From assembly GCF_000722635.1 (NCBI RefSeq), contig NZ_JOKH01000001.1:1078201-1142200 (forward strand): 64,000 nucleotides of DNA. Direction: 5' to 3'. A program made the translations under genes and the position numbers. A model generated the notes under the pieces. It saw only the letters and a program-made list of their open reading frames with translations, was not told where the DNA came from and did not search any database. The DNA is from Endozoicomonas numazuensis (lineage in GTDB: Bacteria > Pseudomonadota > Gammaproteobacteria > Pseudomonadales > Endozoicomonadaceae). The first letter of the stretch is position 1; the number at the start of each line of letters is the position of its first letter. Positions 1 to 64,000 of this stretch are shown in pieces.

Positions 1-390
1 TTTTCAACCATTTATTTTGAATACATTACAGGTATTGTTTTTTCAGATCCGGATCAGATGGTAGCTACTTTGAAGAAGTGTCATTCATTGCTGAAGCCAG
101 GCGGGATTATGATTATCGTTTCCGGAGCCTACGGTCTGACCAAGAAAGCACAACAGGGCGACGTACGACATATCATGGTTGAAAGCCTGACTGCAGCAGG
201 CTTCAACGACTTTAAGTACGGCAGGCAGGATGAGGTCAAAGAGGCTTTCAGGATGCTTAACCAGAACGAAGATGTTTTCCCTCAGATTCCCGGCGCATGG
301 GATCAAGTGAAAGGTACCGATGCAATACCTGTCAGCGAAGATGCCATGCACCATTTAGGAATCGTTATGGTGGCCCTGAAAAAGAAATAG
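1..390 (+). CDS. C-terminal part of a SAM-dependent methyltransferase-like protein (5' end outside window)
   Basis: The reading frame is open from base 1 to the stop at 388-390 (129 codons), so the gene begins before the window. The visible part contains an LLKPGGIMIIVSG stretch, the loop and strand that usually close the SAM-binding Rossmann fold of class I methyltransferases, followed by an AGF segment typical of the last strands. The SAM-binding glycine motif would lie upstream and cannot be seen, so the substrate is unknown. It converges on thiI, with only 9 bp between the stop codons. Family assignment is moderate; it rests on one motif. Confidence 0.6.
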   Translation, partial: FSTIYFEYITGIVFSDPDQMVATLKKCHSLLKPGGIMIIVSGAYGLTKKAQQGDVRHIMVESLTAAGFNDFKYGRQDEVKEAFRMLNQNEDVFPQIPGAWDQVKGTDAIPVSEDAMHHLGIVMVALKKK

Positions 391-399
391 TTTTTTAGA

Positions 400-1860
400 T
401 TATTTTTTCCCGGGGTTGTATACACCCACGTTTTCATGCCCTTCATCACGAAGGTGCATAGCGTGTAACTGACTCATAACTCCCTTTTCACAATACAGCA
501 GATAATGCTTCTCTTTATCCAGTTCGGTAAACTTTGCTCTGAGCTGGTAGAAAGGAATAGTCAGTACTTCCCGATCAGGCAAACTGAACGGATTAATCTC
601 TTCTTCTTCCGGATGACGGATATCAATGACAATGTCGTCTTGTTTCGTTGTCTCAACAACCTCGACCTCTTCCCGAGTCAGGTCATCAGCAATAATGTCA
701 GTAACAGACACTTTGCGTCGACTCTCAATTGCAGATTCCAGAACAGAGAAATCGAAACGTGCTTCTTCTGATTCAATTTTTTCCGGTTTGGCTCTGGTGG
801 TCGGATTCCTGGAAATCACCGCACAGTATTCAGGAATATTTTTGACAAACTCTTCCGTACCAATCTTGATTGAAATATCAATAATGTCCTGCTTATCCAT
901 GGCAATCAGAGGACGCAGTACAAGATGATCCGTTGCGGAATCAATGACAGCCAGATTGGTGAGCGTCTGACTGGAAACCTGCGCGACGGCTTCTCCCGTC
1001 ACTACCGCTTCAATATACATCTCTTTTGCAACCTGAGTGGCAGCTCTGAGCATCATCCTTTTGAGAATAACGCCCATTTGGGAGTTATCTACCTTGGTCA
1101 GGATTTCCTCAACAACCCCTTCAAATGGAACCGTAACAAAATTGACGTTATGGGAAGAACCAAAACGGCTCCAGAGATAATAGGCCACCTCTTTTACCGC
1201 CAGCTCATGAGCATGCCCACCCAAGTTGAAGAAACAGAAATGAGTTCTGATGCCTCGTTTCATTGTCAAAAAGCTGGAAACCGTTGAGTCAAAACCACCA
1301 GAGATCAACGACAGTACTGGCTCCATTGATCCCAGTGGGTAACCACCAAGTCCACTGCCACGCTGGGTGACCAGAAAGTAGCGCTCACCCTTGATTTCAA
1401 CTTTGACCACAACATCCGGATTTTTGAGTTTAACTCCGGCTGCATCTGTACGAGTGTTCAGGCCTCCACCAACATATCGTTCAACATCGATAGATTGGAA
1501 ATCGTGTTTACCAGAACGCTGACAGGTAACCCGGAAGGTTTTTCCAGCCAGCAGTTCACGGTTAACCACCAGAGCCTTCTCCAGAATGTCATCCATATCC
1601 GTCAACGGATACTCAACCACCTGCTGCCAATAAGCGATGCCGGGGATATGACTCAGCAGATCTGAGACCTGAGCCACCAGCTGTGGGTCGTCATGACTGG
1701 TCGCCAATTCGATAAAATCCCAGGATCCTGCCACTTCAACATTTTCATCGACCCGCTTGAGAACGGTGCGAATATTCTTGCGCAGCTGTTTAATAAAACG
1801 CTTTCTCACCGGAGGCGTTTTAATCGTAATTTCAGGAAACAGCTTGATGATGAACTTCAT
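400..1860 (-). CDS. thiI: tRNA 4-thiouridine synthase / thiamine sulfur carrier ThiI
   Basis: ThiI adenylates and thiolates U8 of tRNA and passes persulfide sulfur to the thiamine-thiazole pathway. The 486-residue protein (start at the ATG giving MKFIIKLFPEI; the longer frame adds nine poorly supported residues) has a ferredoxin-like/THUMP N-terminus, the PP-loop SGGFDS at about residues 187-192, and a C-terminal rhodanese domain with the active-site Cys at about 457 in LLYCEKGV. The length and cysteine position match E. coli ThiI (482 aa, Cys456), so the long form with the rhodanese domain is complete. It is divergent from glnA across a 576-bp gap. Confidence 0.95.
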   Translation of the reverse strand: MKFIIKLFPEITIKTPPVRKRFIKQLRKNIRTVLKRVDENVEVAGSWDFIELATSHDDPQLVAQVSDLLSHIPGIAYWQQVVEYPLTDMDDILEKALVVNRELLAGKTFRVTCQRSGKHDFQSIDVERYVGGGLNTRTDAAGVKLKNPDVVVKVEIKGERYFLVTQRGSGLGGYPLGSMEPVLSLISGGFDSTVSSFLTMKRGIRTHFCFFNLGGHAHELAVKEVAYYLWSRFGSSHNVNFVTVPFEGVVEEILTKVDNSQMGVILKRMMLRAATQVAKEMYIEAVVTGEAVAQVSSQTLTNLAVIDSATDHLVLRPLIAMDKQDIIDISIKIGTEEFVKNIPEYCAVISRNPTTRAKPEKIESEEARFDFSVLESAIESRRKVSVTDIIADDLTREEVEVVETTKQDDIVIDIRHPEEEEINPFSLPDREVLTIPFYQLRAKFTELDKEKHYLLYCEKGVMSQLHAMHLRDEGHENVGVYNPGKK

Positions 1861-2152
1861 AGAATTGTATTCCCGGTGCTCTGTCATTAGAAAAGTGTCA
1901 CCACCAGTCAGGGAGAGAACCCGGTCCAGATGCTAGTTACGAAAATAAGAAACGAATCCCGTGAAGTATACAGAATACTCCCAGACACCGGTAATTCAGA
2001 CTCACGAGCAGACATGCGGCTTAAACTCTCCGTAAAGACCACTGGATCGTTAGTAGTCTAAGCAGTTTCACGCTACACTGGGCCCCGCCTGCAAATGATT
2101 CCATGGATAAACAACAGGCGAGTGCACCAAAGCGATACGCCAGACCTAATCT

Positions 2153-2171
2153 GCGCACCATTTTTGTGCAT
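2153..2171 (+). promoter_or_regulatory. candidate NtrC-binding site upstream of glnA
   Basis: GCAC at 2155-2158 and GTGC at 2166-2169 are separated by seven bases, the spacing of the NtrC consensus (GCAC-N7-GTGC). The site lies about 110 bp upstream of the sigma-54 promoter elements, a normal enhancer distance. A further half-site, TGCACCA, lies at about 2123-2129. Assignment is by motif and context only. Confidence 0.6.
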
Positions 2172-2265
2172 TCTTTCGGCTTGATGAGATTCTTTTCGGT
2201 GCAGCCAACCATACTCAGGCAAGATCAGGCTGCAGAACTGAGCAAAATCAACCGGTTTTTGATAC

Positions 2266-2281
2266 TGGCATAGCAATTGCT
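2266..2281 (+). promoter_or_regulatory. sigma-54 (-24/-12) promoter of glnA
   Basis: TGGCAT-AGCAA-TTGC matches the sigma-54 consensus TGGCAC-N5-TTGC with the invariant GG and GC correctly spaced. It lies about 155 bp upstream of the glnA start, in front of an NtrC-type enhancer, as in other glnA promoters. Confidence 0.7.
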
Positions 2282-2436
2282 TATACCGTATCGGCACAGT
2301 CGCCAATGCGGCACATACTAAATGTTGGTAAACCGCCATACCCGATGTACAAGGCAAAGAGTGGTAGTACTCTGGCCTCACAATCGACCCTGCGGTGCTC
2401 ACAACGAGAGCTATAAGTCCTTTGGAGGAATAATAA

Positions 2437-3840
2437 ATGTCCAAGACCCTGAACTTGATCAAGGATCACGATGTAAAATGGGTTGACCTTCGCTTTACTG
2501 ATACTCGTGGTAAAGAGCAGCACGTTTCCCTGCCAGTCAGCGAAGTAGACGCAGAGTTCTTCGAGCTGGGTAAAATGTTCGACGGTTCCTCCATTGCTGG
2601 CTGGAAAGGCATTAATGAATCCGACATGATTCTGATGCCTGATGACAGCAGCTCTGTTATCGATCCTTTCACCGACGAAACCACCCTGAACATTCGTTGC
2701 GACATCATCGAACCCATGACCATGCAGGGCTATGAGCGTGACCCACGTTCCGTTGCCAAGCGTGCTGAAGAGTACCTGAAGTCCACCGGTATCGCTGACA
2801 CTGCGTTCTTTGGTCCAGAGCCAGAGTTCTTCGTATTTGACGACGTTAAGTGGAACGTTGACATTTCCGGAGCTTCTTACGAGATCAACTCTGAAGAAGC
2901 AGCCTGGTCTTCCAACAAGTCTTTTGAAGGCGGAAACACGGGTCACCGTCCAAAGGTTAAAGGCGGTTACTTCCCGGTTCCTCCAGTAGACTCCCTGCAC
3001 GATATCCGTGCTGCCATGTGTACAGCCATGGAAGCTCAGGGCTTGGGTGTTGAAGTACATCACCACGAAGTAGGTACTGCTGGTCAGTGTGAGATCGGTG
3101 TTAAGTTCAACACCATGGTAGCCAAGGCTGACGAAGTTCAGATCCTGAAGTATGCCGTTCACAATGTTGCTCACGCTTACGGAAAAACAGCCACCTTTAT
3201 GCCTAAGCCTCTGGTAGGCGATAACGGTAGCGGTATGCACGTTCATATGTCTCTGAGCAAAGATGGTGAAAACCTGTTTGCTGGCGACGGCTATGCGGGC
3301 CTGAGCGAAAACGCTCTGTACTACATCGGTGGTGTTATCAAGCACGCTAAAGCTATCAACGCTTTCGCCAACGCTTCTACCAACTCATACAAGCGTCTGA
3401 TCCCAGGATTCGAAGCGCCTGTTATGCTGGCTTACTCAGCCCGTAACCGCTCTGCTTCTATCCGTATTCCTTACGTGAACAGCCCTAAAGCCCGTCGAGT
3501 AGAAGTTCGCTTCCCTGACCCGACTGCTAACCCATACCTGGCGTTTGCCGCTCTTCTAATGGCTGGCCTGGACGGAATCAAGAACAAGATTCACCCTGGC
3601 GATGCTGCTGACAAGGATCTGTACGACCTGCCTGCAGAAGAAGCCGCTGAAATCCCAACCGTTGCTGAAAGCTTCGAAGAAGCGCTGGCCGCTCTGGACG
3701 CTGATCGTGAATTCCTGACAGCGGGTGGTGTATTCACCGACGACATGATCGATGCTTACATTACGTTGAAGAAAGAAGAGTGCGTACAAGTTAGCCAGAC
3801 CACTCACCCAGCCGAATTCGATCTGTACTACAGCGTATAA
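2437..3840 (+). CDS. glnA: type I glutamine synthetase
   Basis: It condenses glutamate and ammonia with ATP to glutamine in the cytosol and is the main ammonia-assimilating enzyme. The 467 residues are collinear with bacterial GSI-beta. Visible are [13 protein letters not shown], the ATP-site stretch [13 protein letters not shown], and a Tyr at about 396 in DLYDLP corresponding to the adenylylated Tyr397 of E. coli, so activity is probably controlled by GlnE. A strong GGAGG site precedes the ATG. Expression is probably NtrC/sigma-54 dependent, and the gene stands immediately upstream of the ntrBC block. Confidence 0.97.
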
Positions 3841-3899
3841 GCTTCTGTGACAGGAGATAACAAACGCCTGTCGTAAAAAAGCTCAACCATCCAACATAA

Positions 3900-3938
3900 A
3901 ACCGGAGTGTCTATCCCATAGCACTCCGGTTGTTGTTT
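3900..3938 (+). terminator. terminator after glnA
   Basis: AACCGGAGTG at 3900-3909 pairs with CACTCCGGTT at 3922-3931 (10-bp stem, 12-nt loop), followed by a T-rich GTTGTTT. Confidence 0.75.
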
Positions 3939-4077
3939 AAGCCCCATTATATACCCCTGCCCCCCCCCTATCACTTGCCCTGCAGACTCTCTGTAACATC
4001 CTTTCATCGACACATAGATGCAAACAACACTGCACTAAAGTACTCTAGAGTGACTCCGGAATCAGCCGTAGATCATT

Positions 4078-4623
4078 ATGAAAAGAATAATATTTAGCTT
4101 GTTACTGGTCTTACCTCTGTCAGGCCAGTCCTCAGAGATATACAAAACAGTCGACAATAATGGCAATGTCACCTTCACAGATAGCCCTGGCGCTAATAAA
4201 AAGGCCGAGCCTGTTGAGCTCCCCCCCATTACCAGTATCCCTTCCAGCCCGACTTCCAGTCAGCCTGCGGTCAAACAACTGGATGACCAGAAAGGGGATA
4301 TTTATCCGACTTTCACTATTACTGAACCGGCTAATGATTCGACTGTGAGAGATAATGGCAATTTCACGGTCAATGTCAGCCTGAAACCACGACTGACTGT
4401 TGGCCACACACTCTCGCTGTCCGTTGATGGTGTCCAACAGGGCAAGCCCCAAAGAAACACTCAGTTTAAACTGCAAAATATAGATCGTGGCACCCACCAA
4501 CTCTCGGTAGCTATTCTCAACCGAAATGGCAAAACACTCAAAACAACCCGCAGCACTGTGCATGTACAGAGGACGGTTGTTAGACCTCCTACCCCTGCTC
4601 CAGCACCAGCCCCGGCTCCTTAA
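4078..4623 (+). CDS. DUF4124-type exported protein
   Basis: A 181-residue protein with a cleavable signal peptide (MKRIIFSLLLVLPLSGQSS) followed at once by the DUF4124 signature EIYKTVDNNGNVTFTDSP. The central part looks like an Ig-like beta domain (about residues 80-160), and the tail is a Pro-Ala repeat (PAPAPAPAP). It is presumably periplasmic. Genes of this family often sit between glnA and ntrB in gammaproteobacteria, as here; the role is unknown. Its stop codon is only four bases from the NtrC palindrome that precedes ntrB. Confidence 0.85.
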   Translation: MKRIIFSLLLVLPLSGQSSEIYKTVDNNGNVTFTDSPGANKKAEPVELPPITSIPSSPTSSQPAVKQLDDQKGDIYPTFTITEPANDSTVRDNGNFTVNVSLKPRLTVGHTLSLSVDGVQQGKPQRNTQFKLQNIDRGTHQLSVAILNRNGKTLKTTRSTVHVQRTVVRPPTPAPAPAPAP

Positions 4624-4626
4624 AAC

Positions 4627-4655
4627 TTTAAATGCACCAAACTGGTGCATTTAAA
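4627..4655. promoter_or_regulatory. near-perfect NtrC operator upstream of ntrB
   Basis: TGCACCA (4633-4639), AAC, then TGGTGCA (4643-4649), with flanks TTTAAA/TTTAAA extending the inverted repeat to 29 bp. It equals the NtrC consensus GCAC-N7-GTGC. Located between the DUF4124 gene and ntrB, it recalls the glnL operator where NtrC-P represses its own operon. It could also fold as a hairpin and attenuate readthrough from upstream, but no T-tract follows. Confidence 0.75.
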
Positions 4656-4815
4656 TGAACTGACTTATAATTTCAGGCCTCTCAACCTCTCAACGGTGCG
4701 TCAGTATGCAAAAGAGATCACGCACTGAAAGAGATAGGCAACAGTTGGTTCAATTCTTGCCTTATGTTTAACCAGACTATTAAAAAACAACAACCACTTA
4801 TCCAGGTGTCAGCCG

Positions 4816-5928
4816 GTGATCAATGCATTCGTACTGGAAAATCTAAACACGGCCATTATTGCTCTGGATAAAGAGCTTCGCGTCTCCTACATGAATCAAG
4901 CTGCTGAAGCACTCCTGGATATCAGTGAAAAAAGTGGCAAGCAATTGCCTCTGCCTCATATTCTTGAACATGGATCTATGCTCAAAGATTTGCAACGGGC
5001 GCTGGAACAAAACCAGCAATTTACCCGAAGAGAATCTGAAATCGTGATACACGACAATCCAGTAGTGGTGGATTACACGATCACCCCTCTGGAAAATCAC
5101 CACACTTTTTTGCTACTGGAAATTCATCCAAGAGACCGGCTACAGCGCATCACCCGTGAAGAGTCCTTGATCGCCAAGCAGGAAACCTCGCGCATTCTTG
5201 CCCGAGGCCTGGCTCATGAAATCAAGAATCCCCTGGGTGGTATAAGAGGCGCTGCACAATTACTGGATAAGCAGCTGAACGATGAAGAACTCAGCGAATT
5301 TACCCAAATCATTATTGAAGAGGCAGACCGGCTGAGAGACCTGGTTGACCAGATGCTTGGCCCTATCAAACCCCCCAGCATGAATAGCCTGAATATTCAT
5401 GAAGTACTGGAAAGGGTTATCCAGTTAATACACGCCGAGACTGGCGGCCAGCTCACCATCATAAAAGATTACGACCCCAGCATCCCCGACCTTCCTGCAG
5501 ATAGGGAGCGGCTGATTCAGGCCATTCTCAACCTGGTGAGAAACGCCATGCAAGCCATTGAGCAGCACATGCCTTTAAGCGATGGCCAAATAACCATTCT
5601 GAGTCGTATATCGCGACAATTTACGATTGGCAACCAGCGCCGAAGACTCGTTTGCCACCTGTCGGTTATTGATAATGGTCCGGGTATTCCTGAGCACCTT
5701 AAGGAAAATATTTTTTATCCCATGATCAGTGGTCGTGCAGAAGGTACCGGCCTCGGACTCCCTATGGCGCAGTACATTATCAGCCAGCATCAGGGACTCA
5801 TTGAGTGTGACAGCAAACCAGGTCAAACCTGCTTTCACGTCTATCTACCGCTTATGATTGAAGAGCCCTCAGCTAATAAAGAGCCCTCAGCTCATAAAGA
5901 GCTAAAAGGATGGGCAGCCACCCTATGA
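4816..5928 (+). CDS. glnL: nitrogen-regulation sensor histidine kinase/phosphatase NtrB
   Basis: NtrB (NRII) phosphorylates NtrC under nitrogen limitation and dephosphorylates it when bound by PII. The 370-residue protein has an N-terminal PAS domain (about 1-100), an H-box LAHEIKNPLGG with phosphoacceptor His134, an N-box LNLVRNAMQAIE, and G-boxes DNGPGIP and GTGLGLPMAQ. No membrane segments are seen, so it is cytosolic. The start is GTG, with AGG about 10 bases upstream. ntrC follows 28 bp downstream in the same direction. Confidence 0.93.
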   Translation: MINAFVLENLNTAIIALDKELRVSYMNQAAEALLDISEKSGKQLPLPHILEHGSMLKDLQRALEQNQQFTRRESEIVIHDNPVVVDYTITPLENHHTFLLLEIHPRDRLQRITREESLIAKQETSRILARGLAHEIKNPLGGIRGAAQLLDKQLNDEELSEFTQIIIEEADRLRDLVDQMLGPIKPPSMNSLNIHEVLERVIQLIHAETGGQLTIIKDYDPSIPDLPADRERLIQAILNLVRNAMQAIEQHMPLSDGQITILSRISRQFTIGNQRRRLVCHLSVIDNGPGIPEHLKENIFYPMISGRAEGTGLGLPMAQYIISQHQGLIECDSKPGQTCFHVYLPLMIEEPSANKEPSAHKELKGWAATL

Positions 5929-5956
5929 CAAGGCGGATAAATAACAGGAGCGAGTA

Positions 5957-7384
5957 ATGAGTATGGATTCTAAAGTCTGGATTATTGATGATGATCGTTC
6001 TATCCGCTGGGTGCTTGAGAAGGCCCTGACCGGAGAGCTGATCGAAGTGGATGCCTTTGACTCCGCTGACAAAGCCCTGCGAGAACTGCAGTATTCTCAG
6101 CCCGAAGCCATTATCAGCGATGTCAGAATGCCTGGCACGAATGGACTGGACTTCCTTAAGGAAGTCCATGAAACCTATCCAGACCTACCCGTTATTATTA
6201 TGACGGCACACTCTGATCTTGAGAGCGCTGTCTCTTCTTATCAGGGAGGAGCTTTTGAATACCTTCCGAAACCTTTCGATGTAGACGACGCAGTATCTTT
6301 AGCCAAACGGGCTATTGAGCACAGCCGTCAAAAGAAAACCGAACAGGTCGTCGAAGCGGTTGATAATGGTACTGATATTATTGGCGAAGCGCCTGCAATG
6401 CAGGAAGTCTTTCGCGCCATAGGCAGACTGTCACAGTCCAATATTACAGTACTCATTAATGGTGAATCCGGAACAGGTAAAGAACTGGTTGCCCGAGCAC
6501 TGCACCGGCACAGCCCCAGAGCCAGCAATCCATTTATTGCCTTGAATATGGCCGCCATCCCCAGAGACCTGATCGAATCTGAACTCTTTGGCCATGAGAA
6601 AGGAGCATTTACGGGTGCTGGAGCAATGCGCAAAGGCCGCTTTGAACAATCTCAGAACGGCACCTTGTTTCTCGACGAAATAGGAGACATGCCTTCAGAA
6701 ACTCAAACCCGCTTACTCCGCGTGCTCGCCGATGGAGAGTTCTATCGAGTGGGCGGACACACTCCAGTAAAAGTCGATGTTCGTATTATTGCCGCCACAC
6801 ATCAGAATCTGGAAAAGCTGGTAGAAGAAGGATCTTTCCGGGAAGACTTGTTCCACCGCCTTAATGTGATACGAGTTCACCTGCCAAAACTTCGCGAAAG
6901 ATCAGAAGACATCCCGGTTCTAGCCAGACACTTTCTGGACAAAGCCGCAACAGAGCTCAATGTCGAACCCAAGGTGCTGACGCAGGAGACCGCACGATTC
7001 ATCGCTGGCCTCGATTGGCCCGGCAACGTCAGACAACTGGAGAACACTTGTCGATGGCTGACAGTGATGGCTTCAGGTCGTGAAGTATTAATCTCTGACC
7101 TGCCTCCTGAACTATTAAGCCAGCCTGATAGTGGCCCTGTAACGCCTCAGCCCGGTAACTGGGAGCAACAGCTTCGTCTCTGGACAGACAGAGAGCTGGC
7201 TGCGGGCCATAGCAGCATTCTCGACAAAGCGGTTCCGGTGTTTGAGAAGATCATGATCGAATCGGCTCTGCAGCATACCGGGGGGCGAAAAAGAGATGCA
7301 TCCGAACTTTTGGGCTGGGGGCGTAATACTCTGACCCGTAAAATGAAAGAACTGGAAATGTCTGACAAGGCTTTGACAGAGTAG
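5957..7384 (+). CDS. glnG: nitrogen-regulation response regulator NtrC (sigma-54 activator)
   Basis: A receiver domain with acidic residues DDD11-13 and phosphoacceptor Asp55 is followed by an AAA+ domain with Walker A GESGTGKE (169-176) and the sigma-54-contacting GAFTGA loop (216-221). A C-terminal Fis-type HTH ends the 475-residue protein (GGRKRDASELLGWGRNTLTRKMKEL). The ATG has a GGAG site upstream. It is co-transcribed with ntrB and should act on the sigma-54 promoter of glnA and on the palindrome before ntrB. Confidence 0.95.
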   Translation: MSMDSKVWIIDDDRSIRWVLEKALTGELIEVDAFDSADKALRELQYSQPEAIISDVRMPGTNGLDFLKEVHETYPDLPVIIMTAHSDLESAVSSYQGGAFEYLPKPFDVDDAVSLAKRAIEHSRQKKTEQVVEAVDNGTDIIGEAPAMQEVFRAIGRLSQSNITVLINGESGTGKELVARALHRHSPRASNPFIALNMAAIPRDLIESELFGHEKGAFTGAGAMRKGRFEQSQNGTLFLDEIGDMPSETQTRLLRVLADGEFYRVGGHTPVKVDVRIIAATHQNLEKLVEEGSFREDLFHRLNVIRVHLPKLRERSEDIPVLARHFLDKAATELNVEPKVLTQETARFIAGLDWPGNVRQLENTCRWLTVMASGREVLISDLPPELLSQPDSGPVTPQPGNWEQQLRLWTDRELAAGHSSILDKAVPVFEKIMIESALQHTGGRKRDASELLGWGRNTLTRKMKELEMSDKALTE

Positions 7385-7399
7385 CTATCCAAACGACAA

Positions 7400-7432
7400 G
7401 GGGGAGCCGAACTTCTGACGGTATCCCCCCTC
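7400..7432 (+). terminator. possible terminator after ntrC
   Basis: GGGGGA at 7400-7405 pairs with TCCCCC at 7424-7429, with an inner CCG/CGG stem. There is no strong T-tract, so this is a weak call. Confidence 0.4.
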
Positions 7433-7550
7433 TAAACACTTCAATCTATCCGAATATCTCCGCCTGACCTTCGAATAACACTCCTGCCAATCAGAGTTCT
7501 GAAGATTTCTATACTCCATTTAATAACACCAGAAAAGGAATAGGTGTCAA

Positions 7551-8075
7551 ATGGACTTCAGCTCAATAACCTGCAGGAGCCTTCTGGCTTCATTACTGAC
7601 ACTCATCGCTCTACCCACATACTCAGCACAACAAGGCAATATTGGCAAAACCTCCACGGGGTCATTCAGTATTCGACTGGTCATACAACCCAGTTTACAA
7701 ACCTCGATAGCCACACAATCCAGCACTCAAATCAATGACCAGACCTCAACAGTTGCCATATTCAACAAGCCTGAACCTCTGTGTATCAAAGGCACAGGTA
7801 TTAGTCAGTATTCTGTGGCCACCGAGGGTTCTGGGACCCAAGGCTCATATTCCTTAACGGATGGTCAGCGCTCTTATAATTATGAAATTGACCTGTGGTC
7901 ATCAGATCAGAAGCCATACGATCTGCACAGCGGTCAGAACAGTAGCCTGATTAATACCATCCCGCGTAACGCCAACTGCGATGCCGATCAAACTGGCTTT
8001 ATGGTCAAGATACCTGAACCCTCAGCTCAACAACCTCTTGAAGGATCATTGAGACTCATCATCAGTGCTGAATAA
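7551..8075 (+). CDS. small secreted protein of the pilus cluster
   Basis: A 174-residue protein with a signal peptide (hydrophobic LLASLLTLIALPTYSA) and a mature beta-rich domain with two cysteines (PLCIKG and NANCDAD), about the size of a single pilin or spore-coat-U-like domain. I do not recognise a specific family. It lies immediately upstream of the pilus chaperone gene in the same direction, 130 bp before it, which suggests a part in the same system, for example as a minor subunit. Compared with the minus-strand subunits it lacks the C-terminal DTVTVTV-like strand. Confidence 0.6.
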   Translation: MDFSSITCRSLLASLLTLIALPTYSAQQGNIGKTSTGSFSIRLVIQPSLQTSIATQSSTQINDQTSTVAIFNKPEPLCIKGTGISQYSVATEGSGTQGSYSLTDGQRSYNYEIDLWSSDQKPYDLHSGQNSSLINTIPRNANCDADQTGFMVKIPEPSAQQPLEGSLRLIISAE

Positions 8076-8205
8076 GACGGTTTACCAGGAACGATTGTAC
8101 CCATAAAATAGCAGCCATAGACCATTACCAGATATGCATGGTGATGATGACAAAGAGATCACTCAAGTGACTGAATCACATTATAAAAACACAAGGGGTA
8201 AACAG

Positions 8206-8916
8206 ATGAAGTCATGGTTTAAACCCTGTCTTTCCCCCCAATCATTAGCTATAGCATCACTGCTTATGACAATGAATACTCACGCAGCTATGTCTCTGGA
8301 TAAAATGATTGTCTATTTTGAGCCAGACAAATCCCCCAGACAGGATATCGTTGTCACTAACCCCGATCAGGAAAACCTGTACCTTCAGACTGAAGTTTAC
8401 AAGGTCGTTAATCCAGGCACAGAGCAAGAAGAAAGAGTGCGTGTCACCAACCCTTCTGAACTAAAACTGCTAAGCACTCCTCAGAAAGCCATAGTTGCCC
8501 CCAACAGCCGAAAAACCGTACGACTTGTAAGCCTGGAAACACCCAAAAAAACAGAGTCTGTATACCGGGTAACTTTCAAACCTGTAGTCGGTGATCTGGA
8601 AGCCACTCAGAACGCTATTAAGCTTTTGATTGCTTATCAGACACTGGTCTTTGTTCGCCCGGAAAGCCCTGAATACAAAGTCACAGCCAAGCGAGAAAAA
8701 GACTCCATTACTTTTACTAACAGCGGCAACATCAATGTCGTTCTGCGTAATGGCCAGTTCTGTTCTGGCCAGAAGAGTAAGCGCAAATGTTCTGATATCG
8801 ATGACATTAAACGACTGTATGCAGGACAAAGCTGGACATTAAAAGTGCCCAATAGCAAAACCGAAGTAGAATACGGTCTGTTCAACGGCAGCACAGAAGA
8901 GCGTAAGACGTTCTGA
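8206..8916 (+). CDS. periplasmic pilus chaperone (PapD-like, alternate/CS1 type)
   Basis: Start set at the ATG giving MKSWFKPCL, preceded by AAGGGG; the longer frame lacks a ribosome site. A signal peptide (to about THAA) is followed by an Ig-like domain with the subunit-binding features VVTNPDQENLYLQTEV and a conserved basic stretch (SRKTVRLVSL), and then a second Ig domain with two cysteines. It should receive pilus subunits in the periplasm and hand them to the usher encoded on the opposite strand. The 236-residue length fits the family. Its stop is two bases from the end of the convergent adhesin gene. Confidence 0.8.
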   Translation: MKSWFKPCLSPQSLAIASLLMTMNTHAAMSLDKMIVYFEPDKSPRQDIVVTNPDQENLYLQTEVYKVVNPGTEQEERVRVTNPSELKLLSTPQKAIVAPNSRKTVRLVSLETPKKTESVYRVTFKPVVGDLEATQNAIKLLIAYQTLVFVRPESPEYKVTAKREKDSITFTNSGNINVVLRNGQFCSGQKSKRKCSDIDDIKRLYAGQSWTLKVPNSKTEVEYGLFNGSTEERKTF

Positions 8917-8917
8917 T

Positions 8918-9820
8918 TTAATGGACAGAAACCGTCACAGTTACAGTATCTTTATAAACCCCAGGAAGAAGCCCTGAGATTTCCGATGAAGGTACTGTAA
9001 CTTCCAGATTCATATTAGAGGCTCCATCGCAATACTGTTGGGTAGAACCACTCCAGGGCTGCCCATCCACGCCTGGCGACAAGGTTTCCATAATGCCGCC
9101 CTGCCCCACTCTCAACTGATACCCCACCTGGCCCGACAGAAGAAAATCGGTATCAAGCCCAGTCGCTCTGACAGTAAAGTTTGAGCCGCTTTGTGTATAC
9201 ACACAAAAATCCATACTTCCCTGCAAAGCTTGATCATTGAGTGCAATATCCTTCAAGCCACTGACTTGAATTCGATCTGGAATTTTCAGATCAAAAATCA
9301 AATCACTGTTATCCGTATAAGGTATCCACCCTCCGGACTCCATTCCCTTTAGCTTCAAAACAGCTTGATAATTCCCGGGGGGCTGCCCCTGTAAATCCAA
9401 TGCATTGATTTTAACGGATACATTACCCGTCACTTGCTGCCAGTTACCCGGATTCAAAAACGTCGCACTGGTATCTGGCACAGTCCCCCCATCCTTGATC
9501 AATAACGAGTTCACCCCTTGCTGGAAGGTCACTTTGGACATTGCTATAGAGGAAGCACTCCCTGAGGCAATAAAATCAAAGTCAGAGGCTTCGATTGTGT
9601 ATGTTTCAAGTTGCTTAAACCAGCCACAGGACAGAAAACCCGAGCCAACACTGGTTCCATTGCAGGATTGTAATTGAACAGGAAGATCTATAGTGACGTC
9701 ACCACCGGTCCAGGTAAAAGGCGGTGCAATATATTGTTGCTGACCAAAAACAAAAAAAGCCGAAGCTGTGCTAGACAGTGTCAGTGCAAGAACCACTAAC
9801 ATTCCCCTGACATACATCAT
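8918..9820 (-). CDS. minor pilin/tip adhesin (third subunit of the cluster)
   Basis: A 300-residue exported protein (signal peptide ending at STASA). The N-terminal half is probably a receptor-binding or tip domain. The C-terminal half is a pilin-like domain starting near QVSGLKDIALN and ending in GVYKDTVTVTVSVH, the same closing strand as in the other subunits here. Two cysteines in the pilin part (DFCVYTQ, QQYCDG) are conserved in position with the two neighbours (GVCVFS/QQDCGG and SYCVYN/SHHCQG), so the three are paralogues. Exact function is inferred from position in the usher operon. Confidence 0.65.
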   Translation of the reverse strand: MMYVRGMLVVLALTLSSTASAFFVFGQQQYIAPPFTWTGGDVTIDLPVQLQSCNGTSVGSGFLSCGWFKQLETYTIEASDFDFIASGSASSIAMSKVTFQQGVNSLLIKDGGTVPDTSATFLNPGNWQQVTGNVSVKINALDLQGQPPGNYQAVLKLKGMESGGWIPYTDNSDLIFDLKIPDRIQVSGLKDIALNDQALQGSMDFCVYTQSGSNFTVRATGLDTDFLLSGQVGYQLRVGQGGIMETLSPGVDGQPWSGSTQQYCDGASNMNLEVTVPSSEISGLLPGVYKDTVTVTVSVH

Positions 9821-9845
9821 AAGAAAATAACATCCATTCTTATAT

Positions 9846-10811
9846 TTATTGAGCCCACACTGTAACAGTCATGGTATCGCTGTAAACACCCGAGTCGATA
9901 TCACCAAGATCATTCCGCTTGAGTTTGACCAGCAACGTCATATTATCCTGACCACCGCAGTCTTGCTGAGCACTGGCAGTCCAGACTTTATTCGGTCTAT
10001 GACCTTGTCTGCGATAATTTAGCCTGTTTTCGCTTGGGGTTTTAACTACCATACGATAGTTGACACAATCCGATGCGTTCACACATTGTCCCTGCTTACT
10101 CAGCATGAAGTCGCTACCTGGATTACTGCTGCCATCAAAATCTATAGATACACCTCCTGTATTACTGAATACACAGACTCCAAACTGTGCATCCAGAGTA
10201 TTACCCGACAAATCCTTTGTATCGAGAGCTACATCTTCCAGGCCAGAAATTTGCACTAACTCAGGTACAACAATGGGAATAGTTACAAGAATACTGTCGA
10301 GGTGAAGAGTGCCATACATATCTTCACCCACTATATAAAAACTGAAATTGTAAGTACCAGCGGGTAGCTGTTTCAGTCGATTTTGATTGAAAGTGAAACT
10401 AAACGACCCCGTAACAGAGCCATTGGTTGTCGTCTGAAAAAGTGAGTTGGAGCTGTTTGGATACGTCCACTGACCGGGAATAAGGCTACCCTGATTACTC
10501 TGCTGACTGTATTGGGCACTGATCAGGAATTGTGACAGTTCATCTGCCGGGTACTGAAGAGGTTCCGTACCACCAGTTATCGGGCTTTGCCTGCCAGGGT
10601 CTGAGTCCGACAAAGCCAGTCGATAATCTTGCCCTACACAGCCGGAATTACAGTAAGCGCTAAAGGAAACCGTGAAATTATAGGTCGGATTGGCATTGCC
10701 AGAAAAGACATGGAGCGGATCTGCCACATAACCGAAAAAATCAAAAAAGGCTCTGGACTCTGCTGAAAAGAGTATCAGTACCGAACAAACTACTCTGGAA
10801 AAATACTTCAA
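9846..10811 (-). CDS. minor pilin/tip adhesin (second subunit of the cluster)
   Basis: A 321-residue protein with a signal peptide (MKYFSRVVCSVLILFSAESRA) and a mature protein of two beta-rich halves. The C-terminal half begins at QISGLEDVALDTKDL and ends GVYSDTMTVTVWAQ, matching the pilin-like halves of the adjacent subunits. The N-terminal half (YVADPLHVFSGNANPTYNFTVSFSAYCNSGC) is different from both neighbours, which fits diversified binding domains on a shared assembly domain. It lies 25 bp from the next subunit gene. Confidence 0.65.
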   Translation of the reverse strand: MKYFSRVVCSVLILFSAESRAFFDFFGYVADPLHVFSGNANPTYNFTVSFSAYCNSGCVGQDYRLALSDSDPGRQSPITGGTEPLQYPADELSQFLISAQYSQQSNQGSLIPGQWTYPNSSNSLFQTTTNGSVTGSFSFTFNQNRLKQLPAGTYNFSFYIVGEDMYGTLHLDSILVTIPIVVPELVQISGLEDVALDTKDLSGNTLDAQFGVCVFSNTGGVSIDFDGSSNPGSDFMLSKQGQCVNASDCVNYRMVVKTPSENRLNYRRQGHRPNKVWTASAQQDCGGQDNMTLLVKLKRNDLGDIDSGVYSDTMTVTVWAQ

Positions 10812-10879
10812 CTTCTATAACCCTGAACCTTTAAACAACAGGTTTTCTTATAATTAACCGATCCCAGCTACTCTCTTGT

Positions 10880-11986
10880 CTACAAGGGCACGACGGTTAA
10901 CTGTACAGTATCTCTGTATATTCCTGAAGGTTTACCGCTCATATTTTGCTCAGGAATATTAATTCTAAACTTCATATTACCCATCGAGCCCTGGCAATGA
11001 TGACTGGTATCACCTGACCAGCTATTGGCGGAAACAAAAGTACTTTCAATCAATTCAACCCAACTGTTATTGCCGCTATTGGATGAAGTGGTTTCAATAC
11101 CATACCCAATAAGATTATTGCCGTTTCTCAATGCAAAAACACCCTGACCATGAACACTTTCACCCTTTAACTGAAATGCACCTGCTCCCAGGTTATAAAC
11201 GCAGTAACTCTGATCAATGGACTGAATACTGTTTTCTCCATCGAAATTCAGCTCTACGTCAGTGAGCCCACTGATCATGATGGATGGTTTTATAGTCAGA
11301 GTAACAAGAAAACTTTTAGAAACCGTCAGCCCATTACTTTGAGCGGTGACCGTAAACTGGCCCTGGTACTGCCCGGCTCTGGCATTTTGAAGAATATCTG
11401 ACTGGGTCACTTCAGCAAGAATACTGAGCTCATTTTTTCTGCAGACCTCGTACTCATCCACCCCCTGCAAGGTATTGAAAGTAAGCCATTGGGAAAAATT
11501 CACATCAGCCGTGGCATCACCAGAAACTCCTTTGAGAGTTAAGGTGACCGGTAGCCCCCCACCTCCCTGCCCCTGTGGCTGGAGGACAAACACCCCTGAA
11601 TGTTGTGGCCCGGTAATCTGCACCTGATAGTCATAGAGCGTACGAGCTGAGTTGTCATTCCAATGAGGAACAGAATAAGAAATAATACAAAACAACCTTC
11701 CATCCTGAGCAGCCATGGTAGAGCCACTCACCAGCTGCTCTCCCCCCCATTCCCCCATATCGAGATCAAATAAACGTTTCAGTTTAAGCCAGTAATGATT
11801 GTGATAACCGGTTCGATCATCACAATGGGCATCTGTCTGGGCACAATCACCATCATTCTGGGCGTTATGATGTCCGGACACAGGAACGGATACAAAGACA
11901 AACAGCAAGAGCAGAACACTGATCCTGAACCTGAACCTGAACCTGAACCTGAACCTGAACCTGAACCTGAACCTGAACCTGAACAC
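10880..11986 (-). CDS. tip adhesin-like pilus subunit with a Phe-Arg repeat at its N-terminus
   Basis: The 368-residue frame starts at a GTG with GGAG seven bases upstream. Residues 2-21 are ten Phe-Arg pairs encoded by a hexanucleotide repeat and run directly into the hydrophobic core of a signal peptide (ISVLLLLFVFVSVPVSG). The C-terminal half starts near MISGLTDVELN and ends GIYRDTVQLTVVPL, as in the two following subunits. The only nearby ATG (11999) is in a different frame and reads a Val-Gln repeat to an early stop. The odd N-terminus could come from repeat expansion. Assignment as an adhesin is by operon position after the usher. Confidence 0.62.
   Translation of the reverse strand: MFRFRFRFRFRFRFRFRFRFRISVLLLLFVFVSVPVSGHHNAQNDGDCAQTDAHCDDRTGYHNHYWLKLKRLFDLDMGEWGGEQLVSGSTMAAQDGRLFCIISYSVPHWNDNSARTLYDYQVQITGPQHSGVFVLQPQGQGGGGLPVTLTLKGVSGDATADVNFSQWLTFNTLQGVDEYEVCRKNELSILAEVTQSDILQNARAGQYQGQFTVTAQSNGLTVSKSFLVTLTIKPSIMISGLTDVELNFDGENSIQSIDQSYCVYNLGAGAFQLKGESVHGQGVFALRNGNNLIGYGIETTSSNSGNNSWVELIESTFVSANSWSGDTSHHCQGSMGNMKFRINIPEQNMSGKPSGIYRDTVQLTVVPL
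11924..11983. repeat. hexanucleotide tandem repeat, ten copies (CCTGAA/TTCAGG)
   Basis: Ten uninterrupted copies of CCTGAA on the plus strand, inside the first codons of the minus-strand adhesin gene. Six-base units keep the frame, so gain or loss would lengthen or shorten the Phe-Arg tract before the signal-peptide core rather than switch the gene off by frame. Confidence 0.95.
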
Positions 11987-12051
11987 AGCAAGACTCCATT
12001 CTTGTTAGTATGAGTTCAAATGACTGACCTGATCCTGATAAAGCTTCCTGC

Positions 12052-14541
12052 TCAGGAATCGTCTCGTTTACCGATGGCCAGTTGACCTTCCAGCTCAGGA
12101 ACACAATCGGACTCAGACAAGTCCACCGTTCCCATTCTTGAAATATATTTTTCTGAAGCAGCCTTGACCGGCACACTGCATTGCCAGCCATTCTCCAGCT
12201 CAATTCTAAGCTCATTGATATCTGAGCGAGCTTCAATCTGAAACATACCAATATCATCGGTACTGGCGGGATAAAGCCCCCCTGTTATCCGGGCTCGATC
12301 CAGAGGCTCCCCATTCACTAGCAAACGCCCAAAGAGAAGCTGCAGTGGAATGGCTTCATAATCAAGTGTCATCACATTACCAGGATAAAGTGTAAAGCGT
12401 CGTTCCCGCTCATCAAAGCTGTACAGCGTATTCCCAGAAGGCGACAAGGTAACGGTATATTGCTCAAAAGGAGCCAGAGGTATCACCGATGGTTTACCCG
12501 CTACGGCATACCCTCTTCTCTGGCCATCAATTTTCACATCAAAGATGTCACCTTCACGACCGTTAAGATTCACGACCAGAGCACTCTCTGCTCTTTGCTC
12601 TCCCCCCATAGCCACAACATTGCCATCGGTCAGGAAGCTGGTGCTGAAACTGCCGTTAAAGTTGGTAGCCTGATTAGAATCCGTCGTACTATGATTAACG
12701 GTTAATGCAGCCCTGCCAAATCGATTGCCATACTGCACCGCACCATCCAGCCTACGCTCGCCGCTACCAGTCTCTGCAGTCATACTGGAGGTCAACTGTC
12801 CATCGTACAGGTCGCCATCATCCCAGGAAGCCGACAGCCTCATTTTTTCTGTTCTGTCTCTATTCCCGTTATTGTTTTGAACCTCTGCTCTGGGATTGAC
12901 CCTGAAATTCCAACGATCTTGACGGAATCGCCACTCAAGGCTCAATAACGCAACAGAATTGCCTTCTGACTCACTGAAACTAAAAGAGACATTGGTATCA
13001 TAATCCAGTGTTCTGAAGACCGTAGCCGTATAACTCACCCCATGAGTTTCCGTTCTGCCATCATCATTATTTCTATTACTGCTAAACCTGTAATTGGCGC
13101 TGCCTCTCCACAATGGCGTTGATGCAGAGAAACTGGTTTGCTCAAAAGCATCACTGATCAGTGCCGGGCGGTCATCATTGGATACGTTGGCATCGTTTCT
13201 CCAGAGGCGACGATAACTGCCATTCAGTGAGACATCCCCAAGCCAGGTTCTCCCTGTTAACGTCATACCGTAACTGCCGTTGTCCGCCACCATAAAGGAA
13301 GGTGACAACTCATAACGATAACCCAGGTTATAAATACCCAACTCAATTAATGAGGTATCCAGAGTGGCTGCGGCAGAAAGTGTGCCCGCTATAGTATCGA
13401 AAATTCTTCGGCTCACACCGGCTCTGCTCAACCACTGTTCAGTACTCTGTGGTAAAGCCCCATCAAAAACAGTGGTCATCACTCGGCCAGTCTCGGCAAA
13501 AAACTGCCATTCACCTTCCGGGGGTAGCTGATATTGTTTGGCAAAGAAACGGGTTTCCTGCGACTGCAGGTTGCCCTGCTCATCCAGAATCCGAATTTCT
13601 ATATCGTATGCGCCACTGGGAAAGGCCGTGGTATCCAGCGCCTGAAGACCCGCCTCATGAAAGTAAGAGGCAACCAGGCGTCCATCTCGACGAATTTCTA
13701 CCCGCCCTCTGAGCGGCATAAAGATTTCAACCGGCATGCCACCACTGAAATCATTGTCGTTTCGTGTGTTGTCAGAGCTCTGAAAACGAGCGCCTACCAT
13801 GGGCTGATCAGAAGTAAAGTTCAGACCAAAACCCTGACTGGAAAGCAGACCGAGATTGTATTCAAACCCTTCATACTCCCTCTGCCCATAAAGCTGATTA
13901 ACAGAGAAGTGTTGAGACTTTGAATAATCCCAGCTCGACAAAATACTGTTCTCATAATAAGACAGCAGTGTCAGGCCATTAAGGGTGTAGTCACTGCCAT
14001 TAGCATCTTCAGAAGTTCCGGTTGCCGCTGCAGAAAAGTTTTGCATCATAGCAAAGCCCGCATCGGAAGGCGGCAGGTACTTTCTTACATCGGCCGCTCT
14101 TGTGAGCAGAAAGCGAGGGTTTACAAAAACGTCTACACGGAATCGGGATTCATCAAAAATAACGCCCGCTACAGGCGGATCTATAACACCACAATTACTG
14201 GTAATATTGGGCGGGCAGATAGCCTCAGCATGAGTATTCAACTCACCGGATAAGGCCGTATTCAAGAAAGCAGGGTCATTAACTGAACCAATAAGACGAA
14301 CCACTTCATCGACATTCGAAAGGGCAATTTTTCCTGGCTGAAACGTCGCTAACTGGGAAGTTAAATAGCGGTTACCATAATAGATATCAACCAGTGACTG
14401 TTGGGGTTCACTGAGTGTTTCAAAACCTTCGGGGACTTTATTTTGGGCAAGAAAAAGCGGCTGACTGGCCATGGCTTTGGACAAAACAAAAACCATGGGC
14501 AATACAATACATAAAATGTTTATGCATTTTTGCCTAGTCAT
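12052..14541 (-). CDS. outer-membrane pilus usher
   Basis: An 829-residue exported protein that secretes and orders pilus subunits across the outer membrane. After the signal peptide come a periplasmic N-terminal domain with a cysteine pair (CPPNITSNCG), a DVFVNPRFL stretch, a 24-strand-type barrel region of alternating polar/aromatic strands, a plug-like part (AYDIEIRILDEQGNLQSQETRFFAKQ), and C-terminal Ig-like domains with two cysteines. The size fits ushers of the CS1/alternate or archaic classes better than the FimD class, but I cannot settle the clade by eye. It is between the major pilin and the adhesin genes, all on the minus strand. Confidence 0.8.
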   Translation of the reverse strand: MTRQKCINILCIVLPMVFVLSKAMASQPLFLAQNKVPEGFETLSEPQQSLVDIYYGNRYLTSQLATFQPGKIALSNVDEVVRLIGSVNDPAFLNTALSGELNTHAEAICPPNITSNCGVIDPPVAGVIFDESRFRVDVFVNPRFLLTRAADVRKYLPPSDAGFAMMQNFSAAATGTSEDANGSDYTLNGLTLLSYYENSILSSWDYSKSQHFSVNQLYGQREYEGFEYNLGLLSSQGFGLNFTSDQPMVGARFQSSDNTRNDNDFSGGMPVEIFMPLRGRVEIRRDGRLVASYFHEAGLQALDTTAFPSGAYDIEIRILDEQGNLQSQETRFFAKQYQLPPEGEWQFFAETGRVMTTVFDGALPQSTEQWLSRAGVSRRIFDTIAGTLSAAATLDTSLIELGIYNLGYRYELSPSFMVADNGSYGMTLTGRTWLGDVSLNGSYRRLWRNDANVSNDDRPALISDAFEQTSFSASTPLWRGSANYRFSSNRNNDDGRTETHGVSYTATVFRTLDYDTNVSFSFSESEGNSVALLSLEWRFRQDRWNFRVNPRAEVQNNNGNRDRTEKMRLSASWDDGDLYDGQLTSSMTAETGSGERRLDGAVQYGNRFGRAALTVNHSTTDSNQATNFNGSFSTSFLTDGNVVAMGGEQRAESALVVNLNGREGDIFDVKIDGQRRGYAVAGKPSVIPLAPFEQYTVTLSPSGNTLYSFDERERRFTLYPGNVMTLDYEAIPLQLLFGRLLVNGEPLDRARITGGLYPASTDDIGMFQIEARSDINELRIELENGWQCSVPVKAASEKYISRMGTVDLSESDCVPELEGQLAIGKRDDS

Positions 14542-14675
14542 GACCCGGAAAAATCCTTTTTGCTACTACTCAGATTGCTACACCGTGGTTTAGCCCAGGG
14601 CAATGACTCACGGTCGTTTTTTATTTTTAAGACAGCCAGCGAAGACACCGGAATCAACTTCGCTGGCTATTGAGA

Positions 14676-15236
14676 TTAGATTGCAGAAACTACAACAGTT
14701 ACCGTGTCAGCATAAACACCTACATCCTTGTCTTTGTAATCTGCTTCAAGGATATCAACTGTTATTTTGGTGTTCAGAGCACCACTACAAGCACCACCAC
14801 CAATATCTCCATCTTTTGCAAAGCTGCCAGCCGTGACTCCAGAAGCCTGTCCACCGACACCCCAGATCTGATCGGTAGCTCCCGTTTGAGAATATGTCAG
14901 CTTGTATGGAATTTCACCTAACGCCGGCCCACTGCCTGCTTGGAGTTTGAAAGCGTTAGAGCTCTCTAACTTAACTTCGTATCTGGCAACATTTGAATCT
15001 ACACAAGACTGGGTAACGCCTGTCAAATCTCCTGGGGTAGCACCTGAGTCAGTATTAACAAGATCCACATCTGTCAATTGAAACAGTTTCATCTGAACTT
15101 CATTTCTCAGAGTAATCTCAAAGTCACCCCTTGATGAGTTTGCAGTAGGGTTATCCGGATTATCTGCAGCCTGAAGCCCTGAAGTGGCCAATCCTGCAGA
15201 CAGCGCGACAGCTACAGCTACTTTTTTAAATCCCAT
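14676..15236 (-). CDS. major pilin subunit
   Basis: Start chosen at MGFKKVAVAV because GGAG lies six bases upstream; the frame extends four codons further. The 186-residue precursor has a clear signal peptide (ending GLQA before ADN) and a single beta-rich domain with a cysteine pair (QSCVDS, GGACSG). It ends GVYADTVTVVVSAI, the strand shared with the cluster's other subunits. As the first gene of the minus-strand run and a single-domain subunit, it is probably the rod-forming pilin. Confidence 0.72.
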   Translation of the reverse strand: MGFKKVAVAVALSAGLATSGLQAADNPDNPTANSSRGDFEITLRNEVQMKLFQLTDVDLVNTDSGATPGDLTGVTQSCVDSNVARYEVKLESSNAFKLQAGSGPALGEIPYKLTYSQTGATDQIWGVGGQASGVTAGSFAKDGDIGGGACSGALNTKITVDILEADYKDKDVGVYADTVTVVVSAI

Positions 15237-15445
15237 CACTTTCTCCATTATCTAGAACCACTCCGTAGTCTATTTTTTCTATGCTTCAGGTGCTTTCAGA
15301 CACCTTGATCTTGAAGCTACCTATTCAGGCTTCTAATGGAACTGCAAGGCAGGCAGGGTGAATGACAAAAAGTTAAACAACTACTGTCTTTTTATTATTC
15401 TTCTGACTGACTTTCCCCGACCCTGATACTTTTTATTTTCTCGAT

Positions 15446-15477
15446 GCTTTGTTAGCTCAAGGCTTTGTTAGCTCAAG
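15446..15477. repeat. 16-bp direct tandem repeat upstream of the pilin gene
   Basis: GCTTTGTTAGCTCAAG occurs twice head to tail. It lies about 210 bp upstream of the major pilin start. Confidence 0.85.
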
Positions 15478-15494
15478 GCTGTTTACCGCATCTC

Positions 15495-15532
15495 TTTTGT
15501 GATCAGGTTAACATAAATTATTGATCACAAAA
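15495..15532. promoter_or_regulatory. 11-bp inverted repeat upstream of the pilin gene, possible operator
   Basis: TTTTGTGATCA (15495-15505) and its inverse TGATCACAAAA (15522-15532) are separated by 16 bp. The arms contain CRP-like TGTGA/TCACA, but the spacing is not that of a CRP site. The stretch 15249-15893 otherwise shows no gene. Confidence 0.4.
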
Positions 15533-15893
15533 ATACTTGTTATGTAGATATTGAGCTATGTCAACCTGTCGAACTTAACGGTTTTGAAAGCCGGTGCTTT
15601 CTCCGCATAAACGTAACCGGATTCATACACCCAGCATTACTAAATATCATTAAAACGATAAATTAAGATAGGCACTTTATGCGTCAGAAAATCAACACTC
15701 ATTCGAATAATTCTTCAATGACATCATAAGAAAACAGATATCCTGACAAGGATTTTCGGAAGGACTAACTTACGTAAATTTTCTTTCAGAAGGGTATAGC
15801 TCAACTAAGATTAATGAAGTAGCTTCTAAGGCAGTGAAGTATTCGAAGCATGTAATCGCAAAACCCTCAGGGAATTTATAGAGGCTTCTGAAG

Positions 15894-16022
15894 ATGGACC
15901 TGTCACCTTACGATCAATGCCGCTGTGATCAGAAACAATACCGCGTAGGCCGCACCTGCAATATTATTGCCTTGCTTCTTACCATGGTACTTATTTCGGG
16001 CCTTGCCCAGGCCTGTGTTTAA
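15894..16022 (+). CDS. possible 42-residue hydrophobic small protein
   Basis: An ATG frame of 42 codons encodes a polar, Cys-containing N-terminus (MDLSPYDQCRC) and one membrane-length hydrophobic stretch (IIALLLTMVLISGLA). A GAGG lies about nine bases upstream, and a strong terminator follows 45 bp after the stop, supporting a short transcript. I do not recognise the family; it may not be real. Confidence 0.35.
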   Translation: MDLSPYDQCRCDQKQYRVGRTCNIIALLLTMVLISGLAQACV

Positions 16023-16067
16023 ATAGGCTGATATCTGCTCTCAGATAATAAATTAAACTGAAAAAAT

Positions 16068-16106
16068 AGAGCCGCAGCAGGTCCTACCTGTTGCGGCTCT
16101 TGTTGT
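16068..16106 (+). terminator. rho-independent terminator
   Basis: AGAGCCGCAGCAGG (16068-16081) pairs with CCTGTTGCGGCTCT (16087-16100), a 14-bp stem with one mismatch or wobble, followed by TGTTGT. Confidence 0.75.
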
Positions 16107-16516
16107 CAGCCAAATCCTTTTCAGCTGACCATGCTTGCGCATGTTGGTTAACCGTGAAAACGGGAGTTCGTCCTTCACGGTTTGCGTCAGTACCTTGACG
16201 CTATGGTTTTCAACATCCCTATCAGACTGCTTCCAACCCTGGTGGCAATCATGTAATCCTTTAGATGCAGGCTTCTTTGAGAAGTTTCCCGTCGTCATGA
16301 ATTCTAACCGGATTGGTTAGATTCACTGACAACCACGGAGCCAAAAGACTTTTATAGCCATTGCCTTTGAAGTGACTGCTGCGCTATCTATATCCACTCA
16401 CCTTTGCCACCAGCTAATTACCGGTTTCCAGGGCTTCGTTTGCAGGCTGCCTTGTAGCAACTCCAAATCCTTTGGGTATACTTCTTGCTCCTTATACTGA
16501 ATCAGTTCCAGCCAAT
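16107..16516. other. intergenic stretch without a recognised gene
   Basis: Between the terminator and trmL. A minus-strand frame (about 16136-16298, containing KPASKGLHDCHQGWKQSDRDVENHSV in pieces) reads like a degraded coding remnant, perhaps of an insertion element, but no family can be named. The trmL promoter presumably lies here. Confidence 0.35.
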
Positions 16517-16981
16517 ATGCTTGATATCGTTTTATACCAGCCAGAAATCCCTCCAAACACTGGCAATATTATCCGACTCTGTGCCAATACAGGATTTCAT
16601 CTGCATCTGATCAAGCCCCTGGGATTTGATCTGGACGACCAACGCCTGAAACGGGCCGGGTTGGATTACCATGAATACGCCAATTTGCAGATTTATGAAG
16701 ATTACGAAGCTTTTCTTAAAACAGTAAAACCCAAACGAGTGCTGGCGTTGAGCACAAAAGGTACAACTAACTATTCAGAGCATTCATTTGAATCAGGAGA
16801 TGCTTTGATGTTCGGCCCGGAGACCAGAGGATTGCCCACCGAAATCCTGGAGAGTCTGCCAAAGAATCAGATATTGCGTTTACCCATGTTACCGGACAGC
16901 CGAAGCTTGAACCTGTCTAATACCGTCGCGGTTATGGTGTATGAAGCCTGGAAGCAGATGGGGTTTCCCGGAGGAGAGTAA
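16517..16981 (+). CDS. trmL: tRNA (cytidine/uridine-34 2'-O)-methyltransferase TrmL
   Basis: A SPOUT-fold methyltransferase that 2'-O-methylates the wobble base of tRNA-Leu isoacceptors. Start set at [17 protein letters not shown], the usual N-terminus of the family. Key motifs are [22 protein letters not shown] and the knot region [24 protein letters not shown]. Length is 154 residues, as in E. coli TrmL. It converges with secB; in E. coli trmL, secB, grxC and yibN are also neighbours. Confidence 0.93.
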
Positions 16982-16990
16982 GGAAGGAAT

Positions 16991-17012
16991 GTGCCGGGCA
17001 AAAACCCGGCAC
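16991..17012. terminator. hairpin between convergent trmL and secB
   Basis: GTGCCGGG (16991-16998) pairs with CCCGGCAC (17005-17012) around CAAAAA. The position between two convergent stop codons suggests a bidirectional terminator; the T-tract is poor. Confidence 0.6.
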
Positions 17013-17024
17013 GGCAGTCTGCTA

Positions 17025-17492
17025 TCAGTTAATTGAAGCTTCCTGCTGTTCACGCGCCTGCAGATACAGGGCGTCGAAGTTTACAGGTGCCAGCATCAGC
17101 GGAGGGAAGCTGCCACGCAGAACCAGGTTATCAATAGCTTCACGAGCGTATGGGAACAGGATGTTCGGGCAGAATGCACCCAGAGTGCGATGCAGCTCAT
17201 CATCACCCAGTCCCTTGATCAGGAAGACACCGGCCTGCTGAACTTCAGCCAGAAAAGCGGTTTCTTTCTCTTCTTCAGAACCGTTTTGAACCGTAATGGT
17301 CAGAGACAGCACGACTTCATACATGTCGTCATGCAGCAGACGGTTTGTGGTGTTCAGGTCCAGCTTAACTTCTGGCTGCCATTGAGCCTGAAACATCTCT
17401 GGAGACTTTGGAGACTCAAAGGACAGGTCCTTGACGTAAATACGCTGCAGCGCGAACTGCGCCTGATCTTGCTGCTGATTCTCAGCCATTAT
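17025..17492 (-). CDS. secB: protein-export chaperone SecB
   Basis: Cytosolic tetrameric chaperone that keeps preproteins unfolded and delivers them to SecA. Start set at [22 protein letters not shown], with AAGGAA upstream. The 155 residues include the family signatures [10 protein letters not shown] and APVNFDALY. It lies upstream of nothing on its strand but follows grxC and the rhodanese gene, as in the E. coli yibN-grxC-secB cluster. Confidence 0.95.
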
Positions 17493-17650
17493 CAATTCCT
17501 TAAAAAAATATCGGTTCTCGGTACCGAGCACCTGACTACATTCGATTCCCACTTATAATGGGGATAAGAATACGAATATCAACCCAGATAATCTGCAATT
17601 TTCCAAAAAACAAACCCGATCCTTTCAATAGGAGAGTGACGAGTCTGTTT

Positions 17651-17902
17651 TTACTTCAACATGTCGTTCAGCCGACCTTCAGATTCCAAAGCATACAGAT
17701 CATCACACCCTCCTACATGGGTGTCTCCAATCCAGATTTGGGGAACGGTGTGCGAGCCTGCTTTATTCGTCATGTCTTGACGCACATCAGACCTGCCATC
17801 GACGCTGATAGTCTGGTAGCTGACCCCTTTACTGTCCAGCAATCTGAGTGCCTGGTGACAGAAGGGGCAATAGGCAGAAATATAAAGGGTAACTGGAGCC
17901 AT
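17651..17902 (-). CDS. grxC: glutaredoxin 3
   Basis: An 83-residue glutathione-dependent thiol oxidoreductase with the dithiol active site C12-P-F-C15 and the glutathione-binding TVPQIWIG and GGCDD segments. It lies between secB and the YibN-type rhodanese gene on the same strand. Confidence 0.93.
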   Translation of the reverse strand: MAPVTLYISAYCPFCHQALRLLDSKGVSYQTISVDGRSDVRQDMTNKAGSHTVPQIWIGDTHVGGCDDLYALESEGRLNDMLK

Positions 17903-17962
17903 CTGCTTTCCATTATTGTTGGCAAAAAGCCGCTCCCAGCGGAGAACGGCAAGCTTTTCCTG

Positions 17963-18379
17963 TTATTTCTTAACCAGAGGCAAGCTGTCTGCGGTCCAGG
18001 TACCGATACCGCCCTTCAGGCGTACTACCTGCTCAAACCCGGCATCTTTAAGCTGCTTTCCAACAGTACCACTGTGCTGACCCATGGCATCCACAATAAC
18101 AATCGGCTTATCTTTGTGCTTATTCAGCTCACCAACACGTTCTGCAACCTTACTGTAAGGCATGCTCACAGCATCAACAATATGGCCTTTACTGAAATCA
18201 GCTTTCTCCCTGACATCCAGTACCACAGCCCCTTGCTGATTAATCAACTGGGTGACTTCCTGAGACCCCACGCTATGCCCACCTTTACGCATCTCGCTAA
18301 AAAGCAGCGCACATACTAGAGCCACCAGCGAACCCACCAGTAAAGGGTGGTTACCTATAAATTCAATAATCTGTTCCAT
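17963..18379 (-). CDS. yibN: membrane-anchored rhodanese-like protein (YibN type)
   Basis: 138 residues: an N-terminal membrane helix (PLLVGSLVALVCALLF) followed by a rhodanese fold. The active-site loop reads VDAMGQHS, so the catalytic Cys is absent; E. coli YibN also lacks it (recalled, not checked), so this is probably a family trait rather than decay. Neighbours grxC and secB match the E. coli arrangement. Role probably structural or regulatory at the inner membrane. Confidence 0.82.
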   Translation of the reverse strand: MEQIIEFIGNHPLLVGSLVALVCALLFSEMRKGGHSVGSQEVTQLINQQGAVVLDVREKADFSKGHIVDAVSMPYSKVAERVGELNKHKDKPIVIVDAMGQHSGTVGKQLKDAGFEQVVRLKGGIGTWTADSLPLVKK

Positions 18380-18837
18380 ACTGAACCAGTACTCAATGCC
18401 TTAGCGAAGGAAAAACAGCTTACGCCCCCTCAATTTTTAAAGAGAAAAACGCACTATTTTTCATGGTTAATTGCCTTAAGGCGGCAAGTATACAGTCTGC
18501 CAAATAGAGTTACGACTGTTTCAATACCTACCTCTTTTCCTCCTCACCCCGTCAACAGACAAAACAAAAAATACGCCAAGATACTCAGAATAGGTCATGT
18601 GTCACCACGGCAAAACAGAGAAAATCAGGCTTTGACTAAAACAACTGTTCTATTCTGCAAATAGTGAATTTCTATCGACCCGTCTCTGGAAACGAGCCGC
18701 AAAGCAGGTAGAATTCAAGTCCTTCTCCTCTCAAAACAGCCCTGAGCCGGAAATGCTGCTCACCCCGGTTCCTGAAAAAAGCTGCAACGTCTGAGAGAGC
18801 GGCATTTTCCACAGACAACTTGCCCAAGGTTTGATCC
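18380..18837. other. 458-bp intergenic region between divergent yibN and gpmI
   Basis: Contains the start regions of both divergent genes. I see no gene or strong structure in it. Confidence 0.5.
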
Positions 18838-20367
18838 ATGACTGACAAGCGCAAAACCACCGCCCTGATCATCCTGGATGGTTACGGTTACCGCAAAGAA
18901 TCTGACTCCAACGCGATTCTGGCTGCCAACACCCCGGTAATGGACCGTCTCCAGAAAGAACATCCCTTCAGCTTTGTCTCTGGCTCCGGTATGGATGTTG
19001 GCCTGCCTGATGGTCAGATGGGTAACAGTGAAGTCGGCCATATGAACCTTGGCGCCGGCCGTGTTGTTTATCAGGACTTCACCCGGATCACCAAGTCTAT
19101 TAAAGACGGTGACTTTTTTGATAACACAGCGTTTACTGACACCATCGATAAAGCGGTTTCTGCAAACAAAGCGGTTCACATTATGGGCCTGATGTCTCCT
19201 GGCGGTGTTCACAGCCATGAAGACCACATCAATGCCATGGTAGAACTGGCCGCAAAACGCGGCGCTAAAGAAGTGTATGTGCACGCATTCCTGGATGGTC
19301 GTGATACACCACCACGCAGTGCAGAATCCACTCTGGCTAAAACCGATGCCTTGCTGAAGGAAAAAGGCATCGGTCGGGTTGCCAGCCTCATTGGCCGTTA
19401 CTTTGCCATGGATCGTGACAATCGCTGGGAACGCGTACAAGAAGCCTATGACCTGATGACGCTAGGCAAGGCCGAGTTCTCCGCTAAAACGGCGGTTGCA
19501 GGTCTTCAAGCGGCTTATGAGCGCGAAGAAAACGACGAGTTTGTTAAAGCTACGACTATTGGAGAAAGCCCTGCCACTATTAATGATGGTGACGCGGTAC
19601 TCTTCATGAACTTCCGTGCAGATAGAGCCCGTGAAATCACCCGCGCCTTTGTTGATAAAGATTTTTCTGGTTTCACACGCACCAAAGAACCTGTTATGGC
19701 CGGCTTTGTCATGCTGACCCAGTATGCTGCCAGTATCGATACTGTTTGTGCTTACCCACCTTCAGAACTGCCTAACACCCTGGGTGAGTACATGGAAAAA
19801 CTGGGTAAAACCCAGCTGCGTATCGCTGAAACTGAGAAGTACGCTCACGTAACCTTCTTCTTCAGCGGTGGTCGTGAAGAACCATACGAAGGTGAAGAGC
19901 GTGTTCTGGTGGAATCTCCCAAGGTGGCTACCTATGACCTGCAGCCAGAAATGAGTGCACCGGAAGTCACCGAAAAGCTGGTTGCAGAAATCAAAAGCGG
20001 CAAGCACGACCTGGTTATCTGTAACTATGCAAACTGCGACATGGTCGGTCATACCGGTGTGTTTGATGCAGCAGTGAAAGCCGTTGAAGCTGTCGACCAA
20101 TCCATTGGCCGCGTGATTGAAGCGCTTGATGAAACCGGTGGCCAGTGCCTGATTACAGCCGACCACGGTAACGCAGAACAAATGGTTAACCCGGAAACCG
20201 GACAAGTCCATACAGCTCACACCTGTGAACGGGTTCCACTGGTGTACTTTGGCCCTAAAGCCATTCAACTGAAAGACGGTATTCTCTCTGATCTGGCTCC
20301 CACCCTGCTGGATCTGATGAGTATTGAACAGCCTGAAGAAATGACCGGAAAATCTCTGGCAGTTTAA
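18838..20367 (+). CDS. gpmI: 2,3-bisphosphoglycerate-independent phosphoglycerate mutase
   Basis: Interconverts 3- and 2-phosphoglycerate in glycolysis using two Mn ions. The 509 residues carry the catalytic Ser64 in MGNSEVGH, an [11 protein letters not shown] motif, the RADRARE stretch and the metal-binding CDMVGHTG and [11 protein letters not shown] motifs. Length is as expected for the family. In related bacteria it begins a gpmI-envC-ctpA run; here fklB and rnz on the other strand lie between. Confidence 0.96.
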
Positions 20368-20393
20368 GCTTTTTCTTCAGAGAAAAACCAAAG

Positions 20394-20424
20394 AACTCCA
20401 CGGCTCTGTGCGGTGGAGTTTCAA
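20394..20424 (+). terminator. hairpin after gpmI
   Basis: AACTCCAC (20394-20401) pairs with GTGGAGTT (20413-20420) around an 11-nt loop, 27 bp after the gpmI stop. Confidence 0.6.
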
Positions 20425-20432
20425 ACACTCTG

Positions 20433-20570
20433 TCATAGGGAAACAAGCCTGAAAGGTGCTTCGCCATCCCAACTGCTGGCTTCCTTAGCACACTGCTCAA
20501 AGTGCTCCGTCATTCCCTGATCTTCTTCCATCAACTCAATCACCATATCGCCCAGCCAGGGCGCACTCAT
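20433..20570 (-). CDS. possible 45-residue small protein or gene remnant
   Basis: A minus-strand frame reads MSAPWLGDMVIELMEEDQG and continues acidic to APFRLVSL before a stop. The composition looks protein-like (paired acidic residues, a WLGDMVIELMEED helix). In-frame sequence upstream (PFQRICY) also looks coding but meets a TAA, so this may be the end of a decayed gene. Family unknown. Confidence 0.3.
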   Translation of the reverse strand: MSAPWLGDMVIELMEEDQGMTEHFEQCAKEASSWDGEAPFRLVSL

Positions 20571-20740
20571 ATAACAGATACGCTGAAAAGGTGTTTAGCA
20601 AAAACTGGAGACCAATAGCCCTGCTTTCTTCCCATCTGCAACAGCCTGATCTATATCCTCAACAAAGCAGGCAATCTGGCGAGCAGGTTAGAAAAACAAG
20701 ACAGGACTGGAAGCAGGACGCTCCCAGCCCACAGCTGTTA

Positions 20741-21361
20741 TCAGGAAACAGCCAGCAGCTCTACTTCGAAGACCAGAGTCGCGTATGGCCCAATAACGCC
20801 ACCCGCACCCTGAGCACCGTAAGCCAGGTTATAAGGAACAAACAGTTTCCACTTGGAACCAACAGTCATCAGCTGCAGAGCTTCAGTCCAGCCAGCAATT
20901 ACGCCGTTAACCGGAAATTCAATCGGTTCGCCACGATCAACAGAGCTATCGAATACAGTGCCGTTCAGCAGCGTACCGTGGTAGTGAGTGCGAACGGTAG
21001 AATCAGGCCCTGGCTTCTCACCTTTCTCATCACCGGCTACCAGTACTTCGTACTGCAGGCCAGAGTCAGTGACAGCGACTTCAGCACGCTTGGCATTTTC
21101 AGCCAGGAACTTCTCACCCTCAGCAGACAGCTCCTTGGCTTGTTCAGCTTCCTTAGCCTGGATGCGCTGGTGCATTTCATTGAACGCTTCCTGCTGAGCA
21201 GAATGTTCAACGGCACTTGGAGCTCCATTCAGGGAGTCAGCCAGACCGGCCAGAACAGCATCAATAGACAGACCTTCAATCGGATTGCTTGCCAGCTGGT
21301 CGCCCATCTGACGGCCAATACCATAGCTTACGCGCTCTTCAACACTTGTATATTCAGACAT
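20741..21361 (-). CDS. fklB: FKBP-type peptidyl-prolyl isomerase FklB (FKBP22)
   Basis: 206 residues, the length of E. coli FklB. An N-terminal helical dimerisation domain (about 1-90, VSYGIGRQMGDQLAS) is followed by the FKBP fold with VRTHYHGTLLNGTVFDSS and FPVNGVIAGWTEALQLM. No signal peptide is present, so it is cytosolic, unlike FkpA. It is transcribed toward gpmI. Confidence 0.9.
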   Translation of the reverse strand: MSEYTSVEERVSYGIGRQMGDQLASNPIEGLSIDAVLAGLADSLNGAPSAVEHSAQQEAFNEMHQRIQAKEAEQAKELSAEGEKFLAENAKRAEVAVTDSGLQYEVLVAGDEKGEKPGPDSTVRTHYHGTLLNGTVFDSSVDRGEPIEFPVNGVIAGWTEALQLMTVGSKWKLFVPYNLAYGAQGAGGVIGPYATLVFEVELLAVS

Positions 21362-21798
21362 TCAATTCTTCACTTTGGGTGAAACAGATATAAGCGATTC
21401 GCATCGCTCAAGCTGATGCCATAAGCCTGCATCCAGAAACCTGCCGGACTTAAGCGTTTGAAATGGTCTTAAATCCAGCAGACATCCGAGGTCTTTAAAT
21501 GGCAAAAAGAGAGCATTATACCATGAACCTGACCGACTTCAGATCTAAGTAGGAACCACAACTCTATTGTGACTAGATAAACTTCCTCTCTTTACTAACC
21601 CTTTGAAAAACCCTCATGCTTTTCAAAAAGCCAGCCCTTCTGGTCATAACTCTATTTTCGATGAGTTTCAGTGCCTTCCTTCAGGCACAAGAAGTACTCG
21701 TCTATGCGCTCTGAAGCCTGAACTAACATGCATAAAAGCATCTGATCCAGAAGCCAGACGATAACTCACCTTAAGTTCTGGCTTCTATCAAGCGGGAT
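21362..21798. other. intergenic region without a recognised gene
   Basis: Lies upstream of fklB (minus strand) and of a small plus-strand frame. A stretch of degraded coding look is present at about 21615-21720, but no family can be named. Confidence 0.35.
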
Positions 21799-21924
21799 AT
21801 GAGTATCGATCAGGCTTACCTGGATCATGCGGGAAATATTGCATTCAAACGGGCCCACAATGCCATGAAAGACGGGAATTATGACCCCGCCAGAAACGCT
21901 ACAGCTGTAGCCAGAAAGATGTAA
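21799..21924 (+). CDS. possible 41-residue small protein or gene fragment
   Basis: The ATG frame reads MSIDQAYLDHAGNIAFKRA and ends NATAVARKM. It is followed by a hairpin at 21937-21956, giving it a complete small-transcript look. No family recognised. Confidence 0.3.
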   Translation: MSIDQAYLDHAGNIAFKRAHNAMKDGNYDPARNATAVARKM

Positions 21925-21936
21925 GAGGACATACAG

Positions 21937-21956
21937 GGAAAGGGGGCTCCCTTTCC
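21937..21956. terminator. hairpin between the small frame and rnz
   Basis: GGAAAGGG (21937-21944) pairs with CCCTTTCC (21949-21956) around GGCT. It sits between converging genes and could stop transcription both ways. Confidence 0.55.
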
Positions 21957-21960
21957 TGCT

Positions 21961-22932
21961 CTATTCAATACGCGATAGATTTCGCTCTCTATCCAATGCC
22001 CAACAGCCAAAATCTTCCGCCAGCTCCACCTGCCCTCTGAAAACAGACTGGGCTTCACGTCTAAGTGCTTCAACTGAAGAAGCAAATTCAGAAGAGTTCT
22101 TTCGATAGCGACCACTGATATGCGTCAGAATGACATAGTTCACGCCACCCTGCTCAGCCGCCTCCCCCACCATTCTGGCAGTACTGTGCATATACTGGGG
22201 TCCGACTTTCTCCAGAACGGGGTCAGTAAATGTCGCTTCATGCACCAATACATCCACACCTTTCATGGCCTCAATGAGGAGATCAGGCTGGTCATTATCT
22301 CCACCTATAATGGCCACCCTGCCAGACAATGGTGGCAGCCTTACATCCTGAGCGTGTACGATACGACCATCTGACAAGGCCACACTGTTGCCGTTTTGCA
22401 GTTCTCCCCACAAAGGGCCTCTTGGCACTCCCATGGAAGCCAACTTTTCCTGATCCATTGACTGGATAACCGGTTGCTCCTGAAAGCGATAGGCAAAACT
22501 GGGAACGCGGTGAGAAAGCTCATGGGCAGTGACCTCAAAACGCTGATCCTGAAAATGGAAGTCAGGCTGGTCACTGCGAATAAAGTTCAGTTCAAAAGGC
22601 ATATTGCTGACTGCGGCGCACTTCAGGGAGTGCCTGACAAAGCTTTCCACACCTTCAGGGGCACAGATCATCAACGGTTCTTTCCTGCCCTGCATACTGG
22701 CACTGGTAATCAGGCCAGGCAGTCCAAAAATATGATCCCCATGCACATGGGTAATGAAGATGCCTGCAAGGCCTGACAAGGTGTAACGACTTTTAAGCAA
22801 TCGTTGCTGGGTACCTTCTCCGCAATCAACCAGATACCAGTCTCGACTTTCATCCAGTGCCAGTGCCATAGCTGTCACATTTCTGTCTACAGTGGGAGAC
22901 CCTGCCGATGTTCCCAGAAAAGTAAATCTCAT
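21961..22932 (-). CDS. rnz: ribonuclease Z / tRNase Z
   Basis: A metallo-beta-lactamase-fold endonuclease that cuts tRNA precursors at the 3' end. Start set at MRFTFLGTSAGSPT, the family's normal beginning; seven extra codons upstream are unsupported. The 323 residues contain the metal-binding HVHGDH (62-67), CGEGTQQR, VHEATF and ILTHISGRY. Length fits the short form. Confidence 0.92.
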   Translation of the reverse strand: MRFTFLGTSAGSPTVDRNVTAMALALDESRDWYLVDCGEGTQQRLLKSRYTLSGLAGIFITHVHGDHIFGLPGLITSASMQGRKEPLMICAPEGVESFVRHSLKCAAVSNMPFELNFIRSDQPDFHFQDQRFEVTAHELSHRVPSFAYRFQEQPVIQSMDQEKLASMGVPRGPLWGELQNGNSVALSDGRIVHAQDVRLPPLSGRVAIIGGDNDQPDLLIEAMKGVDVLVHEATFTDPVLEKVGPQYMHSTARMVGEAAEQGGVNYVILTHISGRYRKNSSEFASSVEALRREAQSVFRGQVELAEDFGCWALDRERNLSRIE

Positions 22933-23128
22933 ATCGTTGTCGTTTACCTGCACAGTTTTTCCCAGTGGGTTCTGTTACTGTATTTGTTCTTTGTAAAAAC
23001 AGCATAACACGTTACAGGAAACGGAAAATAAATCGGAAACGGCCAGCATATAATGCTATTGGGTATGTGAAAGGCCAACTATTAAAGGCATACTGAAATA
23101 CCAAAAAAAAGATCAGTGACGTTTGAGT

Positions 23129-24277
23129 ATGAGAATCACGGCTGCAAACCTGATGTTCGCCGTAACCCTGACTCTGTTCAGCTACGTGAACAGCGAGATG
23201 GCCCACGCAGAATCCGTTGAAAAAGGATCCCCCAAAGACCAGCTGGAGGCGATCAACGGAGATATAGAACATCTAAGAAAACTGCTGGAAAAACTGAATA
23301 AGGAGCGCTCATCTGCTGAAAGACAGCTGCAGTCCACCGAAACAGAAATGAGCCAGCTGCAAAACTCTATTCGCAAAATAGAGAAAGAGCTTAAACAAGG
23401 GAAAACCGAAATAAAAAAGCTCCAAAGCCGTCAGAAGGCTCTGACGGCGCAAAAAAATAAAGAAAAAGATCGCATCGCCAACAGTGTTCGCTCCGTTTAT
23501 CTTGCCAGCCGGGATAACCGCCTGAAGTTGTTGCTGAATCAGGAAAACCCGGAAGAAGTCTCCAGGCATTTGACCTATCTGAAGCATCTTCAGAAAGCAC
23601 AGCTGGAGGCTATAGAGACGTTTGAAAAAACACTGGCCGAAATAGAAGACAACAAACAGCAACAACAGGTTCTGAACAACCGATTGGAAGAGCAACAGAC
23701 AATACTGGCCCAAAAGCAGGAGCAGTTGATTAAATCCAGAAGTGACCGACAACAACTGATCTCCAGAATCAATCGACAGTTCCAGAGTAATGACCGGGAG
23801 CTGGACTCTCTTAATCAACAAAAGAAACAGCTGGAAGAAGTGTTGGCTCAGCTGGCAGCCAGAAAGCCCACCAATACCCAAATCCAGCAATCCAAAGGCA
23901 GGCTACCCTGGCCTGTAAACGGGCGCGTCCTTTACGGATTTAATCAACAAAGAGCGGATACCCGGATTCGCTGGCAGGGTATTCTGATTTCCGCTGCAAC
24001 AGGTACCCAGGTTGCGGCCATTCATGACGGCACGGTTATTTTTTCAGATTGGCTGAGAGGCTATGGTCAGCTCATCATTGTCGATCACGGTAATAACTAC
24101 CTGTCACTGTATGCACATAATCAATGGCTTCTCAAAAAAGAAGGTGAGACGGTTTTGGCCGGTGAAGCCCTTGCTCTCAGTGGCCAATCCGGAGGACAGA
24201 CCGAGCCCGGTGTCTATCTCGAAATCAGACACAATGGCAAACCTCAGAACCCGGTTCCGTGGTTGGCCCGGCCTTAA
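23129..24277 (+). CDS. envC: murein hydrolase activator EnvC
   Basis: A periplasmic septal factor that activates amidases during cell separation. The 382 residues have an N-terminal signal segment (LMFAVTLTLFSYVNSEMAHA), a long heptad-rich coiled coil (about 30-245, many Lys/Glu/Gln), and a C-terminal LytM/peptidase M23-like domain (WPVNGRVLYGF, IVDHGNNYLSLYAHN, LEIRHNGKPQNP). The metal ligands appear incomplete, as is normal for EnvC. ctpA follows in the same direction, as in pseudomonads. Confidence 0.9.
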   Translation: MRITAANLMFAVTLTLFSYVNSEMAHAESVEKGSPKDQLEAINGDIEHLRKLLEKLNKERSSAERQLQSTETEMSQLQNSIRKIEKELKQGKTEIKKLQSRQKALTAQKNKEKDRIANSVRSVYLASRDNRLKLLLNQENPEEVSRHLTYLKHLQKAQLEAIETFEKTLAEIEDNKQQQQVLNNRLEEQQTILAQKQEQLIKSRSDRQQLISRINRQFQSNDRELDSLNQQKKQLEEVLAQLAARKPTNTQIQQSKGRLPWPVNGRVLYGFNQQRADTRIRWQGILISAATGTQVAAIHDGTVIFSDWLRGYGQLIIVDHGNNYLSLYAHNQWLLKKEGETVLAGEALALSGQSGGQTEPGVYLEIRHNGKPQNPVPWLARP

Positions 24278-24546
24278 TCTGACGAATAGAAATCATTGTA
24301 GAAACTGTCGGGTGAACCGATAAAGCAGAAAGCATCAGGGGTTTTTATCACTGATCTTTCTGACGAAGCCCAAAGCGGTAACAGACTTGGGAATAAGGCA
24401 GTCTGTTAAAGAAAGCCGCCTATACTTCAACACTCTTTAAAAGAGCATACCTAATGCCCACAGTGGAAGAAAAACAATTTGCCTTTCCAGTGACCAGGCA
24501 TGCTTACAGGCAAACTGTTTTTCGCAACAATAGTGCAGGAGCTTCC

Positions 24547-26019
24547 ATGACCAAAACCTTTCCTACTTCCCGGCAGCCAATGCCTCAATGGATGAAAGCT
24601 GCTGTACTGGCACTGGCATCCGGATTTGCCTTGCAAGGCTGGTCGGCACCGGTTAATCAGGAAGAAAAGCCTGCTCCGGCAGTCGTTGTTGAGCCTGCCA
24701 AGCCAGTGGCCGATGCCAAAGCGGCGGAGGAAGAGAAAAAAGGTGAACTGCCTCTGGAAGAACTGCGTACCTTTACCGAGGTCATGCAGCGCATCAAAAG
24801 CGCCTACGTTGAAGACGTCGATGACAAGACGCTCCTGGATAATGCAATCCAGGGCATGCTTTCAGGGCTGGATCCGCACTCTGCCTACCTGAAACCAGAC
24901 GACTTTAAAGAGCTGGAAATAAACACTTCTGGCAAATTTGGCGGACTGGGTATCGAAGTAGGCATGGAAGATGGCTTCATCAAGGTTATAGCGCCTATTG
25001 ATGACACTCCTGCCCAGAAAGCAGGTGTACAAGCTGGAGACCTGATCATCAAACTGGATGACAACTCAGTAAAAGGCATGTCATTGATGGAGTCTGTCGA
25101 CAAGATGCGCGGCAAACCCGGAGAGCCCATCAAGCTCACCATTGTTCGTGAGGGTTCACCCAAGCCAATTGACCTGGTGGTTAAGCGCGACATTATCAAA
25201 GTACAGAGTGTTAAATCCAAAGTACTGGAAGACGGCTATGGCTACATTCGCATGAGCCAGTTCCAATCTGATTCCGATAAGGAAGTGGTTGAACACCTGA
25301 ACAAACTGAAGAAGTCCCAGAATGGCAAATTGAATGGTCTGGTACTTGACCTGCGCAACAACCCTGGCGGAGTACTTCAAGCCGCAGTGGGTGTTGTCGA
25401 TGCCTTTATTAAAGAAGGCCTGATCGTCTACACCAAAGGCCGCATACCAAACTCTCACCTTAACTTTAAAGCAGATGAGGACGACCCGTCAGAAGGCATT
25501 CCTCTGGTAGTGTTGATTAATGGCGGCTCTGCATCAGCCTCTGAAATCGTGGCTGGAGCATTGCAAGATCATCACAGAGCGGTTCTGGTGGGTACTGAAT
25601 CTTTTGGTAAAGGATCTGTTCAGACAGTTCTGCCTCTCAGCATTGATAATGAAAAAGGGCTTAAGTTGACCACAGCACTTTATTACACCCCCAATGGTCG
25701 CTCAATTCAGGCTGAAGGCATCAAACCAGACATTGTGGTACCAAGAGCCAAAGTCACCCCGGTGGAAAGCGTATCAGGCTACAAAGAAGCTGATTTACAA
25801 GGCCACCTCTCTAACGGTAACAAGCAGGCTGACAAAGGAAAGCAGGAAAAAGGTCAACAGAAGGATGAATCCAGCTCACTGGCTGAACAGGATTATCAGT
25901 TAAGCCAAGCGCTGAACGTCCTCAAGGGAATGCATATTAACGCTACCCGCGACAAGAAAAAGCCCACTGCGATCGCCGAAGAAACTAAAGAAGCCATGAA
26001 GACAGCAACGTCTCTCTAA
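24547..26019 (+). CDS. ctpA: carboxy-terminal processing protease, S41 family
   Basis: Start set at MTKTFPTSRQPM, with AGGAG just upstream. 490 residues: a signal-anchor (AVLALASGFALQGWSA), a PDZ domain (about 100-185, GLGIEVGMEDGFIKVIAPI), and the S41 catalytic core with Ser330 in GGSASASE and Lys355 in FGKGSVQTV. The Lys/Gln-rich tail is low complexity. It processes or degrades periplasmic substrates, often peptidoglycan hydrolases, which fits the adjacent envC. Confidence 0.92.
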   Translation: MTKTFPTSRQPMPQWMKAAVLALASGFALQGWSAPVNQEEKPAPAVVVEPAKPVADAKAAEEEKKGELPLEELRTFTEVMQRIKSAYVEDVDDKTLLDNAIQGMLSGLDPHSAYLKPDDFKELEINTSGKFGGLGIEVGMEDGFIKVIAPIDDTPAQKAGVQAGDLIIKLDDNSVKGMSLMESVDKMRGKPGEPIKLTIVREGSPKPIDLVVKRDIIKVQSVKSKVLEDGYGYIRMSQFQSDSDKEVVEHLNKLKKSQNGKLNGLVLDLRNNPGGVLQAAVGVVDAFIKEGLIVYTKGRIPNSHLNFKADEDDPSEGIPLVVLINGGSASASEIVAGALQDHHRAVLVGTESFGKGSVQTVLPLSIDNEKGLKLTTALYYTPNGRSIQAEGIKPDIVVPRAKVTPVESVSGYKEADLQGHLSNGNKQADKGKQEKGQQKDESSSLAEQDYQLSQALNVLKGMHINATRDKKKPTAIAEETKEAMKTATSL

Positions 26020-26032
26020 GGTGTAAACAAAA

Positions 26033-26064
26033 AAACCGTCTGGAGTAATCCAGACGGTTTTTTT
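26033..26064 (+). terminator. rho-independent terminator after ctpA
   Basis: AAACCGTCTGGA (26033-26044) pairs with TCCAGACGGTTT (26049-26060) around GTAA, followed by T residues. Confidence 0.95.
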
Positions 26065-26183
26065 ATGGGTCATCAGCCAATAATAAAACGGGCTAATTTC
26101 AAAATAGCTTTTTCTAAAAAACCCATGAGACTCAAATCTGAGCCCGGCGTACGAATGATGATATAATAGCCATAAAGTGCAGC

Positions 26184-26324
26184 TATACCCATCGCCTTTC
26201 AAGATGCTACGTTGTTGTCAGCGTTCACTCATCCCGATCACCTACTACTTGTAGGCTCACGGGCTTCGTTCACTTGACGCCTACTACCTACTAGTTAGTA
26301 GCATCTTGAAATCCAATGGGTATA
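26184..26324. repeat. 141-bp inverted-repeat element (MITE-like)
   Basis: The 27-bp arms at 26184-26210 and 26298-26324 begin TATACCCAT and end TTCAAGATGCTAC, differing only in a short block between. The interior contains smaller dyads and no frame. It looks like a small non-autonomous element or a large folded repeat; the family is unknown. Confidence 0.6.
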
Positions 26325-26377
26325 TGACAGCAATGATCATACAGATAAAGCAAAAAGTCAGATAGATACGACGCATT

Positions 26378-26914
26378 TCAGAACCTGAATTCAATCCCGA
26401 GACTAATGACAGGCTGTTCTTTACTGTCAAGCTTGTTTCGCTGTAATGATGTACTTGCGGTGGATTCTATTGTGGTATTTTCTGCACTTTCAGTACCCGT
26501 TTTCTGAATATCCAGAAATGTTCCCACATCCACACTGAAATCAACCCGCTTGGCATCGTCCAGCAACTTTTTCCAGCCGACCCCCACATAAGCTCGTCCT
26601 TCCCCGGAAAAATAAGCTTTACCCAATTTTTTAGAATCGCCCGAAAAGGTACCCGCTGAAACCCTGAAGCCACTTTCAAAAGGGTAGTAATCAACCACCA
26701 GACCATTTTGTCTGGCAGAGCTGTGAGCGTCTGGAACCGACAGATCATCGCTGGAAATGGTATAAGCCCGAAGGCCAAAGGTATGACTGTTTGCTTCGTT
26801 ACGAGTGCTCAGAACTTCACCACCGGTCTCAACCGGAATAAAGTCCGGATCATCCGCCAGAGTACTCATAGTGACTATCATGCAGACTGCGAAGACTAAA
26901 GGACGGCCGTTCAT
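26378..26914 (-). CDS. putative outer-membrane beta-barrel protein
   Basis: Start chosen at MNGRPLVFAVCMIVTMSTLA, a signal peptide ending before DDPDF. The mature part has alternating strands (FGLRAYTISS, GLVVDYYPFESGFRVSAGTFSG, AYVGVGWKKLL, VDFSVDVGTFLDI) and ends in the aromatic signature IEFRF that outer-membrane barrels use for BAM recognition. At 178 residues it would make an eight-strand barrel. No specific family recognised; it stands alone between two repeat elements. Confidence 0.6.
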   Translation of the reverse strand: MNGRPLVFAVCMIVTMSTLADDPDFIPVETGGEVLSTRNEANSHTFGLRAYTISSDDLSVPDAHSSARQNGLVVDYYPFESGFRVSAGTFSGDSKKLGKAYFSGEGRAYVGVGWKKLLDDAKRVDFSVDVGTFLDIQKTGTESAENTTIESTASTSLQRNKLDSKEQPVISLGIEFRF

Positions 26915-27216
26915 TATCCTCTCTCCGGGAATCATGATTCGGAACGGTGGTCATTGGTGGAGTAAACCATCACTTATAAATGGCTTCACGTCCAGCCTAT
27001 ACCCAGACCCTGCTTTACTACGGTCACCCATGACAAAGCCAGACACAAAAATGAAAATAAAAAATGAAAATACGGACTATTGGCTTTCTATCAGAAGTTC
27101 TCCCCTATCGTCGACGGAAAAGCCGAAGCAAGTCAACTATTCTATGAGTAATTTCTGAAGAGAGTTCACGAATTTTCCTTCTGATAGCCTAGTTTCAGTG
27201 TTGATAAACTATCTAC

Positions 27217-27384
27217 CTAGGAGGCTGACCGAGAATAAACAGCCCGGCCTAAAATCCAGAAAGAACGGCCATCTTTTCCACTGAATTTGCTTAAATAGGT
27301 CAACTATTCGCACAAATTCAGTGAAAAAGCTGACTCGTTCTACTGAATTTTATGCTCGGACGCTATTCTCGGTCAGCCTCCTAG
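27217..27384. repeat. 168-bp MITE-like element with 21-bp terminal inverted repeats (copy 1)
   Basis: CTAGGAGGCTGACCGAGAAT at the left and its inverse at the right (27364-27384) form perfect 21-bp arms. An inner block (CAGAAAGAACGG, TTCTACTGAATTTTATG) is shared with a shorter copy at 61931-62037. No frame is present. The TA next to GGAGGC at both ends would suit an IS630/mariner-type TA target. Confidence 0.75.
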
Positions 27385-27450
27385 TATCAAAAACTCTCAT
27401 CGCCAAAGGCGATGAACAATTGTTTCAGTCAATCATAACTGTTTCCCGTG

Positions 27451-27488
27451 AAAGTCATTCCATCACCTGAGGGTGACGAAATGACTTT
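27451..27488. terminator. hairpin upstream of focA-like gene
   Basis: AAAGTCATT...TCACC pairs with GGGTGA...AATGACTTT around TGA, followed by TTTC. It could end transcription from the left or shape the leader of the channel gene. Confidence 0.4.
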
Positions 27489-27514
27489 TTCTTTTAAAGC
27501 TGTTTAGTTTGGCA

Positions 27515-28396
27515 ATGCCCTCCCTCCTGGATCCCCATATGCAAACCGATAACACTCCTCAATTTGGCTGCGTACCTCCTTCTGAAATTGCTCGACTTGC
27601 AGAAGAAGCCGCAGTGGGTAAAACCAAGAAACACCCCCAAGTCACTTTTGTACTCTCTGTTCTGGCTGGTATTTTCATCTCTCTGGCAGGCATGTTTTAT
27701 ACCATTGTCACCACAGGCGCAGAGGGCCTGCCTTATGGTATGGCCAAGCTGATTGGAGGCCTGAGTTTCAGTATGGGTCTAATGATGGTCGTTCTTTGTG
27801 GTGCAGAGCTTTTCACCAGTAATACCCTGTTACTGATGGGTCGTGCCACCCGCCGCCTCAACATCGCCCAGATTACCAAGAACTGGACCCTCGTCTACAT
27901 CGGTAACATGACCGGCTCTTTTTTCATGGTGGCCATGCTGATGGCAGTGGGCCAATACCAGGGAGCTCACGGTGACGTTGGCATCAATTATATGTACATT
28001 GCCAATGCCAAAATGGGTCACACCTTCATTCAGGCCTTACTGCTGGGTATCCTGTGTAATCTCGTTGTCTGCCTGACCTACTGGATGACTTTGAGTGCCC
28101 GCTCTGCTGCCGGTAAAATGTTTGCCTGTATGCTGCCTGTTGCGGCCTTCCTGGCCGCCGGCTTTGAGCACTCCGTTGCCAATATGTTCCTGCTGCCCAT
28201 GGGCTTTCTGATCAAGAGCATTGCTACACCCGAATTCTGGGAAGCTACCGGCTACAGCGCGGACTATTTCAGCAATATCACAATCTTCAATATGATTGTT
28301 ATGAACCTTATCCCTGCAACCATCGGTAACATCATTGGCGGGGGTGTCATGGTAGGCCTGAGCAACTGGTTTGTTCACCTGCGTGAGCGCGTTTAA
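27515..28396 (+). CDS. focA: formate/nitrite transporter family channel (FocA-like)
   Basis: 293 residues with six membrane segments. Characteristic stretches are LAEEAAVGKTKK just before helix 1, GGLSFSMGLMMVVLCGAELFTSN (the broken helix 2 region), LCNLVVCLTYWM and GFEHSVANMF (the conserved His in the pore). A later ATG at 27539 is an alternative start. The neighbours do not include pflB, so whether it carries formate or nitrite cannot be told; the symbol denotes the family. Confidence 0.82.
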   Translation: MPSLLDPHMQTDNTPQFGCVPPSEIARLAEEAAVGKTKKHPQVTFVLSVLAGIFISLAGMFYTIVTTGAEGLPYGMAKLIGGLSFSMGLMMVVLCGAELFTSNTLLLMGRATRRLNIAQITKNWTLVYIGNMTGSFFMVAMLMAVGQYQGAHGDVGINYMYIANAKMGHTFIQALLLGILCNLVVCLTYWMTLSARSAAGKMFACMLPVAAFLAAGFEHSVANMFLLPMGFLIKSIATPEFWEATGYSADYFSNITIFNMIVMNLIPATIGNIIGGGVMVGLSNWFVHLRERV

Positions 28397-28438
28397 ACAC
28401 CTGTTACAGCCAAGCGTTATACCCCACACCGTTCCACT

Positions 28439-28479
28439 GAACCTGTCGAAGTGCATGACCATCACCCTTCGACAGGTTC
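28439..28479. repeat. interspersed hairpin repeat (copy A)
   Basis: GAACCTGTCGAAG and CTTCGACAGGTTC form 13-bp arms around TGCATGACC. The core CTGTCGAAGTGCATGA recurs at about 31,585 and 31,780. It lies between the focA-like and LOG-family genes. Confidence 0.75.
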
Positions 28480-28580
28480 CTACTCAAACTTCCATCCCCA
28501 CTGTTGGTAGACTGCCAGCAGCAAGTGTATTACAAAGTAATCTTGCGGAGTCTCTGCTGAATAAAACCGGCTCAGATACA

Positions 28581-29162
28581 ATGAAATCACAGGTAACACA
28601 GCCTATGAAAACCATCACCGTGTTTTGTGGCTCCCGCTCCGGAGTCCACGACGACTATTTAAATGACGCACTGCGTGTTACCGAAGCATTAGTCAGGCAA
28701 AGGATTACTCTGGTTTATGGAGGCGGCAACATAGGTTTAATGGGAGCTATTGCCAATCGAGCCATTGAGCTGGGTGGCAAAGTGATCGGTGTGATTCCTG
28801 AAATTCTTTTTGAAAAAGAGCTGGCTCACCATGAATTAACCGAGCTACATCAAGTCAGTCATATGCTGGAAAGAAAAAACAAGCTGACTGAGTTGGCCGA
28901 TGGATTTATTGTTCTGCCAGGGGGAATCGGAACACTGGATGAACTCTCGGAAGAAATGGCGTTGAATCATATAGGTTATCAGAACAAGCCCATTGCATTA
29001 CTTAATACCCGAAATTATTACCACCACTTGATGACATTTCTGACGCACACCAGCTCAGAAGGCTTTATGTCTGCTCAGTTACTGGATCAATTGATCATAG
29101 ATTCGCATCCTGAAACGCTGGTCGATAAAATGATTCAGAAAAGTTTGCCTGATCAGCATTAA
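28581..29162 (+). CDS. LOG-family protein (TIGR00730, cytokinin-type nucleoside 5'-monophosphate phosphoribohydrolase)
   Basis: 193 residues with the family signature PGGIGTLDE, the N-terminal VFCGSRSG and the loop VYGGGNIGLMG. Homologues release the base from nucleoside monophosphates. The frame is open further upstream, but that sequence holds the interspersed hairpin repeat and is not protein-like; the ATG at 28605 is a second possible start. It is followed by the esterase gene 51 bp downstream in the same direction. Confidence 0.85.
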   Translation: MKSQVTQPMKTITVFCGSRSGVHDDYLNDALRVTEALVRQRITLVYGGGNIGLMGAIANRAIELGGKVIGVIPEILFEKELAHHELTELHQVSHMLERKNKLTELADGFIVLPGGIGTLDELSEEMALNHIGYQNKPIALLNTRNYYHHLMTFLTHTSSEGFMSAQLLDQLIIDSHPETLVDKMIQKSLPDQH

Positions 29163-29213
29163 CGGCGTTGGCCTGATTACACTCCGCTGACTCTCTAAAC
29201 TGTTGGAACCACT

Positions 29214-29843
29214 ATGACTAAAAAACCATTACTGATCTATCTGCATGGTTTTAACAGCGCCCCTGCTTCCGTAAAAGCCCAACAGACGCTTCGATACCTT
29301 GATCAATACCGGATTGATATGGAGCCATGGATTCCGGCTTTGCCTCATTCTCCGGCCGAAGTGAAACAACTACTGTCTGAAAAACTGCAACAGGAAACCA
29401 CCTGCCGGCCTATCTATATTATTGGAAGCTCACTGGGCGGTTACATAGGAACCTGGTTAAAGGCACAAATCAACTGGCTGCACCCGGAGTACACAACCCG
29501 GCTGATATTAATTAACCCTGCAGTGCGACCTTTCGAACATTTTTCCGAATACCTGGGAACACAAGTGAATGAATACACAGGGGAAAAATGGCAGCTGACC
29601 ATGGCTCACGTTGAGCAACTTAAAACTCTGGAGATACAGAACATCCAGAGACCAGAAGATATTCTGCTACTGGTTCAAACGGGCGATGAAGTTCTGAACT
29701 ACAAAAAAGCAGTAGAAAAATATCAACAATCAGAGGTGGTGATTCAGGAAGGCGGTGACCATGCGTTCAAGTATTTCGATAAAGCCCTGCCTTTGGTCTT
29801 TCAGTTTCTGTCCGGAAGGTCAATAGATCGCAAAATGCTGTAA
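29214..29843 (+). CDS. yqiA: YqiA-type esterase (alpha/beta hydrolase)
   Basis: 209 residues: an N-terminal LIYLHGFNSAPASVKA, the nucleophile elbow GSSLGG with Ser, Asp in QTGDEVLNY and His in GGDHAFK complete the triad. In E. coli yqiA lies directly upstream of parE; here the MFS and acyl-CoA synthetase genes have come between them. Substrate unknown beyond short acyl esters in the family. Confidence 0.87.
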   Translation: MTKKPLLIYLHGFNSAPASVKAQQTLRYLDQYRIDMEPWIPALPHSPAEVKQLLSEKLQQETTCRPIYIIGSSLGGYIGTWLKAQINWLHPEYTTRLILINPAVRPFEHFSEYLGTQVNEYTGEKWQLTMAHVEQLKTLEIQNIQRPEDILLLVQTGDEVLNYKKAVEKYQQSEVVIQEGGDHAFKYFDKALPLVFQFLSGRSIDRKML

Positions 29844-29958
29844 TTCTTCCTCTTAAAAGGTTCAGTAATAAGCCATTAATTCGACCTGCGTTTTTCCTGA
29901 ATGATGCTACATTATCTTCTAAGTTGACTTTGAGCCTGAACAAATGAGCGACAAAAGT

Positions 29959-30021
29959 AATCTTTCGTCTCCCCCGGTGATGAAAGATTTTTTTTACCGT
30001 AAAAACACTGACCTTTACGGT
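29959..30021 (+). terminator. two successive hairpins after yqiA
   Basis: AATCTTTC (29959-29966) pairs with GAAAGATT (29982-29989) followed by a T-tract; then ACCGTAAA (29996-30003) pairs with TTTACGGT (30014-30021). The first looks like a terminator for yqiA, the second may lie in the leader of the MFS gene. Confidence 0.6.
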
Positions 30022-30084
30022 TTAACAGCAACTCCTGTCTTTTGACGTATTCCACTTCTTACTACGCAGTTCATGGAAGTTTTC

Positions 30085-31575
30085 ATGAGATCCTTCTTTA
30101 AATGCTCTGTTATACCCGACGGCTATTCGCGAGAACAACACGAACGTTATTCAAGATTAAGATTACAAGTCCTGACCGGGGCTTTTCTTTCTTATGCTGC
30201 CTATTACCTGGTCCGAAAAAACTTTGTCATGGTCATGCCAGACCTGATTGCCGAAGGATACAGCAAATCTGAGCTGGGTATGGCACTCTCAGCGCTGGCG
30301 GTCAGTTACGGGATCAGCAACCTGGCAATGGGTTACCTGGCCGACCGTATCGATGTCCGAAAACTGATGCCTCTGTGCCTTTTGGGTTCGGCTCTACTCT
30401 CTCTCTTTCTTGGCTTTTCGCCGATCCTGCAGTTTCCACTCATGGTAATGGTGATCACTCTTGCTCTGAATGGCTGCATTCAAGGTTCGGGTTGGCCCTG
30501 CAGTGCGAAACTGATCGCACACTGGTTCGTCAGGCAGGAACGAGGGACGGCCATGAGCATATGGAACCTGTCGCACAATGTCGGCTGCGGCCTTCTGGGG
30601 CCCATTGCCATTCTCTCCGTAGCTCTGTTCGGTAACTGGCAAAGTAAAATTTACTTTCCAGCGTTTATTGCCATCATCATCGCTATGGTGGGATACCTTC
30701 TTTTGCGAGATAAACCTTCTCAATGTCGACTGCCTTCACCTTCCCCGGAGTTGTCGGCAGACCTGGAAATAGAACAGCACAAAACCTCTTTCATCCGAAC
30801 ACTGCAACTGTTTGGGCAACACTGCCTGAAAATGCCTCCGCTCTGGATTCTGGTCGTTGTGAATGCCTGCACTTATTTCATACGATACGGTGTTATTGAC
30901 TGGGCTCCTGTCTACCTTACTGAAACCAAAGGGTTCAGTTTCAACGCTTCCAGCTGGGCTTTTTTTGCCTTTGAATATGCAGCCATCCCAGGCACCCTGA
31001 TTTGCGGCTATATGAGCGATAAGCATTTCAAGGGTAAACGTGCCCCCATGAATGCACTCTTTATGGCTCTGGTGCTCATTTCTGTCATTGCTTACTGGCA
31101 CTCACCTCCGGGAGATACAACCTATGCTGTACTCTCGCTGATTTCGACCGGCTTTTTAATATACGGCCCTGTCATGCTGGTGCATGTACACATCATTGAC
31201 TTGGTTCCCTTGCCCTTTGCGGCCACAGCAGCCGGCTTTTGTGGACTCTTTGGCTATATTTTTGGTGCCACCTCGGCCAACCTGCTTTTGGGAAAAGTGC
31301 TCGATCTTTATGGTTGGGATGCCTGCTTCCAGCTGTTGGCAGGTGCCAGCTTTCTGGCCCTGCTTCTTCTGTTACTGCTATGGCTATGGGAAAACCTTCA
31401 CCCTACCCCAACGTTCGAGTTTAGCCCCACGTCACCTCAGCCCATTACTGTTCCTATTTCATCAGAACAGAAAAGGTCCTGGTTGAAAGCAACCTTAAAA
31501 TCAATAACCACAACAATGTTGAACCTTCTGAATAAAAAGAAGGTGCCTGATGCAGCCAAACGTTATACCTCATAG
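30085..31575 (+). CDS. MFS transporter of the organophosphate:phosphate antiporter type (GlpT/UhpT/UhpC-like)
   Basis: About 496 residues with twelve membrane segments, the family N-terminus YSRLRLQVLTGAFLSYAAYYLVRKNF, GYLADRIDVRK in loop 2-3, and GCIQGSGWPCSAKLIAHWF. Members exchange sugar phosphates or glycerol-3-phosphate for phosphate, or act as sensors (UhpC). The C-terminal end is inside a 161-bp direct duplication and extends about 60 residues past the last helix, so the tail may be altered. Start ATG 30073 is an alternative. Confidence 0.85.
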   Translation: MRSFFKCSVIPDGYSREQHERYSRLRLQVLTGAFLSYAAYYLVRKNFVMVMPDLIAEGYSKSELGMALSALAVSYGISNLAMGYLADRIDVRKLMPLCLLGSALLSLFLGFSPILQFPLMVMVITLALNGCIQGSGWPCSAKLIAHWFVRQERGTAMSIWNLSHNVGCGLLGPIAILSVALFGNWQSKIYFPAFIAIIIAMVGYLLLRDKPSQCRLPSPSPELSADLEIEQHKTSFIRTLQLFGQHCLKMPPLWILVVVNACTYFIRYGVIDWAPVYLTETKGFSFNASSWAFFAFEYAAIPGTLICGYMSDKHFKGKRAPMNALFMALVLISVIAYWHSPPGDTTYAVLSLISTGFLIYGPVMLVHVHIIDLVPLPFAATAAGFCGLFGYIFGATSANLLLGKVLDLYGWDACFQLLAGASFLALLLLLLLWLWENLHPTPTFEFSPTSPQPITVPISSEQKRSWLKATLKSITTTMLNLLNKKKVPDAAKRYTS

Positions 31576-31678
31576 CGTTCGCACTGAGCCTGTCGAAGTG
31601 CATGATCAGCATCCTTCAAAAGGCTCAGGGGAAAGACAACAAATTAGACGAACGAAAAACACGACATTTTTAGCAGGT
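31518..31678. repeat. 161-bp direct duplication, unit 1 (with hairpin repeat copy B)
   Basis: Begins GTTGAACCTTCTGAATAAAA inside the MFS gene's last codons and ends TTTTTAGCAGGT. Contains the CTGAGCCTGTCGAAG hairpin arm; its second arm (CTTCAAAAGGCTCAG) has two changes. Unit 2 follows 33 bp later. Confidence 0.85.
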
Positions 31679-31681
31679 CAT

Positions 31682-31711
31682 CTGGTTCCCATGATCCAGC
31701 GTGGGAACCAG
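31682..31711. terminator. hairpin between the two duplication units
   Basis: CTGGTTCCCA (31682-31691) pairs with TGGGAACCAG (31702-31711) around a 10-nt loop. It may end the MFS transcript or be the trace of a small element. Confidence 0.45.
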
Positions 31712-31872
31712 GTTGAACCTTCTGAATAAAAAGAAGGTGCCTGATGCAGCCAAGCGTTATACCTAATACCGTTCGCACTGAGCCTGTCGAAGTGCATGAT
31801 CAGCATACTTCGACAGGCTCAGGGGAAAGACAACAAATTAGGCAAACGAAAAACAAGACATTTTTAGCGGGT
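31712..31872. repeat. 161-bp direct duplication, unit 2 (with hairpin repeat copy C)
   Basis: Same length as unit 1 and nearly identical, including the MFS-end coding sequence. The hairpin arms CTGAGCCTGTCGAAG (31778-31792) and CTTCGACAGGCTCAG (31808-31822) are perfect here. Confidence 0.85.
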
Positions 31873-31897
31873 AGTAAAAGGAGAGATTAGACTTCCA

Positions 31898-33385
31898 TCA
31901 AGAAGCCCTTGACGTATTCTGCAGACTTAAGTCTCGCTTGAGCGACTGCTTGTCAATTTTACCGAGTGCCGTTTTAGGCAATTGATCAAGAATTTCCATA
32001 TGCGTAGGCAGCTTATAGGTAGCCAGCTGCGTACGCATCCACTGACGTATTTCATCCAGGTCGACATGGCGTGAAGCTGGCACAATACAGGCGCAGACGG
32101 CTTCTCCAAGACGTTCACTGGGTGTCCCCAGAACCGCGCACTCCTGAACTCCCGGATGGGCATCCAGTAAAGCTTCAACCTCCAGAGCTGAAACCCGGTA
32201 GCCTCCAGAGCGAATAATATCGATACTCCGGCGACCCAGCAGTCGATATTGGCCATGTTCATACGCTGCTATATCACCGGTCCGGTACCAGCCATGTCGA
32301 AAGGCTTTCTGTGTCAGGTCTTCCTTGCCATGGTAGCCACTGAACATCTGGGGACTGCGCACTTCCATTTCCCCCATAGTATCCACTTTATTCCCGGACT
32401 CATCGACCAGCCGAACACTCACCCCGGGCAGAGGATGCCCTAAACATTCAGACAAACGCTCTCCACTGGGCTCTTGAGATAAAACCATACCCACTTCCGT
32501 CATGCCATAACGGGTGAGCAAAGGCTGTCCGGCAATCCTTCGCCATTCTTTATGAACAGAAGGAGGTAATGAAGAGGAGCCAACAATAGCGAGCCTCAGA
32601 CCGGCCGCGCCCTCGCGCCAGCGCAACTGATTCTCGGGGCTGGTTTTGTTCCAGGACTCAACCAGGTATTTATAAATAGTCGGAACAGCCGTGAGCAGAG
32701 TGAACGAACCACTGGCCAGATGCTCCCACACTTTTTCTGTCTTGAATGAGGACAGCAACTTACAGCTGGCTCCTGCTGCCAGCGTACACAGCAAGCCACA
32801 AACCAGCCCATGAATATGAGAAAGCGGTAATACGTGAAGCAGACGATCCTGCGGCTGCCAGTTCCATGCCGCACAAAGTGTTCTGACTTGAGCTTCAATA
32901 GAACTGAATGTATGAACCACACCTCTAGGGCAGCGACTGGTGCCGCTGGTATACAGAACTAATGCCCTTTGCTCCGGATCAACCTGCCGCAGTGGCAGAG
33001 GGTCAGAGTCGTAGCCCGCAGACGCGATCATCACAACCCCGGACCTTTGACCAAGATAACTGGCATCAGCCTGTCGTCCTGGCGAATAAACGAGATAGCC
33101 GACATCCAGATCCTTTATCCGCCATTCCCATTCAGGCAAAGGCATTAAAGGATCCAACGGTACAGCAATACCTTCAGCCAGCCAGATCGCCAGAAGTGAT
33201 ACGACAAAAGAAGACTCCCGCCCCGTGAGAAAGGCCACAAACTGGCCTTTTACTCCGTGCGACTTCAACACACCTGCCAACACTCTCGCCTTTTCCAGCA
33301 AAGAGCAGTAGGTGTGCTCCCCTTCTTCATCAATAACAGCCACACGATCGGCAGGATGCCCAACCAGCTGTGACAGAAAAGGCAT
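31898..33385 (-). CDS. AMP-forming acyl-CoA synthetase (malonyl-CoA synthetase/MatB-like)
   Basis: Start set at MPFLSQLVGHPADR, with GGAG six bases upstream. 495 residues with the adenylate-forming motifs: P-loop YTSGTSRCPRGV, RYGMTEVGM, YRTGDIA, the hinge GRRSIDIIRSGGYRVSALEVE and the catalytic Lys in KTALGKIDKQ. The compact size and IIRSGGYRVSALEVE resemble MatB/ACSF3 enzymes, but substrate choice cannot be fixed by eye. It stands alone, convergent with the MFS gene. Confidence 0.8.
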   Translation of the reverse strand: MPFLSQLVGHPADRVAVIDEEGEHTYCSLLEKARVLAGVLKSHGVKGQFVAFLTGRESSFVVSLLAIWLAEGIAVPLDPLMPLPEWEWRIKDLDVGYLVYSPGRQADASYLGQRSGVVMIASAGYDSDPLPLRQVDPEQRALVLYTSGTSRCPRGVVHTFSSIEAQVRTLCAAWNWQPQDRLLHVLPLSHIHGLVCGLLCTLAAGASCKLLSSFKTEKVWEHLASGSFTLLTAVPTIYKYLVESWNKTSPENQLRWREGAAGLRLAIVGSSSLPPSVHKEWRRIAGQPLLTRYGMTEVGMVLSQEPSGERLSECLGHPLPGVSVRLVDESGNKVDTMGEMEVRSPQMFSGYHGKEDLTQKAFRHGWYRTGDIAAYEHGQYRLLGRRSIDIIRSGGYRVSALEVEALLDAHPGVQECAVLGTPSERLGEAVCACIVPASRHVDLDEIRQWMRTQLATYKLPTHMEILDQLPKTALGKIDKQSLKRDLSLQNTSRAS

Positions 33386-33692
33386 ACAGCACTCCATCTT
33401 CAATGCGGTTGTTGTGTGCCAACCTGCTTTATGGAAAGTGGACGAAAGTATAGTCCGGAAAGTTCATAACGCTGCTTTCAGTGCATAAATAACGCAGAAA
33501 GACTGAAACGAGAGTTTTGAAATTCAAAACTGAATAAGCAACATCCTATTCTGGCTGCCTGCCAGGGGCTGCATGGACTATCAGAGCAACTCAAGATATT
33601 GAATTTTGACCCAGCGACGATCAACACTGACTAACGCCAAGGGTTTAGGTACACTTATGAGTTAACGCGCAATCAGACCCAGCAAGGATTTC

Positions 33693-35582
33693 ATGCGTAA
33701 CGACTACACAGCGGAAGCCATTGAGGTTCTCAGTGGCCTGGACCCGGTTCGCAAACGTCCGGGCATGTACACAGACACAACCCGTCCCAACCATCTGGCC
33801 CAGGAAATCATCGACAACAGTGTCGACGAGGCTTTGGCGGATTTTGCCAGCAAGATCAAGGTCATCCTGCACAAGGATAACTCGCTGGAGGTCATAGATG
33901 ATGGCCGGGGAATGCCTACCGATATTCACCCTGAACACGGTATAACCGGGATAGAGCTTATTCTGACCCGACTGCACGCCGGTGGTAAGTTCTCCAACAA
34001 GAACTACCAGTTCTCCGGTGGTCTGCACGGGGTAGGTGTATCGGTAGTTAATGCACTTTCAACACGCCTTGAAGTAACGGTTCGCAGAGATGCCAAAGTC
34101 TCCCTGATTACCTTCAAGAATGGCTACAAGGATCAGGACCTTCACGAGATTGATACCTGCGGCCGTCGCAACACCGGCACCACTGTGCGTTTCTGGCCCG
34201 ACGCCAGCTACTTTGACTCGCCCAAATTTTCGGTTCTCAAACTCAAGCACGTACTGCGTGCCAAAGCGGTACTCTGTCCTGGCCTTAAAATCGAGTTTAC
34301 TGATCACCATACAGGCGACACAGATGAGTGGTACTTCGAAGACGGCCTGACCGATTACCTGAAAGGCTCAACCCGTGAGTACGAAACCCTGCCACAAGAG
34401 CCCTTCACCGGTTCATTAAAAGGTGAGAAAGAAGCAGTGGATTGGGCAGTGCAGTGGCTTCCCGAAGGGGGAGAACTGCTCACCGAAAGCTACGTTAACC
34501 TGATCCCGACACCTCTGGGCGGAACACACGTCAATGGTTTGAGAACAGGTTTACTGGAAGCCATTCGGGAATTCTGTGAATTCCGAAACCTGCTGCCCAG
34601 AGGTATCAAACTGGGCCCTGACGACATCTGGGAAAACTGTTCCTACGTACTCTCTGCCAAATTGTCCGACCCCCAGTTCTCAGGCCAGACCAAAGAGCGT
34701 CTGTCTTCAAGAGAATGTGCTGCCTTTGTTTCCGGTGTTGCCAAAGATGCTTTCAGCCTTTGGCTGAACCAGCACACGGCTGAGGGAGAACAATTGGCAG
34801 AACTGTGCATCAATAACGCACAGAAACGAATGCGCAAGTCCAAGAAAGTCGCTCGTAAAAAAGTGACACAGGGACCTGCTTTGCCAGGCAAACTGGCAGA
34901 CTGCTCCAGCCAGGACCTGAACTATACCGAACTGTTTCTGGTAGAGGGCGACTCTGCGGGCGGTTCTGCAAAACAGGCTCGTGACCGTGAGTATCAGGCC
35001 ATTCTGCCTCTGCGCGGTAAAATCCTGAACACTTGGGAAATCGACTCCAGTGAAGTACTGGCCTCCCGTGAAATTCACGACATTTCCGTAGCTCTCGGCG
35101 TTGATCCCGGTTCCGATAAACTAGACGGACTGCGCTACGGTAAAATATGCATTCTTGCCGACGCCGACTCCGACGGCCTGCACATTGCTACCCTGCTTTG
35201 CGCACTGTTTGTGCAACACTTTCGACCTCTGGTTGAGCAGGGACATATTTATGTAGCGATGCCACCGCTCTACCGAATCGATGTCGCCAAAGAAGTGTTT
35301 TACGCACTGGATGAAGCAGAGAAAGAAGGCGTACTGGAACGCATCAAAGCCGAGAAAAAACGAGGCAAAGTGAACGTACAGCGCTTTAAAGGATTGGGTG
35401 AAATGAACCCTCTGCAGCTCCGCGAAACCACTATGTCGTCCGACACTCGACGTCTGGTTCAGTTAACACTGGAAGACTTTGAAATGACTCGCGAAGACAT
35501 GGACATGCTACTGGCGAAAAAACGATCCGGAGATCGCAAGAGCTGGCTTGAGTCCAAAGGGGATCTGGTGGAGATTTCCTGA
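33693..35582 (+). CDS. parE: DNA topoisomerase IV subunit B
   Basis: 629 residues: the GHKL ATPase (DEALADFASKIKV, DDGRGMPTDIHPEHG, GGLHGVGVSVVNALS), transducer domain, Toprim motifs (LFLVEGDSAGGSAKQARDRE and DADSDGLHIATLL) and the C-terminal RFKGLGEMNP. ParE pairs with ParC to decatenate chromosomes. The coding sequence and stop are intact; a Tn7-like transposon begins four bases after the TGA, and its target duplication overlaps the last base of the stop. Confidence 0.97.
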   Translation: MRNDYTAEAIEVLSGLDPVRKRPGMYTDTTRPNHLAQEIIDNSVDEALADFASKIKVILHKDNSLEVIDDGRGMPTDIHPEHGITGIELILTRLHAGGKFSNKNYQFSGGLHGVGVSVVNALSTRLEVTVRRDAKVSLITFKNGYKDQDLHEIDTCGRRNTGTTVRFWPDASYFDSPKFSVLKLKHVLRAKAVLCPGLKIEFTDHHTGDTDEWYFEDGLTDYLKGSTREYETLPQEPFTGSLKGEKEAVDWAVQWLPEGGELLTESYVNLIPTPLGGTHVNGLRTGLLEAIREFCEFRNLLPRGIKLGPDDIWENCSYVLSAKLSDPQFSGQTKERLSSRECAAFVSGVAKDAFSLWLNQHTAEGEQLAELCINNAQKRMRKSKKVARKKVTQGPALPGKLADCSSQDLNYTELFLVEGDSAGGSAKQARDREYQAILPLRGKILNTWEIDSSEVLASREIHDISVALGVDPGSDKLDGLRYGKICILADADSDGLHIATLLCALFVQHFRPLVEQGHIYVAMPPLYRIDVAKEVFYALDEAEKEGVLERIKAEKKRGKVNVQRFKGLGEMNPLQLRETTMSSDTRRLVQLTLEDFEMTREDMDMLLAKKRSGDRKSWLESKGDLVEIS

Positions 35583-35586
35583 ATTA
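35582..35586. repeat. 5-bp target-site duplication (parE side)
   Basis: AATTA immediately before the transposon end, identical to 60935-60939. Five-base duplications are the hallmark of Tn7-type insertion. Confidence 0.9.
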
Positions 35587-35597
35587 TGTTGGAAACA

Positions 35598-35655
35598 CCA
35601 TAAGCTGGTGAGTTTTTACCAAAAGCTGGTGAGTATAATACTTTAAGCTGGTGAG
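35598..35655 (+). repeat. three TnsB-box repeats at the parE-proximal (right-type) end
   Basis: Near-identical boxes CCATAAGCTGGTGAG (35598-35612), CCAAAAGCTGGTGAG (35619-35633) and CTTTAAGCTGGTGAG (35641-35655), spaced 21-22 bp. The close packing is like the right end of Tn7 and covers the likely tnsA promoter, so TnsB binding could repress the operon. Confidence 0.85.
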
Positions 35656-35712
35656 ATAGCCACCTCTCTACTACCCTCAATACATATGAGACGGTAGTGA
35701 GAGGTGGTACTC

Positions 35713-36333
35713 ATGCCCACCAGAATCATCAAGAAATCAAAATGCAATATGCCGGGGCTGTTCCCTAGCCTTAAGAATCCAGATGGCATAATGTACGAAT
35801 CGACTCTTGAGCGTGACTATTGTTACTACCTTGAGCTTGATCCGGATGTGCGTTTTTATGAAGGACAGCCTGTAACACTTCACTTTGAAATTGATGGAAA
35901 AAAACGTCGATACACCCCAGATTTTCTAATTCTCTTTCACAACTCTGAAAAAAAACTGCTGGTTGAGATCAAGCGGGAGCAGGCTTTAATTGACGATGAT
36001 GGCTTAGTATTAAAACTGAATACAGTAAGGGAAGAATTTAAACAACAAGGATATGAGTTTGAAGTTAAAGACGATATATTCATTCGAGCAAAGCCCAGAC
36101 TGCAAAATCTTAAAAAGATTTACAAATACCTTAGATATAGTATTTCCCCAGATGAGAAAAGCACAATCCTTGAACTGCTCAAAAGCGATAAAAAATATCA
36201 AATAAGCGAGATTGGTATAGAAGCAGAGATTGCAGATCCTTTGCCAAAAGTTCTTCACTTGGCAGCGATTTCAGATCTCTTTGTTGATATCAGCTACCCA
36301 ATTGATTTGTATAGTCTGGTATGGCAGGAGTAA
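35713..36333 (+). CDS. tnsA: TnsA transposition endonuclease
   Basis: TnsA cuts the 5' strands at the transposon ends, giving cut-and-paste transposition together with TnsB. Start set at the ATG giving MPTRIIKKSK, with GAGGTGG upstream. The 206 residues hold the restriction-enzyme-like catalytic set Glu33 (TLERD), Asp70 (RYTPDF) and Glu85-Ile-Lys87, and a C-terminal winged-helix-like part. Length compares with 273 for Tn7 TnsA. The gene is clearly AT-richer than the host flanks. tnsB begins at 36336, three bases after its stop. Confidence 0.92.
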   Translation: MPTRIIKKSKCNMPGLFPSLKNPDGIMYESTLERDYCYYLELDPDVRFYEGQPVTLHFEIDGKKRRYTPDFLILFHNSEKKLLVEIKREQALIDDDGLVLKLNTVREEFKQQGYEFEVKDDIFIRAKPRLQNLKKIYKYLRYSISPDEKSTILELLKSDKKYQISEIGIEAEIADPLPKVLHLAAISDLFVDISYPIDLYSLVWQE

Positions 36334-37449
36334 AGATGTATTCATTCAACCCCGGAAATCAATTCGCTCTTGGACATAACAAGTATCAAGTGCTGGAAGT
36401 AATTAATAGCGAAACCATAAAAGCAACGAATACTCAAACTGGCCATAGTCATATAATGGCAACTGCAGAACTATACGAACATTATGAGAAAGGTGATTTA
36501 TTTTTCTTTGGTGGTGAAGTTCAAGAAAAATTAGAAGAAGAAACTATAAAAAAATTGCTAAATCCTGCCAACGGTCCAATTAGCGTCAATGAAACTCCAT
36601 CGTTTAAGGATGACTACTTAAAAAGAGACCCATATACCTACACTGAAGAAGAATTAGATATTATAGAGTTTAAACTGTCTTTCATTGATGAGATTTTGAA
36701 AAAGAACCCAGCAGCATTTACCGAAAATCATATTCAACCGTTGGTGGATGAAGTCTATGAGCGAGAACATACAAAAACTGATAAAACCAAACCATCGCCT
36801 CATACTGTCAGAAAATGGTACGATGTATATATTAAAAGCGGTAAGCAGTCATACTCTCTTTTACCTAGAATAAAAGACAAAGGTAACAGGAATGACAAGC
36901 GAGAAGACATCAAGGATGTCATAGACCAAAACATTGAAAAAATATACTTAACTAGAAATAGAAACAGTATTGCTAAAGTACATAAAGCAATAAAAACTGA
37001 AATCAAACGTAACAAGCTAGATGTACAGATTCCAAGTTACATGACCATCTATAAGCGTATTAAAAAAATGGAGAAAGATTTTCCATACGAAGTCATGCGC
37101 GCTAGAGAAGGACTAATTGCTGCTAACGAAGCATTCCGTGGCGCAGATGCAACCTATCAGGAATCCAGAGCCTTAGAATGTGTTGAAGTTGATAGCACTA
37201 AGATAGATTTATTTGTCCTTTACTGGAACGGAAGGCCTGCTGGTAGGCCTTGGTTGACCGTTGTTAGAGATCGTTATACTCAGTGCATTTTAGGATTCTA
37301 TCTTGGGTTTGAGCCACCAAGCATACTAAGTTTATCTAAAGCTCTTAAAAACTCATTCCTTCGAAAAGACCATATTCTTGAACAATTTCCAGAGATCAAA
37401 AATAAATATCCCTGCTTTGGGCTTCCTGAAATAATAGTTTGCGATAATG

Positions 37450-37458
37450 GCAAAGAAT
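37450..37458. repeat. IS target duplication, left copy
   Basis: GCAAAGAAT, repeated at 38497-38505. The IS1595 family normally makes 8 bp, so one of the nine may belong to the element. Confidence 0.85.
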
Positions 37459-38496
37459 GGCTATGTTGCGCTTAAAGGTTGAAAGCGGAGAAACTCCATA
37501 ATTTTATTACCCAATCGATCAGGTGTTAGAGTTTGAATCCCGGTTAAAGCTCTACGCCAGCCCAGGTAATGTGGTAAGTATTTTGTCGCAACCCCATGAA
37601 AAATCCCTTCTATCCAGCCCTTAAGATGGCCATGATATGCATTGACATGTTGTAAGTGAAAGATTCCATCTAAAACCCTTTTGCCAGATGATGTCACCAG
37701 CTCCTTGAAGGTGAATCCCAGCTTCCTCGCAAGCTTCTCGTGAGCGAGGCTTGCATCAGCACAAACAACAGTTTCAATATTGATTCGACCATTCAAATGA
37801 CGACAAAGTTCGTCTGCACTCTCGTTATCAAGAATGCCATCTACAGTGTGACAGTTGCGATCTCTGGCTACCATGACTGGGACTTTCCTGCATTCAGATT
37901 TCTTATCGGAGCCTCTTTTGCGAGCAGGTCTAGGCAGACCTTTCCTCTGCCCCTTAAACGACTCACGAAAGAATGTTTCGTCGATTTCCGCTATACCACC
38001 AAGCTCTGGTGCCTGATCATGCTCAATGGCTTGCAAAAAGCGATGACGCCAGCGGAATGAAGTTCCAAGCGATATTTGGCACTGCTTGGCAGCCGGACGA
38101 AGCGTGAGAGAATGAGTCATTCCTTCAAGATAACTGGACCATTTTTCGGGGTGCCTGAGTCGAGCCAATGGTGTTTTGGAAAAAGAGTTCAAAGTTTTAT
38201 GGCAATCCTTGCAACGAAAACGCTGGCGCTGGTTGCGAATACCCCACCGCTGTAGATCTTCAGAACCGCAGTGTGGGCATATTGGTGCCTTTATAAAGGC
38301 CTCTTCGATGGAGACAGCAATATCGGAAGGGGAATGTCGATCCGATAGTGCATTAAGCAGAATATTTTTCTGTTGATTTGTCAGTAACGAAATTGCATTA
38401 AGAACTTCTTGAAACTGCTGAGACTGCATAACCTAGCCTCCGGTTGAAGAACCTCGTGACAGTTTAGTCCTGTCAACCCTTTAGCGAAACATAGCC
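37459..38496 (-). mobile_element. IS1595-family insertion sequence (1,038 bp)
   Basis: Imperfect terminal inverted repeats begin GGCTATGTT at both ends (left GGCTATGTTGCGCTTAAAGG, right inverse GGCTATGTTTCGCTAAAGGG). Flanked by a 9-bp direct repeat. It contains one transposase gene on the minus strand. Confidence 0.9.
37461..38429 (-). CDS. IS1595-family transposase
   Basis: 322 residues: an N-terminal zinc-ribbon (CPHCGSEDLQRWG and FRCKDCHKT) and an ISXO2-like catalytic domain with Asp in GGIAEIDETFF, Asp in VVCADAS, and the HVNAYHGHLKGWI motif typical of the family. Its TAG stop lies inside the left terminal repeat. The gene is intact, so this IS may still be active. Confidence 0.9.
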   Translation of the reverse strand: MQSQQFQEVLNAISLLTNQQKNILLNALSDRHSPSDIAVSIEEAFIKAPICPHCGSEDLQRWGIRNQRQRFRCKDCHKTLNSFSKTPLARLRHPEKWSSYLEGMTHSLTLRPAAKQCQISLGTSFRWRHRFLQAIEHDQAPELGGIAEIDETFFRESFKGQRKGLPRPARKRGSDKKSECRKVPVMVARDRNCHTVDGILDNESADELCRHLNGRINIETVVCADASLAHEKLARKLGFTFKELVTSSGKRVLDGIFHLQHVNAYHGHLKGWIEGIFHGVATKYLPHYLGWRRALTGIQTLTPDRLGNKIMEFLRFQPLSAT

Positions 38497-38505
38497 GCAA
38501 AGAAT
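38497..38505. repeat. IS target duplication, right copy
   Basis: GCAAAGAAT, identical to 37450-37458; tnsB coding resumes at once with the Tyr-Trp codons. Confidence 0.85.
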
Positions 38506-39471
38506 ACTGGAGCAGAGCTTTCAAACTTGCATGTAGAGACCTTGGGGTTATTGTCAATTACTCTCCTGTAAAAACCCCCTGGATAAAAGGGGGGGTTGAG
38601 AGTTTTTTTAAAACATTAAACGAAGGTCTCTTGCATGAACAATCAGGAACAACCTTCAGTAATATTTTTGAAAGAAAAGATTACGACTCAGAAAAGAATG
38701 CTGTCATTTATTTTGAAAAGCTAGTTGAAATATTTTATACGTGGGTTGTAGACATTTATCATCAGGAAGCTCATAAAGGAGAGTTTGATTTAAAAACGGT
38801 CATTCCACAAAAAAGATGGGAAGATTCAGCTGCTATTTTTCCACCAATGTTACCGTCTAAAAACAGCTTTGATATTCTGTTTGGTGATGTTTATTCCAGA
38901 AAGCTAACCAAAAAAGGAATCGAAATTCAATACATATTTTATAACTCTCCAGAACTGCATAAATTGAGACAAAAAAGAGGCGATATTAAAACGACTGTAA
39001 AGCTTGATCCTGATGATATAAGCAAAATTTATGTTTATGATGAAGTGTCTGATAAGTACATAATTGCATACTCTTTAATGCCTGATTACACACAAGGATT
39101 AACCAAGTGGCAACATAAGAATAATATCCGTATGGCCAAAGTGCTGGCTGGTAAAGTTGATGAAAATGCATTGGCCGATGCTGATGCAAGAATCCAGCAG
39201 CTTGTACGGGAATGTTATGAATCAGATGGTTCTGTGTCGGCTAAAAGCAAGGTATCAAGATATCTTGGTATGGATAATGACAATCCTCTTGGCAACCCCG
39301 TAATAGAGAAAGATGACGATAATGGCTCACAGTCGGAAACTCTTTCAGGTGTAGCTACAGGTCACGAAACAGTTGCAGCCAGTGAGATAACTCCGGCTGA
39401 ATCCAAAGTCAGTAAGAAAAATAGTACTAAAATAGGATTTGCTATCTCTGATAGGTTGAAGGAGAAAGTCG

Positions 39472-40518
39472 ATGAGCAAAAAAACAGTAATTGAGCAAGA
39501 TAAAGAATACATTCTTGATCTTTTTATAACCTATCCACCAATTGATGAAATAATTAGTTATATTGAAAAATGTCTTTTAGATTCGAAAGATCGTAATCAG
39601 CCATTGTGTCTTCTTATAACCGGTGATACGGGGAGTGGTAAATCTGAAATTGGTAAACAATGTGCTAAATTATTTCCGAGAAATGATGAGGGGATTATAT
39701 CAAAAGTTCCTTTCCTATACTCCCAAGTTTTTGGCTCTAGTAAACCTAAAGACCTCTCTAGTAAGTTGTTACATGATCTTGGAGATCCAGCATATAACAG
39801 AGGAACTGACAAAGACCTTCGACAAAGGGCTATAGATATGCTCTCTGATGAAAATATAGGTAATAAAGGGGTATATCTTGATGAATTTCACAGCCTTATT
39901 GATACAGATAACCAGTCTGTGATTTTTAGCACTGGTGAGGCTCTAAAGGATATAATCATTGGCTCTAAATCAACTTTCATTGCTGCAGGAATGCCATGGA
40001 GTACTGTGATAATTGAAACTAACAGACAGTTAGCAAGAAGGTTTAAGAAAATAATTAATATCCCATTTATTGATATCAGGAATAAAGATGAATATGATAT
40101 TTTCACTGACATACTGAAAAATTGCGACGAATACCTTCCTTTTAAAAAAAACTTCCTTTCAGCTAATCATGATATTATCATAAAAATGTTTGCTTGTTGT
40201 GCAGGAAGGACTGGAGATCTTTTTGATATCATAAAATGGGCAGCTATCGAGGCATTTTCCAATAATCAAAAAAGTATCACCCTAGAAAATTTAGCATCTG
40301 CATTTGATGTTGAGGGAGATTCATTTCTTATTTCTGACAATCCATTCACCACTTCTAACAATAACAATCTAAAAATTAAAATCCTTACTGAACAATCTAA
40401 ATGGCTGAAGGAGGAAGAAAGAATTCGGGGTGAAAAAAGAATAAGAGATGCTATATTTGAAAATTTCTCAGCAGCTGAAATTCTATCCCCAAGTAAAAAA
40501 ACAAGAAAGAAGAAATGA
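39472..40518 (+). CDS. tnsC: TnsC AAA+ regulator of transposition
   Basis: TnsC is the ATP-dependent matchmaker between the target-selection protein and the TnsAB transposase. 348 residues with Walker A GDTGSGKS (51-58), Walker B GVYLDEFHS (about 133-141) and a sensor region AAGMPWSTVI. It is much shorter than Tn7 TnsC (555 aa), lacking long terminal extensions, and is closer in size to TniB-type proteins. The start overlaps the end of tnsB, with GAAGGAG upstream. AT-rich like tnsA and tnsB. Confidence 0.9.
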   Translation: MSKKTVIEQDKEYILDLFITYPPIDEIISYIEKCLLDSKDRNQPLCLLITGDTGSGKSEIGKQCAKLFPRNDEGIISKVPFLYSQVFGSSKPKDLSSKLLHDLGDPAYNRGTDKDLRQRAIDMLSDENIGNKGVYLDEFHSLIDTDNQSVIFSTGEALKDIIIGSKSTFIAAGMPWSTVIIETNRQLARRFKKIINIPFIDIRNKDEYDIFTDILKNCDEYLPFKKNFLSANHDIIIKMFACCAGRTGDLFDIIKWAAIEAFSNNQKSITLENLASAFDVEGDSFLISDNPFTTSNNNNLKIKILTEQSKWLKEEERIRGEKRIRDAIFENFSAAEILSPSKKTRKKK

Positions 40519-40613
40519 AACAGCATTTAATATTCGAGATCTTATACATCTATTGCAATTCAACACTATGTCCAAGAAAACATCTTTAGTTTTACATAGC
40601 CGGAAAGTTATTC

Positions 40614-41726
40614 ATGTCTGATTTTCATATTTATTCTGATGAAACTTTAGAGTCTGCAATAATAAGGATATTAAAAGATTTAAAATTGTCTTATAATGTT
40701 GCAAAAAAATTATATGAAATTCCATTCCCCCTTCACCAACTTAATACAAAGTACAATAAAAGGACAGAAATTGAAAAATCAATTTCCAATTTTGAAAAGA
40801 GATTAAACCTTCCTTGCAGCTCTCTATCTAGCTTGTTACTAAAGCGTATTGACAACCCTACTCCTTCTTACATAGAAAATCGATTCTCCTACACTTACAA
40901 GAACAATTCATTCCCTATATTCATGTATAGAACGGAATGCATTCCTATATGTCCTTTATGTCTAAAAGAAAATAATTACATACCCTATTTTCATCATCTC
41001 TGTAGCGTAATCATTTGTTTAAAGCATAAAGTTTATCTAGTCGAACATTGTCCAATATGTAAAAATAAAATTTCTTATATCAGAAATGAAAGCATAAGCA
41101 AATGCACTTGTGGTGCGCAGCTGCAGAATATCAAAGCAGAAGACGCTTCATCTTTTTACGAAAAAAACCTGTTTATCATAAGAATAAATCTCAAAAATCA
41201 TGACCCTTACGAATTAATTATGTATTTTTGTATGCTCCACTCTATACCAATAAACAACCAAGATGGCTTATCTATAAAAACCATAAAAAATGCTTATCAT
41301 TTTCTTTCTGACATCAAGAATAACATTCCAAAAAAAATCACAAGCGATACATTAAAAGCATTAGATAAGAATAATAAAATAAACACTATCCAACTTAGTG
41401 AAATAAATGACAGAATCCTGTTCATTCTTGAGCAAACCAATATTAACTTAGAAGCCAAATTTATCCAAAATATGAAACAGTGCATAATTGAAGGCTTAAA
41501 GAAAGCTGTAGATATAGCTATGAAAAGGAATACAGTAATTCTCATCAATGAAAATGAGTTATCAGTCCTATTTGATATAAGAAAAGAAAAAATTTTCTGG
41601 TTTCACCTTCAAGGTTTTATTACAAGCTTTTTTGAGGTCGATAAAAAAAGCTGTAGATTCAGATGTGATCATGTTTTTTTTCTACACGAGTTAATCTATT
41701 TGCACAATAATATTATAAGGGGATAA
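40614..41726 (+). CDS. tniQ: TniQ-family protein 1 (small target-selection adaptor)
   Basis: 370 residues with the TniQ zinc-binding pattern: CPLCLKENNYIPYFHHLC, ICLKHKVYLVEHCPICK and CTCG (about 114-168), preceded by the N-terminal helical part. The C-terminal region is short and Lys/Asn-rich without an obvious DNA-binding domain. It resembles in size the TniQ adaptors that work beside a larger TnsD. Strongly AT-rich, like tnsABC. It lies 95 bp after tnsC and 19 bp before the second tniQ gene. Confidence 0.85.
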   Translation: MSDFHIYSDETLESAIIRILKDLKLSYNVAKKLYEIPFPLHQLNTKYNKRTEIEKSISNFEKRLNLPCSSLSSLLLKRIDNPTPSYIENRFSYTYKNNSFPIFMYRTECIPICPLCLKENNYIPYFHHLCSVIICLKHKVYLVEHCPICKNKISYIRNESISKCTCGAQLQNIKAEDASSFYEKNLFIIRINLKNHDPYELIMYFCMLHSIPINNQDGLSIKTIKNAYHFLSDIKNNIPKKITSDTLKALDKNNKINTIQLSEINDRILFILEQTNINLEAKFIQNMKQCIIEGLKKAVDIAMKRNTVILINENELSVLFDIRKEKIFWFHLQGFITSFFEVDKKSCRFRCDHVFFLHELIYLHNNIIRG

Positions 41727-41745
41727 AAACCTGTCTGAGGCAAGG

Positions 41746-43653
41746 ATGCTACTACTCTCAAGACCTAAGCCCAACATACATGAAAGTCTGCGTGGTTACA
41801 TCCTCAGGCTATCCCAGGAAAATGGTTATCACACCAATCAGTACATCTTGGAACTGGCCGGTCTCTGTACTGGCAGAAATTATGACACAGCCAGCAATTA
41901 CGTACTGGGAGATGCCAGCCTAATAAAACTATCAAAGATTACCAATGTACCAATAGAGCAACTCCAAGCCCTGCGCTACGGGCTCAACAAAGAAAAACAG
42001 TCCATTATCCATAACCACAAAATCGCCAATGAGTACCTGCGGCTTGATTACCCCAGAGTTTGCCCGATATGCCTGGATACCAACAACATTGCCCTGGCAA
42101 TATGGGATATTCCGGCCATTACTGTTTGTCCAACGCATCACATCCAACTGTTTGATCACTGTCCAGAGTGTGATACCCGTTTGCGGTGGAACCGCCCCGG
42201 AGTCCATCTTTGTCATTACTGTGAATGTGATTTCCGGGATTACACCAGCGACAAAGTGCTGTTAGAAGAATACCGCCTATCCAGACTGATCTATCAGCTG
42301 TGTATGAATAAACCAGTACCTATGAGAAAAATTCCTAAACCTCTCTATAATCACAGCCTTGCAGACGCACTGACACTCATAAGTTCAATAGCGATTCTGG
42401 ATTACCAGCTAACTGACGAATTTCAGAAAAACAAAAAATATCTGTCCCTGAAAGCAGCCCCAAACGATCTACTCCACATACATTACAGCAGAGCCATGAA
42501 GCGTCTCGATAACTGGCCAGGCAACTTTTATAAGTTGCTTGCTGAAAACAGACAAGTCCGTAGGAAAAAAGGCAATACCGATGGTATCAGTAAAGAAATT
42601 GGAGCTCCCTTCTATCTATTAAAAGCAAACCGTCATAAGGCAGTTTATAAGCCTCTCTGGGATGCCTATTGTGATTATCGCCACAATGCAACTCAGCAAA
42701 CGATTCAAGAGGCCAGAAAGGCACGCATGGAGTCTGATTCTATCTCCATCAAAGCGGCCGCAAAGGAGCTACAAATTCGTCCAGAGCAACTTCTGAAATT
42801 CTGTAAACTCCTCAAGATTCGCTTACAGAAAGGGCCTAGCTTATACCGATTTATATCGAAAGAACGACTTGCAGAGATGCAATCGATATTAGACAAACTC
42901 CTTACTATCAGCCAAGCTGCCGACCAGCTTGGTATTACGGTATACCAGCTGAGGAACATGATACACAAAGGTGTCATTACTCCATTCCGTGGCCCTACAG
43001 TAGACAAGTCCAGAGACTGGTACATCAATCCTGAAACAATCGAAGCTTTGAAGGAAAGTATTCGCAAAAAAAGTATCAGATCAGGATTCCGCAAATCCCA
43101 TAAGCTCAACCTCAGGCAGGCTTTAGAACAGGTCTCATATTACAACCTCGGGTTACCAGAGTTAGTCTCGGAAATTATCAAGGGCAAGCTAACCCCTGCT
43201 ATTTCTGGCAAAGAAGTTAGCTTAGGGGAGCTGGCGTTTTCTCTGGAAGAAATTAAAGCCCTGCGCCCTGATATTCAGTCCGACTCTGAATATTGGCAAC
43301 CACCTCAGATTCAAAAATTTCTGGGCTGCAAGAAACATGTTGTTTTCGGGCTACTCAACAGTGGGCAGCTTCCTTTGGAAAAAATAAATCTGCCAGGCAG
43401 AACCCGTCCTGTAGTGGCTTGTAAAAAGTCAGTCGTTGAACGCTTCAAAAAAATGAAACTCCCTCTGCCTGAAATTGCCAAAAAACTTGGAACGAACTCC
43501 CCCAAGGCTATGAAAGTATTATCCTCTAATAAAATCCTGCCTATTTCTGGACCCGACATTGACGGGGGATACTGCTGGTTGTACTCCAAGAAAAAATTGC
43601 CAACTCAATTTATCAGGAAGCTAGCAGCAGAGGTAAGTGCTACCAGAAGATGA
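41746..43653 (+). CDS. tnsD: TniQ/TnsD-family protein 2 (candidate parE-site selector)
   Basis: 635 residues. The N-terminal TniQ part has ESLRGYILRLSQENG and zinc ligands from Cys106 (CPICLDTNNIA, VCPTHHIQLFDHCPEC, CHYCECDF). The C-terminal half contains several putative helix-turn-helix units (AAKELQIRPEQLLKF, AADQLGITVYQLRNM, IAKKLGTNSPKAMKV), as expected of a sequence-specific binder. TnsD proteins recognise a fixed attachment gene, so this one is the likely reader of the parE 3' end. Its base composition is visibly higher in GC than tnsA-tnsC and tniQ1, suggesting separate acquisition. Confidence 0.85.
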   Translation: MLLLSRPKPNIHESLRGYILRLSQENGYHTNQYILELAGLCTGRNYDTASNYVLGDASLIKLSKITNVPIEQLQALRYGLNKEKQSIIHNHKIANEYLRLDYPRVCPICLDTNNIALAIWDIPAITVCPTHHIQLFDHCPECDTRLRWNRPGVHLCHYCECDFRDYTSDKVLLEEYRLSRLIYQLCMNKPVPMRKIPKPLYNHSLADALTLISSIAILDYQLTDEFQKNKKYLSLKAAPNDLLHIHYSRAMKRLDNWPGNFYKLLAENRQVRRKKGNTDGISKEIGAPFYLLKANRHKAVYKPLWDAYCDYRHNATQQTIQEARKARMESDSISIKAAAKELQIRPEQLLKFCKLLKIRLQKGPSLYRFISKERLAEMQSILDKLLTISQAADQLGITVYQLRNMIHKGVITPFRGPTVDKSRDWYINPETIEALKESIRKKSIRSGFRKSHKLNLRQALEQVSYYNLGLPELVSEIIKGKLTPAISGKEVSLGELAFSLEEIKALRPDIQSDSEYWQPPQIQKFLGCKKHVVFGLLNSGQLPLEKINLPGRTRPVVACKKSVVERFKKMKLPLPEIAKKLGTNSPKAMKVLSSNKILPISGPDIDGGYCWLYSKKKLPTQFIRKLAAEVSATRR

Positions 43654-43682
43654 CCGCTCCTCTGATGGCTAGAATGTAAAAG

Positions 43683-43714
43683 CTGGGTATCTTCCCCTAT
43701 AGAAGCATACCCAG
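43683..43714 (+). terminator. hairpin after the tns operon
   Basis: CTGGGTAT (43683-43690) pairs with ATACCCAG (43707-43714). It sits between the converging tnsD-like and Avs-like genes. Confidence 0.5.
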
Positions 43715-43752
43715 TTCTGATCCCCCCTCCCTATGGGAAGCCCTTTCTCCTC

Positions 43753-46700
43753 CTACTTGTTCTTACTAGCAGTCTTAGCCTTCCAATAGCGAAATTCCCC
43801 ATCGGACTTACGCAAACCAATATACACAGCTCGAAGCTCTGGTCTATCATCATAACTGCGGTATGACTTATATTTGTGAAAATCGATACGCATCACCAGT
43901 GCTCGGTTGAGTGTTGCTAAGGCAGAATCCAGCCACGATGAGTTAGCCCAAAGTATGCTACCTTCGTCTTGAAACCAACCACGCTGATGATCATTCTGAT
44001 CTGGTCGCCATTGCCCCCATACCTGACTCTTCATTGCTTGATTTCCATCTTGGGTAAACCACTTCTGAAAATCGTCACTCGATTTAAAGCCCAACCTTCT
44101 GATGATCTCCTTACCAAGTCGCTCCCGCTCCTTCACAAAACGGGTTGCAAATTCATCATTAATGTCAATGCCGATTGGGTACTCTTCAGGACTCCAGATA
44201 AAAGGCTCGAATTTACTTTGCCTTATATACAGATCAGGCGTGCCATCCGAGTCAAATCTTGGAAGCCAGATATCATGATCAGGACTCTGCGAGAACGTCT
44301 TGCACTGCCCTATGACTCCCTTCCTCAAAGCAAGTGCAGATGAGATGCTTACATGTACACCATCACGAGACCTCCAAGATCCACATATTGGGAAAAATGA
44401 ATCTGAGCCTTTTGCTATTACCCCAATCTTACGAAGTAAGGTTTCGTCAGCATCAAGAACCTCTGCATCTTTGGAACGAGTAACAAAAAATTCCTTTGCT
44501 TGATCAGGCACTTTATCTTTTCGGTCTGCAAGCCAAATACCATTATCACAGTTGACATCATACTTCCTTAGCCAATCAATCCATGGGCATGAATCAATCG
44601 GTTCGTAGCTACTCCGAATGACTGATCGGGTTTTGACTAGTGTTGTGGCCGCGTTCAGCAAAGCGTGCCGCTGAACACTGTCACGATAACTTTCATGTCG
44701 TTCTGAGCTTGTGTAGTCATAGCGCTCCTGACCATGGAAGTAATCCATGTCTTTTGCCTCCGGCCATCTTTTCTGAATTTCGACAGCAATGGCATCGGTT
44801 GCCTCCCCCTCAGAAATTCCGAATAAACGGGCAAGGCTGGAAACTTCATGCTTGTTAAATTCATAGTCGAAGATAAATCCAGTCTTAGAGTCTATAGGTT
44901 TGGGCCAACCATTTTCCTCCGCATAACCCTTTGCTGGACAATAGATTTCCTTTTCAAGCTCTCTGATACATCGCGACGATGCAGAAGAACCTGAGATATT
45001 CTTCAAACACCTCAATATATGAATCTTATTAATCACATGAATGTCATCACGTACCGCCAGATTTTCAAATCGATCTCGTAAATACGCGAGTGAAGAACCA
45101 TGATAGAAACTGGCTCTGGATAACCCCATAAGTAACCATTGCTCTGCATTAAGGAATGAAGAATCCATATTTTCAGAGACAAGAGCGTCTACTTTGACCT
45201 GGCCGAAGCAACCAAGTAGTGCATCGAGGTCATCGTGAAGATCTAGATCAGCAAGACTTTTGACGCTCCGTGCTGCTGTCCAGCGAGTAAATGCCTTCTC
45301 ATTGCCAAGAAGATGCCAGGTAATTCGTGCCACTATTGAACTTTGCTTTTCCGTTGGCGAATATACCGACTTGAAAGCTCCCTCTCCGATCTCATCGCCG
45401 ATTTTTGCAGCTGGGCCAGACAATAAGTCTTCGAGTGACTTTAGGTTAGCTTCACCGGAAGTATAGGGACAAAGAGCTGTTGCGAGCTGAAGCCACTCAT
45501 CGCCGGTCAGCTCAATTTTTTCCTTAGCGACAGTGTCTAAGACCAACCCCAGAACAAAGTTTCCATCATTGCAAAAATCGATCAGACGTTTTATTTCTCG
45601 AAGAGATCCTGTAAACCTCAAATCAAAAAGCTCTGAGCCTCTTGTTTCAAAGATCTTACGGATGAAATCTTTCTTACATGAGGTAATGTGGATCGAAGTC
45701 GCCCCCCAAAGCTCGACACTGTCCCTAATTGCTTCAATGGCATCATCGAAATCAAGTTCAACAAGTTCGGCAAGCATATTGATAAATTCGATGCGTTTGT
45801 CATAAGGGCATCGTTTACGCAAGCACTCTATGACTCTCTTGTGTACGTTAAAGTTAAAACGACGGTCTTGTCGAACGTTGCGAATAACCTTATCAATGGA
45901 ATGAGGAGAAGTGATATCACATCCACTTATAATCTTCTCAAAGGCTTCTTCAGCCTCTTTTTGACCATCTTTATCTTCTGACCTTTCAACAAATGAGTGG
46001 TTGCTGAAAGAATTCTGACGTTTATTTTCATCGTCTAGCAAAGCGCGAGCTTTTTGGCCTAGAGATTTGATCGAGTTCAAAACACTTTGATCCACAACGC
46101 CGGGATATGTCTCGGCTGCCTCTAGAAGGCTATTCCATAAAGACTCTCTCCCCCCAAAGGGGTGTTCAAGTTTTAGTTTCGAGAAGATGGCGTGGAAAAT
46201 AGCAGACCGATCTGTCGCCTCTGCAACCTCCATAATATCCTTTAGACCATCCCCTATTTTCCAGTTATACCAGCCCTGCTCTTCGCAGAGTAACAAAATG
46301 AATGCCGCCCGCCGTGCATCAAGACGACCTATCTTTGCGAGATAACAAACGAACTGCGGCAGTCCGTAAGAAAAATCGGACACATCCTGATCAGCCCATC
46401 TGAGAAGTTTGAATAGTGCTTGGCACCCTATGGACTTTGCCGCAGCTTCACCAAATAGTGTCCAGTCAAATTTACTTGGCTCATGTTGAAATATTGTTTG
46501 GCAAAGATTCATCAGGCGATGACCGAGCACAGGTTGAAGCCATCCACCATGCTGCTCGGCAGCATATCGCAAGAGGGAGTAAATGATATCGTAGTCATCC
46601 CCCCCCATTTGATCGAGCTGTGATAGCCCGTCTCTAAAGTACTGTTGAGCTTCTGCGTGACTTAAAGGCAGAAGGGCTTCAGCAAGCCGAGAATACTGCT

Positions 46701-49700
46701 CTGCACGCTGGTCAACATACTCATCTTGACGAATAATTTCCGAGATTGACTGCGCGAACAGGCCTGTTTGTTCCTGCAAGTTCTCATGCCGTGCCATCAG
46801 AAATAGTGCATTTAGTTTTTCTGATACTGAGAATCGTCCACGGCTAAGTATATCGATAAGAGTTTGGCTGTCATTCTGAGAAACTTTTGTTGCATGTTGC
46901 AGGAGTATTTCTGCGAAACCAAAGCCGACATTTTTTACAAGCTTGTCTTGTGCATTCTCGGCACGCCAATGAACATTGGTCCTGAGCTTACCTTTCCACT
47001 TCTCAAGGAAATCATGAAAATCATGCTCGTTTATTGTACGCCGAGCTAGAACTGCATCCTGCAAAGGTTCTGCGAGATGACATACCAGCTCAACGCTCTT
47101 TGCGATGTTCTCGCATTCATTCCTACTAAATAGGTGCTCTGGTTTATCTTTGTCTTTTCCCCTCTTACGTGAGCCAGAAGGAATATTCTTCATCAGTTCA
47201 CCGAGAAATGTGGTTAGTTCTGGGCGATTCATGATGGTTTTAGCGACGCGGTTAATTCGAACCTCACGCGGCAAGAGATGATGAAAACGAAGCTTATTTC
47301 CAGCAGACCATGCGCTAACACAGGCTCCGAGAATGGGAGACCAGATCCTGAGAGGGCTATGACGTTCTTGATAGTCATAGCTCGACATACGTTCAGTCTT
47401 AATTGATCGGACAATATTCAAAGCTGATTGTCGCGATCCGTGAATCAGCGCAGTCATTGCAGCGTCACAGATAAATCCTTGCTGCTTGTTTTCATAGTCA
47501 TACCCATTGTCAAACACATCACTTTTGATAATCTTTGCATTTGTACTTGTCGCACGGGAGAGCTGCTTTAGCTCACCGCTATTGAGGCATTTTTTACTCG
47601 CAAGCAAGGACACCTGAAGTGCAAGAGAATGGCAGTCTTTGCTTGAAGCAAATACGGTGAGACTCCCCAAAATGCGCGTGCCACAAAGTGCCTCATACTG
47701 CTTAATGAGTGCGATAACTTGGTGACAAACTGATAAAGCAAATTGAAAATTCAACTTTGCAATGTTGCGGTCCGCCAAACCATAATTACCTTCCAAAATA
47801 CTGAGAAGCAGAACAGCCGAAAGGTCGGGGGCTGAAGGACCTTCTCTATCCTGCAATTCGTCTTCACGACGGTTTTGGTTGTACCAGTTGATCCATCCTA
47901 TGGCTCGACTTTGGTGGATCTTTGCTTCATCTCTCTCTTCTTGAAAAGCGAATGCAACAATTAATCGTGCGTCTCTCGCACCACGCCACCCCGAACGGTC
48001 CTGAAATAACCGTCGCGATGCATCCTGATCACCGAGACGTACTGACACACCTGGCAAACGGCGTATGAACTCATCGCCTTTTGCATTTGCTGCGGCCACT
48101 TGTGCAAGCTGCATGGTTAGCTTTAGTACATGATCATAATCTCTTTCCTTCGCAGCTAGAATAAAGGCCGCATGCAGTCGCATAAGCCGCAGTCTTCTAC
48201 GTCCATATTCAGATTGGATGCTGTTGGGATATTCATTGGAGGTAGAAAGCCTATAAGCACGCTGAGCATCATTAATCACTACAAGTAAATGCGGGAGTGC
48301 TTCAGCCGCATATGCGGAGCTAACTTGACGTGCATTGAGTCTATCAGCGATAGACTGCTGAGCCTCTTTCTCTGTGGCATAGGTTTCACGAATAAATGTT
48401 TCCGTCGGTTCGTCCCGGAAAATTGCACCATGCTTGAGCAGCTCAAGCAGTGGCGCAAGATCAGCAACTGCACTGTTCACTTTAGTTCGCGGCCAGCCAA
48501 GTGCATCAGCCATTTCATCTAAGGGGATCGGAGGAGGAAGAAGAGATATTGCCACAAAGAATTGCTTGATCTCATCATCGTCCCACCCAGCCAGGTGAAG
48601 ATCACTCTGAATTTTGTCACAACGCTGTCGGATCAGTTCTTCAACTGTGATTTTTTCTTTTGATATCGAGCCAGAAATATTCTCGTTCCAGCTTGTCACC
48701 AAATAGTCCAGAACCCGAGCATTTCCGGCTGAACGTGCCAGAGCAGTTGTAAACTCCAGCTCGTTCAGGTCAGAACGCCTAGTTTCCAAGAAGCGGCGTG
48801 TTTCGCCTTCAGAAAAAGCACCGAGCTCAAAACGTTCGACCAGACTCCTGCCGATGACACCATCCATACGGTGGGGTCTTGCTGTTAAAACTATTTTAAC
48901 GCCATCCACTGGCTCTCGACTCAGGCTTGCCAGGAGAAGTCTTGGGAAAGCATCTTCTTTGCGATGATCAGCTGCAAGCTGTGCATTGTCAGCTGCATCA
49001 ATAATTACGAGCACACCGCTTTTCGATGATTGATTTTTTACAGTGTTTGCCGCTTGTTCCAGACGCTTTCTGGCCGCCTTAATGAGGGCTTGCCGATCAC
49101 CATCAGAAGGGAGTTGAGGATCACAGAGACCGCGAGATGCCAGTTCGTTGACAATCTGGAGTAGGCCTATCTTAGGGAGGTGTCTGGCTTGATCCTCTGC
49201 TCGGTAGCTTCCGCCTCCAAAGCAATCAAATATCACTGTTTCGAAATTGCTATTCATGTGATTAGCAAGGCTTTGAATGAAGACTGTCTTTCCGACACCA
49301 CCATCTGCATTAATAAAAACTGAATGCGTCGAATTCTCTATGAGATGTCTGGCTTCGCAAAGTGCTTCCCTTTCTATAACTATGCCGATATCTAAAAATT
49401 CTGTGTTTGCGGGAAAGAGGTCTTCTGGTTCACATTCAAGGGAATCCAGAATGTCCTCACGCTTGATAAGGTTATTCCGTTGCCCAGACAAACCAGCCTT
49501 TTCTCGAACAAGCTCTTGAAGGCCATGGAGGCGCATGCGTGCTTGACTATCAACACCTGGAGTCCAGTCGCTGAGAGTCTTGTGAAGACTGCTATTTTGT
49601 GCTGAAAGGTCACTTGTTGATGCTCTAAATTCGATTAGTTGGCACAAGTGACCAGCGTTTACGTTTTCCTCTTCGCACCATTTCTTCAAGTTTGTATACT

Positions 49701-50244
49701 GCAGACGCTCAGCTTTTTCGCTTGGTTCTGATCCTTCCTTAAGGCAGCGAATCGCCCCCCAGAGCTGTTCCGAAAAGTCGGCATTTGTTACAAACGAAAA
49801 TGTCAGCTTTGTATCGACTTCTGTTCGGTTAAACTCTTTTTCATATCCGAGCAAAGTTGCAGCGAATTTCTTTATCGTTTTCTTGAGATACGAAGATGTA
49901 ACGGGATCTGGGGTGGCTTTGTATTTGAACTGAAGAGTTTGAAAAGCTCGGCACGTTTGAAAGGTGTCGCCTTTTCCAAAATACAAAATAAGGTCGGCAA
50001 TATCTTCAGCTTCATTACCTGGTTCAGCTGTCTCGTTCGTTGACAGACCTTCAACGGCTATAGCAAAAAGATCATCTTTGGGAAATACAAGCTGTAAGGC
50101 GCGACGTGCAGCCCATCGTTCATGAAACGTGTGACCTGCGCGAGAAGCACGCACCGTGTCGATGGAGGCTATTTCTTGGCTCAATTTTCCACCTGTTGTA
50201 ATAGTAAGTTCCCATGACTGCCCATCCCAACGTATCAGCAACAT
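43753..50244 (-). CDS. Avs-like STAND NTPase with N-terminal PD-(D/E)xK nuclease
   Basis: A 2,163-residue single-protein candidate antiphage system. The N-terminal domain (about 30-210) carries a nuclease set Glu65, Asp84 and Gln105-Phe-Lys107, in the style of Cap4/DUF4297 endonucleases. A STAND/NACHT NTPase follows with Walker A GGVGKT (315-320), a CFGGGSYR motif, Walker B VLVIIDAADNAQ (411-422) and LTARPHRMDG. The remaining roughly 1,600 residues are helical and repeat-like, probably the sensor. In characterised Avs proteins this part binds a phage protein (terminase or portal) and triggers nuclease tetramers. The architecture resembles Avs3, but the subtype is an inference. It is divergent from sir2. 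Confidence 0.82.
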   Translation of the reverse strand: MLLIRWDGQSWELTITTGGKLSQEIASIDTVRASRAGHTFHERWAARRALQLVFPKDDLFAIAVEGLSTNETAEPGNEAEDIADLILYFGKGDTFQTCRAFQTLQFKYKATPDPVTSSYLKKTIKKFAATLLGYEKEFNRTEVDTKLTFSFVTNADFSEQLWGAIRCLKEGSEPSEKAERLQYTNLKKWCEEENVNAGHLCQLIEFRASTSDLSAQNSSLHKTLSDWTPGVDSQARMRLHGLQELVREKAGLSGQRNNLIKREDILDSLECEPEDLFPANTEFLDIGIVIEREALCEARHLIENSTHSVFINADGGVGKTVFIQSLANHMNSNFETVIFDCFGGGSYRAEDQARHLPKIGLLQIVNELASRGLCDPQLPSDGDRQALIKAARKRLEQAANTVKNQSSKSGVLVIIDAADNAQLAADHRKEDAFPRLLLASLSREPVDGVKIVLTARPHRMDGVIGRSLVERFELGAFSEGETRRFLETRRSDLNELEFTTALARSAGNARVLDYLVTSWNENISGSISKEKITVEELIRQRCDKIQSDLHLAGWDDDEIKQFFVAISLLPPPIPLDEMADALGWPRTKVNSAVADLAPLLELLKHGAIFRDEPTETFIRETYATEKEAQQSIADRLNARQVSSAYAAEALPHLLVVINDAQRAYRLSTSNEYPNSIQSEYGRRRLRLMRLHAAFILAAKERDYDHVLKLTMQLAQVAAANAKGDEFIRRLPGVSVRLGDQDASRRLFQDRSGWRGARDARLIVAFAFQEERDEAKIHQSRAIGWINWYNQNRREDELQDREGPSAPDLSAVLLLSILEGNYGLADRNIAKLNFQFALSVCHQVIALIKQYEALCGTRILGSLTVFASSKDCHSLALQVSLLASKKCLNSGELKQLSRATSTNAKIIKSDVFDNGYDYENKQQGFICDAAMTALIHGSRQSALNIVRSIKTERMSSYDYQERHSPLRIWSPILGACVSAWSAGNKLRFHHLLPREVRINRVAKTIMNRPELTTFLGELMKNIPSGSRKRGKDKDKPEHLFSRNECENIAKSVELVCHLAEPLQDAVLARRTINEHDFHDFLEKWKGKLRTNVHWRAENAQDKLVKNVGFGFAEILLQHATKVSQNDSQTLIDILSRGRFSVSEKLNALFLMARHENLQEQTGLFAQSISEIIRQDEYVDQRAEQYSRLAEALLPLSHAEAQQYFRDGLSQLDQMGGDDYDIIYSLLRYAAEQHGGWLQPVLGHRLMNLCQTIFQHEPSKFDWTLFGEAAAKSIGCQALFKLLRWADQDVSDFSYGLPQFVCYLAKIGRLDARRAAFILLLCEEQGWYNWKIGDGLKDIMEVAEATDRSAIFHAIFSKLKLEHPFGGRESLWNSLLEAAETYPGVVDQSVLNSIKSLGQKARALLDDENKRQNSFSNHSFVERSEDKDGQKEAEEAFEKIISGCDITSPHSIDKVIRNVRQDRRFNFNVHKRVIECLRKRCPYDKRIEFINMLAELVELDFDDAIEAIRDSVELWGATSIHITSCKKDFIRKIFETRGSELFDLRFTGSLREIKRLIDFCNDGNFVLGLVLDTVAKEKIELTGDEWLQLATALCPYTSGEANLKSLEDLLSGPAAKIGDEIGEGAFKSVYSPTEKQSSIVARITWHLLGNEKAFTRWTAARSVKSLADLDLHDDLDALLGCFGQVKVDALVSENMDSSFLNAEQWLLMGLSRASFYHGSSLAYLRDRFENLAVRDDIHVINKIHILRCLKNISGSSASSRCIRELEKEIYCPAKGYAEENGWPKPIDSKTGFIFDYEFNKHEVSSLARLFGISEGEATDAIAVEIQKRWPEAKDMDYFHGQERYDYTSSERHESYRDSVQRHALLNAATTLVKTRSVIRSSYEPIDSCPWIDWLRKYDVNCDNGIWLADRKDKVPDQAKEFFVTRSKDAEVLDADETLLRKIGVIAKGSDSFFPICGSWRSRDGVHVSISSALALRKGVIGQCKTFSQSPDHDIWLPRFDSDGTPDLYIRQSKFEPFIWSPEEYPIGIDINDEFATRFVKERERLGKEIIRRLGFKSSDDFQKWFTQDGNQAMKSQVWGQWRPDQNDHQRGWFQDEGSILWANSSWLDSALATLNRALVMRIDFHKYKSYRSYDDRPELRAVYIGLRKSDGEFRYWKAKTASKNK

Positions 50245-50478
50245 AGAGGCAAGGTATGCACGAAACTCTTATCCCATGCGTTTGGCAGCCAAATGTTTAT
50301 AAACAAAGTGCTCCATGAAAAGTCTGAAAATTTGTGATGACTCGTTGGGTTGAGCTTTTGAAATTATCCACATGTTACTAGCAGACGATGGGGGCGTATA
50401 GATATCGCTTGATTCATAACAAAAGGAAATATAGCGTTGTCTACTTGAAGTACTTGGGGTTATTTGTAGGGGGATGAG
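50245..50478. other. divergent promoter region between avs-like and sir2
   Basis: 234 bp with no gene. The promoters of both divergent defence modules should lie here; I see no clear operator. Confidence 0.45.
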
Positions 50479-51672
50479 ATGAAGTTTCTTTCAGCGCAAA
50501 CTGAAAAAGTTTGGAAAGATACAATACACGATGATTCAGGTAAGGAGGCTCTCCAAAAAGTTAAATATTTCCTGTCAGAGACCATGAAATGCGAGCACCT
50601 TGTTGTGCTGACAGGTCTAGGGACTTCGCTTTGCGTCAAAGGGGCTGAAGATGCAAAATTAGCCCCTACGATGGCAGACCTGTGGAGGGCAGTAAAAAGT
50701 TCAGGGGAGGAAGACCTGAAGAGGGTCATGGGGATAGTGCGATACCCTGAGGAACCAAAGGATAATATTGAAGTACTACTCTCCCTATGCAAGTAGGCTC
50801 AGGGCTTTATAACAGGGGCAGATGAAGATCTGCTTAACACCTTCGTTGAAAGGACTGAGAAAATTGTTCATCAGATGACCTGTTTTTTGGATTCATCTAC
50901 AGAGCTGCCTGTTCATGCAGACTTTCTTCGTCGTGTCGCCCGTCGCTCAAACCGTAAGGTCAGGACAAAGATCTTTACCACTAACTATGACAAGTGCTTT
51001 GAGCAAGCTGGGAGTGCGGGTCGATTTGTAGTGATAGATGGCTTTTCACATATGCTTCCGCAAACCTTTGATGCCAGCTATTTTGGCTATGATATAGTTC
51101 AGCGCGATGAGCATACAGACTCGCCAGATTACATAAGCAATGTATTTCACTTATACAAGATGCATGGCAGTGTAGACTGGACTCGCCACCCTGAGACCAA
51201 GGAAATTTCCAAGACTGAAACTCCGGAAAATCCTGTTCTGATATACCCTCGGCATACTAAATATGAGCTTGCATTTGAGCAGCCCTATCTGGAAATGATG
51301 TCCGCTTTTCAAGCTGCCATTCGTAAGCCCAACACTGGTCTAATCGTCGTCGGCTTCGGCTTTAATGACAACCACATATCAGAACCAATACTTGCAGCTA
51401 TGCGCTCCAATCTGAACCTGAAGGTTGTTGTCTGTGATCCTGTACTGGCTCCAGAAAAGGCTCGAAGTGAAGGTGAGAAAGACTGGGATGGTATAGCGAA
51501 AACCAATCAATACTTGAAGAAAGTTCAGAGCCTAATCGAAAACGGCGATCCTCGACTGGCGTTGCTGAACGGGACTTTTGAAGATTTGGTTTCGGTCATG
51601 CCTGACATTCTCGCAGAAACCGCACTGGAGAAGCATCTTGAGCGAGTAAAGCGAATGGCGGAGGCAAGCTGA
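50479..51672 (+). pseudogene. SIR2-family NADase of a SIR2-HerA system, with in-frame amber stop
   Basis: A 398-codon gene (AGGGGG before the ATG) interrupted only by TAG at codon 106 (50794-50796); the frame continues unchanged on both sides. SIR2 motifs are present on both sides of the stop: GLGTS at 46-50, then TTNYDKCFEQA, the catalytic His in YKMHGSVDW, and GFGFNDNHI. SIR2 effectors deplete NAD during infection. The stop would remove most of the active site unless suppressed; a sequencing error is also possible. The last base of its stop is shared with the herA start (TGATG). Confidence 0.85.
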
Positions 51673-53396
51673 TGTCATCACTGTTTAGCCCCTTTGATCC
51701 AGCCAGAGAAATTGGAACCATTACAAAGGTTTCTGCCAACTTTGCTCGTATCAACCTTCCCTATGCGGCTGAATCTTCGGCTAGACACCACAGCGGCTAT
51801 CGTTTTGGTGCAGGAGAGGTGGGGGAATTTGTTTTTATTGAGCAGGAAGAAAAAGCCATTTTTGGTCGCATTGTTGAAGTCCATCTACCTGAGGGCGAAC
51901 GTCTGACTGTAGAGGCTGAGCTGGGGAGAAAAATCACCTCTAACCCTATTGGCTCTGTGCAGATGCTGGCAACGCTGGATATGACTACCAAGAGGGTGCA
52001 GCCCGGAATTATTTCCTACCCTCGAATTGGTCAACATGTGTACTCAGCTCACCCCAGTTTGCTGAAGTATATGGTTGAAAGCGGTTCGGGCGAATCACAA
52101 AGTTCGATCAAACTTGCGACATTCCCCAGTGCCCAGGACGTAGCTCTAAATCTCAAGCCTGAGACGCTATTTGGAAGGCACTGTGGTGTTCTTGGTGCAA
52201 CTGGCGGAGGTAAGAGCTGGACTGTAGCAAGGATAGTGGAAGAGATCAGAAGAATTGGTGGTAAGGCTATTCTTCTGGATGCAACTGGAGAGTTCTATAA
52301 GCAAAAAGACGGCGTTCGTAGTGTATATCTTGGGGACCACAACCCTTCTCTGGAAGGTCATGATGAAGAAACTGTTGAGTTTGTGTCATTCCCATATTAC
52401 GAGCTGGAAGAGAGAGACCTCTTTGCTATTTTTCAGCCAAGTGCAGGGGCGCAAGCTCCCAAAATGCGTGAAGCGATTAAGAGTCTAAAGCTAGTGAAAC
52501 TCCGAGAAGATCTAGCAAATGACGGACAGCTTATCAAAGCAGGGCAGATGAAACGTCCTGTTTTGGATGCGATAAGAGAACACTCAAGTCAGATAAGCTC
52601 TACACTTGCTGACTTTGAGATTAGCAAGCTGTCTCAGCAAGTTCAGAATGAATGTGTATGGCCTAATGGTGGTTATGCAAACAACCCTGACCCATCTACA
52701 TGGGGAAGAACTCATGACGGTGAGGTTGGATACTGCATTAGCTTGATTTCACGGATTGATGCAACCCTGAATTCAGGTCACCTAGACTGCATTTTTAGGC
52801 CTGAAGATACTACACCTCTTTCGGGAGTCATCGAGGATTTTCTTGTAGATAGTAGAAATCAGGTATTAAGAATATCTCTGGAAGCAATGCCGTTTGATAT
52901 GCATGCCAGAGAACTGGTCACAAATGCTATTGGCCGCTATCTGCTGAAACTTGCTAGAGCTGGAAAGTTTCGGACTATGCCATTGGTGACAGTACTTGAT
53001 GAAGCTCATCAGTTTCTCAACAAGCAGGTTGGAGATGAAAATAACCGTGTCCAGCTAGATGCATTCGGTCTGATCGCCAAAGAGGGGCGAAAATATGGCC
53101 TCACTACTGTCCTCGCAACCCAGCGACCTAGGGATATACCAGAAGATGTTCTCAGCCAGATGGGAACCCTGATTGTACACAGGTTGGTCAATGATAAAGA
53201 TCGGGCGGTTGTAGAAAGAGCTTGTGGAGACTTGGATGCTACAGCAGCAAGTTTTTTACCAAGCCTTGGGCAAGGGGAAGCGTTGGTAGTGGGAACCGAG
53301 CTTGCAATGCCTATGACCATCAAGGTGAGGGAGCCTAAGTACACCCCGGAATCTCATAGTGCTCAATACGGGAAATACTGGAGGGCCACGAATTAG
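51672..53396 (+). CDS. herA: HerA-family ATPase of the SIR2-HerA defence pair
   Basis: 574 residues: an N-terminal HAS-barrel-like domain (about 10-100), a RecA/FtsK-type hexameric ATPase core with Walker A GATGGGKS (175-182) and Walker B LVTVLDEAHQF, and the C-terminal motifs GRKYGLTTVLATQRP and ALVVGTELAMP. HerA hexamers assemble with SIR2 into a large NAD-cleaving complex. Translation is coupled to sir2, so the amber codon upstream may also lower herA expression by polarity. Confidence 0.88.
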   Translation: MSSLFSPFDPAREIGTITKVSANFARINLPYAAESSARHHSGYRFGAGEVGEFVFIEQEEKAIFGRIVEVHLPEGERLTVEAELGRKITSNPIGSVQMLATLDMTTKRVQPGIISYPRIGQHVYSAHPSLLKYMVESGSGESQSSIKLATFPSAQDVALNLKPETLFGRHCGVLGATGGGKSWTVARIVEEIRRIGGKAILLDATGEFYKQKDGVRSVYLGDHNPSLEGHDEETVEFVSFPYYELEERDLFAIFQPSAGAQAPKMREAIKSLKLVKLREDLANDGQLIKAGQMKRPVLDAIREHSSQISSTLADFEISKLSQQVQNECVWPNGGYANNPDPSTWGRTHDGEVGYCISLISRIDATLNSGHLDCIFRPEDTTPLSGVIEDFLVDSRNQVLRISLEAMPFDMHARELVTNAIGRYLLKLARAGKFRTMPLVTVLDEAHQFLNKQVGDENNRVQLDAFGLIAKEGRKYGLTTVLATQRPRDIPEDVLSQMGTLIVHRLVNDKDRAVVERACGDLDATAASFLPSLGQGEALVVGTELAMPMTIKVREPKYTPESHSAQYGKYWRATN

Positions 53397-53401
53397 GGCC
53401 T

Positions 53402-53430
53402 TTGGCAACACCAGAAGCTGGTGTTGCCAA
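53402..53430. terminator. perfect 13-bp hairpin after herA; also matches the transposon end
   Basis: TTGGCAACACCAG (53402-53414) and CTGGTGTTGCCAA (53418-53430) form a perfect stem around AAG, six bases after the herA stop, as a terminator would. It lacks a T-tract. 53402-53423 also matches the terminal transposon sequence 35589-35610 at 20 of 22 positions. Confidence 0.6.
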
Positions 53431-53444
53431 CCTATCTGCGTGCT

Positions 53445-53456
53445 ACACCATAAGCT
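53445..53456 (+). repeat. internal TnsB-box-like sequence
   Basis: ACACCATAAGCT is identical to the 12 bases at 35595-35606 in the transposon terminus, in the same orientation. Together with 53402-53423 it gives two box-like sites 37 bp apart within the cargo. Confidence 0.5.
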
Positions 53457-53611
53457 TGGCTTCTTTCACAATTTCATCAACGGTAAGGAGAATTCCGATG
53501 GAGGCATTACTTGATGACTAATCTGGAAGAGAACGTTATTTAGCGTAGCTTGACCTGACAGACACCTTCTACGAAACCAGTAACTGTCAGATCAGGTCTG
53601 GATGCTACAGC

Positions 53612-54160
53612 TTAACTTATTGCACTTTCTGTATCATTCAAGAAATCTGCAGACAAAGCGATTCCTGCATCAGTGAGAACCAACCGTTCACGATGGTTCT
53701 TAAAAGCAAGTTGCCTCGCAAATAGAACCTTTTCTATTTCTCGAGTAAAGCTATCTTTCAGGCCTACAGCCTGAAGGATCTTCTGAAACTCTTCGTTCTG
53801 GTTGTACTGCTGGAGTGTAGGCCAGTCAATGCCAAGAGAATATTCTGTAATTTGGGAATATCGACATGACATATAAGTCATAGCTCGATGTAACAAGTCA
53901 AAAAGTACCATTATCTTCATAGCTACTTCACCGGGCTGACCAGATTCCCCTATTCGATTAACGAAGAAACTGTTACCCATCTGGTTCAACTCATATCCAA
54001 TGGCTAGATAAAGAGCACTATACTGCTGCCGTGTAAACTCGTTAGCTAATTCATCAAATAAAGGGTTAGGTACTAGTCGATCACCTTGCGCGTTGCTTTT
54101 ATTGATAAAAGCGCCCTGCATGAAGGTGTCGTATATCTCTTTGCTTTTGATGTTGTCCAT
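53612..54160 (-). CDS. jetB: JetB/MukE-like subunit of a Wadjet-type SMC system
   Basis: 182 residues, the last gene of a four-gene operon. It is mostly helical with winged-helix character (DELANEFTRQQYSALYLAIGYELNQMGNSFFVNR) and a C-terminal LVLTDAGIALSADFL. Size and position between the kleisin gene and the operon end fit a MukE/MksE/JetB KITE protein. The ATG directly follows the jetA stop. Sequence similarity alone would not identify it; the assignment is mainly by context. Confidence 0.7.
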   Translation of the reverse strand: MDNIKSKEIYDTFMQGAFINKSNAQGDRLVPNPLFDELANEFTRQQYSALYLAIGYELNQMGNSFFVNRIGESGQPGEVAMKIMVLFDLLHRAMTYMSCRYSQITEYSLGIDWPTLQQYNQNEEFQKILQAVGLKDSFTREIEKVLFARQLAFKNHRERLVLTDAGIALSADFLNDTESAIS

Positions 54161-55606
54161 CTACACAGCCTTTTTAGCGTAAGCATGAAAAACCTTAGGT
54201 CGGTATCCAAGCTCAAAACCTTTGTGTTCTATTTTCTGTGGCTCTGATTCATAGCTTAGAGAGTTCTGAGTCTTACCTTTACTGCTAATATACTCAACAG
54301 CTTCGCCAAGCCAAGATAAATCGTAATCTTCAATCTCGTTTACTAGATGTTGATGCAGGAACAAATGAATATCGCCAGTATTGTTAGGTAATTTCAGTTC
54401 CTCCAGAGTGATCATCAGGCGTTCAGATTTTCGGGTATCAATTGAAGTGAGATGAGCTTTTGCATCTGGTTTAACCCGTTTGGCCTTCTCCGCTATAGAT
54501 TCAAGTCTGACACGTAAAAACTCCTGATAACTCTCTAATGCCGACTCTTTGACCCAGTTGACAGGCTGAGAATTCCGGTGGCCATAGGCCTTGAGTAAGC
54601 CAAGAATCTTTGCGTCTTTAAAAACTAGATCTGTCGGTTGCAGCAAGTAGCCCCTCTGCTGTCCGCGCTGGTTTTCGCGAACTACATCTTTCAGGCGGTT
54701 GAAGCGTTCCTCTGCCACGTTGTAGAAGTGGCGATCTTCTTCATCCATTTTCAGATAGCGGCTCAATTGTTCAGCCACTAGGACTATATCACGACCTAAA
54801 CTCTTAATATCTAACAGCAACCGGTTAAGAATCAGGGACTGCTCGTGTGCTTTGAACAGATCAAAATGATCAACAATGTTTTTCATCACCTTCATTGGAG
54901 CCTTGTTTGATTCACGATGAATGGTGACAATTGCACTGTTACTTGGAGTACGCTTGATATCTAGGGAGGGATCCAGAAACAAAAGGGTTGGCAACACGTT
55001 ACGTTGGTATAACTGCGAAATCCGATCCATGGTTTCTCGGTACTGCAAATACTGACCGTCAACAGAAAAATCAACCGAGTCGACAATTTTGCTCAGTTGC
55101 TCGGCATGCCCCTTTAGCGATTTAACATTGACCCTCAGCTTTGCAGCGACACTGTAGAAGGTATCCCTGACTGCTTCGAACATTTCTTGATAGCTCAAAT
55201 CGATACTGTGATGGTGACCTACATTCATCGCCATTGCATAAGCTCCATCAATCTGGCTAACGAGTAGGTTGAGATCGTAATCAGAAAGCTCGCGAATTCG
55301 CTTGGCCTCGAGCTGACGGAGCAGCCCTTCAACATGAGCATTAAGAGAAAAGCGCCCTTCGTTATAATCAAGGGTTTCAAGCAAATCATTGTATTTCAGA
55401 TTGTCGAGAGAAAGAGCATCAATGAACTTGTATCTGGCTGCGGCATCCATGCTACTGCTGGCCACAGTCAAAGCATGATCGTATTCAGATATCAAGAACA
55501 AAAAGCCACTGGCATGACTGCCTGAACTGTGGCGATCCATAAGTTCAAAGAACAAGCGTTTGTTTTCAAAAATAGTGGCAATGGTGAGATGTGTAGCTGT
55601 GCTCAT
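54161..55606 (-). CDS. jetA: JetA/MukF-like kleisin subunit
   Basis: 481 residues, almost entirely helical, with an N-terminal winged-helix-like region (FFELMDRHSSGSHASGFLFLISEY) and a C-terminal part (DIHLFLHQHLVNEIEDYDLSWLGEAVEYI) suited to closing the SMC ring. The start overlaps the jetC stop as ATGA, showing translational coupling with the SMC ATPase. Kleisins bridge the two SMC heads and bind JetB. Assignment rests on size, fold impression and operon context. Confidence 0.75.
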   Translation of the reverse strand: MSTATHLTIATIFENKRLFFELMDRHSSGSHASGFLFLISEYDHALTVASSSMDAAARYKFIDALSLDNLKYNDLLETLDYNEGRFSLNAHVEGLLRQLEAKRIRELSDYDLNLLVSQIDGAYAMAMNVGHHHSIDLSYQEMFEAVRDTFYSVAAKLRVNVKSLKGHAEQLSKIVDSVDFSVDGQYLQYRETMDRISQLYQRNVLPTLLFLDPSLDIKRTPSNSAIVTIHRESNKAPMKVMKNIVDHFDLFKAHEQSLILNRLLLDIKSLGRDIVLVAEQLSRYLKMDEEDRHFYNVAEERFNRLKDVVRENQRGQQRGYLLQPTDLVFKDAKILGLLKAYGHRNSQPVNWVKESALESYQEFLRVRLESIAEKAKRVKPDAKAHLTSIDTRKSERLMITLEELKLPNNTGDIHLFLHQHLVNEIEDYDLSWLGEAVEYISSKGKTQNSLSYESEPQKIEHKGFELGYRPKVFHAYAKKAV

Positions 55607-58581
55607 TCAGTCTCACTCTCTGCCATCAGTGGATCTTCCGAAGACTTCTGGGGCTGGCTGTCTCCTTCAATGCGCCTGAGGTATTCCCCATTACTGTGGT
55701 ATATCGTCGTACACTTCGCGCCGACCTGCTCAGTATCAGTTACTTTTTGATCAAAGAGATAGCACCACTCACCAAGCGTTTTGCTAATATGCATCTGGAA
55801 GTGAGGTGTGGCTGCCAACAATGTAAGCCCAACACGTTGCACAATATCGTGCAACGCGGGCAGATTATTCTCATCTATGGCAGCAGCCTCATCGAAGATC
55901 ACTGGCATTCTCATTTTGAGATCACCAGACGTCAGCTTATCCAGCAGTATGCTCAATACAACAGTGTTGACCATTATGGTCGTACCATTGCTTTGCTGAG
56001 TCTTTTCCTGTCGTCCTTTAAATCCGTAAATGTACTCAACACCTGTAACAATGCTCTCAATATCCAGGAGTCCTTTTTTTCGCCCCTTTTGCAGATAGGT
56101 ATCGCTGAAGTTTCTTAGGCGCTCATAGAATGAGTCGGAGGCCAGTGAGTCCATATCTGTACGGAAATGCGAAACATCATCAATCAGGGTCGTAAAACCT
56201 TGATGTTTTTGGATCCTTAGCTCGACGGATTCCAGGTTTGATACCTGAACACCAGAAAATGACTGATTAATCTCATTGGTGAATGCTCCAATTCCGCCAT
56301 TAATCTGCTCAAGCAGGCTGATCTCTCGAGAAGTATTCGCATTATGCGTTTTAATTCTGTCTGAAAGCTCCTGTTCGTACATATCTAGATTGTGAAATTC
56401 AGTGTGTAAACGATTGCATGCCTGTTCAAAATTTGCACTACTCAGATCAACCGTATAAGCCGCGTCTTCGATACCTGAAACAATCTCAGTTTTAACCAAC
56501 TCCTGAAGCAAGCGAATACAATGATTCCGACCAGATGCCAGGTCAACACTAATGATCTTATCCTGACTCTTCGACTCTTCGTCGATAGCTTCCGCATCCT
56601 TTACTGTCGCGGGTGCTGGAACAGCCGTGTGCTCAAAGGCACCATTGATGAGCTGATGACAATTACGCTCAAGTGTGGCAAGGCTATTTTTAAGCTGTGA
56701 GTTTGCCTGTCTTGAAATTTCAGCCTTTTGCTTGGTATTGCTGTGCAAATTCTTCTGGGTGCTGATTTTTTCATTCAAACCCATGATCTGGGCAGCCAAA
56801 TCATTTTTTCTCTGAGTTTCCAGCTCTACCTTTTCTGAGCTGACCTCTAGATTTTCTTCGTTTTCATTGAGTCCAAAAATACTTGCAATTTCTGCAGTAA
56901 TTTCATCAATCTGTTTTTTTAGCTCTTTCCGCTCATCAGCTTGTTCTATCTCACTCCCCTGCAGGAACTTATTGTCTTTGGATATCTTAAGATCCAGCTC
57001 GACACTTTCCGACACCAGCGATTGCTTCCTCATCTTTTGCTCAGAGCGAATAGTTTCTGCACTGTGCTCGGTAAAGAGTACATTCGGTATTGCAACGCCA
57101 CCAATAGTCAACTGTTTGCCATCTTGCCCCAGTGAGCTGGCAAAATGGCGGCAGGCATCAATAACACTTGGGTCATCAAGTGCTCGAACATGACTGAAAC
57201 TGGAGTTAACGGAATAAATTAGAGACCCTGTCTGGCTGTCTAGTTCGTCAAGAAGCCCTCTGTCAGAGCTTAGAAGAGTGTCCAGATTTTCTATTTCTTT
57301 ATGGACTTTATTTTGCCGGGCAATGTTAGCCTTTAGACGAGTCTGGGCACTATCGATATCCCGAAGCGCATCAAGCCTCTGCTCATACTCTCGTTTACAC
57401 TCTGTCAGATAATTGATGATGTCATGGTGATCACTGCTCTGTACTACAGGCATGTTGGAACGGATGGCGTTCAGCGCTCGATCAACTTTCTTCTGACTGT
57501 TACTCACTGCTTCTGAGGCTACTCCGAGAGAAATCTCAACCTTCTTTAACTGATCAGCAAGTAGCTTCTTTTGCTCCCTTAACATCTCAATCTCATTGCC
57601 TATATCTTGAAGCTGTTCAACGTTTTCAGTGACCACTTCTGAATGATAGGTCTGCTGATCTAATGCCTTCTGGTACAAAGAACACAAATCCTTGGTCACT
57701 TGGGTTTTCAGTGACGCATATTGACGGCGTTGCTCAGTGAGAGCATCCCAAGTACATTTGTTATTTTTAAGCCGCTGTATGTGATCCTGCTTCCCTCTCA
57801 GCTCTGCCCGTTCCTCCTGTATTTTCTCAAAATCAATTTCAGACTTGTCTCTGGATGAACTCATGGAGCTGCTTATAACGCTTGCAACTGCTTTGGCCAG
57901 ACCATTACCTTTGGGAAGTAGGCCAGCGGATAGCTGTAATAATGTCTTAAGAGCGGCAATAGATGAATCAGATGCATTACCGAGAGGAACAAGACAGTAT
58001 TGGGTGTCACTACGACCAACCTGTACTCGGTTATAAAGCTGTTCTTTCAGCTGAGTGCGCTGGGTCTGTTTTGAGCCCCCAAAATCTAATAGAGCCTTCT
58101 GAATATCAGTGAACCCAATATCAAAACGAGGGGCTCCTGCACCATTATTTACAGGGCTTCGCTTGTCCCAAAAAAGGTGTTCAATATCTGCATAAGGCTT
58201 AGGTACTGCAATGCGTCCATAGCCTAATTGCTCTCTGCTCTGGTGCAATACAACACAGAATGTATGCTTTGGGTTAACGGCTTCCAGGATGATGTAACTG
58301 TCTGGGGAGGGAAAATAATAATTAAATGAGTCTATGCCAGAGTGTTCATTTCCGTTGGACTGAAATCCAAATTTGGAACTGCACTCCTTGAAGTTTACTT
58401 CTGGCAGCAGAAAGAGCAGAAACACATGAAGTAAACTTGTTTTGCCATTGTTGTTCCCACCCAAGATAGCAAGAGAAACATCGACGGGGAGCTCTATGTA
58501 CGCAGCACTGGCTGAATGAACAAGCACAATTTTGTTGAAGCGATATTCTTTGGCATCTGCAAAAGCATCAAGTGTGGCCAT
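55603..58581 (-). CDS. jetC: JetC/MukB-like SMC ATPase
   Basis: 992 residues from the start MATLDAFADAKEYRF (a longer frame is unsupported). Walker A GGNNNGKTS lies at 41-49 and Walker B IFDEAAAIDE near the C-terminus. Between them run two long coiled-coil arms (KKLLADQLKKVEISL, EKISTQKNLHSNTKQKAE) with a hinge-like middle. SMC ATPases of Wadjet extrude DNA loops and sense closed circular plasmids. It overlaps jetD by 14 bp and jetA by 4 bp. Confidence 0.87.
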   Translation of the reverse strand: MATLDAFADAKEYRFNKIVLVHSASAAYIELPVDVSLAILGGNNNGKTSLLHVFLLFLLPEVNFKECSSKFGFQSNGNEHSGIDSFNYYFPSPDSYIILEAVNPKHTFCVVLHQSREQLGYGRIAVPKPYADIEHLFWDKRSPVNNGAGAPRFDIGFTDIQKALLDFGGSKQTQRTQLKEQLYNRVQVGRSDTQYCLVPLGNASDSSIAALKTLLQLSAGLLPKGNGLAKAVASVISSSMSSSRDKSEIDFEKIQEERAELRGKQDHIQRLKNNKCTWDALTEQRRQYASLKTQVTKDLCSLYQKALDQQTYHSEVVTENVEQLQDIGNEIEMLREQKKLLADQLKKVEISLGVASEAVSNSQKKVDRALNAIRSNMPVVQSSDHHDIINYLTECKREYEQRLDALRDIDSAQTRLKANIARQNKVHKEIENLDTLLSSDRGLLDELDSQTGSLIYSVNSSFSHVRALDDPSVIDACRHFASSLGQDGKQLTIGGVAIPNVLFTEHSAETIRSEQKMRKQSLVSESVELDLKISKDNKFLQGSEIEQADERKELKKQIDEITAEIASIFGLNENEENLEVSSEKVELETQRKNDLAAQIMGLNEKISTQKNLHSNTKQKAEISRQANSQLKNSLATLERNCHQLINGAFEHTAVPAPATVKDAEAIDEESKSQDKIISVDLASGRNHCIRLLQELVKTEIVSGIEDAAYTVDLSSANFEQACNRLHTEFHNLDMYEQELSDRIKTHNANTSREISLLEQINGGIGAFTNEINQSFSGVQVSNLESVELRIQKHQGFTTLIDDVSHFRTDMDSLASDSFYERLRNFSDTYLQKGRKKGLLDIESIVTGVEYIYGFKGRQEKTQQSNGTTIMVNTVVLSILLDKLTSGDLKMRMPVIFDEAAAIDENNLPALHDIVQRVGLTLLAATPHFQMHISKTLGEWCYLFDQKVTDTEQVGAKCTTIYHSNGEYLRRIEGDSQPQKSSEDPLMAESETE

Positions 58582-59395
58582 AATCCCCTGGCTCCAGTAA
58601 ATAAATTTCTTGCTCAAGGGTAAGCTCTGCATTAACAAGCTTACCGATGACAGTTGATAGTTTTGGTTCTTTTGTGGCTAATTCTTGGAGCTTTTCGGAT
58701 TCTTCGGGAGACATGTGGCGAGATGATATAGATAGGTAAACACCTATATCAGTTGGTACAAGAAATTCACCGAAGTTGTTCAGTTTCTTTGCTAAACGTG
58801 CCGCAATGGCTAGTCCTTCATAGTCCAAGTCAGGAAGCACATGAATGCGTTTAAATCTCTGGAAAAATTCAATGTGTTGTTTTTTTTCAGCGGCCTTGCC
58901 TCCCCCCCAAATCAAGACAAGTGGATCAGATGCATTCAGAGAAAAGGTCTCAATTATAAAGCGGCGAGTTTTGTCACTGTGGAGAAAATTTTCTAGGTTT
59001 TCAACTATTACCGCATCATGCCCGAACTCTTCTTCTCTAAAAGGGTAAATCCAGCCCTTTTCACTTAAAGCGGTTGCACATACAGGGTGTTCAGAATACG
59101 GAATCGATATATTCAGCAAAGAGGCACGATTCTTAGCATCGTGACTATGACCCGACAAAGCAGCCGTCGCTTTAGATCTCAGGTTTCTCGATGGATAACG
59201 CCGGCGCAAGGCTATAAATTCTTTGTGATCAATTATGCTTACAAGAGCTAGTCCCTTCCCCACAGCAGGCACAAGAATCCTTTCTATCTCGGGTGGATTA
59301 AAGCCTTCCTTAACAAAAGCTCTTACTAATACATTCCACTTGATGGGCTCTCCGTTTGCAATCAGATCCAGCATGGATGCAATTTTCTGACTCAT
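58568..59395 (-). CDS. jetD: JetD-like Toprim nuclease subunit, first gene of the operon
   Basis: 275 residues. The C-terminal two-thirds shows the topoisomerase VI/Toprim signature of JetD: Glu132 in AVIVENLENFL, IWGGGKA, and the metal motif D189-L-D-Y-E-G194 in VLPDLDYEGLAIA, followed by TLEQEIYLLEPG. JetD cleaves plasmid DNA handed over by the SMC motor. It is shorter than the roughly 380-400 residues I expect for JetD, with a reduced N-terminal arm, and comes first rather than last in the operon. Confidence 0.8.
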   Translation of the reverse strand: MSQKIASMLDLIANGEPIKWNVLVRAFVKEGFNPPEIERILVPAVGKGLALVSIIDHKEFIALRRRYPSRNLRSKATAALSGHSHDAKNRASLLNISIPYSEHPVCATALSEKGWIYPFREEEFGHDAVIVENLENFLHSDKTRRFIIETFSLNASDPLVLIWGGGKAAEKKQHIEFFQRFKRIHVLPDLDYEGLAIAARLAKKLNNFGEFLVPTDIGVYLSISSRHMSPEESEKLQELATKEPKLSTVIGKLVNAELTLEQEIYLLEPGDYGHT

Positions 59396-59428
59396 GTGTC
59401 TCGATTACCAAGGTATCAACAACCACCC

Positions 59429-59450
59429 TATCGTATCAAATGATACGATA
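59429..59450. promoter_or_regulatory. 22-bp palindromic candidate operator between jetD and the WYL regulator
   Basis: TATCGTATCA and its exact inverse TGATACGATA flank a 2-bp AA spacer. It sits 34 bp upstream of the jetD start and about 100 bp from the divergent regulator gene, where a CapW/BrxR-like dimer would be expected to repress the operon. Confidence 0.7.
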
Positions 59451-59504
59451 AACGTCAAAAAAACGAATCAAATTTTTATTTTTTAACCATTTAATGCTAT
59501 CTTT

Positions 59505-59516
59505 GAGACTTGTCTC
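59505..59516. promoter_or_regulatory. short palindrome near the regulator start
   Basis: GAGAC-TT-GTCTC, 34 bp upstream of the WYL-regulator GTG. It may be a second operator or a leader hairpin. Confidence 0.35.
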
Positions 59517-59550
59517 TATGAAAGCTATGTCTGATTAACCTCTGGAGTTA

Positions 59551-60639
59551 GTGATTAAATTAATGGATTCAGCTCAGGCATGCCCAAGGCATGTATTCAT
59601 TGACCAAATGCTTTATTTTACCGGCCGACTGTCTCGCAGCGACCTTGTTTCTGTTTTTGGCGTAGGAGTAGCCACTGCTAGCCGAGATATTTCAGCCTTC
59701 ACAAGTAGCTTGAAAGAGCCCGACTGTGTAATAAGTCGTGGTAGGGAAGGCTACTGGGCCAGAGAAAATTACAAGCCAAAATTCAATCATAACCCTGAAG
59801 TAGCATTGGATTTAATGACCAGCTCCTTGGTGAAGCATTGGGTTGATAAACCCAACTATGGGCATAACCAACCTTTAAGTTACAAATCGCTTGAAGCTGA
59901 GGTTATTGCTCCCATTACGTGTGCATTAGTTGCGCAGAAACCTGTCCAACTCCTATATCAGACTTCAGGTAACAATGGATTAGAGCGCTTAGTCGTGCCC
60001 ATTGCCCTTTTCGTAGCCAGCGGGTTTCGATATGTCCGTGTGTATGAGATCAACCGACAGCGATTTATAACTCTGAAACTAACTAGAGTTATATCCTCAA
60101 GTTTGGATACTCAAAGTCAACGAATTACTATTCCAGTCGATGAGGAATGGTCAAGGCAGGTTATCTTATCGATTGGAGCCCATCCCTATCATCCATCAAA
60201 AGAGAGCATTGAACGAGATTATGGTTTACCTCGTGACGGGATCAAAAATTATTCTGTGACTGCGGGTTTTGCAGGATATTTACTTGCAGAGTGGCGTGTA
60301 GACTGTTCTGGTGCAGGCTTTCTGGATCCTATTCAGTACCCGTTCACATTAGCCAATAGGCAGGAGCTGGAAGAAGTAAATTCTTTAGAGATTGCACCAG
60401 GGTTTCAAGTCTCTGATTACAGTTTTACTGTTGTCATAAGTAGTGTTGAAAAAATCACCAATGACTTAGAAAAAACTATCTATGAGTCAGGCTGCAGTGA
60501 TGGGCTGCTGTGTGAAACAGATGGTGCTGTTTCTTTGAGACTCAGAAGAACGCACCTTAGTTTGGATCAGGCGATTGGTTCAGTGTTGAAGAAGTTATCC
60601 AGTTGCGGCTTAAATCAGTTGAAAGTCATTTTCCAGTAA
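59551..60639 (+). CDS. WYL-domain transcription regulator (CapW/BrxR-like)
   Basis: 362 residues from a GTG with GGAG close upstream (an ATG four codons later lacks a suitable site). An N-terminal winged helix (RSDLVSVFGVGVATASRDISAF) is followed by a linker, a WYL domain (PVQLLYQTSGNNGLERLVVPIALFVASGFRYVRVYEINRQRFITLKLTRV) and a C-terminal WCX-like extension. Homologues are dimeric repressors of CBASS, BREX and other defence operons and sense a nucleic-acid ligand. Divergent from jetD, it is the likely controller of the Jet operon through the palindrome at 59429-59450. Confidence 0.82.
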   Translation: MIKLMDSAQACPRHVFIDQMLYFTGRLSRSDLVSVFGVGVATASRDISAFTSSLKEPDCVISRGREGYWARENYKPKFNHNPEVALDLMTSSLVKHWVDKPNYGHNQPLSYKSLEAEVIAPITCALVAQKPVQLLYQTSGNNGLERLVVPIALFVASGFRYVRVYEINRQRFITLKLTRVISSSLDTQSQRITIPVDEEWSRQVILSIGAHPYHPSKESIERDYGLPRDGIKNYSVTAGFAGYLLAEWRVDCSGAGFLDPIQYPFTLANRQELEEVNSLEIAPGFQVSDYSFTVVISSVEKITNDLEKTIYESGCSDGLLCETDGAVSLRLRRTHLSLDQAIGSVLKKLSSCGLNQLKVIFQ

Positions 60640-60800
60640 CGTTTTTTTGTGGTTAAAAAAATTTGCTCTCGATGTGGAGATGAATTTTTACAGATATCGA
60701 TTTCCTCAAAGGTCTTATTTGAATTGCGGATAGGCATTCTATGATAGGACCAAAGTTCAGAGTCTACGATCAATAGTTTTATATTATGGCTTGCAGGAAA

Positions 60801-60923
60801 CTACCAGCTTATGGTGTTAAAGCGATGTAATTTACCAGCATATGGTTAAAATACATACCAGCTTATGGTGAAAATTAGAACCTAATATCAATAGGTTAAA
60901 GAAGATTTCTTACCAGCTTATGG
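60801..60923 (-). repeat. four TnsB-box repeats at the distal (left-type) end
   Basis: Copies of TACCAGCTTATGG (inverse of the boxes near parE) lie at about 60802-60814, 60833-60845 (one change, GCATATGG), 60856-60868 and 60911-60923. The wider and unequal spacing contrasts with the compact opposite end, as in Tn7 left versus right ends. The region 60640-60800 shows no gene. Confidence 0.85.
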
Positions 60924-60934
60924 TGTTTCCATCA

Positions 60935-60939
60935 AATTA
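60935..60939. repeat. 5-bp target-site duplication (distal side)
   Basis: AATTA, identical to 35582-35586 next to the parE stop. Confidence 0.9.
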
Positions 60940-60959
60940 CCCTCCCTTGATATTAAGCT

Positions 60960-61001
60960 CTCTTTACTGTGTTCAGCTATAAATGCTCAAGCAGTAAAGA
61001 G
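60960..61001 (+). terminator. probable original parE terminator, displaced by the transposon
   Basis: CTCTTTACTG (60960-60969) pairs with CAGTAAAGAG (60992-61001). Before insertion it would have been about 25-70 bp after the parE stop, between parE and the convergent NUDIX gene. Confidence 0.6.
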
Positions 61002-61009
61002 AACTCTAT

Positions 61010-61678
61010 TCAACTCGAATGAACATACCGCCAACACCCATCAACCAACAAACAACGATGCCGGGCACCAGCCACATCAGGATCACCCGACTCATAACCC
61101 GCATCACCGGGATAAAGCATTACTAGCTGCTCATCGGCAAAGTTGGCTTTGGGTAAGAATGTCAATGGCTCTTTATCTTGAAAGTGTTGTATAGCTTCAG
61201 CCACAGATGCGCATTGTTGTAACCAATGAAAGGTCACCAGAGTGGGTGGCATCATTTCTATGTCTTTTTCTTCCTGCCTTGAGATGGCTTCTGTCGGAGT
61301 TACCCAGTCAGAATCGACAATCTCTCCTCCATCAACAATGACCTCACTGGAGTTGGCTGGTGCCAGGAAAAAGTGGGTATCAAATCGTTTGGGTGCAGTT
61401 TCCGGAGTGATCCAGCGGGAGATATACACCAGTTCATCGGGGTTGATGGTCAGAGCGGCTTCTTCCAGTGTTTCTCTTGCAGCTGCGTTTTTTAATGTTT
61501 GCTGTTCTGATTCAGCCTGATCCTGCTCTTCTACCGAGCCACCGGGAAAAACCCAGAACCCGCCCAGAAAATTTGCCCGGCTGTTTTTACGCATAATCAG
61601 AGTTTCAAGTCCTTTGGGGCCATCCCGCAGGATTACGACAGTGGCAGCCTGTCTGGCAGGGGCTTGGGCATTGCTCAT
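61010..61678 (-). CDS. NUDIX hydrolase
   Basis: Start set at MSNAQAPARQAATVVILRDG; the longer frame begins at TTG and is not protein-like. 222 residues with the NUDIX box in extended form (FPGGSVEE ... NAAARETLEEAAL), carrying the RExxEE core. The C-terminal helical part and ITPETAPKRFDTHFFLA resemble NUDT19-like CoA diphosphatases, but the substrate cannot be fixed. Before the transposon insertion it was the convergent neighbour of parE. Confidence 0.83.
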   Translation of the reverse strand: MSNAQAPARQAATVVILRDGPKGLETLIMRKNSRANFLGGFWVFPGGSVEEQDQAESEQQTLKNAAARETLEEAALTINPDELVYISRWITPETAPKRFDTHFFLAPANSSEVIVDGGEIVDSDWVTPTEAISRQEEKDIEMMPPTLVTFHWLQQCASVAEAIQHFQDKEPLTFLPKANFADEQLVMLYPGDAGYESGDPDVAGARHRCLLVDGCWRYVHSS

Positions 61679-61930
61679 TCTTTCAACATCCTGATTGTTA
61701 TTATTCTTTATGGTGTTATTTAACCTCAAACTGGCGCCCGTTACACGACTATCTATATAGAGCTGTCATTTCACGCCTGCTTCAGTTTATGTTATTTTGC
61801 CCCAACTCCGGTGGTCAGTAACAACCCACCAACGGGGAACCTATAACACCTGCTCATGCTTTGCTTAGGAAAGCATGTGCAGAGTGAACTACAGGGATCG
61901 ATACAGTACTCCGAAATCCAGCGGTTATTT

Positions 61931-62037
61931 TCAGGAGCCTGACCGGGAATAGGCAACTCGGCCAAAAATCCAGAAAGAACAGCCTGATTGTTCTACTGAA
62001 TTTTATGTGCAAGCACTATTCTCAGTCAGCCTTCTAG
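61931..62037. repeat. 107-bp MITE-like element (copy 2)
   Basis: A shorter relative of 27217-27384. The left arm TCAGGAGCCTGACCGGGAAT and right arm (inverse CTAGAAGGCTGACTGAGAAT) are diverged but clear, and the interior shares AATCCAGAAAGAAC and TTCTACTGAATTTTATG. An internal deletion explains the size difference. Confidence 0.65.
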
Positions 62038-62130
62038 TTCATCTGGACGCTTTAAAGCAACAATCTTAACTGTACCCTGTCCGAATCTGACAGAAAGGAC
62101 TCACCAGCATAAACGATACGGGCAGAAAAC

Positions 62131-63663
62131 ATGTGGCCTTTGTCCCGTCACACCCGGCAAACTACGCTGTTTCTGACCCCAGAACCCAGTCTGGTGACAG
62201 GTTATCCAATGACCATACAAGAACAACTACCCAACACACTGACGACAGCCAGCACCCTGTCGTCTGAGTTACCCAAAAAACCCGCCAGATCTCTGAATAT
62301 CTGTCTGCTGGGTTATCGCAGCCACCCTTTTGTGGGCGGCCAGGGCATTTACCTGAAATATCTGAGTAAAGCTCTGGTAGAAGCAGGCCATAAAGTAGAC
62401 GTTATTTCTGGCCCTCCCTACCCTGACCTGGACCCGAGGGTTGGCCTGGTTGAGATCCCCAGCCTGGACTTGTTCAGTGTTGAAAGCCATGTGACCGCAC
62501 TGAGACCCAGACACCTTAAGTCCTGGTCTGATTTCTTTGAATGGTGGGCCATGCTGACCGGAGGCTTTGCCGAGCCTTATACCTTCACCCGTCGTGTAGT
62601 GAAATATCTGCGTAAAAATGGTCACAACTACGACATTATTCACGACAACCAGAGCCTCGGTTATGGTCTGCTGGACCTGCAAAAACAGGGCATTCCTGTA
62701 GTCGCTACGGTCCATCACCCAATAACCCGTGACCGACAACTGGCTCTGGATGCCGCCCCTGACTGGAAACATCGCCTGCTAACTCGTCGCTGGTACTCCT
62801 TCCTGGGTATGCAAGGTAAAGTCGTTCGTGGATTGAAGCACATTGTCACTGTTTCAGAGCAATCTCGCGGTGATATAGCGGAGGCATTCAGTCGTTCAGC
62901 TGACGACATCAGCCTGATATACAACGGTATAGACACTGATACTTTCTCTCCCCAGCCTCATATTGAGCGAAAGCCATTCAGAATCATGACAACGGCCTCT
63001 GCGGACCAGCCTCTCAAAGGTTTGAAATACCTGCTCGAAGCCATGGCTCTATTGAAATCCGATTATCCGGAGCTGGAGCTTCTGGTCGTAGGTAAGCTAA
63101 AAGAAGGCGGTCAGACAGAACTGCAGCTCAAGCAACTTAACCTGGGATCCGCCGTAAAGTTTGTGTCGGGGATTTCCACCGAACAAATGGTGGAGCATTA
63201 CTCTGAAGCAGCAATCGCTGTATCACCTTCACTCTATGAAGGTTTTGGCCTGCCAGCCGGTGAAGCCATGTCCTGCGGCTGTGCTGTTATTTCCTCAGAC
63301 GGTGGCGCCCTGCCAGAAGTCGTAGGTGATGCAGGCCTGATCGTTAAGGCTGGCAATAGCGAAGCGCTGGCAAAAGCGTTGCAAACACTGCTGGAAAGCC
63401 CTGAAAAGCGGGCCGAATACGGGCAGCTGGGTCGCCAAAGAATTTTGGACACCTTCTGCTGGAAGGTAGCTGCCAGACAGTTCAGCCAGTATTACCTGAA
63501 CTTGCTGGATACTGAACAACAGCCAGTAGCGTTAGAAGACACAGACAATGCCGATGCAGATCTCAACCAGACAGCCCTGAGCCAACAGACAGCCCTGAGC
63601 CAACAGACAGCCCTGAGCCAACAGACAGCCCTGAGCCAACAGACTACATCTGTCAGCGGATGA
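62131..63663 (+). CDS. family-4 glycosyltransferase with C-terminal TALSQQ repeats
   Basis: 510 residues (ATG 62209 is an alternative start). The GT-B fold is indicated by the N-terminal CLLGYRSHPFVGGQGIYLKYL, the middle YNGIDTDTFSP, and the donor-site EGFGLPAGEAMSCGCAVISSDGGALPEVV with its two glutamates. It probably transfers a sugar to a cell-envelope polysaccharide. The last about 30 residues are four and a bit copies of TALSQQ from an 18-bp minisatellite and are unlikely to be catalytic. A methyltransferase gene follows 23 bp later, suggesting a sugar-modification operon. Confidence 0.85.
   Translation: MWPLSRHTRQTTLFLTPEPSLVTGYPMTIQEQLPNTLTTASTLSSELPKKPARSLNICLLGYRSHPFVGGQGIYLKYLSKALVEAGHKVDVISGPPYPDLDPRVGLVEIPSLDLFSVESHVTALRPRHLKSWSDFFEWWAMLTGGFAEPYTFTRRVVKYLRKNGHNYDIIHDNQSLGYGLLDLQKQGIPVVATVHHPITRDRQLALDAAPDWKHRLLTRRWYSFLGMQGKVVRGLKHIVTVSEQSRGDIAEAFSRSADDISLIYNGIDTDTFSPQPHIERKPFRIMTTASADQPLKGLKYLLEAMALLKSDYPELELLVVGKLKEGGQTELQLKQLNLGSAVKFVSGISTEQMVEHYSEAAIAVSPSLYEGFGLPAGEAMSCGCAVISSDGGALPEVVGDAGLIVKAGNSEALAKALQTLLESPEKRAEYGQLGRQRILDTFCWKVAARQFSQYYLNLLDTEQQPVALEDTDNADADLNQTALSQQTALSQQTALSQQTALSQQTTSVSG
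63571..63642. repeat. 18-bp minisatellite, four perfect copies
   Basis: ACAGCCCTGAGCCAACAG repeated four times head to tail inside the glycosyltransferase gene, encoding TALSQQ units. In-frame length changes are expected by slippage. Confidence 0.95.
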
Positions 63664-63686
63664 TGCCCGAGGATAAGTGAAACAAG

Positions 63687-64000
63687 ATGCAAACCATAGA
63701 TTTTAATCGTCTGAAGTTGCGCAATGGCGATAAAGTGCTGGACGTGGGTTGCGGTGAGGGCCGTCATTCCATTGCAGCCTGGCTGGAAGCCAAAGTGGAC
63801 GTCACAGGCCTGGATCTGTGCGAGAAAGATCTGCAGACTGCCCGCAATAAACAACAGGAAGCGGTCGATTATCTGCAAGGCTCGCAAGAGGGCCGAAGTA
63901 TCCAGTTTATTCAGGGCAATGCGCTTGAGCTGCCTTTTGAAGACAATACCTTTGACAAAATCATGTGCTCCGAGGTGCTGGAACATATTCCGGATTACCA
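63687..64000 (+). CDS. class I SAM-dependent methyltransferase (3' end outside window)
   Basis: Starts at the ATG giving MQTIDFNRLKLRNGDKVLDVGCGEGRHSIAAWLEA. The SAM-binding GxGxG-type motif VLDVGCGEG, the acidic end of strand 2 (TGLDLC) and motif ALELPFEDNTFDKIMCSEVLEHIPD are all visible. At least 104 residues lie inside the window. It follows the glycosyltransferase closely and may act on the same product. Confidence 0.88.
   Translation, partial: MQTIDFNRLKLRNGDKVLDVGCGEGRHSIAAWLEAKVDVTGLDLCEKDLQTARNKQQEAVDYLQGSQEGRSIQFIQGNALELPFEDNTFDKIMCSEVLEHIPDY

Follow-up and report, generated by a model that had tools for sequence, protein, structure and literature searches.

The window analysed here, a stretch of 64,000 nucleotides from Endozoicomonas numazuensis, holds a Tn7-like element with both a small TniQ and a TnsD directly behind parE. 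In all likelihood, what brought this element to parE was a parE-recognising TnsD like those of parE-attached type I-F3 CRISPR-associated transposons (CASTs). The landing site is already known for some CAST relatives; the variation here is a Cas-less core with a TnsD of the parE-CAST type. A sequence-only reading of the window had described a complete Tn7-like island at the parE stop codon and had left it to be checked whether parE is an established attachment gene. The relevant passages of two publications indicate that it is, describing some I-F3 CASTs as reaching parE via a TnsD (PMC11406308; PMC12719977).

The boundaries proposed in that reading agree with the sequence. The intact parE gene (33693–35582, + strand; TIGR01055 parE_Gneg equivalog, 1029 bits), encoding topoisomerase IV subunit B, ends with a TGA at 35580–35582, and the element (35587–60934; 25,348 bp) begins four bases past this codon, the gap that had been reported. 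The left copy of the 5-bp target-site duplication, AATTA, occupies 35582–35586, its first base being the A of the parE stop, and is matched exactly by the right copy at 60935–60939. The left terminus reads TGTTGGAAACACCATAAGCT and the other end, read on the opposite strand, TGATGGAAACACCATAAGCT. The left end (35587–35652, + strand) consists of a TGTTGG terminus and three end boxes with cores at 35597, 35618 and 35640; the right end (60800–60934, − strand) consists of four boxes with cores at 60803, 60834, 60857 and 60912 and a TGATGG terminus read on the − strand. At up to 2 mismatches, the 13-nt core of these boxes, ACCATAAGCTGGT, occurs elsewhere in the 64 kb only at 53410, 53447 and 60213, all within the element, and an internal palindrome at 53402–53430 contains it. 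The longer pattern CCATAAGCTGGTRAG (≤3 mismatches) matched 11 times in the window versus 2.9 times expected, a count reached in none of 100 shuffles. Inverted ends, box arrays and a 5-bp duplication are features of Tn7-like transposons and are all present here. The end boxes are presumably bound by TnsB. Tn7-like termini are canonically TGT...ACA; the left terminus is TGT, and the right one is TGA, not TGT, on its own strand.

The element carries the Tn7-like gene set of a TnsA endonuclease, a TnsB DDE transposase, a TnsC AAA ATPase and TniQ/TnsD selectors. Present are tnsA (35704–36333, + strand; 209 aa, Tn7_TnsA-like_N, PF08722 E 5e-13), tnsC (39472–40518, + strand; 348 aa, TniB/AAA, PF05621 E 9e-21), the small tniQ, tnsD and a split tnsB. 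The best solved relative of TnsC was VchTnsC of Tn6677 (7rzy, E 1.8e-30). Within tnsB lies an IS1595-family insertion sequence (37459–38496, − strand; transposase 37461–38429, NF033547 E 4.5e-52) that has 27-nt inverted repeats (85%) and is flanked by the 9-bp repeat GCAAAGAAT at 37450–37458 and 38497–38505. Three further full-length copies (99–100%) occur in the same genome. The 5′ part of tnsB (36321–37458, + strand; 23–35% identity to the TnsBs of relatives) ends at VCDNGKEW, which we take to hold the second catalytic Asp, and the 3′ part (38506–39494, + strand; Mu-transpos_C, PF09299 E 6e-11) contains GGVESFF, presumably with the catalytic Glu. The insertion would separate this putative Asp from the putative Glu and probably splits tnsB within its catalytic core. 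The description of the island as complete therefore fails at tnsB, and the reading as a complete, active element is rejected; because of the split, the window element is probably immobile.

The link to parE is carried by TnsD (41746–43653, + strand; 635 aa, TniQ domain and HTH_17). This protein is 59, 60 and 59% identical over 626–629 aa to the TnsDs of L073, L107 and L108, respectively, three parE-attached I-F3 CASTs from the same bacterial family, and the four sequences form a clade with support of 100/100. Judged by sequence, it is an ortholog of the TnsDs of the parE CASTs. In a search of the family, TnsDs of the window type were found in 4 of 38 genomes (E < 1e-290), and in each of the four the protein is encoded on an element that immediately follows parE. 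In sampled searches for this type, 2 of 391 order genomes matched at E ≤ 1e-60, both from the same family; at E ≤ 0.001, 25 of 293 order genomes matched, the best besides the window's own genome being 23% identical. Among 369 class genomes, one besides its own matched at E ≤ 1e-20, with 24% identity. A scan of an 84,980-species collection, which used two peptide patterns only, returned one locus, in Endozoicomonas ascidiicola. Position and kinship together suggest that this TnsD binds parE and directs insertion to it.

Like the window element, Tn7 itself combines TnsABC with TnsD and inserts just downstream of an essential gene with a 5-bp duplication, but its site is glmS, its insertion lies farther from the gene and it carries TnsE. 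The closest described counterpart is the I-F3 CAST at parE in E. ascidiicola (L077/L108), which we take to be Tn7017 itself. This CAST is attached to parE a few bases past the stop, has a TnsD 59% identical to that of the window and is collinear in tnsABC, tniQ and tnsD. By contrast, it has cas8/5, cas7 and cas6 between tniQ and tnsD, its TnsABC and TniQ are only 23–40% identical to those of the window and its left-end boxes differ. Where it treats Tn7017, or EasCAST, as a type I-F3 CAST at parE, the review names the element and its site without coordinates (PMC11406308). The I-F3 element PcCAST of Parashewanella curva C51, compared here by its description, is likewise attached to parE by a TnsD but is a CAST with Cas (PMC12719977).

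The rest of the transposition machinery does not share the close kinship of TnsD, TnsA, TnsB, TnsC and the small TniQ being only about 23–40% identical to their counterparts in the three parE CASTs. Against L073, L107 and L108, respectively, identities were 31, 31 and 23% for the N part of TnsB, 36, 33 and 31% for its C part, 27, 25 and 25% for TnsC, and 34, 30 and 40% over 93–210 aa for the small TniQ. Among the CASTs, the TnsC tree unites L073, L107 and L119 at 100/100 and the TnsBs of L073 and L107 are 71% identical, whereas the TnsD data reject an L073 + L107 clade (AU p 5.8e-5). Since the TnsD data reject a clade seen for the transposase core, these comparisons indicate that the TnsD module, and with it target selection, has passed from one TnsABC core to another at the parE site. 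Trees differ as to which CAST TnsD is nearest to that of the window, two giving L107 + L108 (80/81, 95/90) and a third L073 (90/93). At a single attachment site and within a single bacterial family, one TnsD type accompanies several transposase cores that are distant from each other, some with CRISPR and others without, which makes the gain or loss of RNA guidance by Tn7-like elements directly testable.

The small TniQ (40614–41726, + strand; 370 aa, PF06527 E 4.5e-8) is encoded 19 bp from tnsD. Its best solved relatives were CAST TniQs, 30ga (E 2e-13) and 7u5d (E 5e-10), presumably both from I-F3 systems; its own predicted structure was unusable (mean pLDDT 33). It is distant from TnsD, only 46 aa aligning at 30% identity. 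The gene after tniQ is tnsD; in Tn6022, TniQ is paired with TnsF at comM. Dual TniQ–TnsD loci are common, with 998 reported in the pertinent part of the main survey (PMC10293859), and the window pair resembles them in joining a large TniQ-family protein to a small one, with two possible targeting routes. In that survey, duplication is held to account for most pairs, and those made up of distant relatives are few (PMC10293859). The window pair departs from most of those loci in that its TniQ and TnsD are distant and its TnsD is common to CASTs, and it adds a pair of different origin to the few recorded there.

The origin of this combination can be read in two ways. The element may descend from a parE-attached I-F3 CAST that lost cas8/5, cas7, cas6 and the array, a history that we consider possible, if somewhat short of probable. 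Its gene order, tnsA-tnsB-tnsC-tniQ-tnsD, is that of the parE CAST of G657 minus the cas block, and its small TniQ matches the CAST TniQ structures and is placed on the side of the CAST TniQs by two trees (100/100 and 89/97). Decay of the cas block is also seen in relatives: G671 has split cas7 and cas8/5 genes, and G667 retains a core and a split tniQ, with no cas or TnsD match in the sequence stretches examined. However, the TniQ branch is very long (3.0), and trees that place the window TniQ outside the CAST TniQs were not rejected (AU 0.24 and 0.15 in two tests). Nor was a remnant of Cas or CRISPR detected. In tblastn with ten Cas proteins, none of cas8/5, cas7 or cas6 was found on the element and the best E value in the window was 0.67, while the same queries gave matches in 9 of the 17 loci from the family and the class. 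No Csy4 was found in the genome, and Rfam gave no match in 33000–62000 at E ≤ 1. No CRISPR array-like direct repeats were found in 39400–44200, 50200–53700 or 59300–60940, a search that a single delocalised repeat of unlisted sequence would escape.

TnsC points elsewhere, being nearest to those of elements without a Cas match (L110 and L109; 34–35% identity), in G139 and G665. The core and small TniQ may belong to a lineage that never had Cas and used another TniQ partner, TnsD alone having come from a parE CAST; this too we hold as a tenable but not quite likely account. Dual TniQ elements without a Cas match do occur in the family, in G139, at parE, and in G665. The G139 element (L110/L154; TnsD of 603 aa, TniQ of 376 aa) shares with the window element the parE site and a 5-bp duplication, and its TnsC is 34% identical, but its tniQ-tnsD pair lies on the strand opposite to tnsABC and its ends differ. 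The best tree also separates the small TniQs of G139 and the window, although their grouping was not rejected (AU 0.22). That the element, with a CAST-type small TniQ, no Cas and a parE-CAST TnsD, is an intermediate of CRISPR-guided and protein-guided Tn7-like transposons seems rather unlikely. If it were one, either it would have given up RNA guidance and returned to homing by protein alone, or its TniQ would be guided by a novel partner, and elements would trade target selectors with one another at the parE site.

Other elements in the family bear on the site itself. The window copy is not alone in lying within a few bases of the stop: the G139 element begins immediately behind the parE TGA and is flanked on either side by CCTGA. 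With a TnsD only 22% identical to that of the window, it also shows that parE is within reach of a different TnsD. In G163, AGTGT follows a right end of the window kind and also closes parE (TG-AGTGT), at the offset that AATTA has in the window (TG-AATTA). The G660 element has ends nearly the same as those of the window, a 10-bp flanking repeat and a start seven, not four, bases past the stop.

No relative was seen in which parE is joined to the right flank of the window, so an empty site does not provide proof of insertion. Partial matches to the 2766-bp right flank occurred in 10 of 11 genus genomes (own included), and in ten relatives no NUDIX or glycosyltransferase match was found in the 8–20 kb after parE. 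Only the window's own genome and G007 gave a match to most of the NUDIX gene, the match in G662 being 74 nt. In G007, NUDIX lies on a contig other than that of parE, ending ∼0.65 kb beyond NUDIX, and the parE contig ends 5.5 kb after parE; because both contigs break near these genes, the two may still be linked there. Six relatives have the right-flank glycosyltransferase far from parE or on another contig, as might be expected had homologous recombination or rearrangement brought the block beside parE, with AATTA matching by chance. This we regard as highly improbable: the probability that five bases agree exactly at a given position is about 1 in 1000, the two ends are inverted and bear box arrays, the offset recurs in G163 and a separate 5-bp duplication lies at the parE stop codon of G139. 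The points counted against TnsD-directed insertion by a parE-CAST-type TnsD were the missing empty site, the different TnsD of G139, the discordant trees of the nearest TnsD, the TGA right terminus and the offset in G660.

Under TnsD-directed insertion, TnsC would be recruited by TnsD bound to the conserved 3′ portion of the parE coding sequence. Excision by TnsA and TnsB and joining immediately behind the parE stop would follow, which would create the AATTA duplication without damage to parE. The small TniQ may once have served a second target pathway together with a partner either missing or not recognised here. The IS1595-family insertion in tnsB would then have stranded the copy, which we propose persists as an anti-phage defence island. 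The cargo begins with an Avs3-like NACHT protein (43753–50244, − strand; 2163 aa, PADLOC Avs3a E 7e-167). It is followed by a SIR2-HerA pair (PADLOC), in which sir2 (50479–51672, + strand) is present as two same-frame ORFs, 50479–50796 and 50875–51672, with a stop between, and herA occupies 51672–53396 (+ strand; HerA E 5e-199). A divergent Wadjet-like operon (53612–59395, − strand) encodes a JetD-like protein (58568–59395; JetD_C Pfam, JetD PADLOC E 8e-7), proteins of 1011 aa (55603–58638) and 481 aa (54161–55606) with no or only weak matches, and an MksE-like protein (53612–54160; MksE Pfam). A WYL-domain protein (59551–60639, + strand; PF13280) completes the set.

Solo palindromes lie after parE in G658 and G659. 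Their interpretation as scars of imprecise excision is doubtful: the termini and offset of the G659 palindrome fit an excision scar, but the right flank is without the expected duplication repeat. A terminator-like hairpin is the alternative.

Both boundaries of the Tn7-like island downstream of parE could be read directly. parE ends at 35582, and the AATTA duplication lies at 35582-35586 and 60935-60939, enclosing an element of 25,348 bp. The termini are inverted, their first 20 bases matching except at base three (TGTTGG versus TGATGG). Allowing up to two mismatches, the left array contains three copies of the 13-nt box core and the right array four; the three other cores in the 64 kb, at 53410, 53447 and 60213, all fall within the element. 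The G+C content is 0.43 inside and 0.50-0.52 in the flanks. The ends, the duplication and the box arrays are thus as the sequence-only reading described them. Its description of the element as complete does not hold, because an IS1595-family element of 1038 bp breaks the tnsB frame at 37459; its inverted repeats are 27 nt long (85%), and the 9-bp repeat GCAAAGAAT flanks it on both sides. The upstream tnsB piece ends in VCDNGKEW and the downstream piece contains GGVESFF; according to the usual DDE layout, from which these residues were located, the insertion would part the second Asp of TnsB from the Glu. Four full-length copies of the IS1595-family element (99-100%), this one included, are present in the genome. 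There is no second Tn7-like system with a TniQ to help, as the only two TniQ-family genes found in the genome are both in the window element.

Whether parE is an established attachment gene had been raised as a question, and the literature answers it affirmatively. The review PMC11406308 describes parE-targeting TnsD proteins in some type I-F3 CRISPR-associated transposons (CASTs) and lists Tn7017 (EasCAST), and PMC12719977 names a Parashewanella curva CAST as parE-targeting. A literature search, with most subscription papers outside its scope, found no paper on the window element itself. Tn7 recognises its attachment gene through TnsD, which binds the 3' part of the coding sequence. In 15 parE loci, a block encoding MDMLLAKK, 58-81 nt before the parE stop, lies within the best-conserved part of the last 150 nt. 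This block fits a TnsD recognition site. However, protein conservation explains the same pattern, so we infer only by analogy that TnsD would bind the 3' coding part of parE.

The 15 loci comprise those of 11 genus genomes and of four more family genomes that showed parE among 16 further stretches cut around tns matches. In six, tns genes lie directly downstream of parE: the window, which has no cas genes, and relatives G657, G671, G664, G667 and G139. Those of G657, G671 and G664 (Endozoicomonas ascidiicola AVMART05) are I-F3 CASTs. In G671, cas7 and cas8/5 are each split into two frames (locus L107, 4561-7870), and this CAST is apparently losing its Cas genes. G667 has a core and a split tniQ, with no cas or TnsD match in the stretches fetched. 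The G139 element (L110/L154), of ~35 kb, starts directly past the parE TGA, has CCTGA at both ends and gave no Cas match in its first 20 kb. Its tniQ-tnsD genes are oriented opposite to tnsABC, and its cargo includes a 3152-aa ORF.

Traces of such elements were found in G660 and G163. In G660 (L072), two ends nearly identical to those of the window element stand 12.4 kb apart. This derivative has parE on one side and, on the other, an E. ascidiicola-like left end and a tnsA-tnsB remnant; of its own tns genes, only an 18-residue tnsA match is left. It is flanked by a repeat of 10 bp (TGACTGCTGG), not 5 bp, and starts seven bases past the stop, at odds with the simple pattern. G163 retains one right end, 1.1 kb past parE, followed by AGTGT, the ending of its own parE (TG-AGTGT). 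G658 and G659 each have one palindrome after the parE stop. In G007, G185, G206, G661 and G662, 8-20 kb at parE contained neither a tns match nor a box like those of the window element (up to two mismatches). Overall, the 19-mer terminal box (up to two mismatches) occurs at nine places in 5 of the 11 genus genomes, seven of them parE-linked; the other two carry two mismatches each, and one is inside the window element.

Comparison of the elements at parE separated the target selector from the transposase core. The window TnsD is 59, 60 and 59% identical to those of the CASTs in G657 (L073), G671 (L107) and E. ascidiicola (L108), respectively; against the same CASTs, the TnsB pieces share 23-36%, TnsC 25-27% and TnsA 26-29% identity. 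The window element, which lacks Cas, adds a third core to those that carry this type of TnsD. Between L107 and L108 the cores are distant (TnsB 35%, TnsC 32%), but TnsD identity is 65%, and Cas6, Cas7 and Cas8/5 identities are 69, 58-66 and 62-67%. The cores of L073 and L107 are sisters (TnsB 71%, TnsC 61%; with L119, a 100/100 clade in the TnsC tree), but their TnsDs are just 56% identical. Constraining these two TnsDs to one group was rejected (p-AU 5.8e-5); it was the TnsC result that suggested this pair, when a first TnsD tree was already known. Target-selector modules have therefore changed cores at parE, within the reach of sampled TnsD searches and of small trees (8 to 25 rows). Elements lying side by side, as in G660, would offer a chance for such exchange.

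The small TniQ of the window element bears on its relationship to CASTs. Searched with ten Cas proteins, the window gave no match below E 0.67. With the same queries, nine of the 17 loci compared had matches (E up to 0.001), among which L077 is the place of L108, a source of three queries; L109, L110, L112, L113, L119, L120, L121 and L122 gave no match at this threshold. A genome search for Csy4 found none, and no CRISPR array was detected by Rfam search or by repeat scans of three stretches. The best solved relatives of the small TniQ are CAST TniQs, which we take to be from I-F3 CASTs. It is 30-40% identical to the TniQs of L073, L107 and L108 over short stretches, and 25% identical end to end to that of E. 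ascidiicola.

In trees built without the TniQs of L119 (split) and L109 (449 aa), the small TniQ came out on the same side as 14 I-F3-type TniQs, with support of 100/100 (24 rows) and 89/97 (25 rows); its branch is very long. Four of the 14 rows (L111, L115, L117 and L118) are from loci with only part of cas8/5 matched; the stretch ends there in L111, L117 and L118 and continues in L115. This placement is consistent with the window element having lost its Cas genes. However, trees that held the 14 TniQs together without that of the window were not rejected (AU 0.24 and 0.15), nor was its grouping with the small TniQ of G139 (AU 0.22). Loss of Cas and a lineage that never had it are therefore equally probable.

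Defence cargo is described as enriched in Tn7-like elements (PMC8649781). The window element carries an Avs3-like NACHT protein (PADLOC Avs3a, E 7e-167), a WYL protein, a SIR2-HerA pair and a divergent Wadjet-like operon (53612-59395). The SIR2-HerA pair may be inactive here, because an in-frame stop cuts sir2 (50479-51672). The Wadjet-like operon encodes, in transcription order, a JetD-like protein, proteins of 1011 and 481 aa, for which family matches were absent or weak, and an MksE-like protein.

Five bases past the herA stop is a palindrome with a 12-bp stem (53402-53430) that contains the end-box core; a second weak box, at 53447, lies 37 bp beyond it. In G658 and G659, a like palindrome occurs by itself downstream of parE. 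Palindromes of this kind may be either a scar left by an older element or a host hairpin. In the right flank, a repeat of ~105 bp (~61932-62037) has more than 20 matches in its own genome, and the matches of 63567-63639 elsewhere are displaced by 36 bp.
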